Origin: Tribonema minus
Lineage: Eukaryota; Sar; Xanthophyceae; Tribonematales; Tribonemataceae
Direction: 5' to 3'
Assembly: GCA_017506865.1 (NCBI GenBank)
Contig: JAFCMP010000555.1
Location: 496,001 to 560,000, forward strand
DNA: 64,000 bases
In this document: positions 1 to 64,000 of the stretch, one piece after another
Position numbering within the stretch: the stretch's first letter is position 1
Layout of the letters: each line of letters starts with the position of its first letter
The notes under the pieces: model-generated
What the model was told of the DNA's origin: nothing
Seen by the model: the letters and a program-made list of their open reading frames with translations, nothing else
Database searches by the model: none
Translations under genes and position numbers: made by a program

Positions 1-263
1 GAGCACACGGCTTAGGGTGAGGGTTGGGGTTAGGTCTTGAGTGCACCGCCGGATGCCAGACACACGCACTGAGCCCAAAGCGGCTCATGACGTCTTCGAC
101 TAGTAGTGTAGCGGCTACTTCGAAATGATTGCTGTATATGTCACAACAGTGTTGAGCGGTGCGGCATCTGAACCGTGATGCGTACAGGGTGTGCACATGC
201 GTACATACCTCAACAGCGTCATCCACATCAGCAGTTTTCATCTAAAGTTGAGCGCTGACGCAC
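1..263 (-). other. Intron of ispG (exon 3 to off-window exon)
   Basis: No further ispG exon was recognised here. It holds a TTAGGG-like run near position 10-35 and, at about 151-190, a decayed copy of the end of exon 3 with its donor region. Confidence 0.5.
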
Positions 264-3200
264 CTGAACGGTGATGCGCACGAGATCCGCGCCGGCGTCC
301 GCGCACCGCATGACCTGCAGCGGAGGTGGCAGCGGCAGCAGCAAACAGGGTCATCAGGCTTTTTTTGCGTCACACGCGGTAGGCGAGCGCGCGCAGCAAC
401 ACCCTCCCCAGTGGCACTGAGGAGTTTCAGCTTGTGTACGCCAGTTGTAGAAAGTGGCGCATTTTGTACTGTGCTATCGTGGTGATGATTAGCAACAAGA
501 CTCTGATAGCTGCGGCGGAAGAGAGCAAAGCGGTAATGGACTGTAACTGACACAGCCCGACGCAGCAGAGCCAATTGCGGCCAAACAGCTGACTGCAGCC
601 GACTTAAAAAACAATCGAAGAGTATGAGTTCTTGCAAGGGCCACAAGTTCAACATCAACTGGTGGGGTCTACAGCATGGACACACTGCCACCATCGCTTA
701 TAACAGGACCTTGAGTGCTGGTATCATACTAGGGATGACTAGCCAAGAAGCAAGGGCAGCATACAACGTGCAATGAGCTGCAAATGAGCGCCGTCGCTGC
801 AGCCTTGCCAGCATGAATGGCGGGTCATCACTTATGGCGCTGCGCTACCGCAAGGCGCCAGCCCAGACACAATTTCAATGAGCGCCAATGGCAGCGTCTC
901 TCAAGTAACCAGACCCTGACCCTATCCCTAACGGTATCCCCCTCCTAACCCTAAATAGAACAGCTACCAAGCGCTGGGCGCGCGGTCCTCAACGGTGCCG
1001 TGCGTGTAGCCATGAGAATTGTCGAGTCGGCCGTCGAGCGTTGTGCAAGCACACATGCGCCACCGACGCCCCGGGCACAGCTTGCAGCCTGACCATTGCG
1101 GCAGCATCATCAGAACACAACGGCCACGCTGCTGCTACATGCGAGGAGCGCATGTAGTCAGTATGTATGCGCGCTGTGGTCATTTCAGTCGCTGCGCGCT
1201 CGCGCCGTCAATCGTTGGAGTACCACAACATGCCGTGTGCGCAACGCGCCGCGGCGCGCTGCAACGAGCTGTACCCGCCCCTGCGCGACTGAAATGCCAA
1301 TGATTTGTTGCCGCGATACGCAACGCAACCGCACAAAAACCTTGACACTTTTTGACACTGCTACAAAACAAAGCTGAAAAGCGCTCAAGGCCGACCAGCT
1401 GCACAGCAACGAGATGCGACTGACTACGTGCCTGCCCCATCACTGCCGCCGCATTGCAGGCGTCCACAGCGGCCATTGGCTACAGCGCTGCGACGTACCG
1501 CACCCGCCCCTGCGCGACTGAAATACCAATGATTTGTTGCCGCGATACGCGACGCAACCGCATATGCACATACATACGCTCACGCGCGTGCGTGGCCATC
1601 CGCGGCATACGACGCGGCGGGGCGGCGGTTCTGCGAAGCACGCAACGCGATGCTGTGCGCTCGGCGCCCGCCACCGCGTGTACACGACCATCGCGCTGCT
1701 GCTGCGCCGTGCGGCAACGCACCGCGCTCCTCGCGAGTGCACCTACGTATCATAGTCAGCGCCCGTACATAAACAGCTCGGGGACAATGTTAGCTATGGG
1801 TCAAGCTACCTAGGGTTAGGCTAGCTAACCCTAACCTACCTGGTCGACCGTCGCCGCGACGTTGCGCGTGTCGGTCGTAGTCATGGTCTGCAGCGCAATC
1901 CTGTGCTCCGAGCCGATGGGCACCTTCCCCGCCCACACCGTGCGCGTGGGCCGACGCCGCGTTGCCGTTACGCTCTCGCAGTACTTTGTCATCTGGTCCA
2001 GCGTGAGAATCGGGCTCTCTCCGTCCGCCTGCATGCCGAGCGAGCGCAGCAATTGTTGACTTCTGTTGAAGGCGGCAGGTGTTTGCGTCAACTCAAAGTG
2101 CAACATTACGCTCTCGGAGTACTTTGTCATGGGGTCCAGCCTGAGAATATAGCTGCTTCCGCCGGCGTGCGGCACGTGTGTGAGCGAGCGAGGGCAGCAA
2201 TGATTGACTTATGTCATGTCTTTTCTTCTGGTTCTGTTGTTGCTCTACGCAGAAAGCGCGTTCACGCTCTCGCAGTGTGAGGATAGGGCCCTCCCCGCCC
2301 GCATGCGATCAAGGCGTGAGCAAAGACAGCAGGCAGTATGCTATAAATCCCGTTCTTCTCTGGTCATATTGTGAGGGACCAATTGAACAACGAGCCTGCG
2401 CCGCGTTGCCGCCCGCTTCGAACAGCACGCTGCCATCTGGTCCAGAGTGAGACTGCAGCTCTGTCCGTCGGCCTGCAGTACGTGGCCGCGGTGCGTGGGC
2501 TTCTACTTCAAATTCATTACTCAAAAAGCGAAAGCACAATTTATTTGGAACAGTAACCAAGTTAATATTGCGCGATGCCAGCGTTTGTGTTCATTCTGGA
2601 AGCGCTACAGCAGCCTGGTGCCTGAGACATCTGTTTTTTTTTTAACTGAGCTTGCGGCTTGAGTCACCAGCCCGCGGCACAGGCCGCATCACAAGTAGTG
2701 GATGAGACGATTGCATAAATGCCACGCAAATAAATTGTGCACACATAATACACTCCCTTGCGCGTGTGCATGCTCAACATAACTGAAACCAATCGACATG
2801 TACAGAGGTGATTCACTTCAACCGCCCCATCACACATTCTGTGTGTCGTTTTCAGCTCTCTCATCATCCAAACTCCAGGCAACATACATGAAGTTGTATG
2901 TTGCCGAGATGCTTCATGCGATTTTTTGTAATTGGCAATTGCAATGTGTCCGAACCCAGCAGCGGGGTTTTCGGCATTATAGCACTCGCATCTTGATCAC
3001 TCAAGGCATGAAGCCTGGGACGCACGAACAGGCCCATAGTACAGGCACGGGCTACTGCAAGCTTGCGTCGCTGTGCAGGATCCACTTTGTATAACGGATT
3101 TTCGAAGATCGTGTCTTGCAGCACGAATTCAGCGCAGCATGCTGCTTTACATCGTAGCCACGCAAATGAACGACAACGTCCAATGGTGCCTGGATCTCTG

Positions 3201-3703
3201 CATCAGGTTGCCACATTGCTGCCGCTGCTGCGAACTGTTCGTCTGCACCGTGAACAGAGAGAGTCCATAGGTGCATGGAGCTGATTCGACAGCTGCTGGG
3301 ACTTGCGCTCTGGCGCGTCATTACGGAAAGCATATGGTCGAAACAGGGCCACACTCGCAATTTTTGCGACTACAAATAATGCGTTCGCTTGTGCAACCGT
3401 GCAGTTTCGAGTGCAAAGTGCTTGCATGTGTGTGTTCGTGCATGTTGGGAACATCAACTGAATGTCTTCGGGCAACCTTGCCGCGAAGCATGCTGATGTA
3501 ATGTCGCCATGTGCGCAGATGTCAAGTGGTACTGCCCAGTGAATCATAGGCATCAGTCATGCTGGAAGCTTAAGGCTCACCGCCATGTGCAGGACATGTT
3601 TGCTGCTGGATTGAAGTGCAGGAGGGAGGAGCTCGGGCTTGGGAAGGAAAGCCGTGGCGACAGCCAGCCCTCCAACCAGCAGCGTTGTCTGCAGCGGCGC
3701 CAT
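264..3703 (-). CDS. ispG: IspG/GcpE (HDS), plastid MEP-pathway enzyme, 5' part of gene
   Basis: 4-hydroxy-3-methylbut-2-enyl diphosphate synthase, an iron-sulfur enzyme of plastid isoprenoid synthesis. Three exons are visible: 3581-3703, 1840-2028 and 264-314, all joined in phase 0 with GT-AG introns. Exon 1 begins at the ATG at 3701-3703 and encodes a hydrophobic signal-like segment ending in VATAF, then a Pro/Ser-rich stretch, which fits a bipartite plastid presequence. Exon 2 contains TRTVWAGKVPIGSEHRIALQ and TMTTTDTRNVAATVDQ. Exon 3 reads VMRCADAGADLVRITVQ. Together they follow the N-terminal part of plant and algal HDS without a gap. The rest, including the Fe-S cysteines, must lie left of the window. 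Joining exon 1 to exon 2 rests on phase, order and the plastid signal, not on homology. The donor of exon 2 runs directly into a TTAGGG-type repeat. Confidence 0.85.
315..1839 (-). other. Intron 2 of ispG
   Basis: No coding exon was recognised. The stretch contains CCCTAA-like runs near 905-955 and 1810-1839 and a 60-bp direct repeat (about 1273-1332 and 1501-1562). Open frames here look like chance. Confidence 0.5.
1273..1562. repeat. 60-bp direct repeat, two copies
   Basis: Positions about 1273-1332 and 1501-1562 share a near-identical segment containing CTGCGCGACTGAAAT and TGATTTGTTGCCGCGATACG. The copies are about 228 bp apart, inside ispG intron 2. Confidence 0.8.
2105..2500 (-). repeat. 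Copies of the 5' end of ispG exon 2 inside intron 1
   Basis: Three decayed partial copies (about 2107-2205, 2255-2310 and 2434-2500) repeat the acceptor side of exon 2, including the region encoding LTLDQMTKYCESV. The third keeps a CTGCAG acceptor before the matching codons. All lie just upstream (transcript sense) of the intact exon at 1840-2028. Confidence 0.8.
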
Positions 3704-4823
3704 CTTCGCACAGCTGCTGCTGCACTCGCCTGCTCCTGCTGCTCCTCTCGCTCTGGTGATCGTATGAGCAGGTCTACGCGCGTACGAACGTGGGGTATGT
3801 ATGCTTATGTGAGCAGTCTTCGGGGGTCTTGGTGAATGAAAGCTCTTTTGGTTGTGTAGGTGATGCGCGTGACTCAAGTAGGTACACGCAGATTCCCACT
3901 CAAGGCTCATGCCGATAAAACAGTGCCCTCAAGAAAGACGTCTGGCTAAACTGTCGGCACGGACGAGAATGCTAACGTTATATGTCATCATAGATTCATA
4001 GATGAGGACGCACCATCTTGTGCAGGGATCATGCGGCTCAATTTACCTACATGCACATGTATGGAGCGGGCGCGAACAATTGGGCCTCGGGCCATGTATG
4101 ATGCTGTGGCACATTGTCCATTGACAATCATGGTGTTTATGACATGATCAATGACGACTTTTTAGACAAATCCTGACTGACATCTGCACACATACCAAAC
4201 TGACACCATGGTTCTTCCTGCTCTGGTGAGTTGCAAGGCATCCATATCATTGTTTCATTAGCAACTGTGATGCGAAACCGGACCATCAAGGCATCGCCGA
4301 GCGGTTCCTTGCCAGCCTGCGCGCCCTTGTGGGCAAGCAGACAAGAGCATACGAAATACGACGTTGTGACCAAGCCAGCAGCAATGTGCTCATGAAGACG
4401 GGGGCAGGATGCATCGCGCAAAGGCAATGGTGGCCAAGCGTCAGCCCAACTGACTTGAGCACGTCTCTAGCACAAGAGCTGGGGCAACACCTCATGGCGT
4501 ATATGCAGGCAGCAAGTGAGCAGCAAATGCAGGACGATGTACATAGCAGGAACCAGCGTTTGAGCTGTTAGTGCTGCGCCGCTGCCGCCGGCTTTATCTG
4601 AACGCCGGGCTATGCAGTGGGCAACTTGAACGCGCATGCCAACTCGCAGGAGAGCCATTGGCAGCGGCGCGCGCAGCAGCCGCTGTGCAGACGCACGCAC
4701 GACACCTCTAAGCACTCATGACACAAGTCTCATGTGTTTGTGTGCATTTACAAAGCCAGCGCCGCCCCCCCCCTCCCCCCCCGCCGCTGCTGCTGCGAGA
4801 GAAAGGCCTTCGACAGCGCGCCT
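3704..4823. other. Intergenic: ispG 5' flank and clpR 3' flank
   Basis: No gene was recognised. The region should hold the ispG promoter and the clpR 3' UTR. No TATA box or polyadenylation signal could be assigned. Confidence 0.4.
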
Positions 4824-7800
4824 CTAGACGGCGGTGCCGGGCCCGTCGGAGTCGGGGGTCCTCCCCCACCCGCCCCCCTTTTGGCCGCCGTACCGCTGGT
4901 CTTCGCCGCCGAACTCGCCGAACGTCGGGTCCTGGCTGCGCGTGAAGGCGTTATCCCCGAACTGCGGCGCGCGGGGCAGGGCAGGCGTGCGGAGGGTGTG
5001 TGGACGCTGTGGGATCTCAACTTCAATGACAACTTCAACATCAAGCTGGGGGCTCACGGTGCAACAAGTGGGAAATGAGCGTGTTGGCCAACATGTCTTC
5101 TGCTGCGAGCGGTGCAGTCTGCGTGGCTTTTTCGTATAGGGATAGGCGGCGTTGTGACGTCTGGCTGCGCAAAGCACGCACGCAGGCGACGAGCATGCTG
5201 GGTCGACAGCAAGCGACATTGTGTGAATGTACTGCATACATCCTGAAGCTTGATGTTTGGATGGTGTCAAGTCTGATGCATGCTAGGTCGACAGCAGCGG
5301 CGCTGTGTGGTGCAAAGCATAGTGTACATGTTGAATGCTGAGATTTGGACGGTGTCGAGTGCCATGCAGCCAACAATGCACAACAGCCATCACTGCGCTG
5401 CGCTTCACCTGTAAGTCCTTGGTTGACTCCATCTTGCGAGTCTTATCCCTCGGCATCAGCACCTGTATTGCGACAGGCGGCAGCGCAACGCAGCACAGCT
5501 CAGAGTCAGCAGCAGCAGCAGCAGCAGCAATGGCGGAAACACAGCAACACGCAGATCATTGCCTCAATCATCAGCTCAGATCATAGCTGTGATCCTAGTC
5601 TCAATGCATGCCTGACCTTGTCAATAATGCGATACTGCACAGCCTCTGCGGTGGACAGGTACAGTCCCGTACACAGTCGGCGTGGATCCAATCACGGGTA
5701 TGCACCGTGATACTGACCAAAATCTGAACCCTCATACGAGCCCTTACCCTTATCTCAACGCCAACCCTGATCATTGACTGAACCCTAGCCTGACCTTGGT
5801 CAATGACGCCATACTGCACCGCCTCCGCTGGTGACAAATAGAAGTCACCCTGAAGTCGGCGCGGATCCTGTCGCGCGGCGTTGGCCCTGTGATGGCAGAT
5901 TACCATTTGAACCGTAACCCTAAGCCGACCACTTGTGTCAACTTAAACACTGATCATTGTGCTGATTCCTACGGTAGTCTTGCCTTGTCAATGACGCCGT
6001 TCTGCACCGCCTCCGCGGCGGACAGGTAGAAGCCGCGCTGGAATTCAACACGGATCTTGTCGCGCGTGTGCCCCGTGATGGCCAACTATAATCTGAACCA
6101 TAACCCTTAATCTACCCTCAACCTCATCTCAACCCTGACCCCTGGATCATTAACTTTAACCCCAGCCTGACGTTGTCATGGCACCGTACTGAACTGCCTC
6201 CGCGGCGGACAGGTAGAAGTCGCGCTGAAAGTCGGCGCGAATCTTGTCGCGCTGGTGACCCGTTATGGCTCACCAAAACCAAAACCCCCTAACCTTGACT
6301 CAATGTCATCGCTAAGTCTGATCATTGTATTAATTCCTGTTGTAGTGTTACCTTATCGATGACGCCATACTGAACTGCCTCCGCGGCAGACAGGTAGAAG
6401 TCGCGCTGAAAGTCGGCGCGAATCTTGTCGCGTGTGTGCCCTGTGATGGCCGTGAGGGCCTCCTCCATCCTGTTGTTCTTCTTCACCATCTGCCCCACCT
6501 GCAGGTTCAACATAGCACCAGTTGAAGTTGTGTCAGTACACCTTGTTTAGCGCGTTCAGGTACAGACTTCAAAGCAGTGTACTGGGCGCTGAAGCTGGCG
6601 GCAGCGGTGCGCACTTGATGGCAATCGACCCTAACCCTAACCCTAACCCTGATCTTGAGATGGAGGACTGGTACAGTAGCGTATGCAGACGTACACCTTC
6701 AAGTATGAACTTCAGGTGCTCTGTGGCTGTCATGGCCTCCATCCTGTTGTTCTTCTGCACCATCTGCCCCACTTGCAGTCAACAAAGCAGCAATTGAGCC
6801 GCACACCTTGTGAAGAACTTTCAGGTACACTCTTCGAAGATTTGTACTTACACGTGGTGACTGTGCTGCACATTGAGGTATATGGCAGTGACGGTCATGA
6901 GAGCCTGCTTCGTCCTGTTGTTCTTCTTGCCCATCTGCCGCACCTGATGATTCAAGGTGCACCGCCGGCCAACGGGTGACGATCGGCAGCGGTTGCGCAC
7001 TGCTGCGTAAGTTAAATAGCGTAACTGATGTTAACTGTTAGTGTCAGTTAAAATACACAAGCAGCAGGCTTTGGACGTGCACACACAAGCCACCGCCAGA
7101 AAGCATGCCCTGAAGGTTTCATACTCCTGCCGACTTGAATGCAGTCGCACCTCAATGCCAGCATCACAAGCCTGCCCGCGGCATGCCTTTGTCCCCGTGC
7201 ACTGCGCGAGGAAACGCGCGTTGTGCAGGTTGCGCTAACCCTGACCCTATCCCTAACCCTAGTTATCCTTAGACTGATGCATTTCATGCGAGGTACCTCC
7301 AGCCTGCCTCTGCGAGCACAGCAAGGAGCGCGGCGATGCACCAAAACTTCAACTTGAGTGCCGCCGCAGCTGGACGACAGTGTCGTGCGCGTTTTTGCAC
7401 CGCTGTTCTGCTTGGACTCCACGAGTCAACTACTCAGACTCTGCAAGCCAATTACTCAGACTCTGTAAGCCAAGTCACTCAGACTCTGCGCGCGCCACTA
7501 CGCCCTAACCCTAACCTGGCCCTAGCCCTAAACCTAGCCCTAATCCGAGGGGGAAGATGTGCGGACAGCAGCTGAGCTGTGTGGTGGCGCACCTCGATGC
7601 CGATGTCGGACGCCTGCCTGCGGTACGCGTCGCCCTAACCCTAAGCTGGCCGTAAGCTTAAATCTAACCCCAGGGGACGATACGTGCGAAACAGCAGCCG
7701 ACCAGTTTAGCGGACCTCGATGCCCATGTCGGACGCCTGCCCGCGGTACGCGTCCTCCATGCTGGTGCGCTGCACGAGGAAATGCGCGTTAGGCAGCGCA

Positions 7801-10800
7801 AAGCGCCTCGCCCTAACCCTTACTGACCCTAACCCGACCCCCTCTAAACCTATCCCTAACCCCAACCCTAACCCTTACCCTAGCCCTGGCCCTAATACTG
7901 AGGAAAGACACGCGTGCGGACAGACGCTGAGCCGTGCAGCTTACCTCGATGCCGATGTCGGACGCCTGCCTGGAACGCGTCGCTCTAACCCTAACTAGCC
8001 GAAACCCTACACCCAAAGACACACGTGCAGCAGCTGAGCCGTGTGGCGCACCTCGATGCCGATGTCAGACGCCTGCCCGCGGTACGCGTCCTCCATGCCC
8101 GTGCGCTGCATCAAGAAGCGCGCGTTCGGCAGCGCAAAGCGCTTCCCCTTGTCCCCAGCGGCGCACAGGAACGACACCATGCCCGTGGCGAGCCCCAAGT
8201 TCAACGTTGAAGTTGGGAACGCCATCTGCTGCATCGTGTCGAAGACCGCCATCGCCGGCCGCAGGTTCGCGCCGGGGGAGTTGAAGTAGAGGGACACGGG
8301 CTTGTCGCGGCTCTCCTGTTGTTGAAGTGCGGCGCGGACGTGAGAGCGGCGGACTGAGCATCGCTGCAATCAGCTGGTCGCTGCATGTAATCACACATGG
8401 ATGAGTGCAAGCATTGGCGTATGTATGTACATGAAATACCTTGAAGTACATGTACACGAGCATGCCCGCCTCGCAGCGATGATGCTGGCGGCGCTAGCCG
8501 TACATGGGCTAGTACGCGATTGTGAAGCGCTTGGGGGGTTAGTGCAAGGGTCATCAGCGAAGAGAATGCATGGGCATAGTAGTAGCCATACTGGAGCAGG
8601 TTGCAAGGTAATGAATACTTCTATTGCTTCAGCGGAGCGTCACAGTTAACGAGGTGCTCGCTGAGCTGGTCAGCGCACTCATTGGAGGTTGAACTTGCCC
8701 AAACTCGATGACCGGTCAGCGCACTCACTGCATCTTGAAGTTCACCACTGATGAGAATGCGCGGGCGCTGCAGCCGGTGGCAGGAATAAAATTGGGACTG
8801 AGGGTACGCGCAGGTACGTCAATAAATGCGTGCATACCCACCTTCTCGAGGTAGAGCATCATCGCTATAAGCTGGTTGGCGTACTCGTCGTCGATGAACT
8901 TGCCGACCATGAGGATGCGCGAGCGCTGCAGCCGCTGGTTCACGCCAACCCAGGTCGCCTGGTCCGAGCCCGGGGGCTTGTAGGGCACCTGAGCACACAG
9001 CGCGAGTGCAAGTTGAAGTTGAGTGCAGAGTCAAAGTTGAGATATGAGCTTAGTAGTTACAGCTGTTTGCATGCCGACCCAGGTCGCCTGGTCCGAGCCC
9101 GGCGGCTTGTAGGGCACCTGAGCACACAGCGCGATTGCAAGTCGAAGCTGAGTGCAAGTTGAAGTTGAGATTTAACTTTTAGTAGTTGAAGTTGGTTTTG
9201 AGGCGACCCAGGTCACCTGGTTCAAGCGCGAAGGCTTGTAGGGCACCTGAGGCACAGCGAGCGCAAGTTGAAGTTGAGAATGCATTCTTCGTAAGTGAAG
9301 GTGGCTTTGGTCCAAGCCGGGGGCTTGTAGGACACCTGAGCGCACGCGCGGGTGCAAATTGAAGTGAGAGTTGATCTAGTAGTTGAAGTTGAGGTTGCTG
9401 CACGTATAGTTGAAGTTTGGATATTGAGGGTTGCCGACCGCACAGCGTGGAGAGGCACTGAGCGCACGCACACGTCGTGCAACTCCGGACGCGTGCGATG
9501 GTGTATGTCATACAGCGCGGGGGTGGGAAGCAAGAGTTCATGACTGATGGCGTGTTGAGGTACAGTGATGGAAATAGGAAGCGGGACGGTGGAGGTGTCA
9601 AGGCAAGGTGTTGGCCTCGTCTGAAGCTGCACACGCTGGCTTCCGTACGCGGCGTACTCAGCAGTCGCAACATGGCTCCAAAGTGCAGTAGTCTGCTGCT
9701 GAGGATGTACTTAGCTGCTGCCAGCTGCTGGTGGCGCAGCCATGGGCAGTGGCATGCTGCACACAGCAAAGCAGATGCCGCCATCCGATACCTACCCTAC
9801 CGCAGCATAGGCAACGTTGCACGGCCGAGCTGATCGATGCCAAGAATTCGGAGCCGCACGGGCTGTCGTGCACTTAGTGAAGTTGCATTGCGCGGTGCGC
9901 CATCGCTGACTGGACGTGGTGCGGCGGCCACGAGGGCAAAAGCGCATACAGCCAATGGACGGCGCTTCCAAGAAAGGCTTTTCAAGATTGGGGTTGAACT
10001 TGGGGTAGAGGTCGTGCACTACTGCAGCATGCTCCGCATGTGCCGCAGAACCGCAAACGAGACACCAGTACAGCTGGCCCTACCCATGTGTTGTGGCTTT
10101 CCGCACCCACAAGACTGTTCGCCTCTTGCGGACCCGCAAGCTGATTAGTGCTGGTGGCCAGCAATGAACAGCGTCTCCGCACGAGAGGGTGCTTGTGAGC
10201 CGTAATCTGCCCCGCACTTCAATACTGCCCAGTTGGGGCATGTGGGCGCACTTTGCAGTGGCATAGATCAATTAAAAGCCAGAATGTCAATGGGCCATCT
10301 GTACCCAAGGGTCAAAGTTCAGGCTAGAGTTAGGGTTAGGGGTAGGATAAGGGCTTGGCTCACAACCCTGGTGCAGCGCACAATTAAATGATGCGGTGAC
10401 GTGCCGTAGAATGCACATGCCTGCGCCATCAGTGATTGATGCATCACAAGTGCCCCTGCAGCTGACTGGCACACACGTCAATCACCAGTGCTGACTCATC
10501 CCGTGGCATGCTGCTGTGCCATGACACGCATAAAGAAAGCTGCCAATATACCGGCGCTTAGCTGCATGTCTGTGCATGTACAACTGCTGCCCCAAAGCTA
10601 CTTCAGAAGCATTTAGAGACATGTGTAATAAGAACTGGCTTGGGTGTGCTTTCAAGCGCCTGCTGTGGCAGAAGCGCCGTCAGTCAGCAAAGCACAGAGC
10701 TGTGCTGTCTTCTACTTGCTGAGCCATCGGTGATAATTCTTAATCACTCATGCAGCTTCTCAGCGGCAGCTTGTCTGTCGACTGTTGATCAGCGCCGATC

Positions 10801-11559
10801 AAGAAGGCTGCGAAATCCCCGTGGGTGACACAGTGCGACATGCGTAAGCGTCGCGTTCCAAAAAAACCTGGTGCCAAGAGAAGCAGCCAATGCACTGGCA
10901 CTGTGCATTGCCGTGGTCGCCGGCTAAACGGCTCAAATGTACATGTAGCGTCCTGCGGCACTGCATGGAATAAACTTCAAGTTCTGCTCTTTATTTATGT
11001 CCCAAAAGTCAACTTCATGAATTTCGATTGCTTAGCTGCAGATCAGACGTGCGTTGGTCACGAGCACCGCAGATTCGCAGATACCGAGTTGGTACTTCAT
11101 GTAAGCATTAGTTCGCTGACTGGCCGCAGCTGTGTCACCGGGATCAGCGCAGACCTGGGCTAGCTGCGGCCCCGGGAGGCTACCCACAAAGTTCCCTGCT
11201 GTATGCAGCAGTGATGATCGTTCAACAGCTTGTTTTGTTGCTCTTGAAGTTTTGCGTAAGTGAAACATGACAGCACTGAGGCACAGTAAGCGCACCCACT
11301 GCCGCGTTTTTCGACAATGCGCTGCCTTTTCCAATTAGTACACGTCCCAAGCAAGTTGAACTATCGATGATTTGGAGGCATCAATGGGTCCACATACCTG
11401 AGGCTCCGTGCTAGGCATCCGAATGTCCTGCCTGTAGGCCTCCACCTGCGTTCGTGCATGAGCCCATCCCGCTGCTGATGGCTGCTGCTGCGGCAGGACG
11501 GTGAACGCCGCCGTGCATTGCAACACAAGCGCCGCAGCTCCCAATGATTTCCGCACCAT
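4824..11559 (-). CDS. clpR: ClpR-type (ClpR2-like) plastid Clp protease subunit
   Basis: Non-catalytic subunit of the plastid stromal ClpPR protease core. Five exons: 11398-11559, 8842-8988, 8052-8315, 6352-6498 and 4824-4961, all phase 0, giving 285 aa with a TAG stop. Exon 1 encodes a signal-like segment ending TAAF (residues about 5-20), as in complex-plastid presequences, then leads into VPYKPPGSDQ. The body aligns gaplessly with ClpR2/ClpP: IDDEYANQLIAMMLYLEK, SLYFNSPGANLRPAMAVFDT, LPNARF, GQASDIGIE and AAEAVQYGVIDK. Of the catalytic triad, Ser is Gly (residue 148, LATGM) and His is Gln (173, FLMQR), while Asp is kept (224, QRDFY). That marks ClpR rather than ClpP. The last exon encodes a Gly-rich tail ending GPGTAV; its acceptor (CCGCAG before 4961) is the least certain junction, and an in-frame CAG lies 48 nt upstream. 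The paralog number (R2) is inferred. Confidence 0.88.
5180..5395. repeat. Tandem repeat of about 104 bp in clpR intron 4
   Basis: Two to three units share GCATGCT-GGTCGACAGCA, a TGAAT/CTGA segment and TTTGGA-GGTGTC. No coding sense was seen. Confidence 0.6.
5611..6270 (-). repeat. Four copies of the 3' end of clpR exon 4
   Basis: Copies at about 5611-5715, 5788-5895, 5980-6082 and 6165-6267 repeat the part of exon 4 encoding TGHTRDKIRADFQRDFYLSA and the following residues up to the donor. They lie downstream (transcript sense) of the intact exon at 6352-6498. Spacing is about 177-192 bp. CCCTAA-like sequence fills the gaps. Confidence 0.9.
6690..6960 (-). repeat. Two copies of the 5' end of clpR exon 4
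   Basis: Copies at about 6715-6780 and 6895-6960 repeat the acceptor and the codons for VGQMVKKNNRMEEA in decayed form. They lie upstream (transcript sense) of the intact exon. Confidence 0.85.
7150..7985 (-). repeat. Copies of the 3' end of clpR exon 3
   Basis: At least four copies (about 7150-7240, 7585-7630, 7707-7800 and 7940-7982) repeat the segment encoding AYRGQASDIGIE and its donor; two extend back to the LPNARFLMQRT codons. CCCTAA arrays separate them (7225-7265, 7500-7545, 7805-7900). Confidence 0.88.
9065..9350 (-). repeat. Three copies of the 5' end of clpR exon 2
   Basis: Copies at about 9072-9125, 9200-9255 and 9305-9345 repeat the acceptor (GCTCAG) and codons for VPYKPPGSDQATW with increasing decay away from the intact exon at 8842-8988. 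Confidence 0.88.
9360..11397 (-). other. Remainder of clpR intron 1
   Basis: No exon was recognised in these 2 kb. There is a TTAGGG-like run near 10325-10350. A short frame at 9797-9985 looks signal-peptide-like but is not supported as an exon. Confidence 0.4.
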
Positions 11560-11851
11560 CGTGCTTCGCGGTAAGCTGCTCTCACTGTGACTTCAGATCA
11601 TCAACTCCTTATTAGAGATCAACTCGAGAGTAGAAGCTGAAAGGACGTTATTTTTGCAGAGCGAAAAACTGAAAAAGGTAAAGTAGCCACGACGACGACT
11701 CTCTGCTGGCCAGGTAGCAAGCAACCTGTCCCTCTGCTGACTCGGATCTGGTGCTCTGGCTCAATCTGAGAGCAGGCGCACGTCAATTCCCGCCCGTCAG
11801 CGCCGTAGGGCATTAGTATCTGCAGGAGCAATAAACCAGCAAACCAGCAAC
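11560..11851. promoter_or_regulatory. Bidirectional promoter region, clpR / UBM-protein gene
   Basis: 292 bp separate the divergent start codons of clpR (minus, 11559) and the UBM-protein gene (plus, 11852). Both promoters must lie here or overlap the 5' ends. No TATA box was recognised. Confidence 0.5.
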
Positions 11852-14797
11852 ATGGCTACCACATCCGCCTTCTCGGTGGGCGTCGTTGACGCCATGGAGG
11901 CTGAGAAGAAGGTCAGTACATGGAGCGCCGGACCACCGGCTTTCGCAGCTTGCCTTGGAGCCCCAGGCGTCGTTACCCCCCCTTGGATCATCTACCCGTC
12001 ATGATGGACTTCCTTCTCGTTGGGAGAGTGATACTTAAGGCGTCCACTGTTGGCGGTGCTATACGTTGGCGTATGATCGACGAGACGTCTATCAGTCGCA
12101 GCCCGGCAGCTATACCAGCGCTGTTGTGGAGTATCCCTACTGAACATACCTTCTGTTGGAGCCGAAGGCGCGCACGGCAGCCGGCCCGAGGTCTTCCAGT
12201 CCGAAAGCGAGCACAGCGCAAGCAAGATCTTCAGCACCAGCGACACCTCGATGATAGCTTGCGATGCCTGCCCTGCAGCAGTATGCGGAGCGCCACTCTG
12301 CTTTATTGTGGCGGGTGGCCCATCTGGACCTCAACCTCCGAAGAAAGCGGATACAAGTGCCTGTACTGCCCTGCACATGGCCAACTTTGAGCTATTGCTG
12401 CTCTGCACTTGATGCTCCGAGAGCGCCAAAGCCTGCTTTGACATAATGGAGCACTCGGCGTGCGTCTGGGGGGCTCGCTAGCGGACGTGACCAAGCAAGC
12501 AATCCGGGGTCCTGTCTGTGCTACTTGCGGCGCAAGGCTCGCTACAATGAGCGGGCGTGGCACTGGGACAGGATTGCGCCACCTGGCGCCGACAGACCCC
12601 CTCCCCTCCTTCGGTGACGGTGCCCCAGGCTTGGCTTCAACGACGCCCCCTTGCACCCCCCCCCCCTTTGCCTTGCTGCACTGTTCGTACCCCCCCGCAA
12701 CCCCCCCCCGCAGCTCAACATGTCGCTGGAAGACATCATCAAGGCGAGGCACGAGGCGGACAAGCAGGCGCGGGACCCGCAGGGTGGCGGTGGCGGCAGC
12801 GGCAGCAGCGGCGGCGGCGGCGGCGGCAGCAAGCCCACCGCCGCCGAGAGGGCCATCGGCCGCGCCGCCGCGCGCCGCGACGCGGCGCTCGCCTCCAAGC
12901 GCGGCCTCCCCGCGCCGATGGACGTCGACGCGGTCGCGCAGAAGCGCGTGCAGAAGCAGGTCGCGCGCCGCCTCGTGCACCAGCACCTCGCCTCCAAGGC
13001 CTCCTCAGCGCTCAGCGCCGGTGCCGCGCCCAAGACGAAGAGGGTTGGCGTGAAGCAGCAGCAGCGGGAGGGCGGCGGCGGCGGCGGCGGCAGCGTGAGC
13101 GCGGGCGGCGGCATGGTCGCCGACAGGGCCGTCGGCGCTGTCGTGAAGCAGCCCAAGAGCGTACGCGTGGCGGCGAAAGTGAAGGTGAGCGCTGCTGCTG
13201 CCGCCCGTCGAGAGCTGCTGCCTTGCCGCGGTGCGCGCCGCCGCGCCTGCGGGAGGTCTGCAGCGGCAGAGCGCCTGACGTGAGCGAAAAGAGCCACAGA
13301 CGCATGCACGGGCGGTGATTGCAGCGTTCGCGCGCCATTGCTTCTTGGCGTGCTGATATCCGCAGCTGCGTGTGGCTCCATCGATCTCATGCGTACGACG
13401 TGGGCGCATCAGCATCAGCTTTCAATTGCTCGATAACGTCATAGAGCTGTAACACAGGCCCCAGCTGACGTGGAGTTGTAGATCTGACACCCGATGGCCC
13501 CTTCGCTGTGCACACGCCACTCCAGGCCGGGTCCGCCAACGCGGCACTCAGAGCGCGCGCCGCCGCTATCGCCGCCGCCGCCGCTGCCGCCGCCGCTGCG
13601 GACGTGCAGCAGCGGGCCCGCGCGCTGCGCCCGCAGCAGCTGCGCAAGAACGCTGCGCCGGTGCCGCCGCCGCAGCAGCAGCAGCGGGGCGCCGACGACT
13701 ACTTCAACAACAACAACCTCAACAGCGACAACTTCAACGACGGGTCGCGCATGCGCGCCTCGACGGCGGCGGCGTTCCAGTTTGCGGCGCCTGCGCCCGC
13801 GGCAGCGCGGCAGCACGCCAAGCGCGTGGCGGCGATGGCGGCGGCGCTGGAGCAGCAGACGGCGGAGTGGCGGCAGCAGCGGCGCAACCGGCCGAAGTGC
13901 AGGGTGGAGCTGCAGGGCGGCGTGCGGTCCATGGCGGCGCCGAGCGCTGCTGACGCGGGCAGGTATGTATGTATGCCACGTGGCAATGACATGTTGATGT
14001 TGTCCGTCGATTGTCCATGCAGTGTCTCTTTGTAACAGTGCGTCGCACTCCATCTGACACGTTGTGTCCTTCATTCTACATGCATTGTGTCGTTTCGTGC
14101 CGAGGGCGTCTGACTCTATCTGTAGCAAGTGCCAGAGCAGGCTAGCGAGGTGCGTGGCGAGCACACCGTTTTGAAATGCGACAGTCGAGAAGTCCGCTGC
14201 GTGAGGTGCCACTTCGAACAGAATCTGGTTGTCACACCACCCTCCAAGAAGTCATGCGCGTCTTGCTGGCACCATACCGGCGCAACCCACTGGTGTCTTC
14301 GCCCAGCGCGTACCGCCATAGCTACTGCTGCCGCAGCGGCTGTGTTTCGCGCATTTATAGCACCAGCATGCATTTCGTTGCCTGTGTATTCACCCGCTGA
14401 GCATCACCACCACCCGCATCGCCTCCGCAGCAGCAGTGGCGACCGCGCCGTGCGCAAGCGCGTCGCCGCCGCCGCCGCCAGCGCGCGCGCGCATGCGCAG
14501 CAGCAGACCGCCGTGCAGCGCCGCGCCGCGCAGCTCGCCGAGCGCCGCGGCTTCGCGGCGAAGACGCTGTCGGCGTTGCTGCCGCCGCCGCCGCTGCCGC
14601 GCGCTTCACCCGCGGGGCGGAAGCAGGGGAAGCGGCGCGCGCTGACGGCCATGTCGCTGGCGCAGGCGGGCGCGCGGCGCGGCGGCAGCAGCGGCGGCGG
14701 CGGCGGCGCGGGAGGCGCGTCGCCGCAGCAGCAGAAGCAGCAGCAGCGCGCCAAGGGGAAGAAGAAGGGGGCGGCGCCGGCGGCGCGCCGCGGCTGA
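11852..14797 (+). CDS. Putative mRNA-export adaptor with UAP56-binding motif
   Basis: Four exons: 11852-11911, 12714-13184, 13526-13962 and 14431-14797 (444 aa, TGA stop). All junctions keep frame; exon 3 ends in phase 2 and exon 4 supplies the last base of a Ser codon. Exon 1 encodes a short Met-Ala leader ending in EAEKK. Exon 2 opens with LNMSLEDIIK (residues 21-30), matching the helical UAP56/DDX39-binding motif of Aly/REF, UIF and related export factors (MDMSLDDIIK type). The rest is low complexity: Gly/Ser runs, an Ala run near residues 190-205, Gln runs and Arg/Lys-rich stretches, with ALTAMSLAQAGARR near the C-terminus possibly a second weak motif. No RRM was seen. The export role is inferred from one motif. 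Unlike the other genes here, its introns show no clear exon-end copies. Confidence 0.7.
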
Positions 14798-16871
14798 GAC
14801 GGCGCGTCCGCGGCGCTGCGCTGCTGCAGCTGCGGCGGCGGCAGCGGCAGCGGCGGCGGCTGCGCAGCATAGCAGCGGCAGCGGCAGCGCTCACACGCAC
14901 TGAACAGAGGAAGCAGACGGCGCTAAGCGCGCCCTAAGCATCCGCGACAACTGCGGCGACTTCATCGACGCTTTTGCAGCTAGGGGCGGGGGGGGGGGGG
15001 GGAGGGGCGGGGGGGGGCACAGCGGCGCTGAGCAATGTGCAGCGTCGTTCAGCAACATGCGCGGTCGGCGCAGCCTTAGCGGACCCCCCACGCGGCGTTT
15101 GTACACTAGAGAATTCAGTGCTGCGCCTCGCGCTGTACTGTTGCCGCGGTTTCTCACGACGCGGCAGCTATCGTCACTGGGTAACGACGGGCCATCATCG
15201 AGCACCTCCAAGCGCTAGCAGGCCACCGTGTTCGTCCCTTCGCTAATCAGGGGGGACAGAGGCACGATTGCAGCCAAGCGCCTCCGGGGAGAGAGCAGAG
15301 GGGGGCTTATTAGATGGGGTCCTGGCGCCAGAAGGATCTCGAACCGTAACGTGCGTTCTATGTTGGCACACTTTCTGGCAATGACCTTTTCTTCGGTCAC
15401 CAAAAAAAGGTATGCGTTTGTTTTCAGTGCGTGTGTTAGGGGCAAGGACGGGGCGGGCAAGACGACAAATAAACTGGCATATTGAATGGCGGTGGGCTGT
15501 CACATGCCGCAGCGGGGCAGTCAACTGGCAGTCGTTGCGAGCTTGCACGCTGAACTGTAATCCTTCATGGACTGGCGTATCCACAGCATTGCCAGGAGGA
15601 GTGTATACACAACAACAAGTAATGCCAATGGTGGCGGGTGCAATACACGGACTGCATGAGTGAAACGCTGCGCCAATGTCAAATCGTGCCTCGTTGTCTG
15701 GCTGCCGGTTGCAATGGCACGACAGTGCTTGTTTAAAATCTGCAGTGCTGGGTCATGCATCCCTTGAACAGTGGCCACATTGCACACTTCACATCCTTCA
15801 AGTCCGACCGTTGCATGCTACACAACGTTACAGCAACTCTCGCATGACACCGTGTCTGTGGGCAAATGGTTGCATAGGATGCCGTTGAGGTTCTGCGCAG
15901 TCTGGTGTGTAGCTCCGCATTGTGCCGCTCATGGTCACTGCAGTCACCACTTGAGATGTATGCACATGCATATCTGCATTTCGCTTTCTCAACAATGTCT
16001 TGAATGCTCCAACTACAGAAGTTCCTGCAGTTTCATGTGACGTTGATGTCGAGTGTGCACTGCGTGCCACTAAGTTGAATACACAGGGACACTTTGTCCT
16101 CATAGTGTGGGTGTCCTCATAGTGTGGGCGCAAGAACTGTCGTTTCTGGATGGGGCAGCGCTCAACTATCCCTCAGCAGCAGCAACAGCTGATGCAGCGG
16201 GGAAGCAGATAGCCATTGGGCCACGTGCAGCAAGCAAGACAACAAGCAAGAGAGTAGAGGCAACACCGGCCAGCGCTGTTGTGATAATGATGCCATGCAG
16301 CAAGCAGGGGCCCTGTGTATTCACGCACCATGTACATGCAGCGGCACGCGCCGCGTGACGCAAGCTTTGCCCACACACATGCCACGAAGTGTCTTCACCC
16401 AAGCCGCCCGGCATATGCCAGCGAGTGACGGCCACCCTCTTGCTGGCTCCGTCCCATCGTTCATGAATTCAAGCTCAGCAATCCTGCATCGCGGGCGCCC
16501 TCTCGTTCAGCATTCAAGGTCACCGCTTGCCAGGAGAGCACTGCCGCCGCTGCTGCTGCCTTGCCACGCTTTCCCCAGCACGGGCGCTACCCGTGCGAAG
16601 CAGCGTGTAAACGCCAGCGGCAGTGGCGCCGACGCAAGTGCGCTCGGTGGCGGGTTCGAAGTGGCTCACCCCCCCCCCCCCCCCCCCCCCCCCGGGGCGG
16701 CAACGTGGGAGGGGAGACGGGGGGAGGAAGCGGGGGGCTGCTAGGCGGCGGTTGCCTTGACATGGGGGGGGGGGGAGCACAGAAGGAGGGGGCAGGCCAA
16801 GGGGGCGAGCAGCGTGCTACACGCCTGCTACCTCACAGCAAAAGGCGCTCGGGAAGGGGGGCAGCGCGCGC
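14798..16871. other. Convergent intergenic region
   Basis: Lies between the 3' ends of the UBM-protein gene (plus) and the TOM70-like gene (minus). It has G-rich runs near 14985-15020 and a C tract near 16669-16693. No gene or RNA was recognised. Confidence 0.45.
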
Positions 16872-19800
16872 CTAAACAAGGGCCTCGAGGCTCACGCCCA
16901 GCAGCTGCGCGGCCTGCAGCTTGCTGAGCGCCGCTGCCTTCATCTGGCACAGCGTGCCGATCTCCTCGCGGTCGCGCGTGAGTCGCATCGCTCTGCAGCG
17001 GCGCGGGGCAGGGTAAGTGGCGGTCAGGGGCAGCACAAGTGGCGGTCAGGTCAATGCACGCGCGGAGTGACAGCGTCGTGTTGCGTGTTGGGGTGGTCAG
17101 TCGCGTGGTGTGCCTGAGAGCCCGCAAGAACACTCATGAGGCGGTTATATTAACACGAGCACTCTTTCTGGTTTCTACAAGTGGCGGTCAGGTCGATGCA
17201 CGCGCAGTGTGACAGTGTCGTGCTGTGTGTTGGAGTGGTCAGTCGCCTGGTGTGCCAGGGAGCTCCCAGGAACACGGGTGTTCACACTCATGAGGCGATC
17301 CTGCTACAATGAGCACTTTTGGTGTTTTAGGAGTCGGGTTGCACTTTAAGTTGTGCGCTTGAGGTTGTACACTGTTGACGATTTGCGAATCCGAACGCTC
17401 TGCGGCGGCTATGCGGCACAGACAAGGGTCAAAACGATGCATGCGCATAGTGACAGTGTTGTGCTGCATAGGAGGTCAGTCGCCTGGTGTGCCTGAGAGC
17501 CCGCAGAAAACACTCTTGAGGCGATCCTATTAAGTTTAGAAGTACAAGTAACAAGCACTGTTTTCTTGAGCAAGCTGGGTTGCACTTTGAAGTTGTGCAC
17601 TCGGAACGTCCTGCATTTTTTGTTCGAGATCAGTCCGGTACTTTTGTGTGCTCGACTCTGCGGTCCCAAGCTGGCATGCCCAGGCGTGCTGAGCGCTCGT
17701 GATGTCTAACCCTAACCCTAACCCTAACCCTAACCTAACCCTAACCCTCTTTCCCTATGCGCGCAAGCACGTGTGTGTCGAGTCGCTGTCATGGCGCAAG
17801 CTCAGGTTCCACTGCACCGGTGATCTGCAAAATGTCAATATCGCACGAATTCGCACAGGTGCGTGCACTCCATAAAGACGGCATAGGTAAATGTAATCAG
17901 GCTGCGCAACGAAGGCACAAACCAGGTCACTCTCACGATGGGGGCGTGGTCGGACAACAGCATAGGCACCAGAATGGCAGAGCTGATTGCACAGTCATTG
18001 CACGGTTGACCGCCAAGTTTGACGTACATCAAGATCGGTGGCATACGGGGTATGGAGCCAAGCAATACTTTTGGTGTGTTGAAGTGCAGCTCTGTACTGA
18101 ACTATCTGGACAGAGTGCTGCGCAACATCAGTCATGGCGCCCAACTGGTGGCGCATTGAATCGCGAGTGAGTGCACTGTCCGTGCTTACAAACTTGCATG
18201 GAAGTACTTGACACGAGCGGGCAGAGATGCAAGCGCGCAGCGCGTCATCGATCAGGCAGTTCCGCGTGAACTTGCACACGCTATCATATCACCTAACACG
18301 TGAGACCTTTCCAACACTGAACACCCATGCCTCGAACGCTAAAAGCTTGCACACAGAAGTCTCTTTGACTGGTGGATACGGTGGTACTGTTTGACTCATG
18401 GCTAATTGCTGCAGCAGCGGCGACCACGGTTATTGGTGGAAGGCACTTGCGGCTGACCATCCCTTGTCACCTGGAGCTCTACGATCTTTTGATTCGTTTT
18501 CATCATATATATATCAAGGGCGGACCACGAATGCACTGTACGCGTTTACACGCTTGCATGCTTTAAACTACGCCATACAAGCGGGCAGAGATTGGACGCC
18601 CAGAGCCCGGGGGTGTCCTGAGGCGCAAATGGACCAGTTCTGTATTGCACCCATTGCGCACACTACATGACATCAGTAATCACGCTAGGCCGGAGCGCGG
18701 GTAACTACGTAGTCCACTGCAGATGTGACTGCGCACACGCTACACGAGATATTGCGCAAGGATGCGCAAGGATTCAGATCGTCCTTTGAGTAGGATTAGG
18801 GTTAGGAAAATTCCCTTCACAAAGGGAAAAACAGTTCCACATAATGTTATAGGAATCGATGGTGCTTGCAAGGTTTTTATTCATCCAGCAGGCCCTGTAC
18901 GTACGGTCAGGGTTAGGGTTAGGGTTAGAGTTAGCCGCTGTGAGCGCACCTGTCGTACAAGGCGATGCCCTCCATGATCGCTTCTTCCGTGGTAGCCTTC
19001 CGCACCTTGGACTGCGCGCACAGAGGCGAGGTCACAGCGGGGGCAGCGCCAATTGCCACCACATTCTTAGTGGGATGCTATTCCAATATCGTAATACATG
19101 TACATAAACGCGGCAAATGCTTTGGTGCGGCTCACCGTAACCCTTGGGTTAGCGTTTGGGTTTGGGTTAGGGAGCGTCCTTTGGCGTGAAGACGCCGCGA
19201 GCCGCACGGCATAGGGGAGCAGCTGCGCTGTGTACTTGCTCCAGACACTCACAAAATGGGAGACGCATGAGCGAAGCAGGTGCGGTGCCAACCTGCAGTA
19301 CCTAGTACACCGTATGGTACTTTGGAGTATGACAAACAGCAGTACAACCATTTGAGTGCGCACAAAGTGCACCAATAACAGTTCAGCAGCGCTCGCCCGT
19401 CCCTCAAAGCACGAGCCTCGCTGTCATGCAAGTGTACTGTACGTACCTCGGGATCGACGATTGAGGCAGTGCTTAACCTTACGGAGGAGCACCCCGCCTT
19501 GCGTGAGCAAGGTAGAGGATAGCGGCAATGAGATAGATCCCCCTCAATTCCGAAAGCGCATTCCATGAGCCGCTGAGCCTCCACCTCGTCTAGCCCTACT
19601 CATCTTATCTCAACCCTAAGGAGCGCCGTCGAGGAGCTTCTTAGGGTTAGGTCAGGGTTAGAATGAGGGTCACTAGCACTAGGTACCTGAGCAAGGTGGG
19701 TGACGCCGCAACAAGTTCCCCATCGATCACGAGAGCGCGTTTGGGCGCTCAGCCTCTGCTGCGTCTAGCCCTAGCTATCTTAGTTCAACCCCAAGGAGCG

Positions 19801-22800
19801 CCGTCAAGTTCAACCCCAAGGAGCGCCGTCAAGGGTCATCTTAGGGTTAGGGTTAGGGTTACTAGGTACCTGAACAAGGTGGGGGATGAGCGCAACGATT
19901 TCCCCATCAATCTCAAGGGCGCGCTCCATCCTTCGCCTCATCTAATCCTGCTAATCGCAACCCTAAAGAGCACCGTCGAGGAGCATCTTAGGGTGAGGCT
20001 TGGGGTTACTAGGTACCTGAGCAAGGTGGAAGATGATGTGACGATTTCCCCAACAATCTCGAGGGTGCGCTCCATGAGTCCGCCTCACCTAGCCCTACTC
20101 ATCTCAACCCTAAGGGGCACCGTGGAGGAGCACCTCACCGTACATACCCGAGCAAGGTGGAGAATGGGCGCAACGGTTTCCCCGTCAATCTCAAGGGTGC
20201 GCTCCATGAGCCGCTCAGCCTCCGCCGCGTCTAGCCCTACTTAACTCAACCCTAAGCAGCCCCTGTCGAGCAGCATCGTACAGAACTCATACAACAAATG
20301 CACTCTCGCTTGAGGAGCGAAAAACCCTGCACCTGAGCAAGGTGGAGGATGGGCGTGACAATCTCCCCGTCAATCTCGAGGGTGCGCTCCATGAGCCGCT
20401 CGGCCTCCGCCTCGTAGTTGACGGCGTCGCGCATCTTGCCCACGCTCTGCGCAATGTCCACGCGCTGCAGCAGCCGCAGGGCCTTGGTGAGCGGGGGGTT
20501 GGCGCCCCTGGGGTCCGAATCTATCGCGCGGTCGTACCACCCAAAGGCCTCCTGCGGATGAGGGGGGGCAGGGGGGGGGGGGGGGGGCACTGCACTGTGG
20601 TATTGCTGTCATGCAGTTATGAAGGAACCATGAATGGGGGGTGTATATAGGCATGGACTTGGTGAGCGGCGGGTTGGCGCCCCTAGGGTCCACGTCAATT
20701 GCGCGGTCGTACCACCCAAAGGCCTCCTGCACATGGGGGGGGCATGGGGGGGGCGGCGTGGGGGGGGGGGGGGGGGGGGGGCACTGCACTTTGGCATATT
20801 TCTGAAGTAGCTGTCTTTCATTCATGAAGAGGCCATGGGTGGGGGTGTATATAGGCATGGACTTGGTGAGCAGGGCCCTTGGAGCGCCTGCGTGTACTTC
20901 GTGGTCGTACCACCCAAAGGAGTCCTGAAGATGAGAGCGGGGGATGGGGGGCGGGGCGGGGGCGGGGGGGGGGGGGGCACTGCACTTGGGTATAGCTATC
21001 ATTCGTATACGAAAAATGCAAGGATGGGGGTGTATATATGCATAAACATGGTGAGCAGGGCGTGCGTCTATCGCGCAGTCAAATGCTGGAAGGCCTCGTG
21101 CTTGTTCGGAGGGGGGGGGGGGGGCGTTGTGGTCGTAAAAAAAACCAAATGGTCCATGGTCCCTGTGCCAGGGAAGAGTCGTGAGATGGCCAGACTTGAA
21201 CGCCGCGAGATGCACAGGCTCCGAAGCTGAGTGCACTTCGTGCTCAGTTGTCAGCAGGCGCTTCAGCATCTTGTCTTGATCGGTCTCCATCGGGCCGCGC
21301 TGCAGCAGCAGATCCGCCTTGCACAGCAAGAGCTTGGCCTTGTCAGACTTGTGGTGAAGTTCGCAGCATGCTTCTAGAGGTACACCTAAAGAAGTACAGA
21401 GGCATGAGAGTTACAAGTATGTATGTATGTACGCTACCCTTCAGCCCACGCATACACACATACGCCGTACCTCAATCATATGTGGATCGGTCTCCATCAG
21501 GCCGCTCTGCAAACGCAGAACCTCCTTGCAGAGCATGAGCTCCGCCATGTCCGGTGTGTGAAATTCGTAGAGCGCACGGAAAGGAGTACAGAGACGAATG
21601 TAAGCGTAGGTTTGCATGTATACGCTCTTAGGGTTAGGGTTAGGGTTAGTGTGCGATTCCCCCGCCCACGCGCCATACCTTAATCTTACTCTGATCGGTC
21701 TCCATCAGACCGCGCTGGAACAGCAGATCCGATCCGCCTCGCTTATCATGAGCTTGGCCCTGTCAGACTTGTGGTGAAGTTCACAGCATGCTTCTAGAAG
21801 TATACAGAGAGAAGGACAGGGACACGAGCGTACACGTACGTATGTATATATGCTACCCTTCAGCCCACGCATACATACATACGCCGTACCTCAATCATAT
21901 CTTCATCGCTCGCCATCAAACCGCGCTGGAACAGCAGGTCCGCCTTGCACAGCATGAGCTCTGCGGAGTCGGGCGACCGCACGATGGCGATGTCCGCCAC
22001 CTGCCCCGCTTGGTCCAGCTGCCGACACACAGAACGCACGTCGCAATGCGGGCGCATAGGGGTGGAGATGGGGGGCGGGGGGGGGGGGGGGGGGGGGAGA
22101 GCAGAAAGCAAATGCGTACGTGTGTGGTCAGCGCCTTGACTGCTCGCCTTCTTGCTGTTAGCAGCGGGCTTTATGGCTATGGCAGCGACGTGCCCCCCTC
22201 GGTCTTACGGGTAGTAGGGTTAGGGTTAGGGTTAACCTGACCCTAAGTCAGCCGCCGGCGCGCATGCAAGCGACAGTGCGGAGGTGTCAGGGTTGAAGTC
22301 ACGAAGAAGAAAAAATCTAATCTGAAATGCTCTGAAACAAGCAAATGCATGCGCGGCGACGTGAGCGGCTTGGCTTCCTGCGTACCTGCACGAGAAATAG
22401 GATGGGGACCGAGGAGCACCCGCAACACTTGGGCAGCGGTGTCGTCCGCTGCGTTCTTTGTCACGGTGAGCACATCATCATCTACTTCAAGTTCAAGTCA
22501 CAAAGGCGGCGGCGTCCCCCACCGTCATGGCGTCGCCGGCCCGCCGCCTGCGGGAGTGCTGCAAACTTCAATCTCCACTCACATGGCAGCGTTTGTCACT
22601 GTTTGCAACTTCAAGCTCAACTCACAAAGGCGGCAGCGTCCTCCTCTGATGTGGCGTCGCCGGCCGCCGCCAGCGGGCACTCCTCTAAGAGCTGCAAAAT
22701 CCGACTTCAACGTACATGGGCAGCGCACTTCACCACTAATAAACTTCAAGTTCAACCCACAAAGGCGGCGGCGTCCTCCGCCGTCGTGGCGTCGCCGGCC

Positions 22801-25800
22801 GCTGCCTGCAGGTACTCCTGCACGATCTGCGGCGCTGCAAACTTCAACCTCAGCCAGCAAACTTCACCACCACCATAAACTTCAAGTTCAGCCCACAAAG
22901 GCGGCGGCGTCCTCCGCCGTCGTGGCGTCGCCGGCCGCTGCCTGCAGGTACTCCTGCACGATCTGCGCCGCTGCAAACTTCAACCTCAACCAGCAAACTT
23001 CACCTCCACCATAAACTTCAAGTTCAGCCCACAAAGGCGGCGGCGTCCTCCGCCGACGTGGCGTCGCCGACCGCCGCCTGCAGGTAGCCGCGCCGCTTCC
23101 AACTTCAACCTCAACTCACAACGGCAGCGCGTACATTAACTTCAAGTTCAACTCACAAAGGCGGCGGCGTCCTCCGCCGACGCGTCGCTCATCGCCGCCT
23201 GCAGGTACTCCTGCACGAGCCGCACCGCCGCGGACGCGTGCCGCGGATTGAGCGCCAGGCACGTCTGGAGGTCGTTCCGCGCGCCCTCGGGGTCGCTCTG
23301 CAGCGACCGCACCTGCGACGTGCAGCAGCGGCGCTCAGATTAGCGGTGTGTGTTGAATCCGTTGCACTGGCCACCTCCTTTTTCAATTCTTAAAATGTGT
23401 TCATCTCCACCAAAACTTATTGTACAGATGCATTTTTTGTTAGGAAAAGCGTCAGCATGGCTCAGCATCGATGATAGGCAGGTCGCGCCGCGCGCCCTCG
23501 GGGTCGCTCTGCAGCGACCGCACCTGCAACGCGCAGCAGCAGCGCTCATATCAGTGGTGCGTCCCTCAACAGCAGATCTCATAATAGGCAGGTCGCGGGG
23601 TGAACTTGCAGCGACCGCACCTGCCACACACGGCAGCAGCGCTCAGCTTAGTGGTGCAGCACTGCTCAAAACGAAAAGAACAAAAAATAGGCAGGTTGGG
23701 CGGCGGGGCCCTTCAGTGTCGTCTTGCAGCGACTGGACTTACGACACGCGGCAGCAGCGCTCAGATTAGTGGCTTTATTCTAAAATTCGGTACAATAACC
23801 ATATCATTGTCAAATCATCAGTATATTTTGTAAATGTGTTCAACTACACCAACACTTGAGCATTTTGTATTAGAAAAAGTGTCATCACCGCTCAGCATTG
23901 ATGATGGGCAGGTCGCGCTGTGCGCCCTCAGCATCGCGCTGAAGCGACCACACCTGCGCTACAGCAGCAGCGCCCAAGTTGCCTACCTATAGCGGATGCG
24001 GCGATGAAGCATGCACACTCTGTAGCCATTCCACGATATACAGTACAGCTCAGCGGGTGGCAGTGCTCAGCCTCAATTACAGCCAGGTGGCGGCGACCTT
24101 CGGCGTTGCCTTGCAGCTACAGCACCTGCAAAGCAGCAGCAGCGCTCCGGTCGATGTGCCCGCCGCGGATGCGGTGATGAAGCTCGCACACTGCAGTCAT
24201 TTCACGAAGACTACTTTCAGCATCGGTCGACAGGGGGGGAAGCGCTCAGCTTTGATGCTGCCCCTTGTGCCCGTACGCTCAGAAGCAGCGCTCCGTTGCG
24301 GCATTTGAGCGCATGCTCCACACGTTGTTGAGGTATACACTTCCATACGGGCGAGCGGCTTGCACTGTGCGCCGGCGCACGACACCTGCACCTGCACGTA
24401 CGCCTGGTAATATGCATACCAGCCCCTCGCAGGCATGACTGCATGGGGGCAGCGGGCGCATGGTGCACGCTTCGTTGAAGTACGTGTACAGATTGTGCGT
24501 GACACTCTACACACACATTGAAGTACGCGCACACGCGCATACCTTTTCTTTTCAAGATTAAAACTAAAGTTACCTTTAAGTCTTTAGGAACATGTGCACT
24601 GACTTCGTGACTAAAGCCTAAACGCATGACAATTAAATCATTCTCAATTCTACCTTTATAACCTACGCCAACAAATTGAAAGTTTTCTACATATGGTAAA
24701 GATAGTCCAACGTACGTACCTGCGCCTGGAACATGTACGTTGTGGCGCACTTGACATTCAGGTCCATGGCCTTGCTGAAGATAACGTTGCCTCTGTCCAT
24801 GTCGCCCTGGTCAATGGCCACGCCAGCGAGCTGCGCACACATTAACAATGCCAGCGCAGGGGGATTTGGAATGAAAGGGTGCTGCATTCAGTTTGTTTTG
24901 AATTTTTGGTGTTAATGAGCGGTGCAATTCAGCTTGATGTTTGACAGATTAAATAAGGATTACAGATTGTGTCGAAGTTTGATCAGTACCCCTGTCCATG
25001 TCGCCCGTGATCGACGGCCGCGCCCGCAAGCTGCGCATACCTGACCATGCGCATCGCAGCGGGATTGGTTCAGAATGATTGGTGTGTTGAACGTCATCTT
25101 GAAGTTTGAGGAGCGCCGCAATCTATCTTGACATTTGAGAATAAACAACATTGTGTCGAAGGTTGACATTCAACATTCCTGTCCGTGTGTCGCCCCGGTC
25201 AATGGCCACGCCCACAAGCTGCGCATACATTAACACACGCCATCGCATCAAGAACGATTGGTGTACTACTTGATATACGTTTCAAACAATAGTCACAATG
25301 TTTTTAGGCACAGTTATACAAGTACCACAAGTTATCTTGAACTTGAAAAATATGAATAGCCCATGTCGCCCTGGTCAATGACCACGCCCGCGAGCTGCGC
25401 ATACATTAACACACGCCATCGCAGGGGGTTTTGGAATAATTGTGTGCTGCATTGTGTCCTGATGTTCAAGAAGAGTCACAACAGCCTTTAAAAAAATATA
25501 AAAAAATACTGTTGTAGTGTTACAATTTAGGTTGAAGCTGACACTATTCGTATCCCTGTCAGTGTCACCCCGGTCGATGGCGAGCTGGGCATACAAAAAA
25601 ATATGGCATCGCAGGGGTTCAACGTTGAAGTGCCTCTCTGTACGCCAAATGCTAAAACGTTCCTAGCAGGTGCCCAATGCATTCAGTTGAGGGCAGACCC
25701 CGCGCGCTGAGCAAATATCGCAGGGGGATTGATGAATGCTTTCACGTGCAGTCGTGTACCCGCAAGCTGCGCGTGCAAAAGTAAGCGGCACCTCCAGAAG

Positions 25801-28800
25801 GCTCCGTGAATGCTCTCCAATGTTGCAAATTTTTTGACATTATTCTAATGGCGACAGGTTGCAGGTTGCACATTGAAGATGTCTGTGGGCTCGTTGCAAT
25901 AAGGAGCTTTGGGTTGCAGAATTTCAGGCTTACATAACGTCTTTGAAGTACATAATGTTCCTGCAGGAGTTGCCTCCAGAATGTCCCCACACCACCTGGT
26001 ACCATGGCAAAAAAATGCACTTCTTTCGGTCGCGGTTGTCGGCGATGGCGCTGCCTCTGAGCGCTGCTGCAAGTGCGCGCCTCGACGGAGAGCTATGCAC
26101 GCGCCGCCTGAGACTTTTGCCGTGACCTGGTCGTTTGCGCAGTAGACCGTAGGGTTGCCCTGCATCCTAACCTTCTCGCTCTTCTCCACACACGCCCTGG
26201 TTTCTGTATGGCCTGACAGCTTCTTCTTGATATACATTTGAAGCTGAGACGCGGTAACATGTGTGCAGTTTTGGCCGTTCTAGAATCTGCAGATGTTCCT
26301 GCTGGTGCTGAGCGTTGCTGCAAGTGCGCACCTTGATGCGTATGCTGCTGCGAGTCGGCGCCTCTCAGTAAGTACACGTCATCCGCTGTACGCGCCGCGT
26401 CACACTTCAAATGCAGCGTGACTGCAAGAGCCCCAGCCCTGGCCTGAACAATCCTCCATTCAACGACTGGCTCTCCACGAGTGTGAAATTGTCGGCTGTT
26501 TGGGTTTTGCAGAGTTCTAGTCCTGGCATTCAACAATTGGCTCCGCACGAATGTGCAGTCGTCGGGTATTTGGGTTTCAAAGAGTCCTAGCCCTGCTGGT
26601 GCTAAGACACATCTTTGCATAGGTCGCTGAAGCTAGTTGTTTGTACTGTTCACATTGTGCTCCCCATAGGAATTGAACTCGTGTTCAAGGCTTGATCAGC
26701 CCCGCACGCGATCAGCTTCAACCGCTAAGCTGGAGCGTTGCTGCTAGTGCGCACCTTGATGAGGATGTCGATGTCACCTCCAGCTTCTACCGCAACATGA
26801 TGGCAAGAGCCCTCAGGGACTGCCGAGTCGACGACCGACTCTTTACAATGTGCAGTTTTCGACCGTCCTAGATTCTGCAGAGGCCTGCTGCTGCTGAGCG
26901 TTGCTGCAGCTGCGCACCTTGATAAGGATGTCGATGTTGGTGGGGTCGAGCTCGGATGCCAGCGTGTAGACCTGCAGGGCCCCCTCCAGGTCTTGGCTGT
27001 GAGCGCAAGCGCAGCAGCAACAAGGCACAAAAATCAGAGCTGCTTTGAGGAACCACAAAGCCTACCAAAGCAGTCAATGCTGCTTAGTACTCTGATTGCA
27101 GACTCTGATTTAGACGGTTCAGAACATCATAGTGCCTGCAGGGCCCCCTCCAGGTCTTGGCTGCACAGAACAGCAAACACCAGGGGCAACAGTGATGATT
27201 TGCTGTTGAAGTTGCTGAGTTGAAGTTGTACTGGCATGTACCTCGAAGTTGTGGCTGCGGGCAGGAGTACAGCGAGTGACAAGAAACGCCAAAATCGACA
27301 ACGGTTAGTGGTGGAAGGCACTTGCGGCTAATCACTCCTTGTCACCTAGAGCTCTAGGATCTCTTGATTCGTTTCCATGAGAGTTGCGTGTAGACCTGCA
27401 GGGCCCCCTCCAGGTCTTGGCTGCGGGCGCGAGCGCAGCAGCAACAACAAGACACTAAAATCAGAGCCACTGTGTAGGACCACGAACCCTATGAAAGTGA
27501 TGTTCTGAACCATCTGCAATCAGAGTACTGAGCAGCATTTACCATTTTCATAGCAGCATATACTAGAGTGCCTGCAGGGCCCCCTCCAGATCTTGGCTGC
27601 ACCGGAGAGTCAACATCAGAGCCATAGATGTTGGTGTGCTCTTGGAGTCACCGAGCCGACGCACGAGCGATAAGAGGTTGTACTGGCATCTACCTCAAAT
27701 TGGGGCTGCGCGCGCCAGTGCGGCCAGTGACGAGAAAAAGCAAGTCAGAGCTGCAGCAACCTTTGATTTGGTGCTTGTGAGCGCTAGGCCTGCGGACAGG
27801 CAGTTTTTTTGTTGCAGAGGAAAACGAACATCAGAGCAACTGGCGATGACTGAAGTCTGCCAACAAGTTGAAGTGATTGACGGGACGCATCAGAAACGTG
27901 AGGTGGAGTGGTGTACATCTTCCGGCAGCGCTGCCTCCAGGTGCTGGCTGCGGGCAACAATACCATGAAATTTGAAGCAAGCTGCCACAACATAGAGACC
28001 CGGAGCTACCACAAACATTGATTGGTACTTTCAAGCGCTACGGCTGCGGGCGCAAGCACAGCAAGCAACAATACAATGAAGTTCAAAGCGAGCTGCCACG
28101 ACTTACAGACTAGAGCACCAAAAACTTTGATTGGTACTCGTAAGCGCTACGGCTGCGGACGCTAACCCTAACCCTAGACGCGGACGCAAGCACGGCTGCG
28201 AGCGGATAACGATCCTCGGAGCAACTGATGGTGGTTTGCTCGTGAATTCGTCGACTTGAACAAGTATATAGAAGTGAAGTGTGACTGCGGGCGTAAGCGC
28301 AGCCACCACTGGAAAAGCAACACACAAAAGCGCTGCAGCAGGCACTGTGGACAGCGCCCGTTGCCGCAGACATTGCGTAAAGTAATGAGTCATGACTGCT
28401 GGCCCCGTGTTTGGGGCACTTTGCAAGAAGTACACAAAACACAGTGCATAGCCCTCCAAGTCCCATTCTACATCAGACAGAGTCTGTGAAGATCACAGCA
28501 ATCTTCGAATCACCAGGATGCTAAGTACTACTATCGCGTTCACAGTAATTTGAAGCAGATTGGTCAGCAGGTTCGCGCATTATGCGCGTTTGAAAAGTAC
28601 AGTCGGGAACTGTGAACCACATTAGTAGTGCCACAGCCGAACTGCCGTGCGCTCAGTGCTCAGCAACGCACAACTGCTCGACAAGCATGTCTATCGCAGC
28701 AGCAGGTGTGCATTCCTTTGTAGGACGTACCCGAGGTGCAAGAACGTTCCGTGCCACGACAGCACCTCCGCTCGCGTCTTGGCCTCCACATTGAGCGCGA

Positions 28801-31800
28801 CAGACTCATCTTGAAGGATCTGGGGGGGGGGGGGGGGGGGGGGGGGGGGTCGAGATAGCAACGACTTGTTAGTGCCAGTACATAAGACCCAATTTTAACC
28901 GAGCAAACAATCGAGCGCTCCCGGGCTGAGTCACCCCCACATGCTGGCTAAGAGGTGCACTTTTGCGCTCAAATTGGTCCCCCCTGCGAAGCCTGGGGTC
29001 TACATTGAGGGCGACTGACTCATCTTGAAGGATCTGACGGGGGGAAGGGGGGGGGGGTCAAATAGTAGTGGCTGATCAGCACCCGCATCAATAAAATTGA
29101 CTGCTGAGCCAGTGGATGTGGAGCTCCTGAGTGCGTGCGAGTGCCATGCACCAGCTACGTAAGACGGAGAATTGCATTCCTTCGAATCTGAGGGGGGGGG
29201 GGGGGTGGAGGGGGGGTTGAGATGGCAATGGCTTGTCACTAGGATAAGAAGCGGTCCATGCCTGCATGTGCCCATGGTGTTGCTGCCCACCCCTGCACAT
29301 GTCATGTCGATCACTGGCTCGCCTCGAGCATTGAGCGCTGACGTTTTCTTTCGCTGAGCAGTGCCACGACAACTGCGCATGTGCCTTCAGCGGACATCTC
29401 ACGCAGAGCGCGCGTGACGTACTTGCAAGCGGCACGCGTGCCTTGGTGAGCGCTGTCGCGTTCGCGCTTTTGCTGAGCGGTGCCGCAACTACCACACATG
29501 TGTAAAGGCAGCGCTCACCTCAAAAGCGCCTGCAAAAGTCCTCCAAGGCGGCCGTGTACCTGCCGTCGGCAAGTGCCGCGACGCGACGCGAGCGCCGCCG
29601 CCGACTTCGATACTTGTGCACGCGGTTGAAAAGCACTGCCGACCACGTAACTTCAGAGGCAAGCCCACCTCAAACAAGCGCGGGAAGTCCTCTGCGGCGC
29701 GCGCGCCTTGTTGAGCGCTTTCGCTGAGCATTGCCACAACAGCTGCGCGCGTCTGCAGCAAAAAAAATCTCACCTCGAACGCGCGCGCAAAGCCCTCCGC
29801 GGCAGCGCGTACTTACTTGCGGCCGGCGACGCGCGACATGCCCCTCTCGCGCAGCGCCGCAGCGCGCGCCTCCTTGAGCGCTGCCATCTATGTACTTCTA
29901 TACACTGCTGCTGAGCACTGCCACAACAGCTGCGTGCACGGCTTCAGAGGCGAGCTTACCTCAAATGCGCGCACAAAGTCCTCCGCGGCGGTGCCGTACT
30001 TTCGGGCGGTGACACGCGCCATGCCGCTGTCACGCAGCGCCGCGACGTGCGCCTCCTCGTTATGAAAACCGACGACAGTATTACATTGCTGAGCGTTGCC
30101 GAAACTACAACATGCGCTCAAAGGCAGCGCTCACCTCGAACGCGCGCTTGAAGTCCTCCGCCGCGGCGGCGTACTTGCGGTTGGCTACATGCGCCATGCC
30201 CCTGTCGTGCAGCGCCGCGACGCGCGCCTCCTCGAGCGCCGCCGTCTGTATGACCTCGCCGAGCGCTGCCACATCCGCGGCGCCGAAGCGCTCCACGATG
30301 CCGTCGTGGCTCTCAAACGTGCGCAGCGTCTGCGCGGGGGTTCGGTTTAGGGGGGTGAGGGGGGTGAGGGGCGTGTGTTGCCTCGTGTTCGAGGGGGTGC
30401 GGTGAGGGATAAGGTGAGTGCTACCAGAGTTAGGGCTCGGGATGGGCGCCACGCGGCGCGCACGTGCAGGCGCTTGCGGCGTGGCTTTCGAACGTGCGCA
30501 GCGTCTGCACGGCGGTCTGACAGTGGGGGGGGGGTGGGTGGGGGGTGGGGGGGGGGTAGGAGTGCGCGTGCCGCTTTTCAGGGGGTTTGCTTAGGGTTGG
30601 GGGGCACCAAGGTCAGGGCTGGGGTGAGGTGCACTGCCTGTGCGTCGCGGCGTGCGCGCAGCGTCTGCGGGGGAAGGGGTGTGGGGGGGGGGGGGGGGGG
30701 GGGGGGGGGCGCGGTGATGAGCTTGAGGGGCACTCATGAGGGATGTCCTGCATGCTGTGCGTGGATTGAAAGCCAACGTCGCCAACTACGTGGGCCATGT
30801 GAGTCAGTTCACGAGTCATGAGTCAGTCCACGAGTCAGGCCAGGATGGCCGCTCCACGAGCGCATCGTGGCTCTCGAACGTGCGCAGCGTCTGCGCGGGG
30901 TGCGGTTTTGCAGTTTGGAGGCCGCGCGGTCAGAGCTAGGATTAGGATTAGTCCGTGTGCACCAGAGGGGTTTTGTTTTTGCCGCGGACTGGACTAGAAA
31001 CTCTCAGTCGGTAGTTCAGCGACAGTCGCTGATGGCAGCAAATAGACGACCGCACACTGCCTTGTTTCAGGCGTCCTATGATGGGAGTTGAACTGTGTGC
31101 GCCACTTCAAGTAGAAGTACTGCTTCAGAACAGTCCATCTCATTCGAGATCGCATCCGCCGCACCGTGCGAGCACATCAACTTCAATATCCATACCCCGA
31201 CACTGTTCACTACACCACGGACGCGTGTACTTCGAAAGAATGAACTTCAAGTGGAGACGCACCTCATAGATGGCCGAAGCGGGGGGCAGCGGCTTGGCAG
31301 CGTAGCTGTCCTCAATCTCATTGAAGATCTCCTCCGCTGTTAGTTGCACTTGAACTGCAACACCCAGTGCTGCAACCGTGTACCCACCTAGTACTGTAAC
31401 ATTTTCAAACTTCAATGACGATCCTCCGCCGCGAAGCCCACGTGCGCTTTTGTGCCTCAAAAGCGCCACTGCTCCACAACACAACTCACCTCGTAAATGG
31501 CAGATGCGGGCGGCAGCGGCTTGGCGGCGCCGCTTTCCTCAATTTTGTTGAAGATCTCCTTCGCCGCAAGCAAACAAACTTCAAGTCCCATACCTCAACA
31601 CTGCATACTACGGGGCGCGCCCGCCGCGGCACTCGACACATGTCCTTTACAAGGATGAACTTCAAGTGGACACACACCTCGTAAATGGCAGATGCGGGCG
31701 GCAGCGGCTTGGCGGCGCCGCTTTCCTCAATCTCGTTGAAGACCTCCTCAGCAGCGGCATCTGCCACCTTCTTCACAATCTCATCTAGCCGCTGCGGCGG

Positions 31801-34800
31801 CTCCGGCGGCACCTCCTGCAACGGGCGCGGCGTGGTCAAGTTGCAGCTTAATTTAAGTTCAAAAGATGTCGGCGCCTTCAAGTGTATACACGGTTTTCAA
31901 GTTTGTACTTCGGAGTACAATGATTTGCAGTTTCTCAGGCCGCTCCTCTTCGAAAGAGAGAATTCATGTAGTTCTTCGAAGTAGTTTGGTGATAAGTACA
32001 CGTCCGCACAGTCAAGTAGTCTAAACAGTGGTTTGGAATTTCAAAATCAGCTCAGCTCAAGCTCGACAGAAGTAAATGCGGTGGCGCCGGCGGCGGCTGC
32101 TGCGGCGGGCGCGCGCGGCGCGGCGTAGTGAGGTTACAGCTCCCTTCAAGTTCAACAGTTGGCCGGCACCATCAAGCCTATACGCCTTCTTCAAATTATT
32201 ACCGTGATTTGCAGGTTCTCTGGCAGCTCTTTCTTGAAACGGAGAATTCCGATGTGCTTGTTTGAAGTAGTTTGATGAGCAGCTCAGCTGCGGGTCGGCT
32301 GCAAGTTGAAGTTGAAGCACGCGCGTACTTGCCTACCCTGCCGTAGCGCATCCTCGTACGCCTGCTTGCGCCCTATCATGTGCGCGCGCAGCTCCTGCTC
32401 GTATAAGGCTGAGAGTTGAAGTTTCATAGCACCGCACCATACCTACCTACCCTGCTGTAGCGCGTCTGCATGTACGCCCGCTCACGTCCTATCGCGTGCG
32501 TGCACAGCTTTACAAGCTGCAAGATCACGAGCTCCAAAACTGAGGTTTAAGAACGGCGCATCAAACCTGCCTACCTGCTCTACTGTGCCAACGATTCAAG
32601 TTGAAGTTGAAGAGCAGCGCATCATACCTGCCTACCCTGCCGTAGCGCGTCTTCGTACACTATCTTGCGCCCTATCATGTGCGCGCACAGCTCCACGAGC
32701 GCCTCGCTGTCGCGCCCCCACCCCTCCAGCACGCGCGCCTTGCGCACGCGCGCCAGCGGGTGGAACTTCTCCAGCTCCAAACACCTAGGGTTAGAGTTGA
32801 AGTTGATGCATCAGATTCAGTGCCTGGAAACACTTGCGATTTATAGACAAATTTTGAGAATAATGGATTGGCGCCCCCAGCCCTCCAGCACGCGCGCCTT
32901 GCGCACGCGCGCCAGCGGGTGGAACTTCGCCAGCTCCAGACACCTGTGGATTGCGGTTGAAGTTGATGCATCACATTTAGTGCCTGGAAACACTTGCGAT
33001 TTATAAGCAAATTTCGACGATATGAATTGGCGCCCTCGCCCCTCCAGGACGCGCGCCTTGCGCACGCGCTCCAGCTCCAAACACCTAGGGTTAGAGTTGA
33101 GATGCATCAGATTTAGTGCCTGGACAGCTGGTGATCTTTCACAAACATATCTAAACTGTTTGTATACCTACTTAAAGATGTGTGATGTGATCATGGATAG
33201 GCGCATCATGACAGCATTGCAACTGCAACTTGCGCCCGCATGCCAGCCGGTGGAACTTCTCCAGCTCCAGACACCTGTGAATTGCGTTGAAGTTGACACA
33301 TCAGATTTAGTGCTTGCAGCAGCTAGCAACTTGAATTGAATGTTTAGGCCAAGGTGATAAGTAGTTGCATGATGGTCAGCATTGCAATTGGGATTGGTGC
33401 ACACGCGCCAGCGGGTGGAACTTCTTCAGCTCCAGACACCTGTGATAGTTGATGCATCAGATTTAGTGCTCGCAAAAACTGGTGATTTTTTCCAATCATA
33501 TTTTAGAACTTTCTGTATACCTACTCATGATTTTGTGATGTAATGATAAATAGGCGCAGCATGACCAGCATTGCAAGCAACCGCGCCTTGCGCACGCGCG
33601 CCGATGGGCGGAACTTCTCCAGCTCCACACACCTGTGCATGCGGTTGAAGTTGATGCATCAGATTTAGTGCCCCTGGAAAGCTGGTAATATTTGTTTGGG
33701 TTGGATGTTTTTTACATAGAAGTACTTGTGAAGGATAAAATTTAATTTAGTGTCTGGAACTGCTGGCGATAATTCAGAGTCATATCATTGAGTTGAATTT
33801 TTGGTGTACTTGTGTGAAGAATCTACTGTAAGAAAAAAAAGGCGCATGATGGCAATTGCGACTTGCGCACGCTCGCCAACGGGTGACGATTCTCCAGGTC
33901 CAGACACCAGTCGATTGCGGTTGAAGTGGATGCATGAAATTTTTTCCAATGCTTGAGAACGCGGGGCGCTAATCCTCAACCTAACTCTAACCGACTCATG
34001 CACTGCTCAGCCAATGTACACACATTGGAAGCCGCAAGCGCTCAACGATCACAGTCGTTGAGGCTCTGCTGCGAACGGCCTGGCTTCCCGTACACGGCCA
34101 GCGCGGACAGTCAGCGGCGTGACGCACATACCTAACCCTAACTTACCCTAACCCTACTTCTTAGTACACACCTAACCCTAACCTAACCCTTACCCTGACC
34201 CTGGCTCCTCTTCCACACAGACAGTGTTGTGCATACCTTCCAGTGCCAGCGTATGTCGTCCTCCCCAGTGTGCACAAGGACAAGACGAGCTCGGAATCAC
34301 AGAGAGTCCAGAAGCTGCTTTGCGCTCTGCGGGACGGCTTTTCTCATGGTGACAATTATCATAGTGAAGTAAAAGCAACTACTCGCATCAAAATCTGCAG
34401 CGACCGCATCGTGCTCATGGTACGCGTTGGGCTGCGCCTACCACGTGACACCCACACGCGCCGTCTGCCACGAGGCGCCGCCGCAGCCCGACTACACCAC
34501 TCGCGCCACTTTGGTGATCAACCTCAACTCGCCTGAGGGCAACAGCATCCACGACGTGAGGACGGTCATCGAGAGGGTGGAGAGGGCGGAGTACGCTCGA
34601 TGGCGTGCTGCTAATCCTAACCCTAACCCTAACCCTAAGCGTGCTCCACCATGACCCCGACCCTAACCCGAACTGATGACATGCTCCTAACCCTAACCCT
34701 AACCCTAAGCAGGCTCCACCCTCTTCACCCGCTCGACCCCTGAGCTTGCTCCACCCTCTCCACCCTCTCGACGACTTTCTGGACGTCCTCGATGCTCTTG

Positions 34801-37800
34801 CCCTCTGGCAAAGTCAGGTTGAATTACCTGTGTGGCGCCGGTAGTGCCGTCGGGCTGCGGCAGCACCTTCTTGTGGTCGGCGCATGTGGGTGTCACCTAA
34901 CCATATCTCTACTTGATGCTCTGAGGTACAGTACTTCGAATAGTCACCCCTCCTCACAATGTACCTCTCCGGCTCGCCCGCCGTATCATCAGAGACGCCC
35001 CGTTAACTGGTAGCACCGGTAGCACCGGTACCCGTACCAGTTTTTGTACCAGTTTTAGCCGGTAACTGGTTGCCGCTCGCTAACCGGTACGGGTAACTGG
35101 CCGCGTGAGGCAACCCGTAAACACGTACCGATGCCGTAGCTGATGACCGGCGCCACCAGTTAAAATGCAAGTAGAGGTTCAGGGTTCGGGTTCGGGTTAT
35201 TCAGCGAGTTTATTCTTCTCGTGCCTTGAAGTTAGTTCAGCGCACGACAGGTGTAATGGACGGTATACTGGCAGATATGGTCGTGAGTCGACTAACTGAT
35301 GCTGCTGTTGACATATGGGTTCGGCTAGTGATGGCATGCAAGCGGCCCATGTGGCGCAAAAATCGAACACAGGTCTCCGATTGATGGATGCCGACTGTTT
35401 GATGTCACTGAATGCACAAGCAGCTTCTGCAGGCTGAGATAGCAGGTTGGATGTAACGCATAAGCATCCATCAACCGACGTGGGACGCCATGCATTCATT
35501 ATGAGGAAAGCAACTCCGATCGGATTGTTTCCGCTTCTGATGCGCTGTCGCAGCCAACGAAAGGCTCAAGCTTCAGCTGCGTGATCTGAAAACCTGGATT
35601 AGACATGTGACAGAGGTTGTTTGCTGATCCACAAGTGCAAGGGTGCCAATTGCAGAGTGAGAGTCAAAACAGGTGGCAGCAGGCAGAATGATATATGAGC
35701 ATGCTGCCCATCCTTTTGCTGGCTGCATGCTGCACACATGTTGCTGACAGCCTTTGCATCGTGACGGGTGCACTTTGAGTGTCACTTACAGGAGCAAATA
35801 CTGCGCTAGTATGCTGTGGGTAAGGCTTTGAGCTGTGCGCACTATGCACTTGGGTCCATTCGGCTGCATAACCTAGAATCATCGCGCTCCTAACAAGCAT
35901 TATTCCTGAAGCCTTTGTAGTTGTATGTACTGACCGCACGGTATACTACGTATGCTATGCATATGAGAAAAGCCCTGGCATCACTAGTAAAAAGCTGGTA
36001 CCACAGGTGAAAACCGGTCAGACCAGTTTTGACCGGTTCCACCAGTATACTGGTACCGGTTGTCACAGCACACCAGTTAAACTGGTACGGGTAGCAGAGT
36101 GCGCTTGCAGATGCCGTCGCTACCGAGCTTGCAGATAAGGTGGAGGCGGACCTGCAACAGCTGCCGCAGGGCACGCAACGCACGCAAGCACTTGCTCGAT
36201 TCCGGTCGCAGCGCCACATGCACTCGATCGGCATGGCATTCCTCAACGAGCCCATGTACTCCACAACGGCTTCGTTCGATGGCCTATCCTGGCAGCTGGC
36301 CGTCAAACGCGCCATCGGAGTAGAGGAGCAGACGGCAGGCTGCAAGCTGTGCGGGAAGTCGCCGGACGGCACCCTGCATGCACGGCTGTGTCAAGCGCCA
36401 CGCGTCAAGGCGCACGACACCATCGTCCACAATAACGTCAAGAGGGCCACGCAGCGCATCCTGCGGCAATACCTCAAAACGGGACTGGTGGACGAGGACT
36501 ACACGCCGTTTCTGGGGTCCGCCGGGCCGCCGGGGAGTCGCAGGATGGACATCGTGCTGCCTGCCGACGCCTTCCCGGTGACCGGCTACGACGACCCGAC
36601 ACGCCACCTACCGCTCATGGTGGACGTTACCTGCTTCGAGGCACAGGTGGCGTCGCGGGCGGCGAAGACTGCAGCAGACCCCGAGCGATGCTGCCGCGAC
36701 CAAGAGGCCGCCAAGACTACCCACTATTCTGGTCATTATGATCAGAATTGCTACAAACTTGCCACTTTGGCAATAGGGTCATTTGGCAGCATCGGGGAGC
36801 AGGGGCGGAAGCTGCTGGAGGCTGTGGCGACGGAGTATGCCAGCAGGATGTCAGTGCCCGGAGGAGCGCGCCCTAAAGCTCTCAAGGGCATCGCCCTGGC
36901 GCGCTTACGCTCGGCACTGTCGGCAGCGCTCCACATGGCGTACTCTGGCCGTGTCATGACACACATGGCAGAATCCAGGGGGGGGGGGCACATGGAGGAG
37001 GACGTAGGGGAGGACCCCGAGATGCCATTTGGCGGCGGCGGCGTTTGAGTGGTTGTCGTTGCGACACTTTCAGACTGTCATACGACATGCAGATTCCTTA
37101 CAGCTAGATGCCAATCATCTGGGCTTTTTCGCGCCCTGAGCGAGAATTAATAAAAAGTACGGGTAGCTGCTGGTACCAGTTATTGAGTACTGGTACCGGT
37201 ACCGATTAAAATTTTTCTCGCGCTACGCGCGACTGGTGCAATGATGGCAGTACGGGGCATCTCTGCGTATCATGAGAGCTGCGAAGCTGCTGAGGAATGC
37301 TACACTCATACCCTAGCCCTTACCCATACCCTAGCCCCAGCCAGCCCAACCCTACTCAATGGTCGCAGTCCTCGAGGCAGCGCTCTGGCTCGCCGGCCTT
37401 ATCCTATATGGCGGCGGTTGCTGAGCAGCGCAACACCCTCATTCTAGCACCATCCCTAATTCTAGCCTTAATCCAAACCCTAACCCTGGCCCTAACCCTA
37501 ATTTTAACCCTAATGCTAACCCTCGGCGGCAGGTGTGACTGTCACCTGACCGTACATTGCTGGTGTGATCTCACTGTATGTCTGAATCCCGGCTGCACTG
37601 GGTTAGGGTTAGGGTTAGGGTTACGGTAAGCTCACGAGCACACACATGCACCTCTCGCACCTCCCTGCGTGTAACGCCCACCAGGCACGACACCATAAAC
37701 TGTCCGGAGTCCGGATGCTGGTTATGGCCCAGAACTCTGGCGTATCGGTCAAGGCTGAGCAAGAGCAGAGGACAGCTGTGATCGCCGACAAATAGTGTTC

Positions 37801-40800
37801 TTGCTTCTCTCTGCCTGTGCTGCTTCAATGCACCACTCCATTGAACAGTGGCGCTGATGCCGGTTTTTCTGTTCTGTGCATATCACTGCAATGCAGGTTA
37901 TTTCCTGGTTGCCAGGTACTGCTTTCAGCTTCCGCTAGCCATTTTCATCACCGTCAGCTACAAGTGGAAGGCGAGTCTCAAGGATATTGGCCTAGGACTT
38001 CAAGTCATCATCTTCAACAAGAAGCATACAGGAGGCCAGTGAACTCCCGCCCCCAGAAGATGGTTGAAGATGATAAATTGAAGTCCTAGGTCAACATCCT
38101 TCAAGCCCGTCTTCCACTTGTAGACGGTGATGAAAATGGCTAGCAGAAGCTGAAAGCAGTGCCTGGCAACAAGGAAATCCACAACAGCATCTGCAATGCA
38201 GTGATATGCACAGAACAGAACGACGGGCATCAGCGCCACTGTTCAAAGGGGTGGTGCATTGAAGCAGCGCAGGGAGAGAGCAGCAAATACACTTTTGTCG
38301 GCAATCAAAGCTGTCCTCTGCACTTGCTCAGCCTTGATCAACACTGTCTTAGTTGCTGCGTAGTCAGACTTTGGCCAACCTCGACCCAAAGGCTTGCTTT
38401 GCCTTACTGCCTATCTTGCTCGAACGCTTTCACACAGAAGTCTTTTGACTACTGTGGACATGATGGCACTGTTTGACTCGTGGCCAATGACTGCAGCAGC
38501 GGCGATCACAGTTCTTGGTGGAAGGCGGCTAAGTTTTAGTTACACCATTCCTTGTCGCCTACAGCTCGACGATCTTTGGATTCGTTTCCATTCATACCAC
38601 TGGTGCCATCCGCAGCGTAAGAGGGCACAGGCACCGGTGCCAGATGATGGTCTGCGCTACGTAACTGCTGAAAAGCACGCCTACTGCCACAATTTGTGAG
38701 GCAACTCATTACTGAACCTGCGACGCCGCGCGATGAGGACCAATGTGTGAGCCGGACACTCCGAAGCAGGAAGGCGCTGCCTTGTCGCCGCAGCTTGCTC
38801 TGCCACAACCCTATTCCTACCCTAGCCCTACTCTACTCGCAGTCCCTGAGGCAGCCCTCCAACTCACTTGTCTGCTTGCACATGGCGGCACGGGTGCTGA
38901 GCAGCGCCACACCCTGACAAGAGCCCTAACCCTACCCTAGTCCTAGCCCTACCCCCTAGCTGTGGCCCTAATCCTGGCCCTAGCCCTAGCCCTACTTACC
39001 GGTCGCAGTCCACGAGGCAGCGCTCCGGCTCGCCCGCCTTCTCGCACACGGACGCCGGTTGTTGAGCAGCGCCACGCCGTAACCTAGCCCTAACCCTAGC
39101 CCTAGCCCTACTTACCGGTCACAGTCCTTGAGGCAGCGCTCCGGCTCTCCCGCCTTCTCGTACATGACGGCGCGGTTGTTGAGCAGCGCCACGCAGCTAA
39201 CCCGAATACTGACCCTAACCCTATCCTAACCCAAACCCTGCCCAAGCCCTAGCCCTACCCAACTCATAGTCGCGGTCCTCAAGGCTGCGCTCTGGCTCGC
39301 CCACCTTCTCGTACATGGCGGCGCGTTCGTTGAGTAGCGCTACTCGCAGATCCTAACCCTAGCCCTTCCCCTAATCCTGGCCCTGGTCCTAGCCTGGCAC
39401 GACTCCTTGCTCACCGGCCGCAGTCGTCGAGGCAGCGCTGCACATCGCCCGCCCTCTTGCACACGGCTGCGCGTTCGTTGAGCAATGCCACACCCTCACC
39501 TGCTCCCTAACCCTAACCCTTGCCCTAGCCTGGCATGACCCCACACTCACCGGTCGCAGTCCTCGAGGCAGCGCTCCGACTCGCCCGCCTTCTCGTACAT
39601 GGCGGCGCGGTTGTTGAGCAGCGCCACGCGGCGCGCCTCGTAGCCCGGCACGCGCGCGCACGCGTCCATCGCGTCCGTGTAGCGCTGCGCGGCCTCCGCG
39701 TAGCGCTTGCGCTTGAACAGGCGCGACGCCTCCTGCGTGAGCTCATGAAACCTCGCCTTGTGCTGCGCGATCTCGTCTGCGGGGGGGGGCAGGGGTAGGT
39801 ATGGGGTAGGGCTTCGACATCAACCGTTGAATTGCAATGTGAAGTTCGCCTTGAGCTGCGCAATCTTGTCTGCGGCCGGGGATACGGGGGGGGGTAGGTT
39901 TAGGGGCGGGGGGGTCGCGCATCAGAGTATTAAAGTGTGCCATGTGAAGTTCGCCTTGAGCTGCGCGATCTCGTCTGCGGTCAGGGGGCAGGGGCAGGAA
40001 TTGGGGTGGGGTGGGATCACGCATCAGAGTGTTGAAGTGCGCCATGTACTGAGCGCCGGCGTCTTTGACGCGGAGCGCATGTAGTTGCTTGAGAGGAAGT
40101 TTCTCTGAGGGGAGGAAGGGGGGCTTCTGCCGCTTACATGCCTGCCCAAGACTGACAGCGTCGTGAGGACAGTGCCCGCATTGCTTGTTGAAGTTGGTTG
40201 CTGGAGTGCAATATTGACCGACTGATTGATACCTTCTCTGCCGCCACGTGCACTCTGCTGCGACAAATGCGCGCATAGCGTGGTTGCCTGCGCCACTTCA
40301 ACCTCTATACATCTCTCCACAACACCCGTAGAATTCGACTCCCTCTGTGCAGTACCTGAGCATTCCTGTTCTGCGGCAGCAGCGGCTGTTTTCTGTACAG
40401 CGGCAGTGGCAGTTTCGGCAGTTGTCGTCATCGCCCAACCAGCTGCGCCACCGCGCGCGCTGCGTCGCAATGGACCCCTCTTGCAACTACTGCGAGTTTT
40501 CCCAGTTCTCTCCGCGCACACTGCATGGCCCCATTTCGCAGCTCCAGCGGTACTTTCAGCTATTTCCTTCCCTCTCAATCGCCTGCCACGCCGCGCTGCA
40601 ACGAATGCCCACATCGCGCAGTTGCCTGTGCAGGCCTCGCGCAGCGTACACTGCACACCTCCTCCAAGCAGCGCGTTTATTCTGACTCTCTCCGCGCGCG
40701 CACCTTCGCGCTCCCGCTCCGCGGCTTCCTCAGCGGTCTCGACAGTCTCCCCCGCGCCGCTGCCAGCGGTTTCGGCAGTTCCGCCGCCCCCCACCCCCTC

Positions 40801-43092
40801 CCCCTCTTCCTCCTCCTCATCGCTCGGCACGTCCTCTGCGACAACGCGCTCCGGCGCTGGCCTCCGTCGCGGAGGCGGCGAGCGCGCCTGCGGCCGCACA
40901 GGCGACGGCGGCGTCGCCTGGCGTGCAGAGTACAGAGAGGAGTAGGTGAATGGACACAGTACACTAGAGAACAGAGGTTGCGACACGGGTGCGGAGTATA
41001 GAGAGGAGCGCAGGTCGATGGACGTAGTACACAGAGTACAAAAGCAGAGTAACGCTGATGTACGGCCGCACGGGCGACGGCGGCGGCGTTGCCTAGCGCA
41101 CAAGAGTACAAAGAGGAGTACAGGTTGATGTACGCAGTACGCAGAGTCAGGGCAGATGCAGGTTCATGTACGGTCGCACGGGCGACGGGGGCGGCGTCGC
41201 CTGTCGCGTATGGGGACGGAGTGCAGAGAGGAGTACGGATCGATGGACGCAGTGCACAGAGTACAGCGGACGGTACAAATTGTGACGCGGGTCTAGAGTA
41301 CAGAGAGGAGTACAGGTCGGTGGACGCAGTAGGACAGAACACAGGGTAGAGTGCAGATTGACGTCAGGACGTACGGGAGACGGCAGCGACATTGCCTGAA
41401 GCGGCTGCAGGGTACAAGAGTACAATATGAGTACAATATCAGTACAGTATCAGCACAGTATCAAGTTTGGCGGTGTCGCCTGATGAAACCGCTGCGTCAG
41501 CTGGCGCGCTGCCGTTCCATGTGCGGACGCACTCGCATTGCCACGGCGCCCGCACATTGCGCAACCTCAGCTTCTCGCACCTCGCTTGGATGAGCGGTGC
41601 ACTGTAAGTGCGCTGCATCATTCAGTACGGGGGCAGCTCTAACACACATGTGTGTTGGCAGCACGATCTCGCGCGTCGCACAAGCTGTACTTCAAGTCTT
41701 ACTTCAAGTGCTGCTTCCTCTTGGCATGGAGCAGCCACGCTGCCCAGTGCAACCTCAATAAGTCAGGCTCAACGTAAGTGTGCGCCCAGCCAGGACGTGA
41801 GCAGACCCCCTGATGTCATGTATTTTCCTGAGACAACATAGTATGCTTAAAAAGCTTGCACAAATCAGTCTTCTGGCTCCTGTGGATATGGTGGCACTGT
41901 TTGACTCGTGGCCAATTGCCGCAGCAGCGGCGACCACGCTTATTGGTGGAAGGCTTTGACGGCTAGCCACACCGTGTCACCTAGAGCTCTATGAACGTTT
42001 GATTCGTTTCCATGCTGACTTATATTATTAAGCCGCCGGTGGGCGGTGCCCACGTCCCATGCGAGCAGACCCCCTGACTCCAACAGCTACCCAGCATAAT
42101 AACTTCCGTGCGCTGCAAGCGCTGCAGTGGCGTTGCAGATCCGCAGCTGCTGCGGCACGCAAAAATGCGGTTGTGCTGTTGTCTATTCAGGAGGCCGTGC
42201 TGTGCGGGTTGAGTCAGTTGATAGCTGCAAAACTGTCATGACGAGTCAACAACGGTGTGACGTGCACGCCTGCCAACGCCCTTGACATGCTTTGTGTACA
42301 TGCCTCTCGCAGCAGTTTGGACAAATTTCGCCACAACTCGTCTACTGGCATTAGTGGTGAATAAGACGGCATCTGCAGTACTTGACGCTTGCAGCAGCGC
42401 TGTGGTGACTGCAACGTCCTTCAAATACGACTGTCTAAAAAAACTCATGCACCATCGCAGTTTGTAACATTGACAGACACTGTGTGGTGAATGTGACAGA
42501 CACTTTTTATTCGCAACACACACTGGTGCATCTGATCTCAGTCGGTCGCAGGTGCACGCGGAATCAGACCTTGTCGTACATTCAAAATATCGATGTAAAC
42601 TGCAGCCCTGTGATTGTGATGTTTCAGCGGACACCAGTATTTCCGACTCCATGCACTGTTTCATGCACAACTCCGTGCAGGACTACATTATCGCGAAAGC
42701 GTGGGACTGTGAAAGCCAACAGAGAAAAAACAGGTGCTACCAGAAATAATGAGCCCTAACACTGTCATAGATCAGTTTTGTGATAATGGTGAATGGGTAA
42801 GATTGGTCAGCGTAACTCAAATCGATTCGTCTCTTTCACGCGGGGGAGAGTGAAGATACACCCACCCAATCTTGTCGATGCTCGACACAGCGCACACAAC
42901 AAGCCGGCGGCCTTAGTATGATATATATTCGTTGAGTAAGAGGATTGGTCGTCGATGGCACACCTTGCCGCCTCCGGCCCCGGGCGGCGCTGAGGTCTTC
43001 GAAGCTGATCGCTTGTAGTACAGAAGCGACAGACCCACGAGCACCGACACCACCGCCACCGCCACCACGGTCTGCTCCTTGTTGGTGCGCAT
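16872..43092 (-). CDS. TOM70-like mitochondrial import receptor (TPR protein)
   Basis: Fourteen exons: 42964-43092, 40704-40917, 39551-39776, 32628-32784, 31678-31815, 30135-30329, 28731-28819, 26918-26996, 24720-24830, 23157-23312, 21890-22018, 20333-20551, 18950-19011 and 16872-16992. They sum to 2025 nt (674 aa plus TAG) and every junction keeps frame, including five split codons. Residues about 8-26 form one membrane anchor (EQTVVAVAVVSVLVGLSLLYY) near the N-terminus. Residues 44-114 are a Pro/Glu-rich linker. TPRs follow, beginning with RLFKRKRYAEAAQRYTDAM and NNRAAMYEKAGESERCLED. A central segment with PLPPASAIYETLRTFESHD resembles the TOM70 core linker. C-terminal TPRs run to ALYDRAMRLTRDREEIG and the end. 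The anchor-linker-TPR order and length fit TOM70, an outer-membrane receptor for carrier preproteins. Other anchored TPR co-chaperones remain possible. The start was chosen at MRTNKEQ, which gives a signal anchor. Confidence 0.78.
17030..17700 (-). repeat. Tandem ~160-230-bp units upstream of last TOM70-like exon
   Basis: Three related units (about 17030-17160, 17180-17320 and 17410-17560, plus a weak fourth near 17640) share GTGGCGGTCAGGTC-ATGCA, GTCAGTCGCCTGGTGTGCC and ACTC-TGAGGCG. Their ends weakly recall the acceptor region of the exon at 16872-16992. Confidence 0.65.
17705..17748. repeat. CCCTAA telomere-type array
   Basis: Seven near-perfect CCCTAA units in TOM70-like intron 13. Comparable short arrays occur near 6630, 7805-7900, 19640-19870, 21630, 22215, 34130-34200, 34611-34711, 37440-37530, 37603-37623, 38930-39240, 47450-47470, 50405-50460 and 57340-57390. 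Confidence 0.9.
18335..18515 (+). repeat. Dispersed repeat, copy 1
   Basis: Member of a family of about 160 bp found five times here, always in this orientation. Diagnostic words are CTGTTTGACTC-TGGC, GCAGCAGCGGCGACCACG, ATTGGTGGAAGGC and GAGCTCTACGATCTTTTGAT. It lies in TOM70-like intron 13, antisense to the gene. No tRNA-like promoter boxes or terminal repeats were seen, so its class is unknown. Confidence 0.85.
19500..20245 (-). repeat. Five copies of the 3' end of TOM70-like exon 12
   Basis: Copies start near 19504, 19690, 19872, 20020 and 20152 and repeat the codons for EAERLMERTLEIDGEI and the donor. The intact exon is 20333-20551. Steps are about 186, 182, 148, 132 and 182 bp. CCCTAA-like runs lie between units. 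Confidence 0.92.
20655..21110 (-). repeat. Three copies of the 5' end of TOM70-like exon 12
   Basis: Copies at about 20655-20735, 20860-20935 and 21045-21105 repeat the acceptor and codons for EAFGWYDRAIDVDPRGANPP. The preceding C tract (a G run on the plus strand) is copied too. Confidence 0.92.
21265..21775 (-). repeat. Three copies of the 3' end of TOM70-like exon 11
   Basis: Copies at about 21265-21350, 21475-21550 and 21690-21775 repeat codons for LMLCKADLLFQRGLM and neighbouring residues. The intact exon is 21890-22018. Spacing is about 210 bp, and a shared flank with GTATGTATGTA and CTTCAGCCCACGCATAC is copied as well. Confidence 0.92.
22490..23090 (-). repeat. Five copies of the 3' end of TOM70-like exon 10
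   Basis: Copies at about 22490-22555, 22620-22690, 22755-22820, 22895-22970 and 23025-23090 repeat codons for VQEYLQAAAGDATTAEDAAA and the donor, separated by CTTCAAGTTCAAC-type sequence. The intact exon is 23157-23312. Confidence 0.92.
23480..24135 (-). repeat. Copies of the 5' end of TOM70-like exon 10
   Basis: About five decaying copies (near 23480-23545, 23580-23630, 23700-23750, 23895-23960 and 24080-24135) repeat the acceptor and codons for VRSLQSDPEGAR. Confidence 0.85.
24970..25600 (-). repeat. Copies of the 5' end of TOM70-like exon 9
   Basis: Four copies (about 24985-25040, 25170-25225, 25355-25410 and 25545-25600) repeat the acceptor and codons for LAGVAIDQGDMDRG. Flanking intron sequence is AT-richer than elsewhere. 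The intact exon is 24720-24830. Confidence 0.88.
26060..26790 (-). repeat. Copies of the 3' end of TOM70-like exon 8
   Basis: Copies near 26735-26790, 26305-26360 and 26060-26100 repeat codons for NIDILIK and the donor region. The intact exon is 26918-26996. Confidence 0.75.
27130..27605 (-). repeat. Copies of the 5' end of TOM70-like exon 8
   Basis: Copies near 27130-27170, 27395-27430 and 27565-27605 repeat the acceptor and codons for QDLEGALQ, with weaker ones near 27930 and 28040. Confidence 0.85.
27295..27390 (+). repeat. Dispersed repeat, partial copy 2
   Basis: Right-hand part of the same ~160-bp family, from the GGTGGAAGGCACTTGCGGCT word to GATTCGTTTCCATGAG. It sits inside an array of exon 8 copies. 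Confidence 0.8.
28822..28849 (-). other. C28 polypyrimidine tract at the exon 7 acceptor
   Basis: A run of 28 G on the plus strand reads as C28 in the transcript and ends in the AG that precedes exon 7 (starts 28819). Confidence 0.8.
28985..29195 (-). repeat. Copies of the 5' end of TOM70-like exon 7
   Basis: One clear copy (28985-29037) repeats the acceptor and codons for ILQDESVALNV, and one weak copy lies near 29170-29195. Each keeps the homopolymeric C tract before the acceptor. Confidence 0.8.
29380..30062 (-). repeat. Copies of the 3' end of TOM70-like exon 6
   Basis: About five copies (29380-29460, 29500-29580, 29665-29715, 29770-29880 and 29955-30060) repeat codons for YAAAAEDFKRAFE and the donor; the nearest also covers EARVAALHDRGMAHV. 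The intact exon is 30135-30329. Confidence 0.9.
30480..30900 (-). repeat. Copies of the 5' end of TOM70-like exon 6
   Basis: Copies near 30480-30512, 30640-30665 and 30855-30900 repeat the acceptor and codons for TLRTFESHD, with G/C homopolymer runs between them. Confidence 0.82.
31248..31570 (-). repeat. Two copies of the 3' end of TOM70-like exon 5
   Basis: Copies at about 31248-31340 and 31488-31565 repeat codons for EEVFNEIEESGAAKPLPPAS and the donor. The intact exon is 31678-31815. Confidence 0.92.
31850..32300 (-). repeat. Duplicated intron block upstream of exon 5
   Basis: The intron segment 31816-31995 recurs in diverged form at about 32085-32290. Shared words include GATTTGCAG, GAGAATTC and GAAGTAGTTTG, with a trace of the exon 5 start (GGCGGCTGCTGCGG). 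Unit length is about 280 bp. Confidence 0.75.
32320..32520 (-). repeat. Two copies of the 3' end of TOM70-like exon 4
   Basis: Copies at about 32320-32400 and 32440-32520 repeat codons for CAHMIGRKIVYEDALRQGRQ and the donor. Confidence 0.9.
32870..33915 (-). repeat. Six copies of the 5' end of TOM70-like exon 4
   Basis: Copies near 32870-32945, 33027-33089, 33215-33278, 33395-33442, 33570-33635 and 33870-33913 repeat the acceptor and codons for LELEKFHPLARVRKARVLEG, each followed by a shared intron tail (GTTGATGCATCAGATTTAGTG). The intact exon is 32628-32784. Confidence 0.93.
34427..34905. repeat. Diverged inverted duplication around CCCTAA arrays
   Basis: A plus-strand segment (about 34440-34590, frame contains TTRATLVINLNSPEG and VIERVERAE) recurs on the minus strand at about 34735-34900. 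CCCTAA runs (34611-34640, 34685-34711) lie between the arms. The encoded peptide was not recognised and the minus arm has indels. It lies in TOM70-like intron 3. Confidence 0.75.
35200..35999. other. Unassigned intron DNA
   Basis: No gene, RNA or repeat was recognised between the first two CCGGTACC-rich blocks. Confidence 0.4.
36094..37048 (+). mobile_element. LINE-like retroelement, C-terminal fragment
   Basis: An open frame of about 300 codons inside TOM70-like intron 3, antisense to the gene; no ATG is needed to read it. It has CKLCG followed by TLHARLCQ (zinc-finger-like spacing), then RRMDIVLPADAF, LPLMVDVTCFE and a later KTTHY, then IGSFGSIGEQG. This order resembles the region after the reverse transcriptase in LINE-type elements, where a Zn knuckle is followed by a restriction-like endonuclease (D...DVT...K). 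No reverse transcriptase domain lies upstream, so it is a 5'-truncated copy. The family assignment is by eye. It could instead be another transposon protein. Confidence 0.5.
37362..37440 (-). repeat. Isolated copy of the 3' end of TOM70-like exon 3
   Basis: Repeats codons around MYEKAGESERCLEDCD with donor-side sequence. It is separated from the other five copies by the foldback and dispersed repeat at 37742-38600. Confidence 0.85.
37742..38345. mobile_element. Foldback element, ~280-bp inverted arms
   Basis: Arms 37742-38018 and 38063-38345 are inverted copies with a spacer of about 44 bp. Shared words include CTGATGCC, GCATATCACTGCA and GCTAGCCATTTTCATCACCG on opposite strands. No coding function was recognised. 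Terminal target duplications could not be defined. Confidence 0.8.
38420..38600 (+). repeat. Dispersed repeat, copy 3
   Basis: Full-length member starting near CGAACGCTTTCACACAGAAG and ending near GATTCGTTTCCATTCAT, directly right of the foldback element. Confidence 0.85.
38835..39490 (-). repeat. Five copies of the 3' end of TOM70-like exon 3
   Basis: Copies near 38835-38912, 38996-39080, 39107-39190, 39255-39345 and 39400-39490 repeat codons for LLNNRAAMYEKAGESERCLE and the donor region. CCCTAA runs fill every gap. The intact exon is 39551-39776. Confidence 0.93.
39840..39990 (-). repeat. Two copies of the 5' end of TOM70-like exon 3
   Basis: Copies near 39845-39885 and 39945-39985 repeat the acceptor and codons for DEIAQHKA. 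Confidence 0.85.
40925..41500 (-). repeat. Copies of the 5' end of TOM70-like exon 2 and GTACAGAGAGGAG array
   Basis: Copies of the acceptor plus ATPPSPVRP codons occur near 41057-41100, 41165-41210 and 41360-41400, with a trace near 41468. Between them a GTACAGAGAGGAGTAC-type word repeats about six times. Confidence 0.85.
41845..42020 (+). repeat. Dispersed repeat, copy 4
   Basis: Full-length member in TOM70-like intron 1, same strand as the others. Confidence 0.85.
42021..42963 (-). other. Left end of TOM70-like intron 1
   Basis: No exon, RNA or repeat was recognised before the exon 1 donor at 42963. Confidence 0.4.
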
Positions 43093-43303
43093 CGCGCCAG
43101 CTAGCTTCCAGTCCTCCCGCCACCCGTGCACTGGAACGACGCTGTCCACCTTCTTCTTCTGGAGGCACCCCACTTTCACGGGTCACATTCAAGAAAGTAC
43201 TTATTAGTGGGTGCCGCGGCGCCGGCGGCAGCTCAAACAACCAGCAGCGTACGGCGGAGGTGAGCGTGACTGGTCCTGAGGAAGCAGCAGGCGGAGGGCA
43301 AAC
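43093..43303. promoter_or_regulatory. Bidirectional promoter region, TOM70-like / glycosyltransferase-sulfotransferase gene
   Basis: Only 211 bp separate the chosen divergent start codons. No TATA box was recognised. If TOM70 translation starts upstream of MRTNKEQ the gap is shorter. Confidence 0.5.
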
Positions 43304-46300
43304 ATGCAGCAGCGCCGTCGGGGAGACGACGTGGTGTCGCCAGAGGGTCCCCCTGCCGGCGATGCCGGAGGTGGAGCGCACAGCGGCAGCAGGCGCAGGA
43401 GCAGTGTACGGGCTGCTCCGCAGGCAGCATCATCGAGCAAAGTGAGTCATCCTGCTTCAGCTATGACAAATTCGGCAACGACAGTGGCTTGATCAAAAGC
43501 AGAGACCCCGCCAAATTCGGTCAAGAGGCTGGAGTGCTGCTGTAGTGTTGGCCGGCTGCGTATCAGCACGCCATTGATGCAGGAAGTATGCATCTTCAAA
43601 CGAATACTTCATTGCGAAGGCTTGATGCCTAGGTCTGTGACATACGACCGGTGCAACCTGGTCAGCAGTTTTGCTGCACAGTTGCCCCAATGCTGTGCCC
43701 TGCTGCTGCTCACCACACTCAGGTATGACATTGTGCTCCTGCTGAAAGCGGACAACGACCTGCTGATCAGCGACATCGAATGCTGCAGGAGCCGCAATTT
43801 GGCCTGAGCCTTCAATCTCTGACCACTTGATGCCACCAACAGAGGAGCAGCATGGACGAGTGCATTTGGAGGCCTTGCGATCAACCGTGTCTTGCTGCAA
43901 ATCTTTCATCATTGATTGGCTACACCGTATCTGATGATTTTGGGCTACGAGGATGTGGTCGGCACTGATGTACAGCATGTGCTGGGTCTCTGTACCGACT
44001 GCAACCGTTGCACAATGCTAGCCAACAATGCCATGGCTCGCGAGTAGGCGGTGGACGCACCTGCGCACTTCGTAGACAAAACGAGTTTTTATCGCACACG
44101 CTCACGCCCCGCCGCAAACCAAATGGAAACGCGCGCACGAGCACGTACGTCAGTGATGGCACGAGGGTTGGCACGCGGGACGTCGCCTGTTGCAGTTGAA
44201 GAGAGCAGAGCTTCAGCATCCCCTGTGGCTTGCACAGCTGCCTGCCATCCCTGCATCCTGGCTGCGCGCCTCTGTGCGGCGCTTGTGAGGCAGTTCGCGC
44301 TTTGCTTTACTGTGTTTACCCAGTGCACAGTCGGCGCGCACGACCAATCGCCGCTTGGTTGCCAGCTTACCTGTGCCGGTCCGCCTCGTTGTGGCGCCCG
44401 CTGCTGCAAGTAGGTAGGTTCGGCTGCGCACTCTGGTGGTCGTGTGGATGACCTGCCGTTGCTTCTCTACATGGGGTACGCTCGCTGCGCCGCTGCACCA
44501 CTGCCTGGGACTCAGTTCATCGGTTCCTTGCTCCGCCATCAGCAGCACGATAGCTCTCATTCTGTCCGCCTCGACCTCATGCCTGTCACACCGCCATCCG
44601 CACGGTAGCTCTCATCCTGTCTGCCATGACCTCATGCTGCCATACCTGTTGCGTGCTGTGAAACAGCGCTGACCACCCCCTCCCCCCCCCCCCCCCGACC
44701 CCCCTGCCCCTTAATCATCATCTGCAAAATACCCTGCCCTCCCTTCAAGTTCAGCCGCACCACATTTGTCTCACACTGTCTGCGCGCCGTCGCTCGCCCC
44801 CGTGCACCGTTGCCGCGCACAGACGCGGCTGCGCAGCCTCGTGCTCGCGGCCCTCGGCTCCCTCGGCGTGGTCCTCTTCTTCGCCTTCCCGCCGCCGGCA
44901 GTTACAAAGGCGGCGGCAGTTACAGGCGCGACCGACTCAGCGCTCAGTGCCGCTGCTGCCGTGCAAGCCGCCGTGGATCCCCTCGACACGGCAGCAGTCG
45001 TGGGTGCGGACGCGCAGCCGCCGCCGCAGCGCTCGGTGAAGGGGGGGGCGGCAGGGGGCCCCTTGGTGGCGAAGGGGGGGGGAGCGCTGCCGCGTGCGCC
45101 GCGCAGCCCGCACGTGTACCTCACGTGGCCGTTCGCGGCGGACGACCTGACGGTGCAGGGGTACCGCGCGCTGGAGAGCGTGCTGCACGTGTACGCGGAC
45201 GAGGAGGAGGAGGAGGGGGACGGGGACGGGGAGGGGGAGGGGGGGAAGGGGGGGGGTGGGGGGGGGGCGTCGGTGGTGTTTCTGGTGCCCGGGCCGCTGT
45301 ACGCGCTGACGTACCGGTGGGCAAACGCGCTGTCGCAGACGCACTTCCAGAAGTACCGGAAGCGCGGCTACCAGATAGCGGTGAGACGCGGTTCACGCCG
45401 CAGGCGAATGTACCAAATTGAAGTTCCACACTGCATCAATCTTCACTTTCAACGTGGGCAGGGGCGTGTGCATGACGAAGTTGTTGTGAAGGCGCTGCAG
45501 CTGCACCTATGGTTTGAAAGTGCGTGAAGCGCGAACAACTCTCGAGGACGTTCTAGGCTTCAGGATGCACCGTTTCATGCCGCGTTTTGTCGGTATAACG
45601 TACCCTTAGTAGGTGTACCACAAAGTCAGGAGGTAGAAGCGAAAGCAAAGGAGATTGGTTCCAACGGACAACGTGGCAAGAACAGGGTGCAAGTTCCTGT
45701 TCCATGAGGTCCATTCCCTGAGACCTGATGCGCCGCTAGTGTCCAGTGCTACCCCGGCGAGTGCTGCCGCGGCGAGTGCATGGCCTCGTTGCCTTTGGAG
45801 TCAGTACCAGAGCGGTCAGCTGCAATGACAGCACTTCAAATCGGTACGTTAACAGAAGTATTTCGCATAGTCTGTGACCGACAGTGTATGTTGTTCCGGC
45901 CTTCGCTCCCTCTTTACATCATCTCCGACCATGGAAGTACCCGTGTTGCATCAGGACTCGCGTGCGGTCACGCTCGGACAGGCGACCTTTCAACTTCAAC
46001 TTCAACCGGCATCCACCGCGCATGTGTCATTGTAAGTACCCCTCAACTTCAATTGGCTCTCTTCCTTCACGCGCACGCGCGCGCCGTGCCGCGTGGCGCA
46101 CTCGCAGGTCAGACTGTCTGGGGCGGCGCCAAGCAAACGGTCAGGCTCAACACCCAAAAACTTCAAGTGTCCGTTAACTTCTTCAACTTGCTATCTTCCC
46201 TTACACGCACCCGCGCGCGCCACGCTGCGTGCGCACTCGCAGGTCAGACTTGTATGGGGCGGCGCCAAGAAGACGGTGAGGCTCAACGACTCGCCGTTTG

Positions 46301-49300
46301 GAGCGCTGCTGCCGGGGGGGCTGTGGTGGGAGCGTCACAAGAACGTGAAGTTCTACGCCAAGGGCCTGCCCATGCCGCAGTTTGACAAAGTGGTAGGTCG
46401 CCATCGCCGCACGGCAGCGTTGAATGGCAGCGCTCGGTGTTTGAACTTCTTGACTTGAAGAAGTCATTTGCGAGATGGTCTGCGTCCGTGCCTGCTTGAT
46501 GGCTCGGACACCGCGCGAATCAATCTTTGAAGTCGAGTTTGTGTACTTGAAACGGGCGTTGCGTCAAGCACTTCGAAGCAGCATTGGAACGCAGCAGCTG
46601 CGCCGGTGCACAGAAGCAGAAGTGCAATGTCTTGTGCTATGATTTATTGAAGTTCTAAGCGGCAGCGGGCGGTTAGCGTCAGCGGCAATGGACACAGGCT
46701 GCAACTTGCCTGGTATTACAGCCTCAATCCACTGGCAAGCAGGCAGCTGACGCAGCAGATGCGCATGCAGCAGAGCACGCGGAGGGTGCTGAGCAATGCT
46801 GACACGGCCATTCAGCTCAGCCTGCTGCCAGGTTTGCTGCCTTGCTGGAGAAATCGCCAGCAGATTTTGCAAGTAACGCAGTGAGGCTCTGACCAGCATT
46901 GCGGCACCCGCCTCAGCCAGTGAAATGAGCGTCCAAGTGCCCCTGTCTCGCAGCTCTGCCATTGCGCTGTTGCACACCGCGCGCCGCTTGCTGCAATCAG
47001 CGCCCGCACGCGATCGCGCATGACAGCAGCCGAGCGCATGATCCCTCCGCATCCACACCACTCGTGTACCGCTGCGCCTTGGCACGCGACTTCGCTTGTG
47101 ACGCCATTGTAACCCTAGCCCTAACCCTAAGTGGCAGTTATGTTGACCGGCTCACACTCTTGTACCCTCACTTGCGCCACCCGTTTCAACTGCCACGCCC
47201 CGTGCAGGACGCTGCCCCCCTTCAAATGCTCGTTCCTTTGCGCTGGTGGTGCCCACTGCGGCTGCAAAGTAGACGGTGCATCTGGACCAGCTCGGAACCC
47301 TCCAGACGCAGCATTCACTTCTTGATCGCCCAATCCTAACCCAATCCCTGACCTTTCAGACGCCTCGTTTGCTTCTCAATTGCCTAACTATACCTCTAAT
47401 GCTAGCCCTTCAGACGCCTGATTTGCTTCTCAATCGCCCAAGCCTAACCCCAACCCTAACCCTAACCCTTCAGACGGCTCATTTGCTTCTCGACCGTGCA
47501 ACTCCAACTCTAAATTTGACCTAACCCTTCAGACGCTTCATTTTCTTCTCGATCGCCTAACCCTCATCCTCTCCCTAACCCTAATTCGCTGCTGCGCAGG
47601 ACGACGCCCTGCCCGACTACTCCACGGTTCTGTTTATGGCGTTTCTGGAAATTTACAAGACGGGCGGCATCTACGGCGACCTGACGCTGTTCCACGCAGC
47701 GCCGCTGCCAGAGGTGAGCACTGCTGTCATACTTCAAGTATATTAATACTGGTGGCAACCTATTTTAGTGGTAGTGCTATGTATGACCACTCACAGCGAC
47801 AAAGACGGGTGGCATCTATGGCGACCTGACGCTGCTCCACGCGGCGCCGCTGCCGGAGGTGAGCATCACTGTGTTCAATCAGATGTCTTAAAGACTTACA
47901 TTCTCTAAAACCACAACGCATGCAAAGACTACAATGTCAGCTGCAAACTTGAGCACTGGAATTGCTCGTGAACGCACACATTCGTGAGGAGCCGTACCTG
48001 CGCACCCCGAAGTCCAGATCGGTCATCATGATTGTCACAGCTTGTCAAACACAAAAAAATGGGACACTCGGCTTGTAAAGTATGCCCTTCATCGCAGTGT
48101 TCGCACGCACTGCCGCTGCCTGCGCCGCAGGGACTCGACGGCTTTGTGGTCGGCGGCATGGGCCCCGGCAGCGCCGGCGCAGACTACAACTGCAGCGGGC
48201 GCACGAGCCGCGGGCGCTACCACCTGCCGCTGCTCATGCAGTGGAGCGCGCCGCGCCACCCCGTCGCCGCGTGCATGCTCGCCGCGTACGACGACCCCGG
48301 CAGCAACCTCAACAGGCGAGTGTTAATGTTCAACTTGAAGTTGGTGTGTTTTGAAAAATGAAAACCACAAAAAATCTGGTGACAGCGCCGCGACACCCCG
48401 TCGCCGCGTGCGTGCTTGCGGCGTACGACGACTTTGGCAGCAACCTCAACAGGTACAGTTGAAGTTGAAAGTTGCTGCACATTTTGCAGATGGGAGAGTG
48501 CATGAGAGGCGCGAGCAAGCGTGCCGTGATAGCATGGTGCGTGCTTGTGCCGGATCACACGTGTAACGGAGCGTGCCGCGGACCGCATATGGCGTACGAC
48601 GACCCCGGCAGCAACCTCAAGCAGGCAAGTGTTGAAGTTGAAGTTAGTTTATGTTATCCGACATCACGTGAGAGTGCCGGGGGACGCTGCTGCTACGTGC
48701 GTGCTCGCGGCGTACGAGGTCTCCGGCAGCAACCTTTACAGGCGAGTGGCCATGTTGAACTTGACGTGGGTTCTTTTAAGTGAATTGAAAGCGACAGCGC
48801 CACGGCACCCCGTCGCCGCGTGCGTGCTCGCCGCGTACGACAACCCCCGCAGCGACCTCAACAGGTGAGTCCCCGTGTTGAACTTGAAGGTGGTGTGTTA
48901 CTAAAAAAATAATAATAAATGAAGTGACGCCGAGGAACGCTGTCGCTGCGCTCGTGCTCGCGGCGTACGACGACTCTGGCAGCAGTCTCGATGGGCGAGT
49001 GGCGCCACCCTGCAAGGGCGCGTCGAGTCGCAGCGCTCAGCAAACTTCATATTTGTCACAAAAGCAAAAGCAACATCAACATGGTGGCACTGTTTGACTC
49101 GTGGCCAATGACTGCAGCAGCGGCGACCACGGTCATTGGTGGAAGGCACTTGCGGCTAACCATCCTTTGTCACCTAGAGCTCTACGATCTTTTAATTCGT
49201 TTTCATCAACAAAGAAAAGAAAAGAATAAGGAAAGGAGGTCGGCAGGCAGAGTGGGAGATCACCATTCCGCTGCAGAAGCACGACCGCCAGCGAGCAACA

Positions 49301-50958
49301 CGCAAAGCAGCTGTCACAAACCAAGAGGTGAGCAAGCAGCGGATGGGATATCATCAATGACATCCCGCTGCGGGAGCAGGGTTAGGGTTAGGATTAGGAT
49401 TAGGGTTAGGTCTAACCCTAACCTAACCCTAACCCTAACCCAACGGCGCACAACGAGCAAAGCAGCTTTGTAGCCGTCTTGCAGCAGCGTCGGACGGAGA
49501 GATTGGAGAGGAGGTGAACCGGGGGCATGAGCAGGGCTCAGTGCCATTCGCGGCACATTGGAAGCTGTGCTGCAGCAGCTGTGGGCATGCAACACGGGCT
49601 CACTGAGCGCAGCGGTCGCGTAGGGGCCTCGGCGGCATGCGCAGGAGGCATTGGCGTTGGCACAAGTGACGAGCCTGGTGATGCCTCACGTTTCCTCATC
49701 CGGCACTGACAGGTTGTCACCTTCTATTAAAGCTGATGTAGCAGACAGTATGGGTGGTGTGGCCCACATCACTGTTGGTCGCGAGTACTAAGCGCGGTGG
49801 GGTGGCCTCATTATCTTCAGGCGCTCTTTCATCGCCGCAGAGGGCGGCTTTGCTGCAACGCGCTGGAGCACCCGGTGGGCATGCAACACGGGCTCACGCA
49901 GTGCAGCGGTCGTGTAGAGGCCTCGGCGGCATGCGCAGGAGGGATGTTTTAGGTGGCGCTGTCTGCGGGTGCTTCGTTTTCATAAATCTAAAGCTGTTTT
50001 TAAAGGTCCACACATTTTAGCACCATCGAAAGTGTATGGAACGAGAGAAATTCTTTTTCATTGATTGAGGGCTTTTTCAAATGAAAAAGCATTGGCGTCG
50101 GCGTAGCCAACCGCAGGGAGAACAGCGCCCTGTGCAGAGCGCCGCTGGACAGAAGCGGTGGTGGACGTCGATTCACAGTGCCGTAATGGGCCGCACCTCG
50201 GCCGTCAATGGATTCGGCGCGTGCGCTACGCGTGCGAGGTATTGTGGGGACGCCAGTCGGGCTGGTGGCGATGCAGACGTGCCGTAGGACCTCGCAGCAG
50301 GGGGGCTAAGAGGCTGCGTAGGTGGGCTGGAGGCGTGCTGCGGGACCTCTCGACGTCCCCTTTTGCCGCCGCCGCGGTGGCCGCAGACACGGGCCGACAC
50401 GCTTCAGGTTAGGGTTAGGATGAGGATTAGGGTTGAAGATTAGGGCTAACCCTAACGCCAACCCTGAAACTAAGGTTCAGGCTGCCGAGGCCGCGGCGCT
50501 CCAGGGTCCAGGCTGCCGAGGTGAGGGTGTCGGTCAGGACACAGCATGTTCGCTGTAGCCTCTTGGCGCCCTCCTTGCTGCGAGGTCCCCCACAGCATGT
50601 CTGCAGCGCCGCCAGCCCGACCCCCCCCCCGCTATCTCGCAGACGCAGCGCGCGCGCGCGCTGAGTCCAGTGACGGTCGCGGTGAGGCTCGCGAAGGGGT
50701 GCGCGAATCATCGCCCGCCACCGCTTCCGTCCAGCGGGCTCTATAAGTGTGTTGTCGTCTCTGCGCGCGTCGTTGGGTACGCCGCCGCCAGTGCCCCCTA
50801 CTGATGCCGCCTCCAAGGCCCCTACAACAGGTGAATGGACGCAGGCGGCGGCGGCGCCGATGCCAATGGCTACAGCGAAACCACCAATATCCCGCTCCAG
50901 AACCTCGATTGCCGCTAAATGCACGGCGCGCCACTGCACACCCGGGCCCATACTACCC

Positions 50959-50989
<31 letters not shown>

Positions 50990-53900
50990 ACACACTCTTT
51001 TTCTAGTAGCCCCCCCCCTGCACTCTCTCATCTAGTTCTAGTAGCCCCCCTCCATCCCTGGCAACAGATGCCTGGACGCCGACGGCGCCGACCCTGAAGG
51101 CTACAGCAGTGCGACCGACAGTACAAATCAGAACTGCGATTGCAGTTTGGTCTGAATGCATCGATTGCGCTTCACTGCACAACCGGGCCTGTATTACCCC
51201 CCCCCCCTCCAAACACACGCACTCTAACCCCCATCCCCTTCCCCCCCCCCCCCCCCCACGCCTCCCCCTCAAACAGATGTCTAGACGCTGACGGCGCAGA
51301 CCCTGAAGGCTACAGCAGGGCCACCGACAGCGGTCTCGCGTGCGTGCTGCACACGGTGGACGCGTGCCTCGCGCAGAACGGCCTGACCAATCAGCTCGCG
51401 GCGGGGGCGGGCGCGGTGGACTGGCGCATGTGCGACGCCAGCGCGGACGACGACGTCAAGGGGGTGAGCGCTGTCACATTTGTGTGTTTGTGTCCCCAAT
51501 GTGCTAGTGCTTCAGGGGCCGCAACTGTCGGTGCATCTGACCAATCAGCTCGCGGCGGGGGCGGGGCGGTGGACTGGCGCATGTGCGACGCGAGCGCGGA
51601 CGACGATGTCAAGGGGGTGAGCACTGCCACACGCGTGTGTGTGTTGTGTCCCAGATGTGCTACTGTGGCAGTTTCTGAGGCAAGAACGGCCCGACCAATC
51701 AGCGTGCGACAGGGGCGGTGGCCTGATGCGAGCACTGATGCGGGGGCAGCATGAATCCATCCGAGGTTTGGGACTCTTTCAGAATGCCCAGAGCGGTGCG
51801 CAGAGAGTGACGTGCCCTCACTGGCACGACCCCACCAGAACAAGCACACACTTTGGAAGTCTGCCGTTTCTGGAAACATAGCGTCTCACCAAGTCAGTCG
51901 TCCCGCGTGCACGTGCAGACCGACGCGGAGGTGGCCGCCGCGAAGGCCGCGCTCGACGCCATGACACAACTTCACCATCCACTTCAACTGGGCGCGGCGG
52001 CGTCGGCGACGGACGGCGCTTCGGGGCACGCAGCGGCGGCGGCGGCGGCGGCACCGCTGGCGGCGCCGGTGGCGTTCTGGTTGGGGCGCGGGACGTATGA
52101 TGGGCTGTGGCGCGAGCCCAAGCGGGGGTCGCTGGCGGCGGAGGCGTTCTCGCGGCTGCAGCTGACGCGGTGGGCGCCAGAGCAGGTGCGCACGCCGCAT
52201 AGAAGAAGTTGTAAGTTGAAGTTTGATTTTAACAGGTAAGTCGAAGTTTAAAAGTCAATCGCGACCATGGGGCTCTGGGCATGATCTGCTGCGCACGGCA
52301 ACAGAATATGGCGGAGGCGTTCTCACGGCTACAGCTGACGCGGTGGGCGCCCGAGCAGGTGCGCGCTCTACTCATGAGTCAAACTTCAAGTTGAAGCTTT
52401 AAGTTGAGGTTTGATGTCAGCAACTCAGAAGTTAAAAGGTGAACGCGGCGATGGGGCTCTGGGCACGCCCTGCTGCGCACAGCAAGATAACGGGCTCGCA
52501 AATCGTCCATTTGTCAATTGTGTGGCAGCGCTCATAGAAGGGGCGGCGCGCTCACCGATTATCCCGGATTGCCCTCAGCAACAGTTCGTCTGCAAGTCGT
52601 GATGGAAAAAACAGCTTTGTGACCTGCTGCATTGCTGGTGAACAGCGCCCGTACTATGATGTACTACGAGGTTCACCTTGTGGTTTACTTAATCGGGATC
52701 GAGTGAGCTCGCACGCACCACTCGCCAATTGGGGCCTCCTTCTGCAGTACATCAAGAGGTGACTTGCCTGTGGTGTACAGACGCCACGCTGTGACGCTGC
52801 TTCGTGGCGCCCCGGGTCTGTGACAGCCTGCACACGCTTTCCGTTTGCTGGTGCTGCTTGCGCACTGCCTCCGCTTGCAGATCGACCCGACGTGCCGCCT
52901 GTCCTGTCCGCGCTACCACGCCACCGCCAACGAGGTGAGGCCTGCACTTCAACTTGCAGTTGGGTGCACTTTGACTTGAAGCTGTCAGGCACACGCAGAG
53001 TTTGCGCGCTCGCCTGCTAGCATTTTGGTTGTCAAGGGCTGCAGCACGTGCTGTGGCGCGACGTCTATTTCAGCACTGTGGAGCACGTTTTGTTATCAGC
53101 GCCACAGCGAGGCCAGCCTCACTGCACACCAGCTTGAGGTTAGGCTTGGCGTGAGGTTTTGAAGTTTGTAGTGTGTGCCCATACCCAGCAACCGAGCCCG
53201 GCTTCTTTTTTCATTTACTTCAAACCACTTCGAAGTATGCATTGTCACGGGTCACGCAGTTGCAGACGTCATACCCGATCACTGCTCTGTTGGCAAGCTA
53301 CCGCTCGCGCGCGCGCATCACATGTGCCCTCACCCTGTTGATTGGCAGAGCGTGGGCAGCCTGGCGCAGGCGCAGTCCGTGTGTGCGCCAACGGTGCTCG
53401 TCTACTTCAAAGCATTCATTTTCACAGGTCACGCAGTTGCAGACGTCATACCCCCTCACTGCTTTGGTGGTGAGACTCCGCTGCACACGCGTCACACGTG
53501 CTGTTGCCCTCTTTGTCCGCAGAGCGCGGGCAGCCTGGCCCAGGCGCAGTTCGTGTGTGCGCCGACAGTGTTCGTGCCCGGCGCGCAGAAGGGCGCGTCT
53601 ACATTCCTCTTCCACGCCATCACGTGGCACCCGCAGGTGCATTTATGGCATACGTACACGAATTGTATGAGTGTCCTTCATTTTGTGGGTGAATAATCCA
53701 ATGATATTTATGTACTGGAGGAGTGCAGTATATCATGTATGTTACTAGAGTTGCCGAAACCGTATATCGTAAATTTACGGTACGGAAATATACATCGTAT
53801 GGTACGCCGTATGTTTGAATGGCATCGTATATTCCGTAATTTACGGTGGAATTATACGGTCGAACTTTTCGTACCCATTTTTTTCGGTACGATTTTATTA

Positions 53901-56900
53901 CGGTGACGTGGATGATGCAAAGGAGCGTGATGGCGGGCAGTGGTGGTGATGGCGCTGGCGCCAAGACGCTTATATCACCTCAGCCTGGCACAGTCAGCAA
54001 GCCGCAAGTGACCCAACGCCAAAGTAGTGGACGAAGTTAAAGTTCCGAAGTTCAAGATCTTCTTGCGCCACCGCTGTGGTTCTGCGATAACACTATGGTA
54101 GCAACCCTGCGCGTACTAACACTGAGCACATCCACAGCAGGGAAGACAAGCTGCAGGGGCGCAGACGAGGCAGCAGCAACACAATCGCCACGTGACCTCG
54201 GCGCTTCCAAAAGCAAAGCCAGAAAAGCCTAAGCCGTACGCCCTGGCTAGTGTTACGTGGCTCTGCATCCAAGGGGGTCTAGACCCCCTTGCTGCACCTG
54301 ATCGAAGACCCATACTTCAAGCGTTCATTTTTTTTTTAAGTGAAAACTTCAAGCGCTGTCCACAAGCATGGGGCCCCATATGGGGAAGGCATGACTTCAT
54401 TGCAATGATGGCATCTTCACCATCGTACTTTCTACTTCTATAACGATATGGTCAGCTGTACCCATCCTCATTGCCGACATTGAATGCAGTGATCTTTGGT
54501 AAATGCTTGATGCTATGCTTGCTTGTCATTAATTCAATAAGTTGGCTCACCTGTGATGTGCAGCAAGTTGAAGTTTTCATACTAGCAGCACGCAGCATCT
54601 CGTGTAGTCATCTGTGCCTGTGTTACCATATGCGAGGCGGACCATGTGGCGCACAACACATCATAATAATCACATAATTACAATAATTGCGGCACATACG
54701 GTTTACGGTTGGGTGTACGGTTTTACGATTACGGTACTACGGTTGTACGATCACAGGTACGGCATACGTTTACGGTTACGGTACGGTACGTTTACGGCCT
54801 ACGGAGTATATTTTCAAAAACCTACGGTTTTGGCAACCCTATATGTTACACATGCATGTATGATCCAGTATGCCGGGCGCGCAGAAGGGCGCGTCGACTT
54901 TCCTCTTCCACGCCATCACGTGGCTCCCTCAGGTGCGCTATAGACATACTTGAAGTGCCTGTATATACCTCATGAGTTTACTGTAGGTGTTTGGAATATA
55001 TGCATGAATAGTATTTACTGCTACACTTTTTAGTGCACACCTGTGTGTGTACAAGTGTGCCGGGCGCGCAGAAGGGCGCATCAACTTTCCTCTTCCACGC
55101 CATCACGTGGCACCCGCAGGTGCGTGTGACATCACCTTTTACGAACTACTATCTCGACGTGTATACTTGGTCAGTGTACTTCAGGTGTAGTATATACATT
55201 ATAGTACATAGCCAGGTATGCACAAGTGAAGTGTGCCGGGCGCGCAGAAGGGCGCGTCGACGTTCTTCTTCCACGCCATTACGTGGCACCCGCAGGTGCG
55301 TGGAATATCCGCATTGTATATACTCAATCAGTGTACTTCAAGTACACACTCTAAAGTACACGCATGTATGCACAAGTGTGCCTGGTGCGCAGAAGGGCGC
55401 GTCGACGTTTCTCTTCCGCGCCATCACGTGGCACCCGCAGGTGCGTGTGACATGAACATGTATCTCGAACTATATTCTTAGTTAGTGTACTTCAGGTGTT
55501 TGGAATGTATGCATGAGTAAAGTATAGAAGTATAATACTTTGTAGAGTAAAGTATAGAGTATACAACTTCATAGTACACACTCATGTAAACACCAGTGTG
55601 CCGGGCGTGCAGAAGGGCGCGTCGACTTTCCTCTTTCACGCCATCACGTGGCACCCGCAGGTGCGTGTGATAGGCATGTGTTCATATCTCGTGAGTGTTC
55701 TTCAGGTGTAAGAAGAATATACACAACATGTGCTGCAAAGTATACTCCTGGTGCACACGCATAAATGCACAAGTGTGGCGGGCGCGCAGGAGGGCGCGTG
55801 GACACTCCCCTTTCACTCCATTAGATAGCACCCGCAGGGTTGTGGAATATCATGTACTTGGTGAGTGTACTTGGTTTGAAGCAGTGCGTGGGCCAAGCTT
55901 TGAGGTGCTCATTGGCGGACGCGTGATCCTCAGTTGTGCGCTTGCTACCCCTAACCCTAGCTGCTGCGGCTGTCCGTGACGTCCTCTACGGCCGGCATGG
56001 CCGCGTCGATTGCCGAAAACCGCGTGCTGCATTGGCGCGCTCGTGGCAGTCGACAAAAGCGTGCAATGACTTCAGCGCTTCACCTTCCATGACATGGAAG
56101 GCTCTCTTGAAAGGCGTTCACTTGAAGTACAAACAGCGACGTCAAACTGCGCAGCACGACGAGCGGGTGCGCGCTGCAACCGCCACAGGCCCTGCTGAGC
56201 ACTGCTGCATGTTGTGCCGCGCCAATTGAAGTAAAGACAGACGTTGAGTTGCGCATGCGAGCCGCTGGTGCGCGCTTAGTAACTGTCATGTAACTGTCAT
56301 GAACGCTGCCGCATTATTTTTTGCTGCGCCCACAGGTGGTGCAGCCGCTGCGAGGGGCGCACGGTTTCAAGGAGACTGGCAGGTGACTCTCCTTGATCGT
56401 ACTTGAAGTATAAGTTTTGCATCATTTGAAGTACAAGCCTATATACACCCTCAGGGTTGGGGTTAGGTTTAGCACGGCTTCAAAGGAGTTTGGCAGGTGA
56501 CTCTTCTTGACGATACTTGAAGTAGAAGTCTACAACCACCTCTTGAAGTATAAGCTTATAACGACCTCAAAGGAGCAGTGCGGAAGTGCCGCTTGCAGGC
56601 ATGACCCATCCGTTGGCGCCGATTGCATCCCCAACCAAGTTGTGAGATATCACTACTTCAACTCGTGATGACTCTCCTCGAAAGCAGCAAGCTCACCTCC
56701 TCGAGCACTGCAAGGGCGCTGCCTGCGACCCACGCATAGGTTGTGCAAGTGCAGTCGTTATACCGCCTCAAGCTGTCTGCACTTGCTGTGGCAAATGCAC
56801 TGCACGCGGAGGCCGCAGATTTCAAGCTTGTTGTGGATGCATTGAGGGGCAAGGGGGGGGGGGGGGGCGGCTCCAGGGGAGGGCTTCAGGAAGGTTGGGC

Positions 56901-59900
56901 AGGTCAACGTGAGCGTGCGCTTGTGTGCTGACGTTTCAGAAGTGCGTCGTGTCTTGGCCAAAGCTTGTTGAGTTGTTCTGATGTGTTGAAACCATTTCGT
57001 TAGAGATGGCGCGTACGGCGACGGCTACGACATAAGAGCGCTCGATTCAAAGCAGTCAAAGTATAAGAGCGGTCTGCCAGCTGAACATGGATCTGGTCGA
57101 TATAAGAGCGATTTGGAGCTGCTTGGGGCTGACTGCTCTTATATCGTGTCCACCAACCACTAGCCGCCTCAAGAACGATGCCTGAACAGCCGCTTTTGCG
57201 TGGTATTCAACAACGCTCAAGCGCGCATCGATCAGTCACAGCGTATAGCGCACGGTGCGGTTCCTTCCCGGCTTAATTCGTAGCCAACTTCAACTGTTGG
57301 TACGCTACCCCTACTTAAATACTTCAAACCCTAGGGCTAGGGCTAGATTTAGTCTAGGTTTAGCCTAACCCTAGTTAAGCCCAATCCCGATATAAGAGCG
57401 GTCACGGTATAAGAGCGGTGAAGTTGGCGGGACGGACCCGCCCTTATATCGTAGCCCTCGCTGTAGTGCCATCACTGAACAGGTCGCGCGTACTGTAGCG
57501 CGAAAAAAAAATTGACAAGTACGCGTACGAGTATTGAAATGCTTGTGAGAGCAGCTACAGGTACGAGTTTAATTTGTGCTCTGTGAAACGTGTACGCGTA
57601 TACTTGTTGAACAGGTTATTGCTGATCGAACAGTTTTTTTGCCTGTTTCAACGTGTTTTTGAGCTGTTGTACAAGATTCCTTTCAGCATTGTCCTATGTC
57701 GTGTACCAGAATATTCATAAGATTGAATCCGCCCTGCGAACATCTTCTGTTGAGGCTCGTTAAGGCTCGAAAGCCGTGCGTGCTGTAAAAGGCACAAAAT
57801 ACAACAGGATGTACTGATTCAAATTTAGAAGCACTTGCTAGCTGGCATGCACAATGCACGTGCAGCTTCCTAGCATGCACATCTCTGTGACAGTAGCTCT
57901 GGGCAGCGCAGCGTGGCGTTGAACTTGGTGTCGATGCAAAGCGAATGCTCGCTATATATGCTCGCTGTAGAATTCAAACGCCATTACGTCCGAGTTGCTA
58001 CGGTCTCAGCTCTTTGTAGCTGCTATATGACCTGTTTTATTGTTGGTGCTTGCGTGCAATCGCAGTGCCAACGCTCGCAGCTGCAGAAAAACTTCGGCCC
58101 AACCCAACTTCAAATGTTTATTCTCGCGGAGCTAGCGGAGCGAAAGAAAGCAGTAATATGAGAATAACTCGTACCGCGATTTAACAGCTGTGGACCAGTA
58201 CAGTTTTCACTCAATACCTCGCACAACAGGTTACGCGTACAAGTTATTCCGCGGCCATAGATACGAGTTGAAACGCACGTCAAAACCTCGACTCATATGC
58301 GTGCCACGGGCGTACGCGCTATCTCTGCGTTTCATGCCCTACTGCTTCAGCTGTGTGGCACTGTGTACCTGCACTGGGGCATAGCGTCTTGCTGGGACGC
58401 ACAGAGCAGGCAGCTGCGGCGGTCCCCGCAGATTTCACATCGACAGCGGTCTGCTGTACATTTCTCGAAACACCTGCAATTGAGTACCTGCTGTGGTATA
58501 TCCACAGAATAGAAAATCTGATAGTGCAGGTATTATTGGCCAAGGGGTACACGCACTACATTCTGAAAACTCAGGGTAGCTGTGGATTGGTCATAACACG
58601 GTGACAGCACCAGCTGTTGTCCAATTGCTAAGCACCCTTGAGCGGAGCTAGTACTATGGTGGGGGACCACGTGGGAAGCCTCCGTGCTGTACTCTTTTTG
58701 TCTGTGCTGCTGCTCGTTTGAGAGAACAATTAGTACGCTAGAATCTTCAGGTCACTATTTTTGTCGGTAGCAGTAGACTCTCTGCAATCTTCAGGTTGCA
58801 TGCCATACAACGCCCGGTACTGCCGCATAACGCTACATGGTACACTAAGAACGTTCTCTTCCTGCGCTTCGGAAGGAACTTGGCATCGCCTGGATGGTTA
58901 CCGTCTTGAGGAGTTGGTACCTATGCACACTAGAGACGTGCATTGAAAGTGATGATTTCAGACTTATGAAAAACTCATGTTCAAAATATTTGCGCAGCGG
59001 CGCTCTTTGCCCCCGAGTGAGGGTTTTGGTCGCGCCTGCCAGTTTGCCATGGCTCAGCTCAAGTCCTCTGCTGAGCACTGCTCGCGGAATCCTTTTTTTG
59101 CATGCATACCCCACGCCTCAGATACCTACCCAATGTCGGCGGCGGCGAGGGCAAGATGGGCATCCGCATGGCTGCCTTCCCCTTCATCGAAGAGCGCGAG
59201 GTGCGTGCTGCGCTTGCGCATGGAGGCGGTGCGTCACCTTGTTGAATTTTCCTGTTGATGTTTTCCGCGTACGCCGCGGCGGCAGCGCACGCTCTCCCCT
59301 CACAAAATTCAACAACGCCAGCCTCGACATCAGTCAGCGAGTGACAAACGACACTGGCATATGGACGCCTAGCCGCCCGGCGAAAGCCCATTGGTCACAG
59401 CGTCGCCTGCGATGAAGGTGGTCACATGTACAGCTGCGTTAATGTCTACTTCATCAGATATTGGTACTGCCAGTCTTTTGGCTTCAATTTGGTGATGCGC
59501 GTGCGTGGCAGCACGCTTGCAGCGCGCGGCATGGCAAGAGCTGCGTCGTGTCAGAGCACCCTGAGGTCGCAAACGCTTCGACTTCCGAGCAATGCTGTGC
59601 ACCCCCAGGGCTGCGCGCTCACAGACAGGTGTGTCGGCACAGCACAAAATACGTCACTCAGACAAGCCAGGGGCAGTAGTGCAGGCTTGGGGGGCTCTGT
59701 CGCACCCCGCCAAACATTTAGCACCGCGCTTTCAAGTTGCATTCTTCTTGTACCAGCCTTCAACTCGTGGGGCTCGGCGTACTGCACCTGCTAATTGCCG
59801 CATTCTCGCTTCCACACGGTCGTGACGGCCCCCGCACTCTCTAGCGCACTGCGCGAACATCGCCATGAAAGGGCTCACCGCGCGCGCTGCCTGCCGCGTT

Positions 59901-62900
59901 TGCCGCTCGCGCTGCCGTCGCCGCCGCAGAACTTCATCACGGGCGATGGCACGGTGACGTACATGCTCACCAACTTCTGGACGCCGCTCATGATAAAGGT
60001 GAGCCCCCCCCCCCCCCACCCCCCACCCCTTTCCCATTGCCGCTCCCTTTGCACTCATGAAGTTTTCAACGCTGAACCTTGTACAAGAAATGAATACTTC
60101 AGGTCAATGTGTGCATATACCTGGAAGCGTGCTGCGTTTGGCGCCGCTGCAAGCACATGCTTGAGCATGGACCTTACACCAGGCCCACTCATAACCCGCG
60201 CTGACGATATGCCTCGCTCAGGACGACAGCCTGAATGCGAAGATCGTCTTCGCACTGCACAAGCCCGTGGAGCGTGCGTGGTCGGAGTACCGCTGTGTAT
60301 ACGCCACCTTCAGATATTCCCATGTACGTATGCATGTGCTGCCTTTGCAGTTGTCGACCTCCATTCAAGCCCTGCAACAGCTCGTGCTGATGCTGTTTGG
60401 CCCTCTCAGGAGGACGGCCCGAACGCGAAGATCGTGTTTGCGCTGCGCAATCCCGTGGAGCACGCTTGGTCGGACCACCTCTTTGTGTACAATTGCATAT
60501 GCATAGTACAGTATGTGTGCATGCTGCCCTGGCGCTCTACCAGCTCGAGCTGGTGGTATCTGTGCTCCTCAGGAGGACAGCCTGAACGCAAAGATTGTGT
60601 TTGCGCTGCTCAATTCCGTGGAGCATGCGTGGTCGAACTACTGCTTCATGTACAGCTGCATTTATGCATAAACATGTATGCATGCTGCTTCTGCAGTCGC
60701 TGACCTCCATTCAAGCCTTCTAACACTTCGTGCTGACACTCTTTGGCCTCCTCAGGAGGACAGCCCGAACGCGAAGATCGTGTTTGCGCTGCGCAACCCC
60801 GTGGAACGGGCCTGGTCGGACTACCGCTTCATGTTCAACATCTACCAGGCGCGCGACCAGCCGTTCTCCGACGTCATCGAGCGCACGCTGAACCCCATGA
60901 ACAAGGTATGCAAGGACGTGGTACGGAAGGACGCGACGCGATGGCGCCTAGCTCCACTGGGTCATGTTGACACATCGGCGAACTCTTGTGCACTGTTGAA
61001 GTATCGTTCATACCTGTCTAGTAATTCGACTTCACAGACGTCGTCGAGCGCGCGCTGCTCCCCATGAACGAGGTAAGCGAGGACGCGACGCGATGGCGCT
61101 TGGCTCTACTGAGTTGTGTCAACATAGATCACATTGACGGACTCTGCAAGTGCTCAACACTTTGGTCAGTGCACTATTGAAGTATTACTCATAAATATCC
61201 GGTGATTTGACTTCACCGACGTCATCGAGCGCACGCTGCGCTGCATGACTGAGGTATGTCAGTACGCAGTGAAATGGCGCTTGGCTCCGTTGAGTCATGC
61301 GGACATCACTCACATTGGCGTACTCTCACTGCCGCGACACGTTAAATGGTCGGCCAGGCGCCTGCCGTTTCAGCAATGCTGCTACCCTGATATAATTGTC
61401 TGCGGCAATGGAGGTACGCTGCTTGCTGAATGATCTGGCTGAGGCCGTCTCTTGCGGGGACTGAGAGCGCAAAGCTCACCATCGTGCCAGGAATGGACAA
61501 CCAAGGGACCCAAGCAGACACAAGACTCTCGGCTAGTGCATGTGTTGCTAGAAGTGATCATTGAGAACGCAGGAGGCAAACATGAACAGCCACGTCAGTG
61601 CTCAACATGACCCAACCTCAACATGAGCTGAGCTGTGCGCTGTCAGGGACCAAAGCCGCCTTTCAAAGGGGATCGGGCAGTGCCGCATTGAGCCTGCGCC
61701 AACCTTTTCGTCTTGAAGGGCCCCTGCCGCCAATTCATTGTCCAAATTGCGAGGCAGTATCTAAGTAGGTCGCTTTTGTTCGACACTGGCATGGAAAATG
61801 GGGGCGCTTGGCCCCTGAAGCTTCATGCCCGATTTGAATGCCATGAAAGACGGCCTGAGCAGCACGTTCGCAAGGACCGTCGACGCCGCGGGCCAAAAAG
61901 TGAAAGTTGCAGTTCACAGCGCGTCAACATTGAGGTTGCGCTTCTGCCTCGAGGTTCCGTCGCAATCCTGCAGGTGCGACAGGCAGGTTCTTTTCAGTAT
62001 GACGGTGCTTTCCACGGCAGCCGGAGATGAGCAGAGGCCAGAGCTACATAATCAGATCTTCAGCATTACGGTGTTGCCGCGTGCTACTTCCGGAAGGCCC
62101 TTACGCGATTACTGCTAAATGTGATTTTTCCCTCAGCGGTCAGCGTCCTTTCTTGTTTCATGACTCAACGCCCCCCCCCCCCGCGCCAAATGCATCCGCG
62201 CAGTGCTTTGAGGGCGTTCCGGAGGGCGAGGAGGGCTATGCGGAGGGTATCAAGCGCTTCTACGACCCCAAGTGCACCATCGTCAAGTCCGCAGATCCGG
62301 GGTGGCTGGTAAGCTTGCACACGCCACTTGTGCAACTGGCCGTGAAAAAATTGAATTTACATTTTCGAAGCTGCAAGGGAAACGTACCGCAGGTGCATTG
62401 TGTGTTGGGTCTTGCTGTGTGATCGGCTGTGAACAACTTCCAAGTTGAATATTTCACAAAACCGCAATGGACAACTACCGCCGGTGCAGTGTTGGTTGGG
62501 TCTCGCTGTGTCATTGGCCCTGAGAAACTCCAAGTCGCACCTTCACGAATACCGCAATGGGCAACTACCGTAGGTGCACTTATTCATTGGGTCTCGCTTG
62601 GGTGCGCGCTGCGTGTACAAAGTGTGCTCAGGTGGTTTCCAGGAGCATGGGCGCCCCGATGTCGACCTGCACTCTCTGAGGTCTGTTGAAGTTGAAGTTG
62701 AAGTGCTGGAGGCGTTGCACGTCCATGTGTGCATGCTCTCGCCATCACCGGCAACAGCGCTCTGCTGAACATACATTCCACTTCACGCGCATGCCCGGCC
62801 CACTAGACTTGCAGGCGGAGGCTGTACTGCTATGCTACTGCAACTATTTGCTGCACCGGGCGCTGCAGCATCAAGGGCACCCCGCAGTTGCAGTATGCAT

Positions 62901-64000
62901 GCCACGCTCTTTTGCATAGACTTCAGTTTCTAGACATGTTGAACAATCGCCCGCACCACTCACAGTTCTCAGCTGACCACACGCTCTTTGTTGCGCTTTC
63001 GGCACGCTTCCCCCCTGGCAGATACGCAAGGGCCTGTATTACTGGCAGGTGCTGCACTGGCTGCGCGTGTTCGGCCCCGAAAATGTCATGTTCGTGGACT
63101 CTGAGGACCTGCGACTCCACGCGCAGGCCACCGTCCAGGTATGTATGTATACGCTTTCATTTTAAAAATACTTGTGCCCTGTACTAGGCAATTTGACGTT
63201 GTGATTGTATTATTTCATTAGAACCAGGAATGTATATTAGTTTTTGCCTACTGTTGTACGTTATAGACGTTACCATGAATACCTATATGTATCTTCATAA
63301 AATTTCGTCATTCAGATCGCGGGTAATTTTTGTAGATGTTGCCCAGACTTCACACAGCCTATTAGCCGCAAAGTCATGCAATAAAGGCTGGTGCTGTAAC
63401 TCATTTTCTTTGCCTTGAAGGTGGTATGCTCATGATCCTGTCCAGCAGTCCGTTCAGACGCTTTGAGCGCTGTCCAGAGCTGGACCGTTCATGTGCATGA
63501 AGCGCGCCTGCTGTCAGTGGCTGGCGTGCCGCGGTCATGCGCGCCATGTAGTGAGAATCACTCGCCAAGCGCGTTCATGTTCGCATGCTCCTGCCGTCCC
63601 AAACGCGGTCCCTGTGCTCTGCCTCCGCCGCTGCGCGCAAGCGCCCGGGCGGTTCGCAGGGCCTGCTGCGATGACGGTCATGCATAGTGTCAAAAAGCAC
63701 TTCCCCCCCGAAGCATACCCTGTGTACAACCCCTGCACTGCGAGTAATACGCAACAGAATGCCAAAACCTCTCCCCCTCCTACCTATGCATGCATTTGGC
63801 TTGACATCTGAACACTATCCCGCTGCTCCCTCTCCGCTGTCTCCACCGCGCGCGCGCGCACGCCATGGCAGGCGGTCTACAAGTTCCTGGGGCTGTGCCC
63901 CACGGACACTTCGCGCCTCAAGCCCGAGAACGTTACGCCCACGGGGCGCGTTCCCGAGGCCATGCGCATCGACGCCGCCACGTACGCGCGCCTGCAGGCG
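43304..64000 (+). CDS. Type II membrane glycosyltransferase-like / sulfotransferase fusion (3' end off window)
   Basis: Sixteen exons: 43304-43441, 44823-45380, 46243-46392, 47600-47713, 48131-48315, 51277-51463, 51919-52185, 52881-52934, 53523-53636, 56336-56382, 59122-59200, 59930-59998, 60756-60905, 62204-62308, 63022-63138 and 63872-64000 (open). Phases agree throughout and 821 residues are visible. A 46-residue basic tail precedes a membrane anchor (about 49-69), so a Golgi type II topology is likely. The first module has PHVYLTWPFAADDL and FLEIYKTGGIYGDLTLF, as in DXD-type sugar transferases, but only the first Asp of the motif is present. The second module has the PAPS 5' loop (PGAQKGASTFLFHAITWHPQ, Lys conserved), the 3'-phosphate site (KIVFALRNPVERAWSDYRF) and LYYWQVLHWLRVFGPENVMF, then AVYKFLGL. 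It probably makes sulfated glycans. Exon 5 uses a GC donor. Exon 7 may start at 51898. Confidence 0.82.
43442..44822 (+). other. Intron 1 of the fusion gene
   Basis: No coding exon, RNA or repeat array was recognised. A C tract lies near 44680-44706. Confidence 0.45.
45381..46242 (+). repeat. Intron 2 with copies of the 5' end of exon 3
   Basis: One clear copy (46085-46165) repeats the acceptor and codons for VRLVWGGAKKTVRLN; a weaker one lies near 45955-45990. The rest of the intron is unassigned. Confidence 0.8.
46393..47280 (+). other. Unassigned part of intron 3
   Basis: No exon or RNA was recognised; a short CCCTAA run lies near 47110. Confidence 0.4.
47285..47565 (+). repeat. ~55-bp tandem repeat mixed with CCCTAA
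   Basis: Five units carry CTTCAGACGCCT, TTGCTTCTC and ATCGCCTAA-type words joined by CCCTAA-like sequence. The array ends just before the acceptor of exon 4 (47600). Confidence 0.85.
47798..47862 (+). repeat. Copy of the 3' end of exon 4
   Basis: Repeats codons for KTGGIYGDLTLLHAAPLPE and the GTGAGCA donor, about 150 bp after the intact exon. Confidence 0.92.
48385..49010 (+). repeat. Five copies of the 3' end of exon 5
   Basis: Copies near 48385-48455, 48585-48630, 48690-48745, 48798-48870 and 48935-49005 repeat codons for APRHPVAACMLAAYDDPGSN and the donor region. Donors vary between GT (48453, 48867) and GC (48746). Confidence 0.92.
49070..49215 (+). repeat. Dispersed repeat, copy 5
   Basis: Same family and strand as the copies in the TOM70-like gene, here sense to the host gene. 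It shortly follows the exon 5 copy array. Confidence 0.85.
49376..49441. repeat. Head-to-head telomere-type arrays
   Basis: A TTAGGG run (about 49376-49411) meets a CCCTAA run (about 49413-49441) in opposite orientation, so the arms could pair. Confidence 0.9.
49560..49960 (+). repeat. 65-bp direct repeat
   Basis: Segments near 49580-49650 and 49875-49945 share GCATGCAACACGGGCTCAC, GCAGCGGTCG and CCTCGGCGGCATGCGCAGGA. Confidence 0.88.
50280..50640. repeat. Imperfect inverted repeat in intron 5
   Basis: GACCTCGCAGCA and a following AAGAGGCT word near 50288-50320 recur inverted near 50555-50590, on either side of a TTAGGG/CCCTAA stretch (50405-50460). Confidence 0.5.
50815..51120 (+). repeat. 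Two copies of the 5' end of exon 6
   Basis: Copies near 50820-50890 and 51060-51118 repeat the acceptor and codons for CLDADGADPEGYS. C tracts precede the units near 50950-50990 and 51238-51257. Confidence 0.88.
51540..51740 (+). repeat. Copies of the 3' end of exon 6
   Basis: A close copy (51540-51625) repeats codons for WRMCDASADDDVKG with the GTGAGC donor; a weaker one is near 51690-51740. Confidence 0.9.
52300..52362 (+). repeat. Copy of the 3' end of exon 7
   Basis: Repeats codons for AEAFSRLQLTRWAPEQ and the GTGCGC donor about 175 bp after the intact junction. Confidence 0.9.
53237..53408 (+). repeat. Duplicated intron-exon unit at the exon 9 acceptor
   Basis: A 184-bp unit (about 120 bp of intron plus the first ~55 bp of exon 9) is present twice: here, and at 53421-53585 where the intact exon begins. 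Both carry GGTCACGCAGTTGCAGACGT and the CTGGC-CAGGCGCAGT codons. Confidence 0.92.
53746..54841 (+). mobile_element. Non-autonomous hAT-type DNA transposon
   Basis: The ends are inverted repeats, TAGAGTTGCCGAAACCGTA at the left and its near-complement at the right (reverse complement TAGGGTTGCCAAAACCGTA). A perfect 8-bp duplication, TATGTTAC, flanks it at 53738-53745 and 54842-54849. The TAG-G start, ~19-bp inverted ends and 8-bp duplication are hAT features. Subterminal regions repeat TACGGT many times. The 1096 bp hold no transposase. It sits in intron 9 of the fusion gene between the intact exon 9 and the first of its downstream copies. Confidence 0.9.
54871..55840 (+). repeat. Six copies of the 3' end of exon 9 (PAPS loop)
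   Basis: Copies near 54871-54933, 55059-55121, 55232-55294, 55379-55441, 55597-55659 and 55773-55838 repeat codons for PGAQKGASTFLFHAITWHPQ with the CAG-GTGCG donor. Steps are about 188, 173, 147, 218 and 176 bp. The first five stay open and nearly synonymous; the sixth is decayed. Confidence 0.95.
56440..56540 (+). repeat. Copy of the end of exon 10
   Basis: CACGGCTTCAAAGGAG and TTGGCAGGTGACTCTTCTTG repeat the HGFKETG codons and donor about 120 bp after the intact exon at 56336-56382. Confidence 0.85.
57016..57463. mobile_element. 448-bp TA-flanked inverted-repeat element (MITE-like)
   Basis: The 25-bp ends match at 21 positions when inverted (CGGCGACGGCTACGACATAA against CAGCGAGGGCTACGATATAA). 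TA flanks both sides (57014-57015 and 57464-57465), as for Tc1/mariner-type insertions. The word TATAAGAGCG or its complement recurs about seven times inside. There is no coding capacity. Confidence 0.75.
57464..59121 (+). other. Unassigned part of intron 10
   Basis: No exon was recognised. AT-richer stretches near 57490-57620 and 58150-58340 share ACGCGTAC and TACGAGTT words and may be ends of another decayed element; the evidence is weak. Confidence 0.35.
59201..59929 (+). other. Intron 11 of the fusion gene
   Basis: No exon-end copies, RNA or repeats were recognised. Confidence 0.4.
60215..60650 (+). repeat. Three copies of the 5' end of exon 13
   Basis: Copies near 60220-60300, 60405-60485 and 60570-60650 repeat the acceptor and codons for EDSPNAKIVFALRNPVE and WSDY. 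They are about 165-190 bp apart; the intact exon is 60756-60905. Confidence 0.93.
61025..61260 (+). repeat. Two copies of the 3' end of exon 13
   Basis: Copies near 61030-61075 and 61208-61258 repeat codons for FSDVIERTLNPMNK and the GTA donor. Confidence 0.92.
61261..62203 (+). other. Remainder of intron 13
   Basis: No exon or repeat was recognised apart from a C tract at 62171-62182 near the exon 14 acceptor. Confidence 0.4.
62380..62600 (+). repeat. ~100-bp tandem repeat in intron 14
   Basis: Three units share ACCGCA-TGG, a GCAGTG/GCATTG word and TTGGGTCTCGCTGTG. No link to the flanking exons was seen. Confidence 0.7.
63139..63871 (+). other. Intron 15 of the fusion gene
   Basis: No exon, RNA or repeat was recognised. 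Confidence 0.4.

Follow-up and report, generated by a model that had tools for sequence, protein, structure and literature searches.

Intron lengthening is usually ascribed to transposons and small insertions, and introns can also carry minisatellites or VNTRs, direct tandem arrays that change in copy number. The arrays that we describe here, in introns of the alga Tribonema minus, resemble such minisatellites in being tandem direct copies of one unit, the number of which differs between homologous loci (L046/L047 and L049/L050, below), but their position is tied to exon edges: the unit, mostly 80-240 bp, is anchored on an exon edge and recurs at many junctions. Like introners they amount to widespread intron remodelling in a protist, although no shared mobile sequence was seen and each array derives from its own exon. 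Single tandem duplications at or across splice boundaries have been published for potato RdRp (PMC4974935), Drosophila (PMC2891723) and Cryptococcus CNN00420 (PMC2395259), all of them as intron gain. As in potato RdRp, a direct tandem duplication crosses the splice boundary and parental splice signals are copied together with exon sequence; the potato case is one event in one gene that yields a new intron and a new exon piece, whereas the T. minus copies pile up in introns that already exist, on both sides and at numerous junctions in many genes, and add no exons (PMC4974935). The Rogers/AGGT model and the Drosophila cases likewise have tandem duplication supply intron sequence, but there the duplicated piece is an exonic segment with a proto-splice site, while the T. 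minus unit is an exon end plus intron with the real junction outside it (PMC2891723). Similar in form are the units of about 107 nt in Cryptococcus, which contain exon ends and differ in number from strain to strain; there the unit is a full-length intron with exon ends and intron number changes, whereas here the unit is one junction and intron length changes (PMC2395259). A search of the literature on intron duplication and lengthening, related themes and Tribonema gave, among the matches listed, no account of genome-wide junction-copy arrays within introns, in agreement with the initial annotation of this DNA, which knew of no described genome-wide process with such a rule. Intron evolution driven by tandem duplication is therefore known; what appears to be new is its action on intron length, at many loci and with a limited unit size.

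The window analysed here is a stretch of 64,000 nucleotides (C552:496001-560000) from the T. minus genome assembly (158 Mb, 554 contigs), and it is nuclear DNA of this xanthophyte alga. Its ClpR protein, encoded on the minus strand at 4.8-11.6 kb, is 100% identical to the public T. minus protein P0001 over 99% of the 206-residue query. We delimited exons by protein homology together with splice signals and ran each one by blastn against the DNA that flanks it (E<=1e-3); a match within 20 bp of an exon end was counted as an end copy. The window sample comprises 30 exons with 59 exon sides. Outside it we used 142 kinesin and myosin exon matches (281 sides) at 40 loci on other contigs, picked for containing several matches apart from one another, which took in 106 of the 132 kinesin matches and 36 of the 96 myosin matches; their exon ends are exact in the 58 introns with a paired donor and acceptor and are otherwise the ends of profile matches. 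Window side-rule counts and coverage by distance from the exon use a corrected model of a two-part fusion gene that includes the exon at 56336-56382. Per-exon copy coordinates and the figures for spacing, decay, introns, spacer similarity and comparison with simulation use the model without that exon, in which one 5,485-bp 'intron' is really two. Array statistics come from matches at E<=1e-4, a threshold that favours younger copies.

The initial annotation had proposed that introns carry partial exon copies under a side rule, which would fail if copies showed no side preference. In the window and the 40 loci together, the preference is complete: all 100 direct matches to exon 5' ends lie upstream of the exon and all 112 to 3' ends lie downstream, with no wrong-end copy among the 212 end-reaching direct matches. 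The remaining matches were 14 interior and 3 inverted. Within the window, 29 upstream matches reached 5' ends and 1 was interior, 44 downstream matches reached 3' ends and 2 were interior, and 1 match was inverted; at the 40 loci the corresponding numbers were 71 and 7 upstream, 68 and 4 downstream, and 2 inverted. The copies sit inside existing introns (Table 1).

Table 1. Junction-copy arrays in the window, with positions counted from the first letter of the window
Feature	Coordinates	Strand	Remarks
clpR exon 2 (8842-8988) with 3 acceptor + 5'-end copies upstream	8842..9336; copies 9062-9117, 9206-9246, 9308-9336	-	q1-55, q1-41, q1-29, each after CAG
clpR exon 3 (8052-8315) with 4 3'-end + donor copies	7148..8315; copies 7943-7981, 7716-7812, 7593-7631, 7148-7228	-	all stop at last exon base, then GTAAGC, GTCCGC, GTGCGC, GTGCGA
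clpR exon 4 (6352-6498)	5616..6943; acceptor-side copies 6736-6772, 6888-6943; donor-side 6178-6269, 5984-6083, 5799-5896, 5616-5711	-	donor-side spacing ~186
TOM70-like exon 32628-32784	32302..33907; six acceptor-side matches up to 33907 (five at 5' end, one interior); two donor-side copies	-	blastn
TOM70-like exon 31678-31815	31263..31815; donor-side copies 31490-31560 (96%), 31263-31337 (84% identity)	-	blastn
TOM70-like exon 30135-30329	29774..30890; acceptor-side 30477-30504, 30850-30890; donor-side 29960-30100, 29774-29889	-	blastn
TOM70-like exon 28731-28819	28731..29033; acceptor-side copy 28999-29033	-	blastn
TOM70-like exon 26918-26996	26755..27596; acceptor-side 27135-27160, 27386-27420, 27571-27596; donor-side 26755-26774	-	blastn
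TOM70-like exon 24720-24830	24720..25394; acceptor-side copies 24989-25030, 25188-25212, 25361-25394	-	blastn
TOM70-like exon 23157-23312	22501..23953; five donor-side copies to ~22501; acceptor-side 23480-23523, 23910-23953	-	blastn; TRF array 22607-23218, period 136
TOM70-like exon 21890-22018	21268..22018; three donor-side copies, two stopping short of exon end	-	blastn
TOM70-like exon 20333-20551	19500..20927; acceptor-side copies (20651-20927); four donor-side to ~19.5 kb	-	blastn; TRF 19811-20132, period 147
Fusion gene exon 46243-46392	46107..46392; acceptor-side copy 46107-46151	+	blastn
Fusion gene exon 47600-47713	within 47600..48984; donor copy 47802-47858	+	blastn
Fusion gene exon 48131-48315	donor-side copies 48385-48452, 48592-48620, 48696-48741, 48797-48864, 48928-48984	+	blastn; donors GT or GC (47600..48984 set)
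Fusion gene exon 51277-51463	within 51068..52358; acceptor copy 51068-51121, donor copy 51537-51617	+	blastn
Fusion gene exon 51919-52185	donor copy 52310-52358	+	blastn
Fusion gene exon 53523-53636	53349..55837; acceptor copy 53349-53401; six donor copies 54871-55837	+	blastn
Short fusion gene exon 56336-56382, VVQPLRGAHGFKETG	56336..56569	+	segment in P0124, aligned with relative P0125
Fusion gene exon 60756-60905	60222..61238; acceptor copies 60222-60294, 60410-60492, 60573-60654; donor-side 61031-61072, 61212-61238	+	blastn

Junction copies are common, yet not universal. At least one was found on 29 of 59 exon sides in the window and 78 of 281 elsewhere (107 of 340 in total), and 46 of the 84 introns with both ends defined hold at least one at E<=1e-4. 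The exon list of the initial annotation was broadly right: copies occur at clpR exons 2-4, at all nine modelled exons of the TOM70-like gene and at seven fusion gene exons (2, 3, 4, 5, 6, 8 and 11 in our own numbering, on the model without 56336-56382). By blastn, the flanking introns of clpR exons 1, 5 and 6 hold none, nor do those of fusion gene exons 1, 7, 9, 10, 12, 13 and 14. The 47-bp exon at 56336-56382 has by itself no copy at E<=1e-3, and a near direct repeat starts within it (56359-56453 against 56472-56569). Copying is also local. The 142 kinesin and myosin exons gave 152 matches in their own flanks (150 direct, 2 inverted) against 19 when each was compared with one other, exon-masked locus, and these 19 may include unmasked paralogous exons; elsewhere within the same loci there were 7 direct matches and 1 inverted.

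Successive copies are mostly 80-240 bp apart, with a median of 170 (209 copies in 101 arrays), and in the first unit, exon sequence makes up a median of.32 (91 units). Direct orientation and unit length are found again when exons are ignored: 303 kb contained 449 direct and 5 inverted near repeats, the commonest spacings again 80-240 bp, and within the 84 introns 179 repeats were direct and 6 inverted. Median intron length is 812 bp, copy number rises with length (rho.57), and exon-derived sequence makes up a detected fraction of 0.081 of intron sequence. Clean full-unit tandem duplications with near-identical spacers account for 10 of 171 recent pairs (for example L046 330-616, 100% over 165 bp); the other 161 align across part of their spacing only. 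Adjacent spacers are significantly alike in 95 of 200 comparisons and show no significant similarity in 105. This anatomy and the side rule support the initial annotation's reading of tandem duplication across splice junctions that leaves the copies on the inner side.

That reading also took the outer pair of splice sites as the likely splice pair. The public ClpR protein P0001 maps to six exons and is rebuilt exactly from the outer junctions, the outermost being used wherever copies exist, and it is annotated without the inner copies. Three relatives of the TOM70-like protein (P0121-P0123) can be aligned with the outer-exon model and need no duplicated pieces to do so. The database entry for the fusion gene, P0124 (1099 aa), is marked as a product of the window, and four of its internal segments are absent from our first outer-copy model. 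Three of these, around 48.3-48.9, 52.2-52.4 and 60.2-60.3 kb, are inner copies read as coding, which comes close to the outcome that the initial annotation had named as contradicting it, namely inner copies serving as exons. We think that all three are probably prediction errors, since the relative P0125 (752 aa, 46% identical), which matches the outer-copy model, does not have them, and with one of them the sulfotransferase domain would be partly duplicated. P0125 has the same two-part architecture elsewhere, so the fusion gene is not an assembly chimera. We infer that the outer splice sites are used in RNA in most genes.

The inward growth described in the initial annotation shows in the order of the copies as a tendency only: of 52 arrays, 36 have an outermost copy that resembles the exon more than the innermost does, 14 show the reverse and 2 a tie. 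Across the 32 arrays with at least three copies, exon-likeness falls with distance from the exon (mean rho -0.42, p=5e-4; negative in 23, positive in 6). Spacers do not follow the same course. Global alignment of spacers was dropped, as random spacers already score.75, and anchored extension was used instead; it found spacer homology in 72 of 105 copies. Where the exon part is 95-100% identical, alignable spacers have an identity of.76 and 7 of 20 show no spacer similarity; where it is 60-80% identical, the values are.77 and 5 of 12. Because spacer similarity (about.75) is not coupled to exon-part similarity, a plain duplication clock fails unless exchange or some other force is added.

Paralogous loci show that unit number changes. 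Between the myosin paralogs L046 and L047, there are 4 and 3 copies after exon 2, 1 and 2 after exon 3, 0 and 1 before exon 4, and 4 and 1 after exon 5. In L049/L050, a pair that has diverged further, copies are present on two exon sides of L050 but missing at the matching exon of L049; an L049 exon that carries copies on either side was left out of this comparison, as L050 gave no profile match to it. The nearest copies after exon 3 have a common left breakpoint in L046 and L047 and therefore look like one ancestral event, and each holds a block of its own exon's variants, with a mixture at other sites (6 in L046 and 5 in L047 are like the own exon, 2 and 3 like the other). In this one case the sequences suggest patchy exchange, perhaps gene conversion, between an exon and its intronic copy. 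Exchange is not general, because the L046 exon 2 copies resemble the exon of the other paralog (own 3, other 15), while L047 gave own 13 and other 1.

We consider it likely that recurrent local tandem duplication across exon-intron junctions has both lengthened and reshaped T. minus introns, in combination with selection on the mRNA, decay and some exchange. A segment, mostly of 80-240 bp (median 170), that straddles a junction would be duplicated locally in tandem, each event copying the end of an exon together with the splice site and a stretch of the neighbouring intron. The complete exon with its junction would be kept outermost by selection on the mRNA, so that the truncated copy falls inside the intron; this would leave 3' ends with donors after an exon and acceptors with 5' ends before the next one. 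Surplus copies would then decay under at most weak constraint and be pushed inward by later events, while some would exchange with the parent exon, perhaps by gene conversion or unequal recombination, and so keep their exon parts similar as the spacers drift. The molecular mechanism of duplication we infer, and exchange, with one resolved case, may be a general feature. The side rule needs no directing mechanism, because random duplication filtered for an intact mRNA leaves every junction-crossing duplicate inward. An unbiased-duplication simulation starting from short introns gave exon-derived fractions of 0.22-0.56 (with no decay), compared with the 0.081 detected. The 'strict rule' of the initial annotation therefore needs no special process, as junction-crossing duplications of about 170 bp and mRNA selection suffice.

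Our base reading is thus unbiased duplication with selection, and its main rival is junction-targeted duplication, in which mutation itself would prefer exon-intron junctions or transcribed, spliced DNA, for example through a positioned nucleosome or transcription-replication conflict. We regard such targeting as possible but unlikely. It is kept in play because near direct repeats cover only 2.3% of two random 10-kb stretches, against 19% of gene loci and 28% of the window; near-repeat density in these 20 kb is thus about one tenth of that at gene loci, which wholly unspecific duplication would not lead one to expect, although the random sample is limited to the two stretches. With exons included, pairs at or above 85% identity are junction-spanning in 32 cases and purely intronic in 8, for targets of 21000 and 72324 (22% expected), a comparison biased by the conservation of exon sides. 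Intron sequence considered alone points the same way: among 114 adjacent pairs, 35 touch an end of the intron and a further 53 fall within junction arrays, which makes 77% if those 53 are former junction events, but the bare 35 (31%) is only somewhat over the 22% target share. Intron-intron pairs cover.25-.36 of the outer 500 bp and.08-.09 at 800-1200 bp, but farther in, at 1200-1500 bp (5 introns), coverage is again.36. In the 15 introns of at least 1.5 kb, the middles are covered less than the ends under the corrected gene model (.20 against.36; lower in 11, higher in 3) without reaching significance (p=.07), and insertions may form the middles of long introns. The unit length is close to the nucleosome repeat, which fits targeting; the unbiased simulation, however, already yields enough exon-derived sequence.

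Two stronger versions of this argument were abandoned. Junction-specific mutation had seemed a necessity when the 35 end-touching pairs were set against 6.6 at random, but this null was wrong, because junction-crossing events belong to unbiased duplication too, and geometric and simulated nulls removed the need. The apparent clustering of repeats near exons (p=.023 with the first gene model) became p=.07 with the corrected one. A bolder combination is that a mutational process near nucleosome size, targeted to junctions or spliced genes, duplicates inward and that the copies form an archive exchanging with exon ends, so that introns write back into exons; this we find doubtful, more so than targeting by itself.

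Returning to duplication with selection, the surplus copies decay in a nearly neutral manner. Their identity ranges from 70 to 100%, and 34 of 209 contain a frame-shifting gap. Changes confined to single copies differ in frequency between codon positions (.067/.062/.096; p=3e-6 against even), but they are far from the distribution of a coding sequence. Differences from the exon common to several copies fall at the three positions as 40/27/96 (third position, 96 of 163), roughly as expected if the copies drift and the exon itself has changed at silent sites. These data also bear on a reading in which inner copies are functional, their splice sites being used for alternative exons, as decoys or in stepwise (nested) removal of long introns. 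Inner AG is kept in 44 of 48 cases against 38.7 expected from exon-part identity, and inner GT in 48 of 57 (plus 5 GC) against 44.2, so that a weak function is conceivable from the AG excess; exon parts are more alike than spacers, copy-specific changes are somewhat commoner at third positions, and the P0124 model does read three inner copies as coding. Against this, the excess in splice-site retention is small, frame is lost as described, P0125 is without the duplicated segments and ClpR is annotated without inner copies. Coding function is disfavoured by frame loss and the weak codon-position pattern, and although a role at the RNA level may remain, we judge functional inner copies to be improbable.

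Three further explanations fare worse. Introners, mobile intron-generating elements whose ends would mimic exons, do spread introns in some protists, but the copies here are local to their own exon (19 other-locus against 152 own-flank matches for 142 exons), the repeated block is exon sequence that differs at every junction, and neither the other-locus control nor the search within the same loci showed similar sequence at many unrelated loci; we hold this very unlikely. Equally unlikely is an origin by duplication of whole exons with later loss of one splice site. Eukaryotic exons are commonly duplicated, and one match (L010) extends over 126 of 147 bp of an exon with unresolved ends, but none of the 226 direct own-flank matches in the window and 40 loci was classed as a whole exon, the next largest share at the 40 loci is 57%, and truncation takes the far exon end. 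An assembly artefact from collapsed or misjoined haplotypes deserves next to no credence: local tandem repeats are a known site of assembly errors, but copy identity spans 70 to 100%, the side rule recurs at 40 loci and five loci on presumed bacterial contigs of the same assembly gave 0 pairs in 17 kb.

In these introns, neighbouring exons have supplied part of the sequence: 8% detectably, and a larger share once decayed copies are included. Because unit size is limited and copies survive at many stages of decay, growth, order and turnover can be measured within one genome. The copies also provide natural tests of how the spliceosome passes over near-perfect surplus splice sites at a distance of about 170 bp, and they are a trap for annotation, as the database model that took up three inner copies in one window gene illustrates.

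Finally, clpR intron 2 may be an intron that differs between homologous genes. The sequence of exons 2 and 3 is uninterrupted in P0007 (a JGI record, 91% identical over 67% of the query) and P0081. The T. minus intron appears to be absent from both, provided that the two are open frames without splicing, which their ends suggest, and loss or gain are alike possible. Within the intron lies a degraded copy of exon 2 that covers its 3' two-thirds (score 61; 99% null, 45). Telomere-like repeats were noticed by eye at unit borders in clpR.

Telomere-like hexamers occur in strong excess across the window as a whole, and exons are nearly free of them. Within 84 introns with both ends defined, drawn from the genes of the window and from kinesin and myosin loci elsewhere in the genome, these hexamers are strand-biased: TTAGGG lies near the donor (1.34 per kb in the first 80 nt of introns versus 0 in the last 80), whereas CCCTAA lies near the acceptor (0.15 versus 1.34 per kb). 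TTGAAG/GTTGAA forms a second donor-proximal hexamer in the same introns, with TTGAAG at 3.87 per kb in the first 80 nt and 0.74 in the last 80, and its reverse complement is present at both intron ends. TTGAAG/GTTGAA could be a splicing signal or could support RNA pairing between intron ends.

Intron 2 of clpR is apparently missing from two relatives (P0007 and P0081), whose sequence continues across exons 2–3, so T. minus may have gained this intron. In the fusion gene, the database protein model (P0124) treats as coding three exon-end copies that lie in introns, a probable error that may affect further models of this genome.

Three further features lie between 36 and 40 kb of the window. Near direct repeats look, by eye, like copies of an upstream TOM70-like exon end, with a translation like ERCLVDC. 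A long open frame in the region upstream of the first modelled TOM70-like exon resembles, again by eye, a retroelement protein. The third is a large palindrome.

Features and their positions in the window
Feature	Position	Strand	Observation
clpR intron 2	8316-8841	minus	candidate gain
Long open frame	36095-37048	plus	317 aa
Near direct repeats	37291-39632	minus	several, scattered across >2 kb
Palindrome	37749-38337		82.5% match to own reverse complement over 606 columns

Elsewhere in the assembly, myosin paralogs L046 and L047 sit in opposite orientation on contig C79. Their identity is 97% in exon 2 but only 84% in exon 3, an inequality suggesting that the paralogs also exchange sequence with each other. 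Finally, seven contigs (C21, C90, C112, C179, C181, C223 and C490) carry ClpP matches within long open frames of 239–303 aa, which suggests that the assembly contains bacterial contigs.
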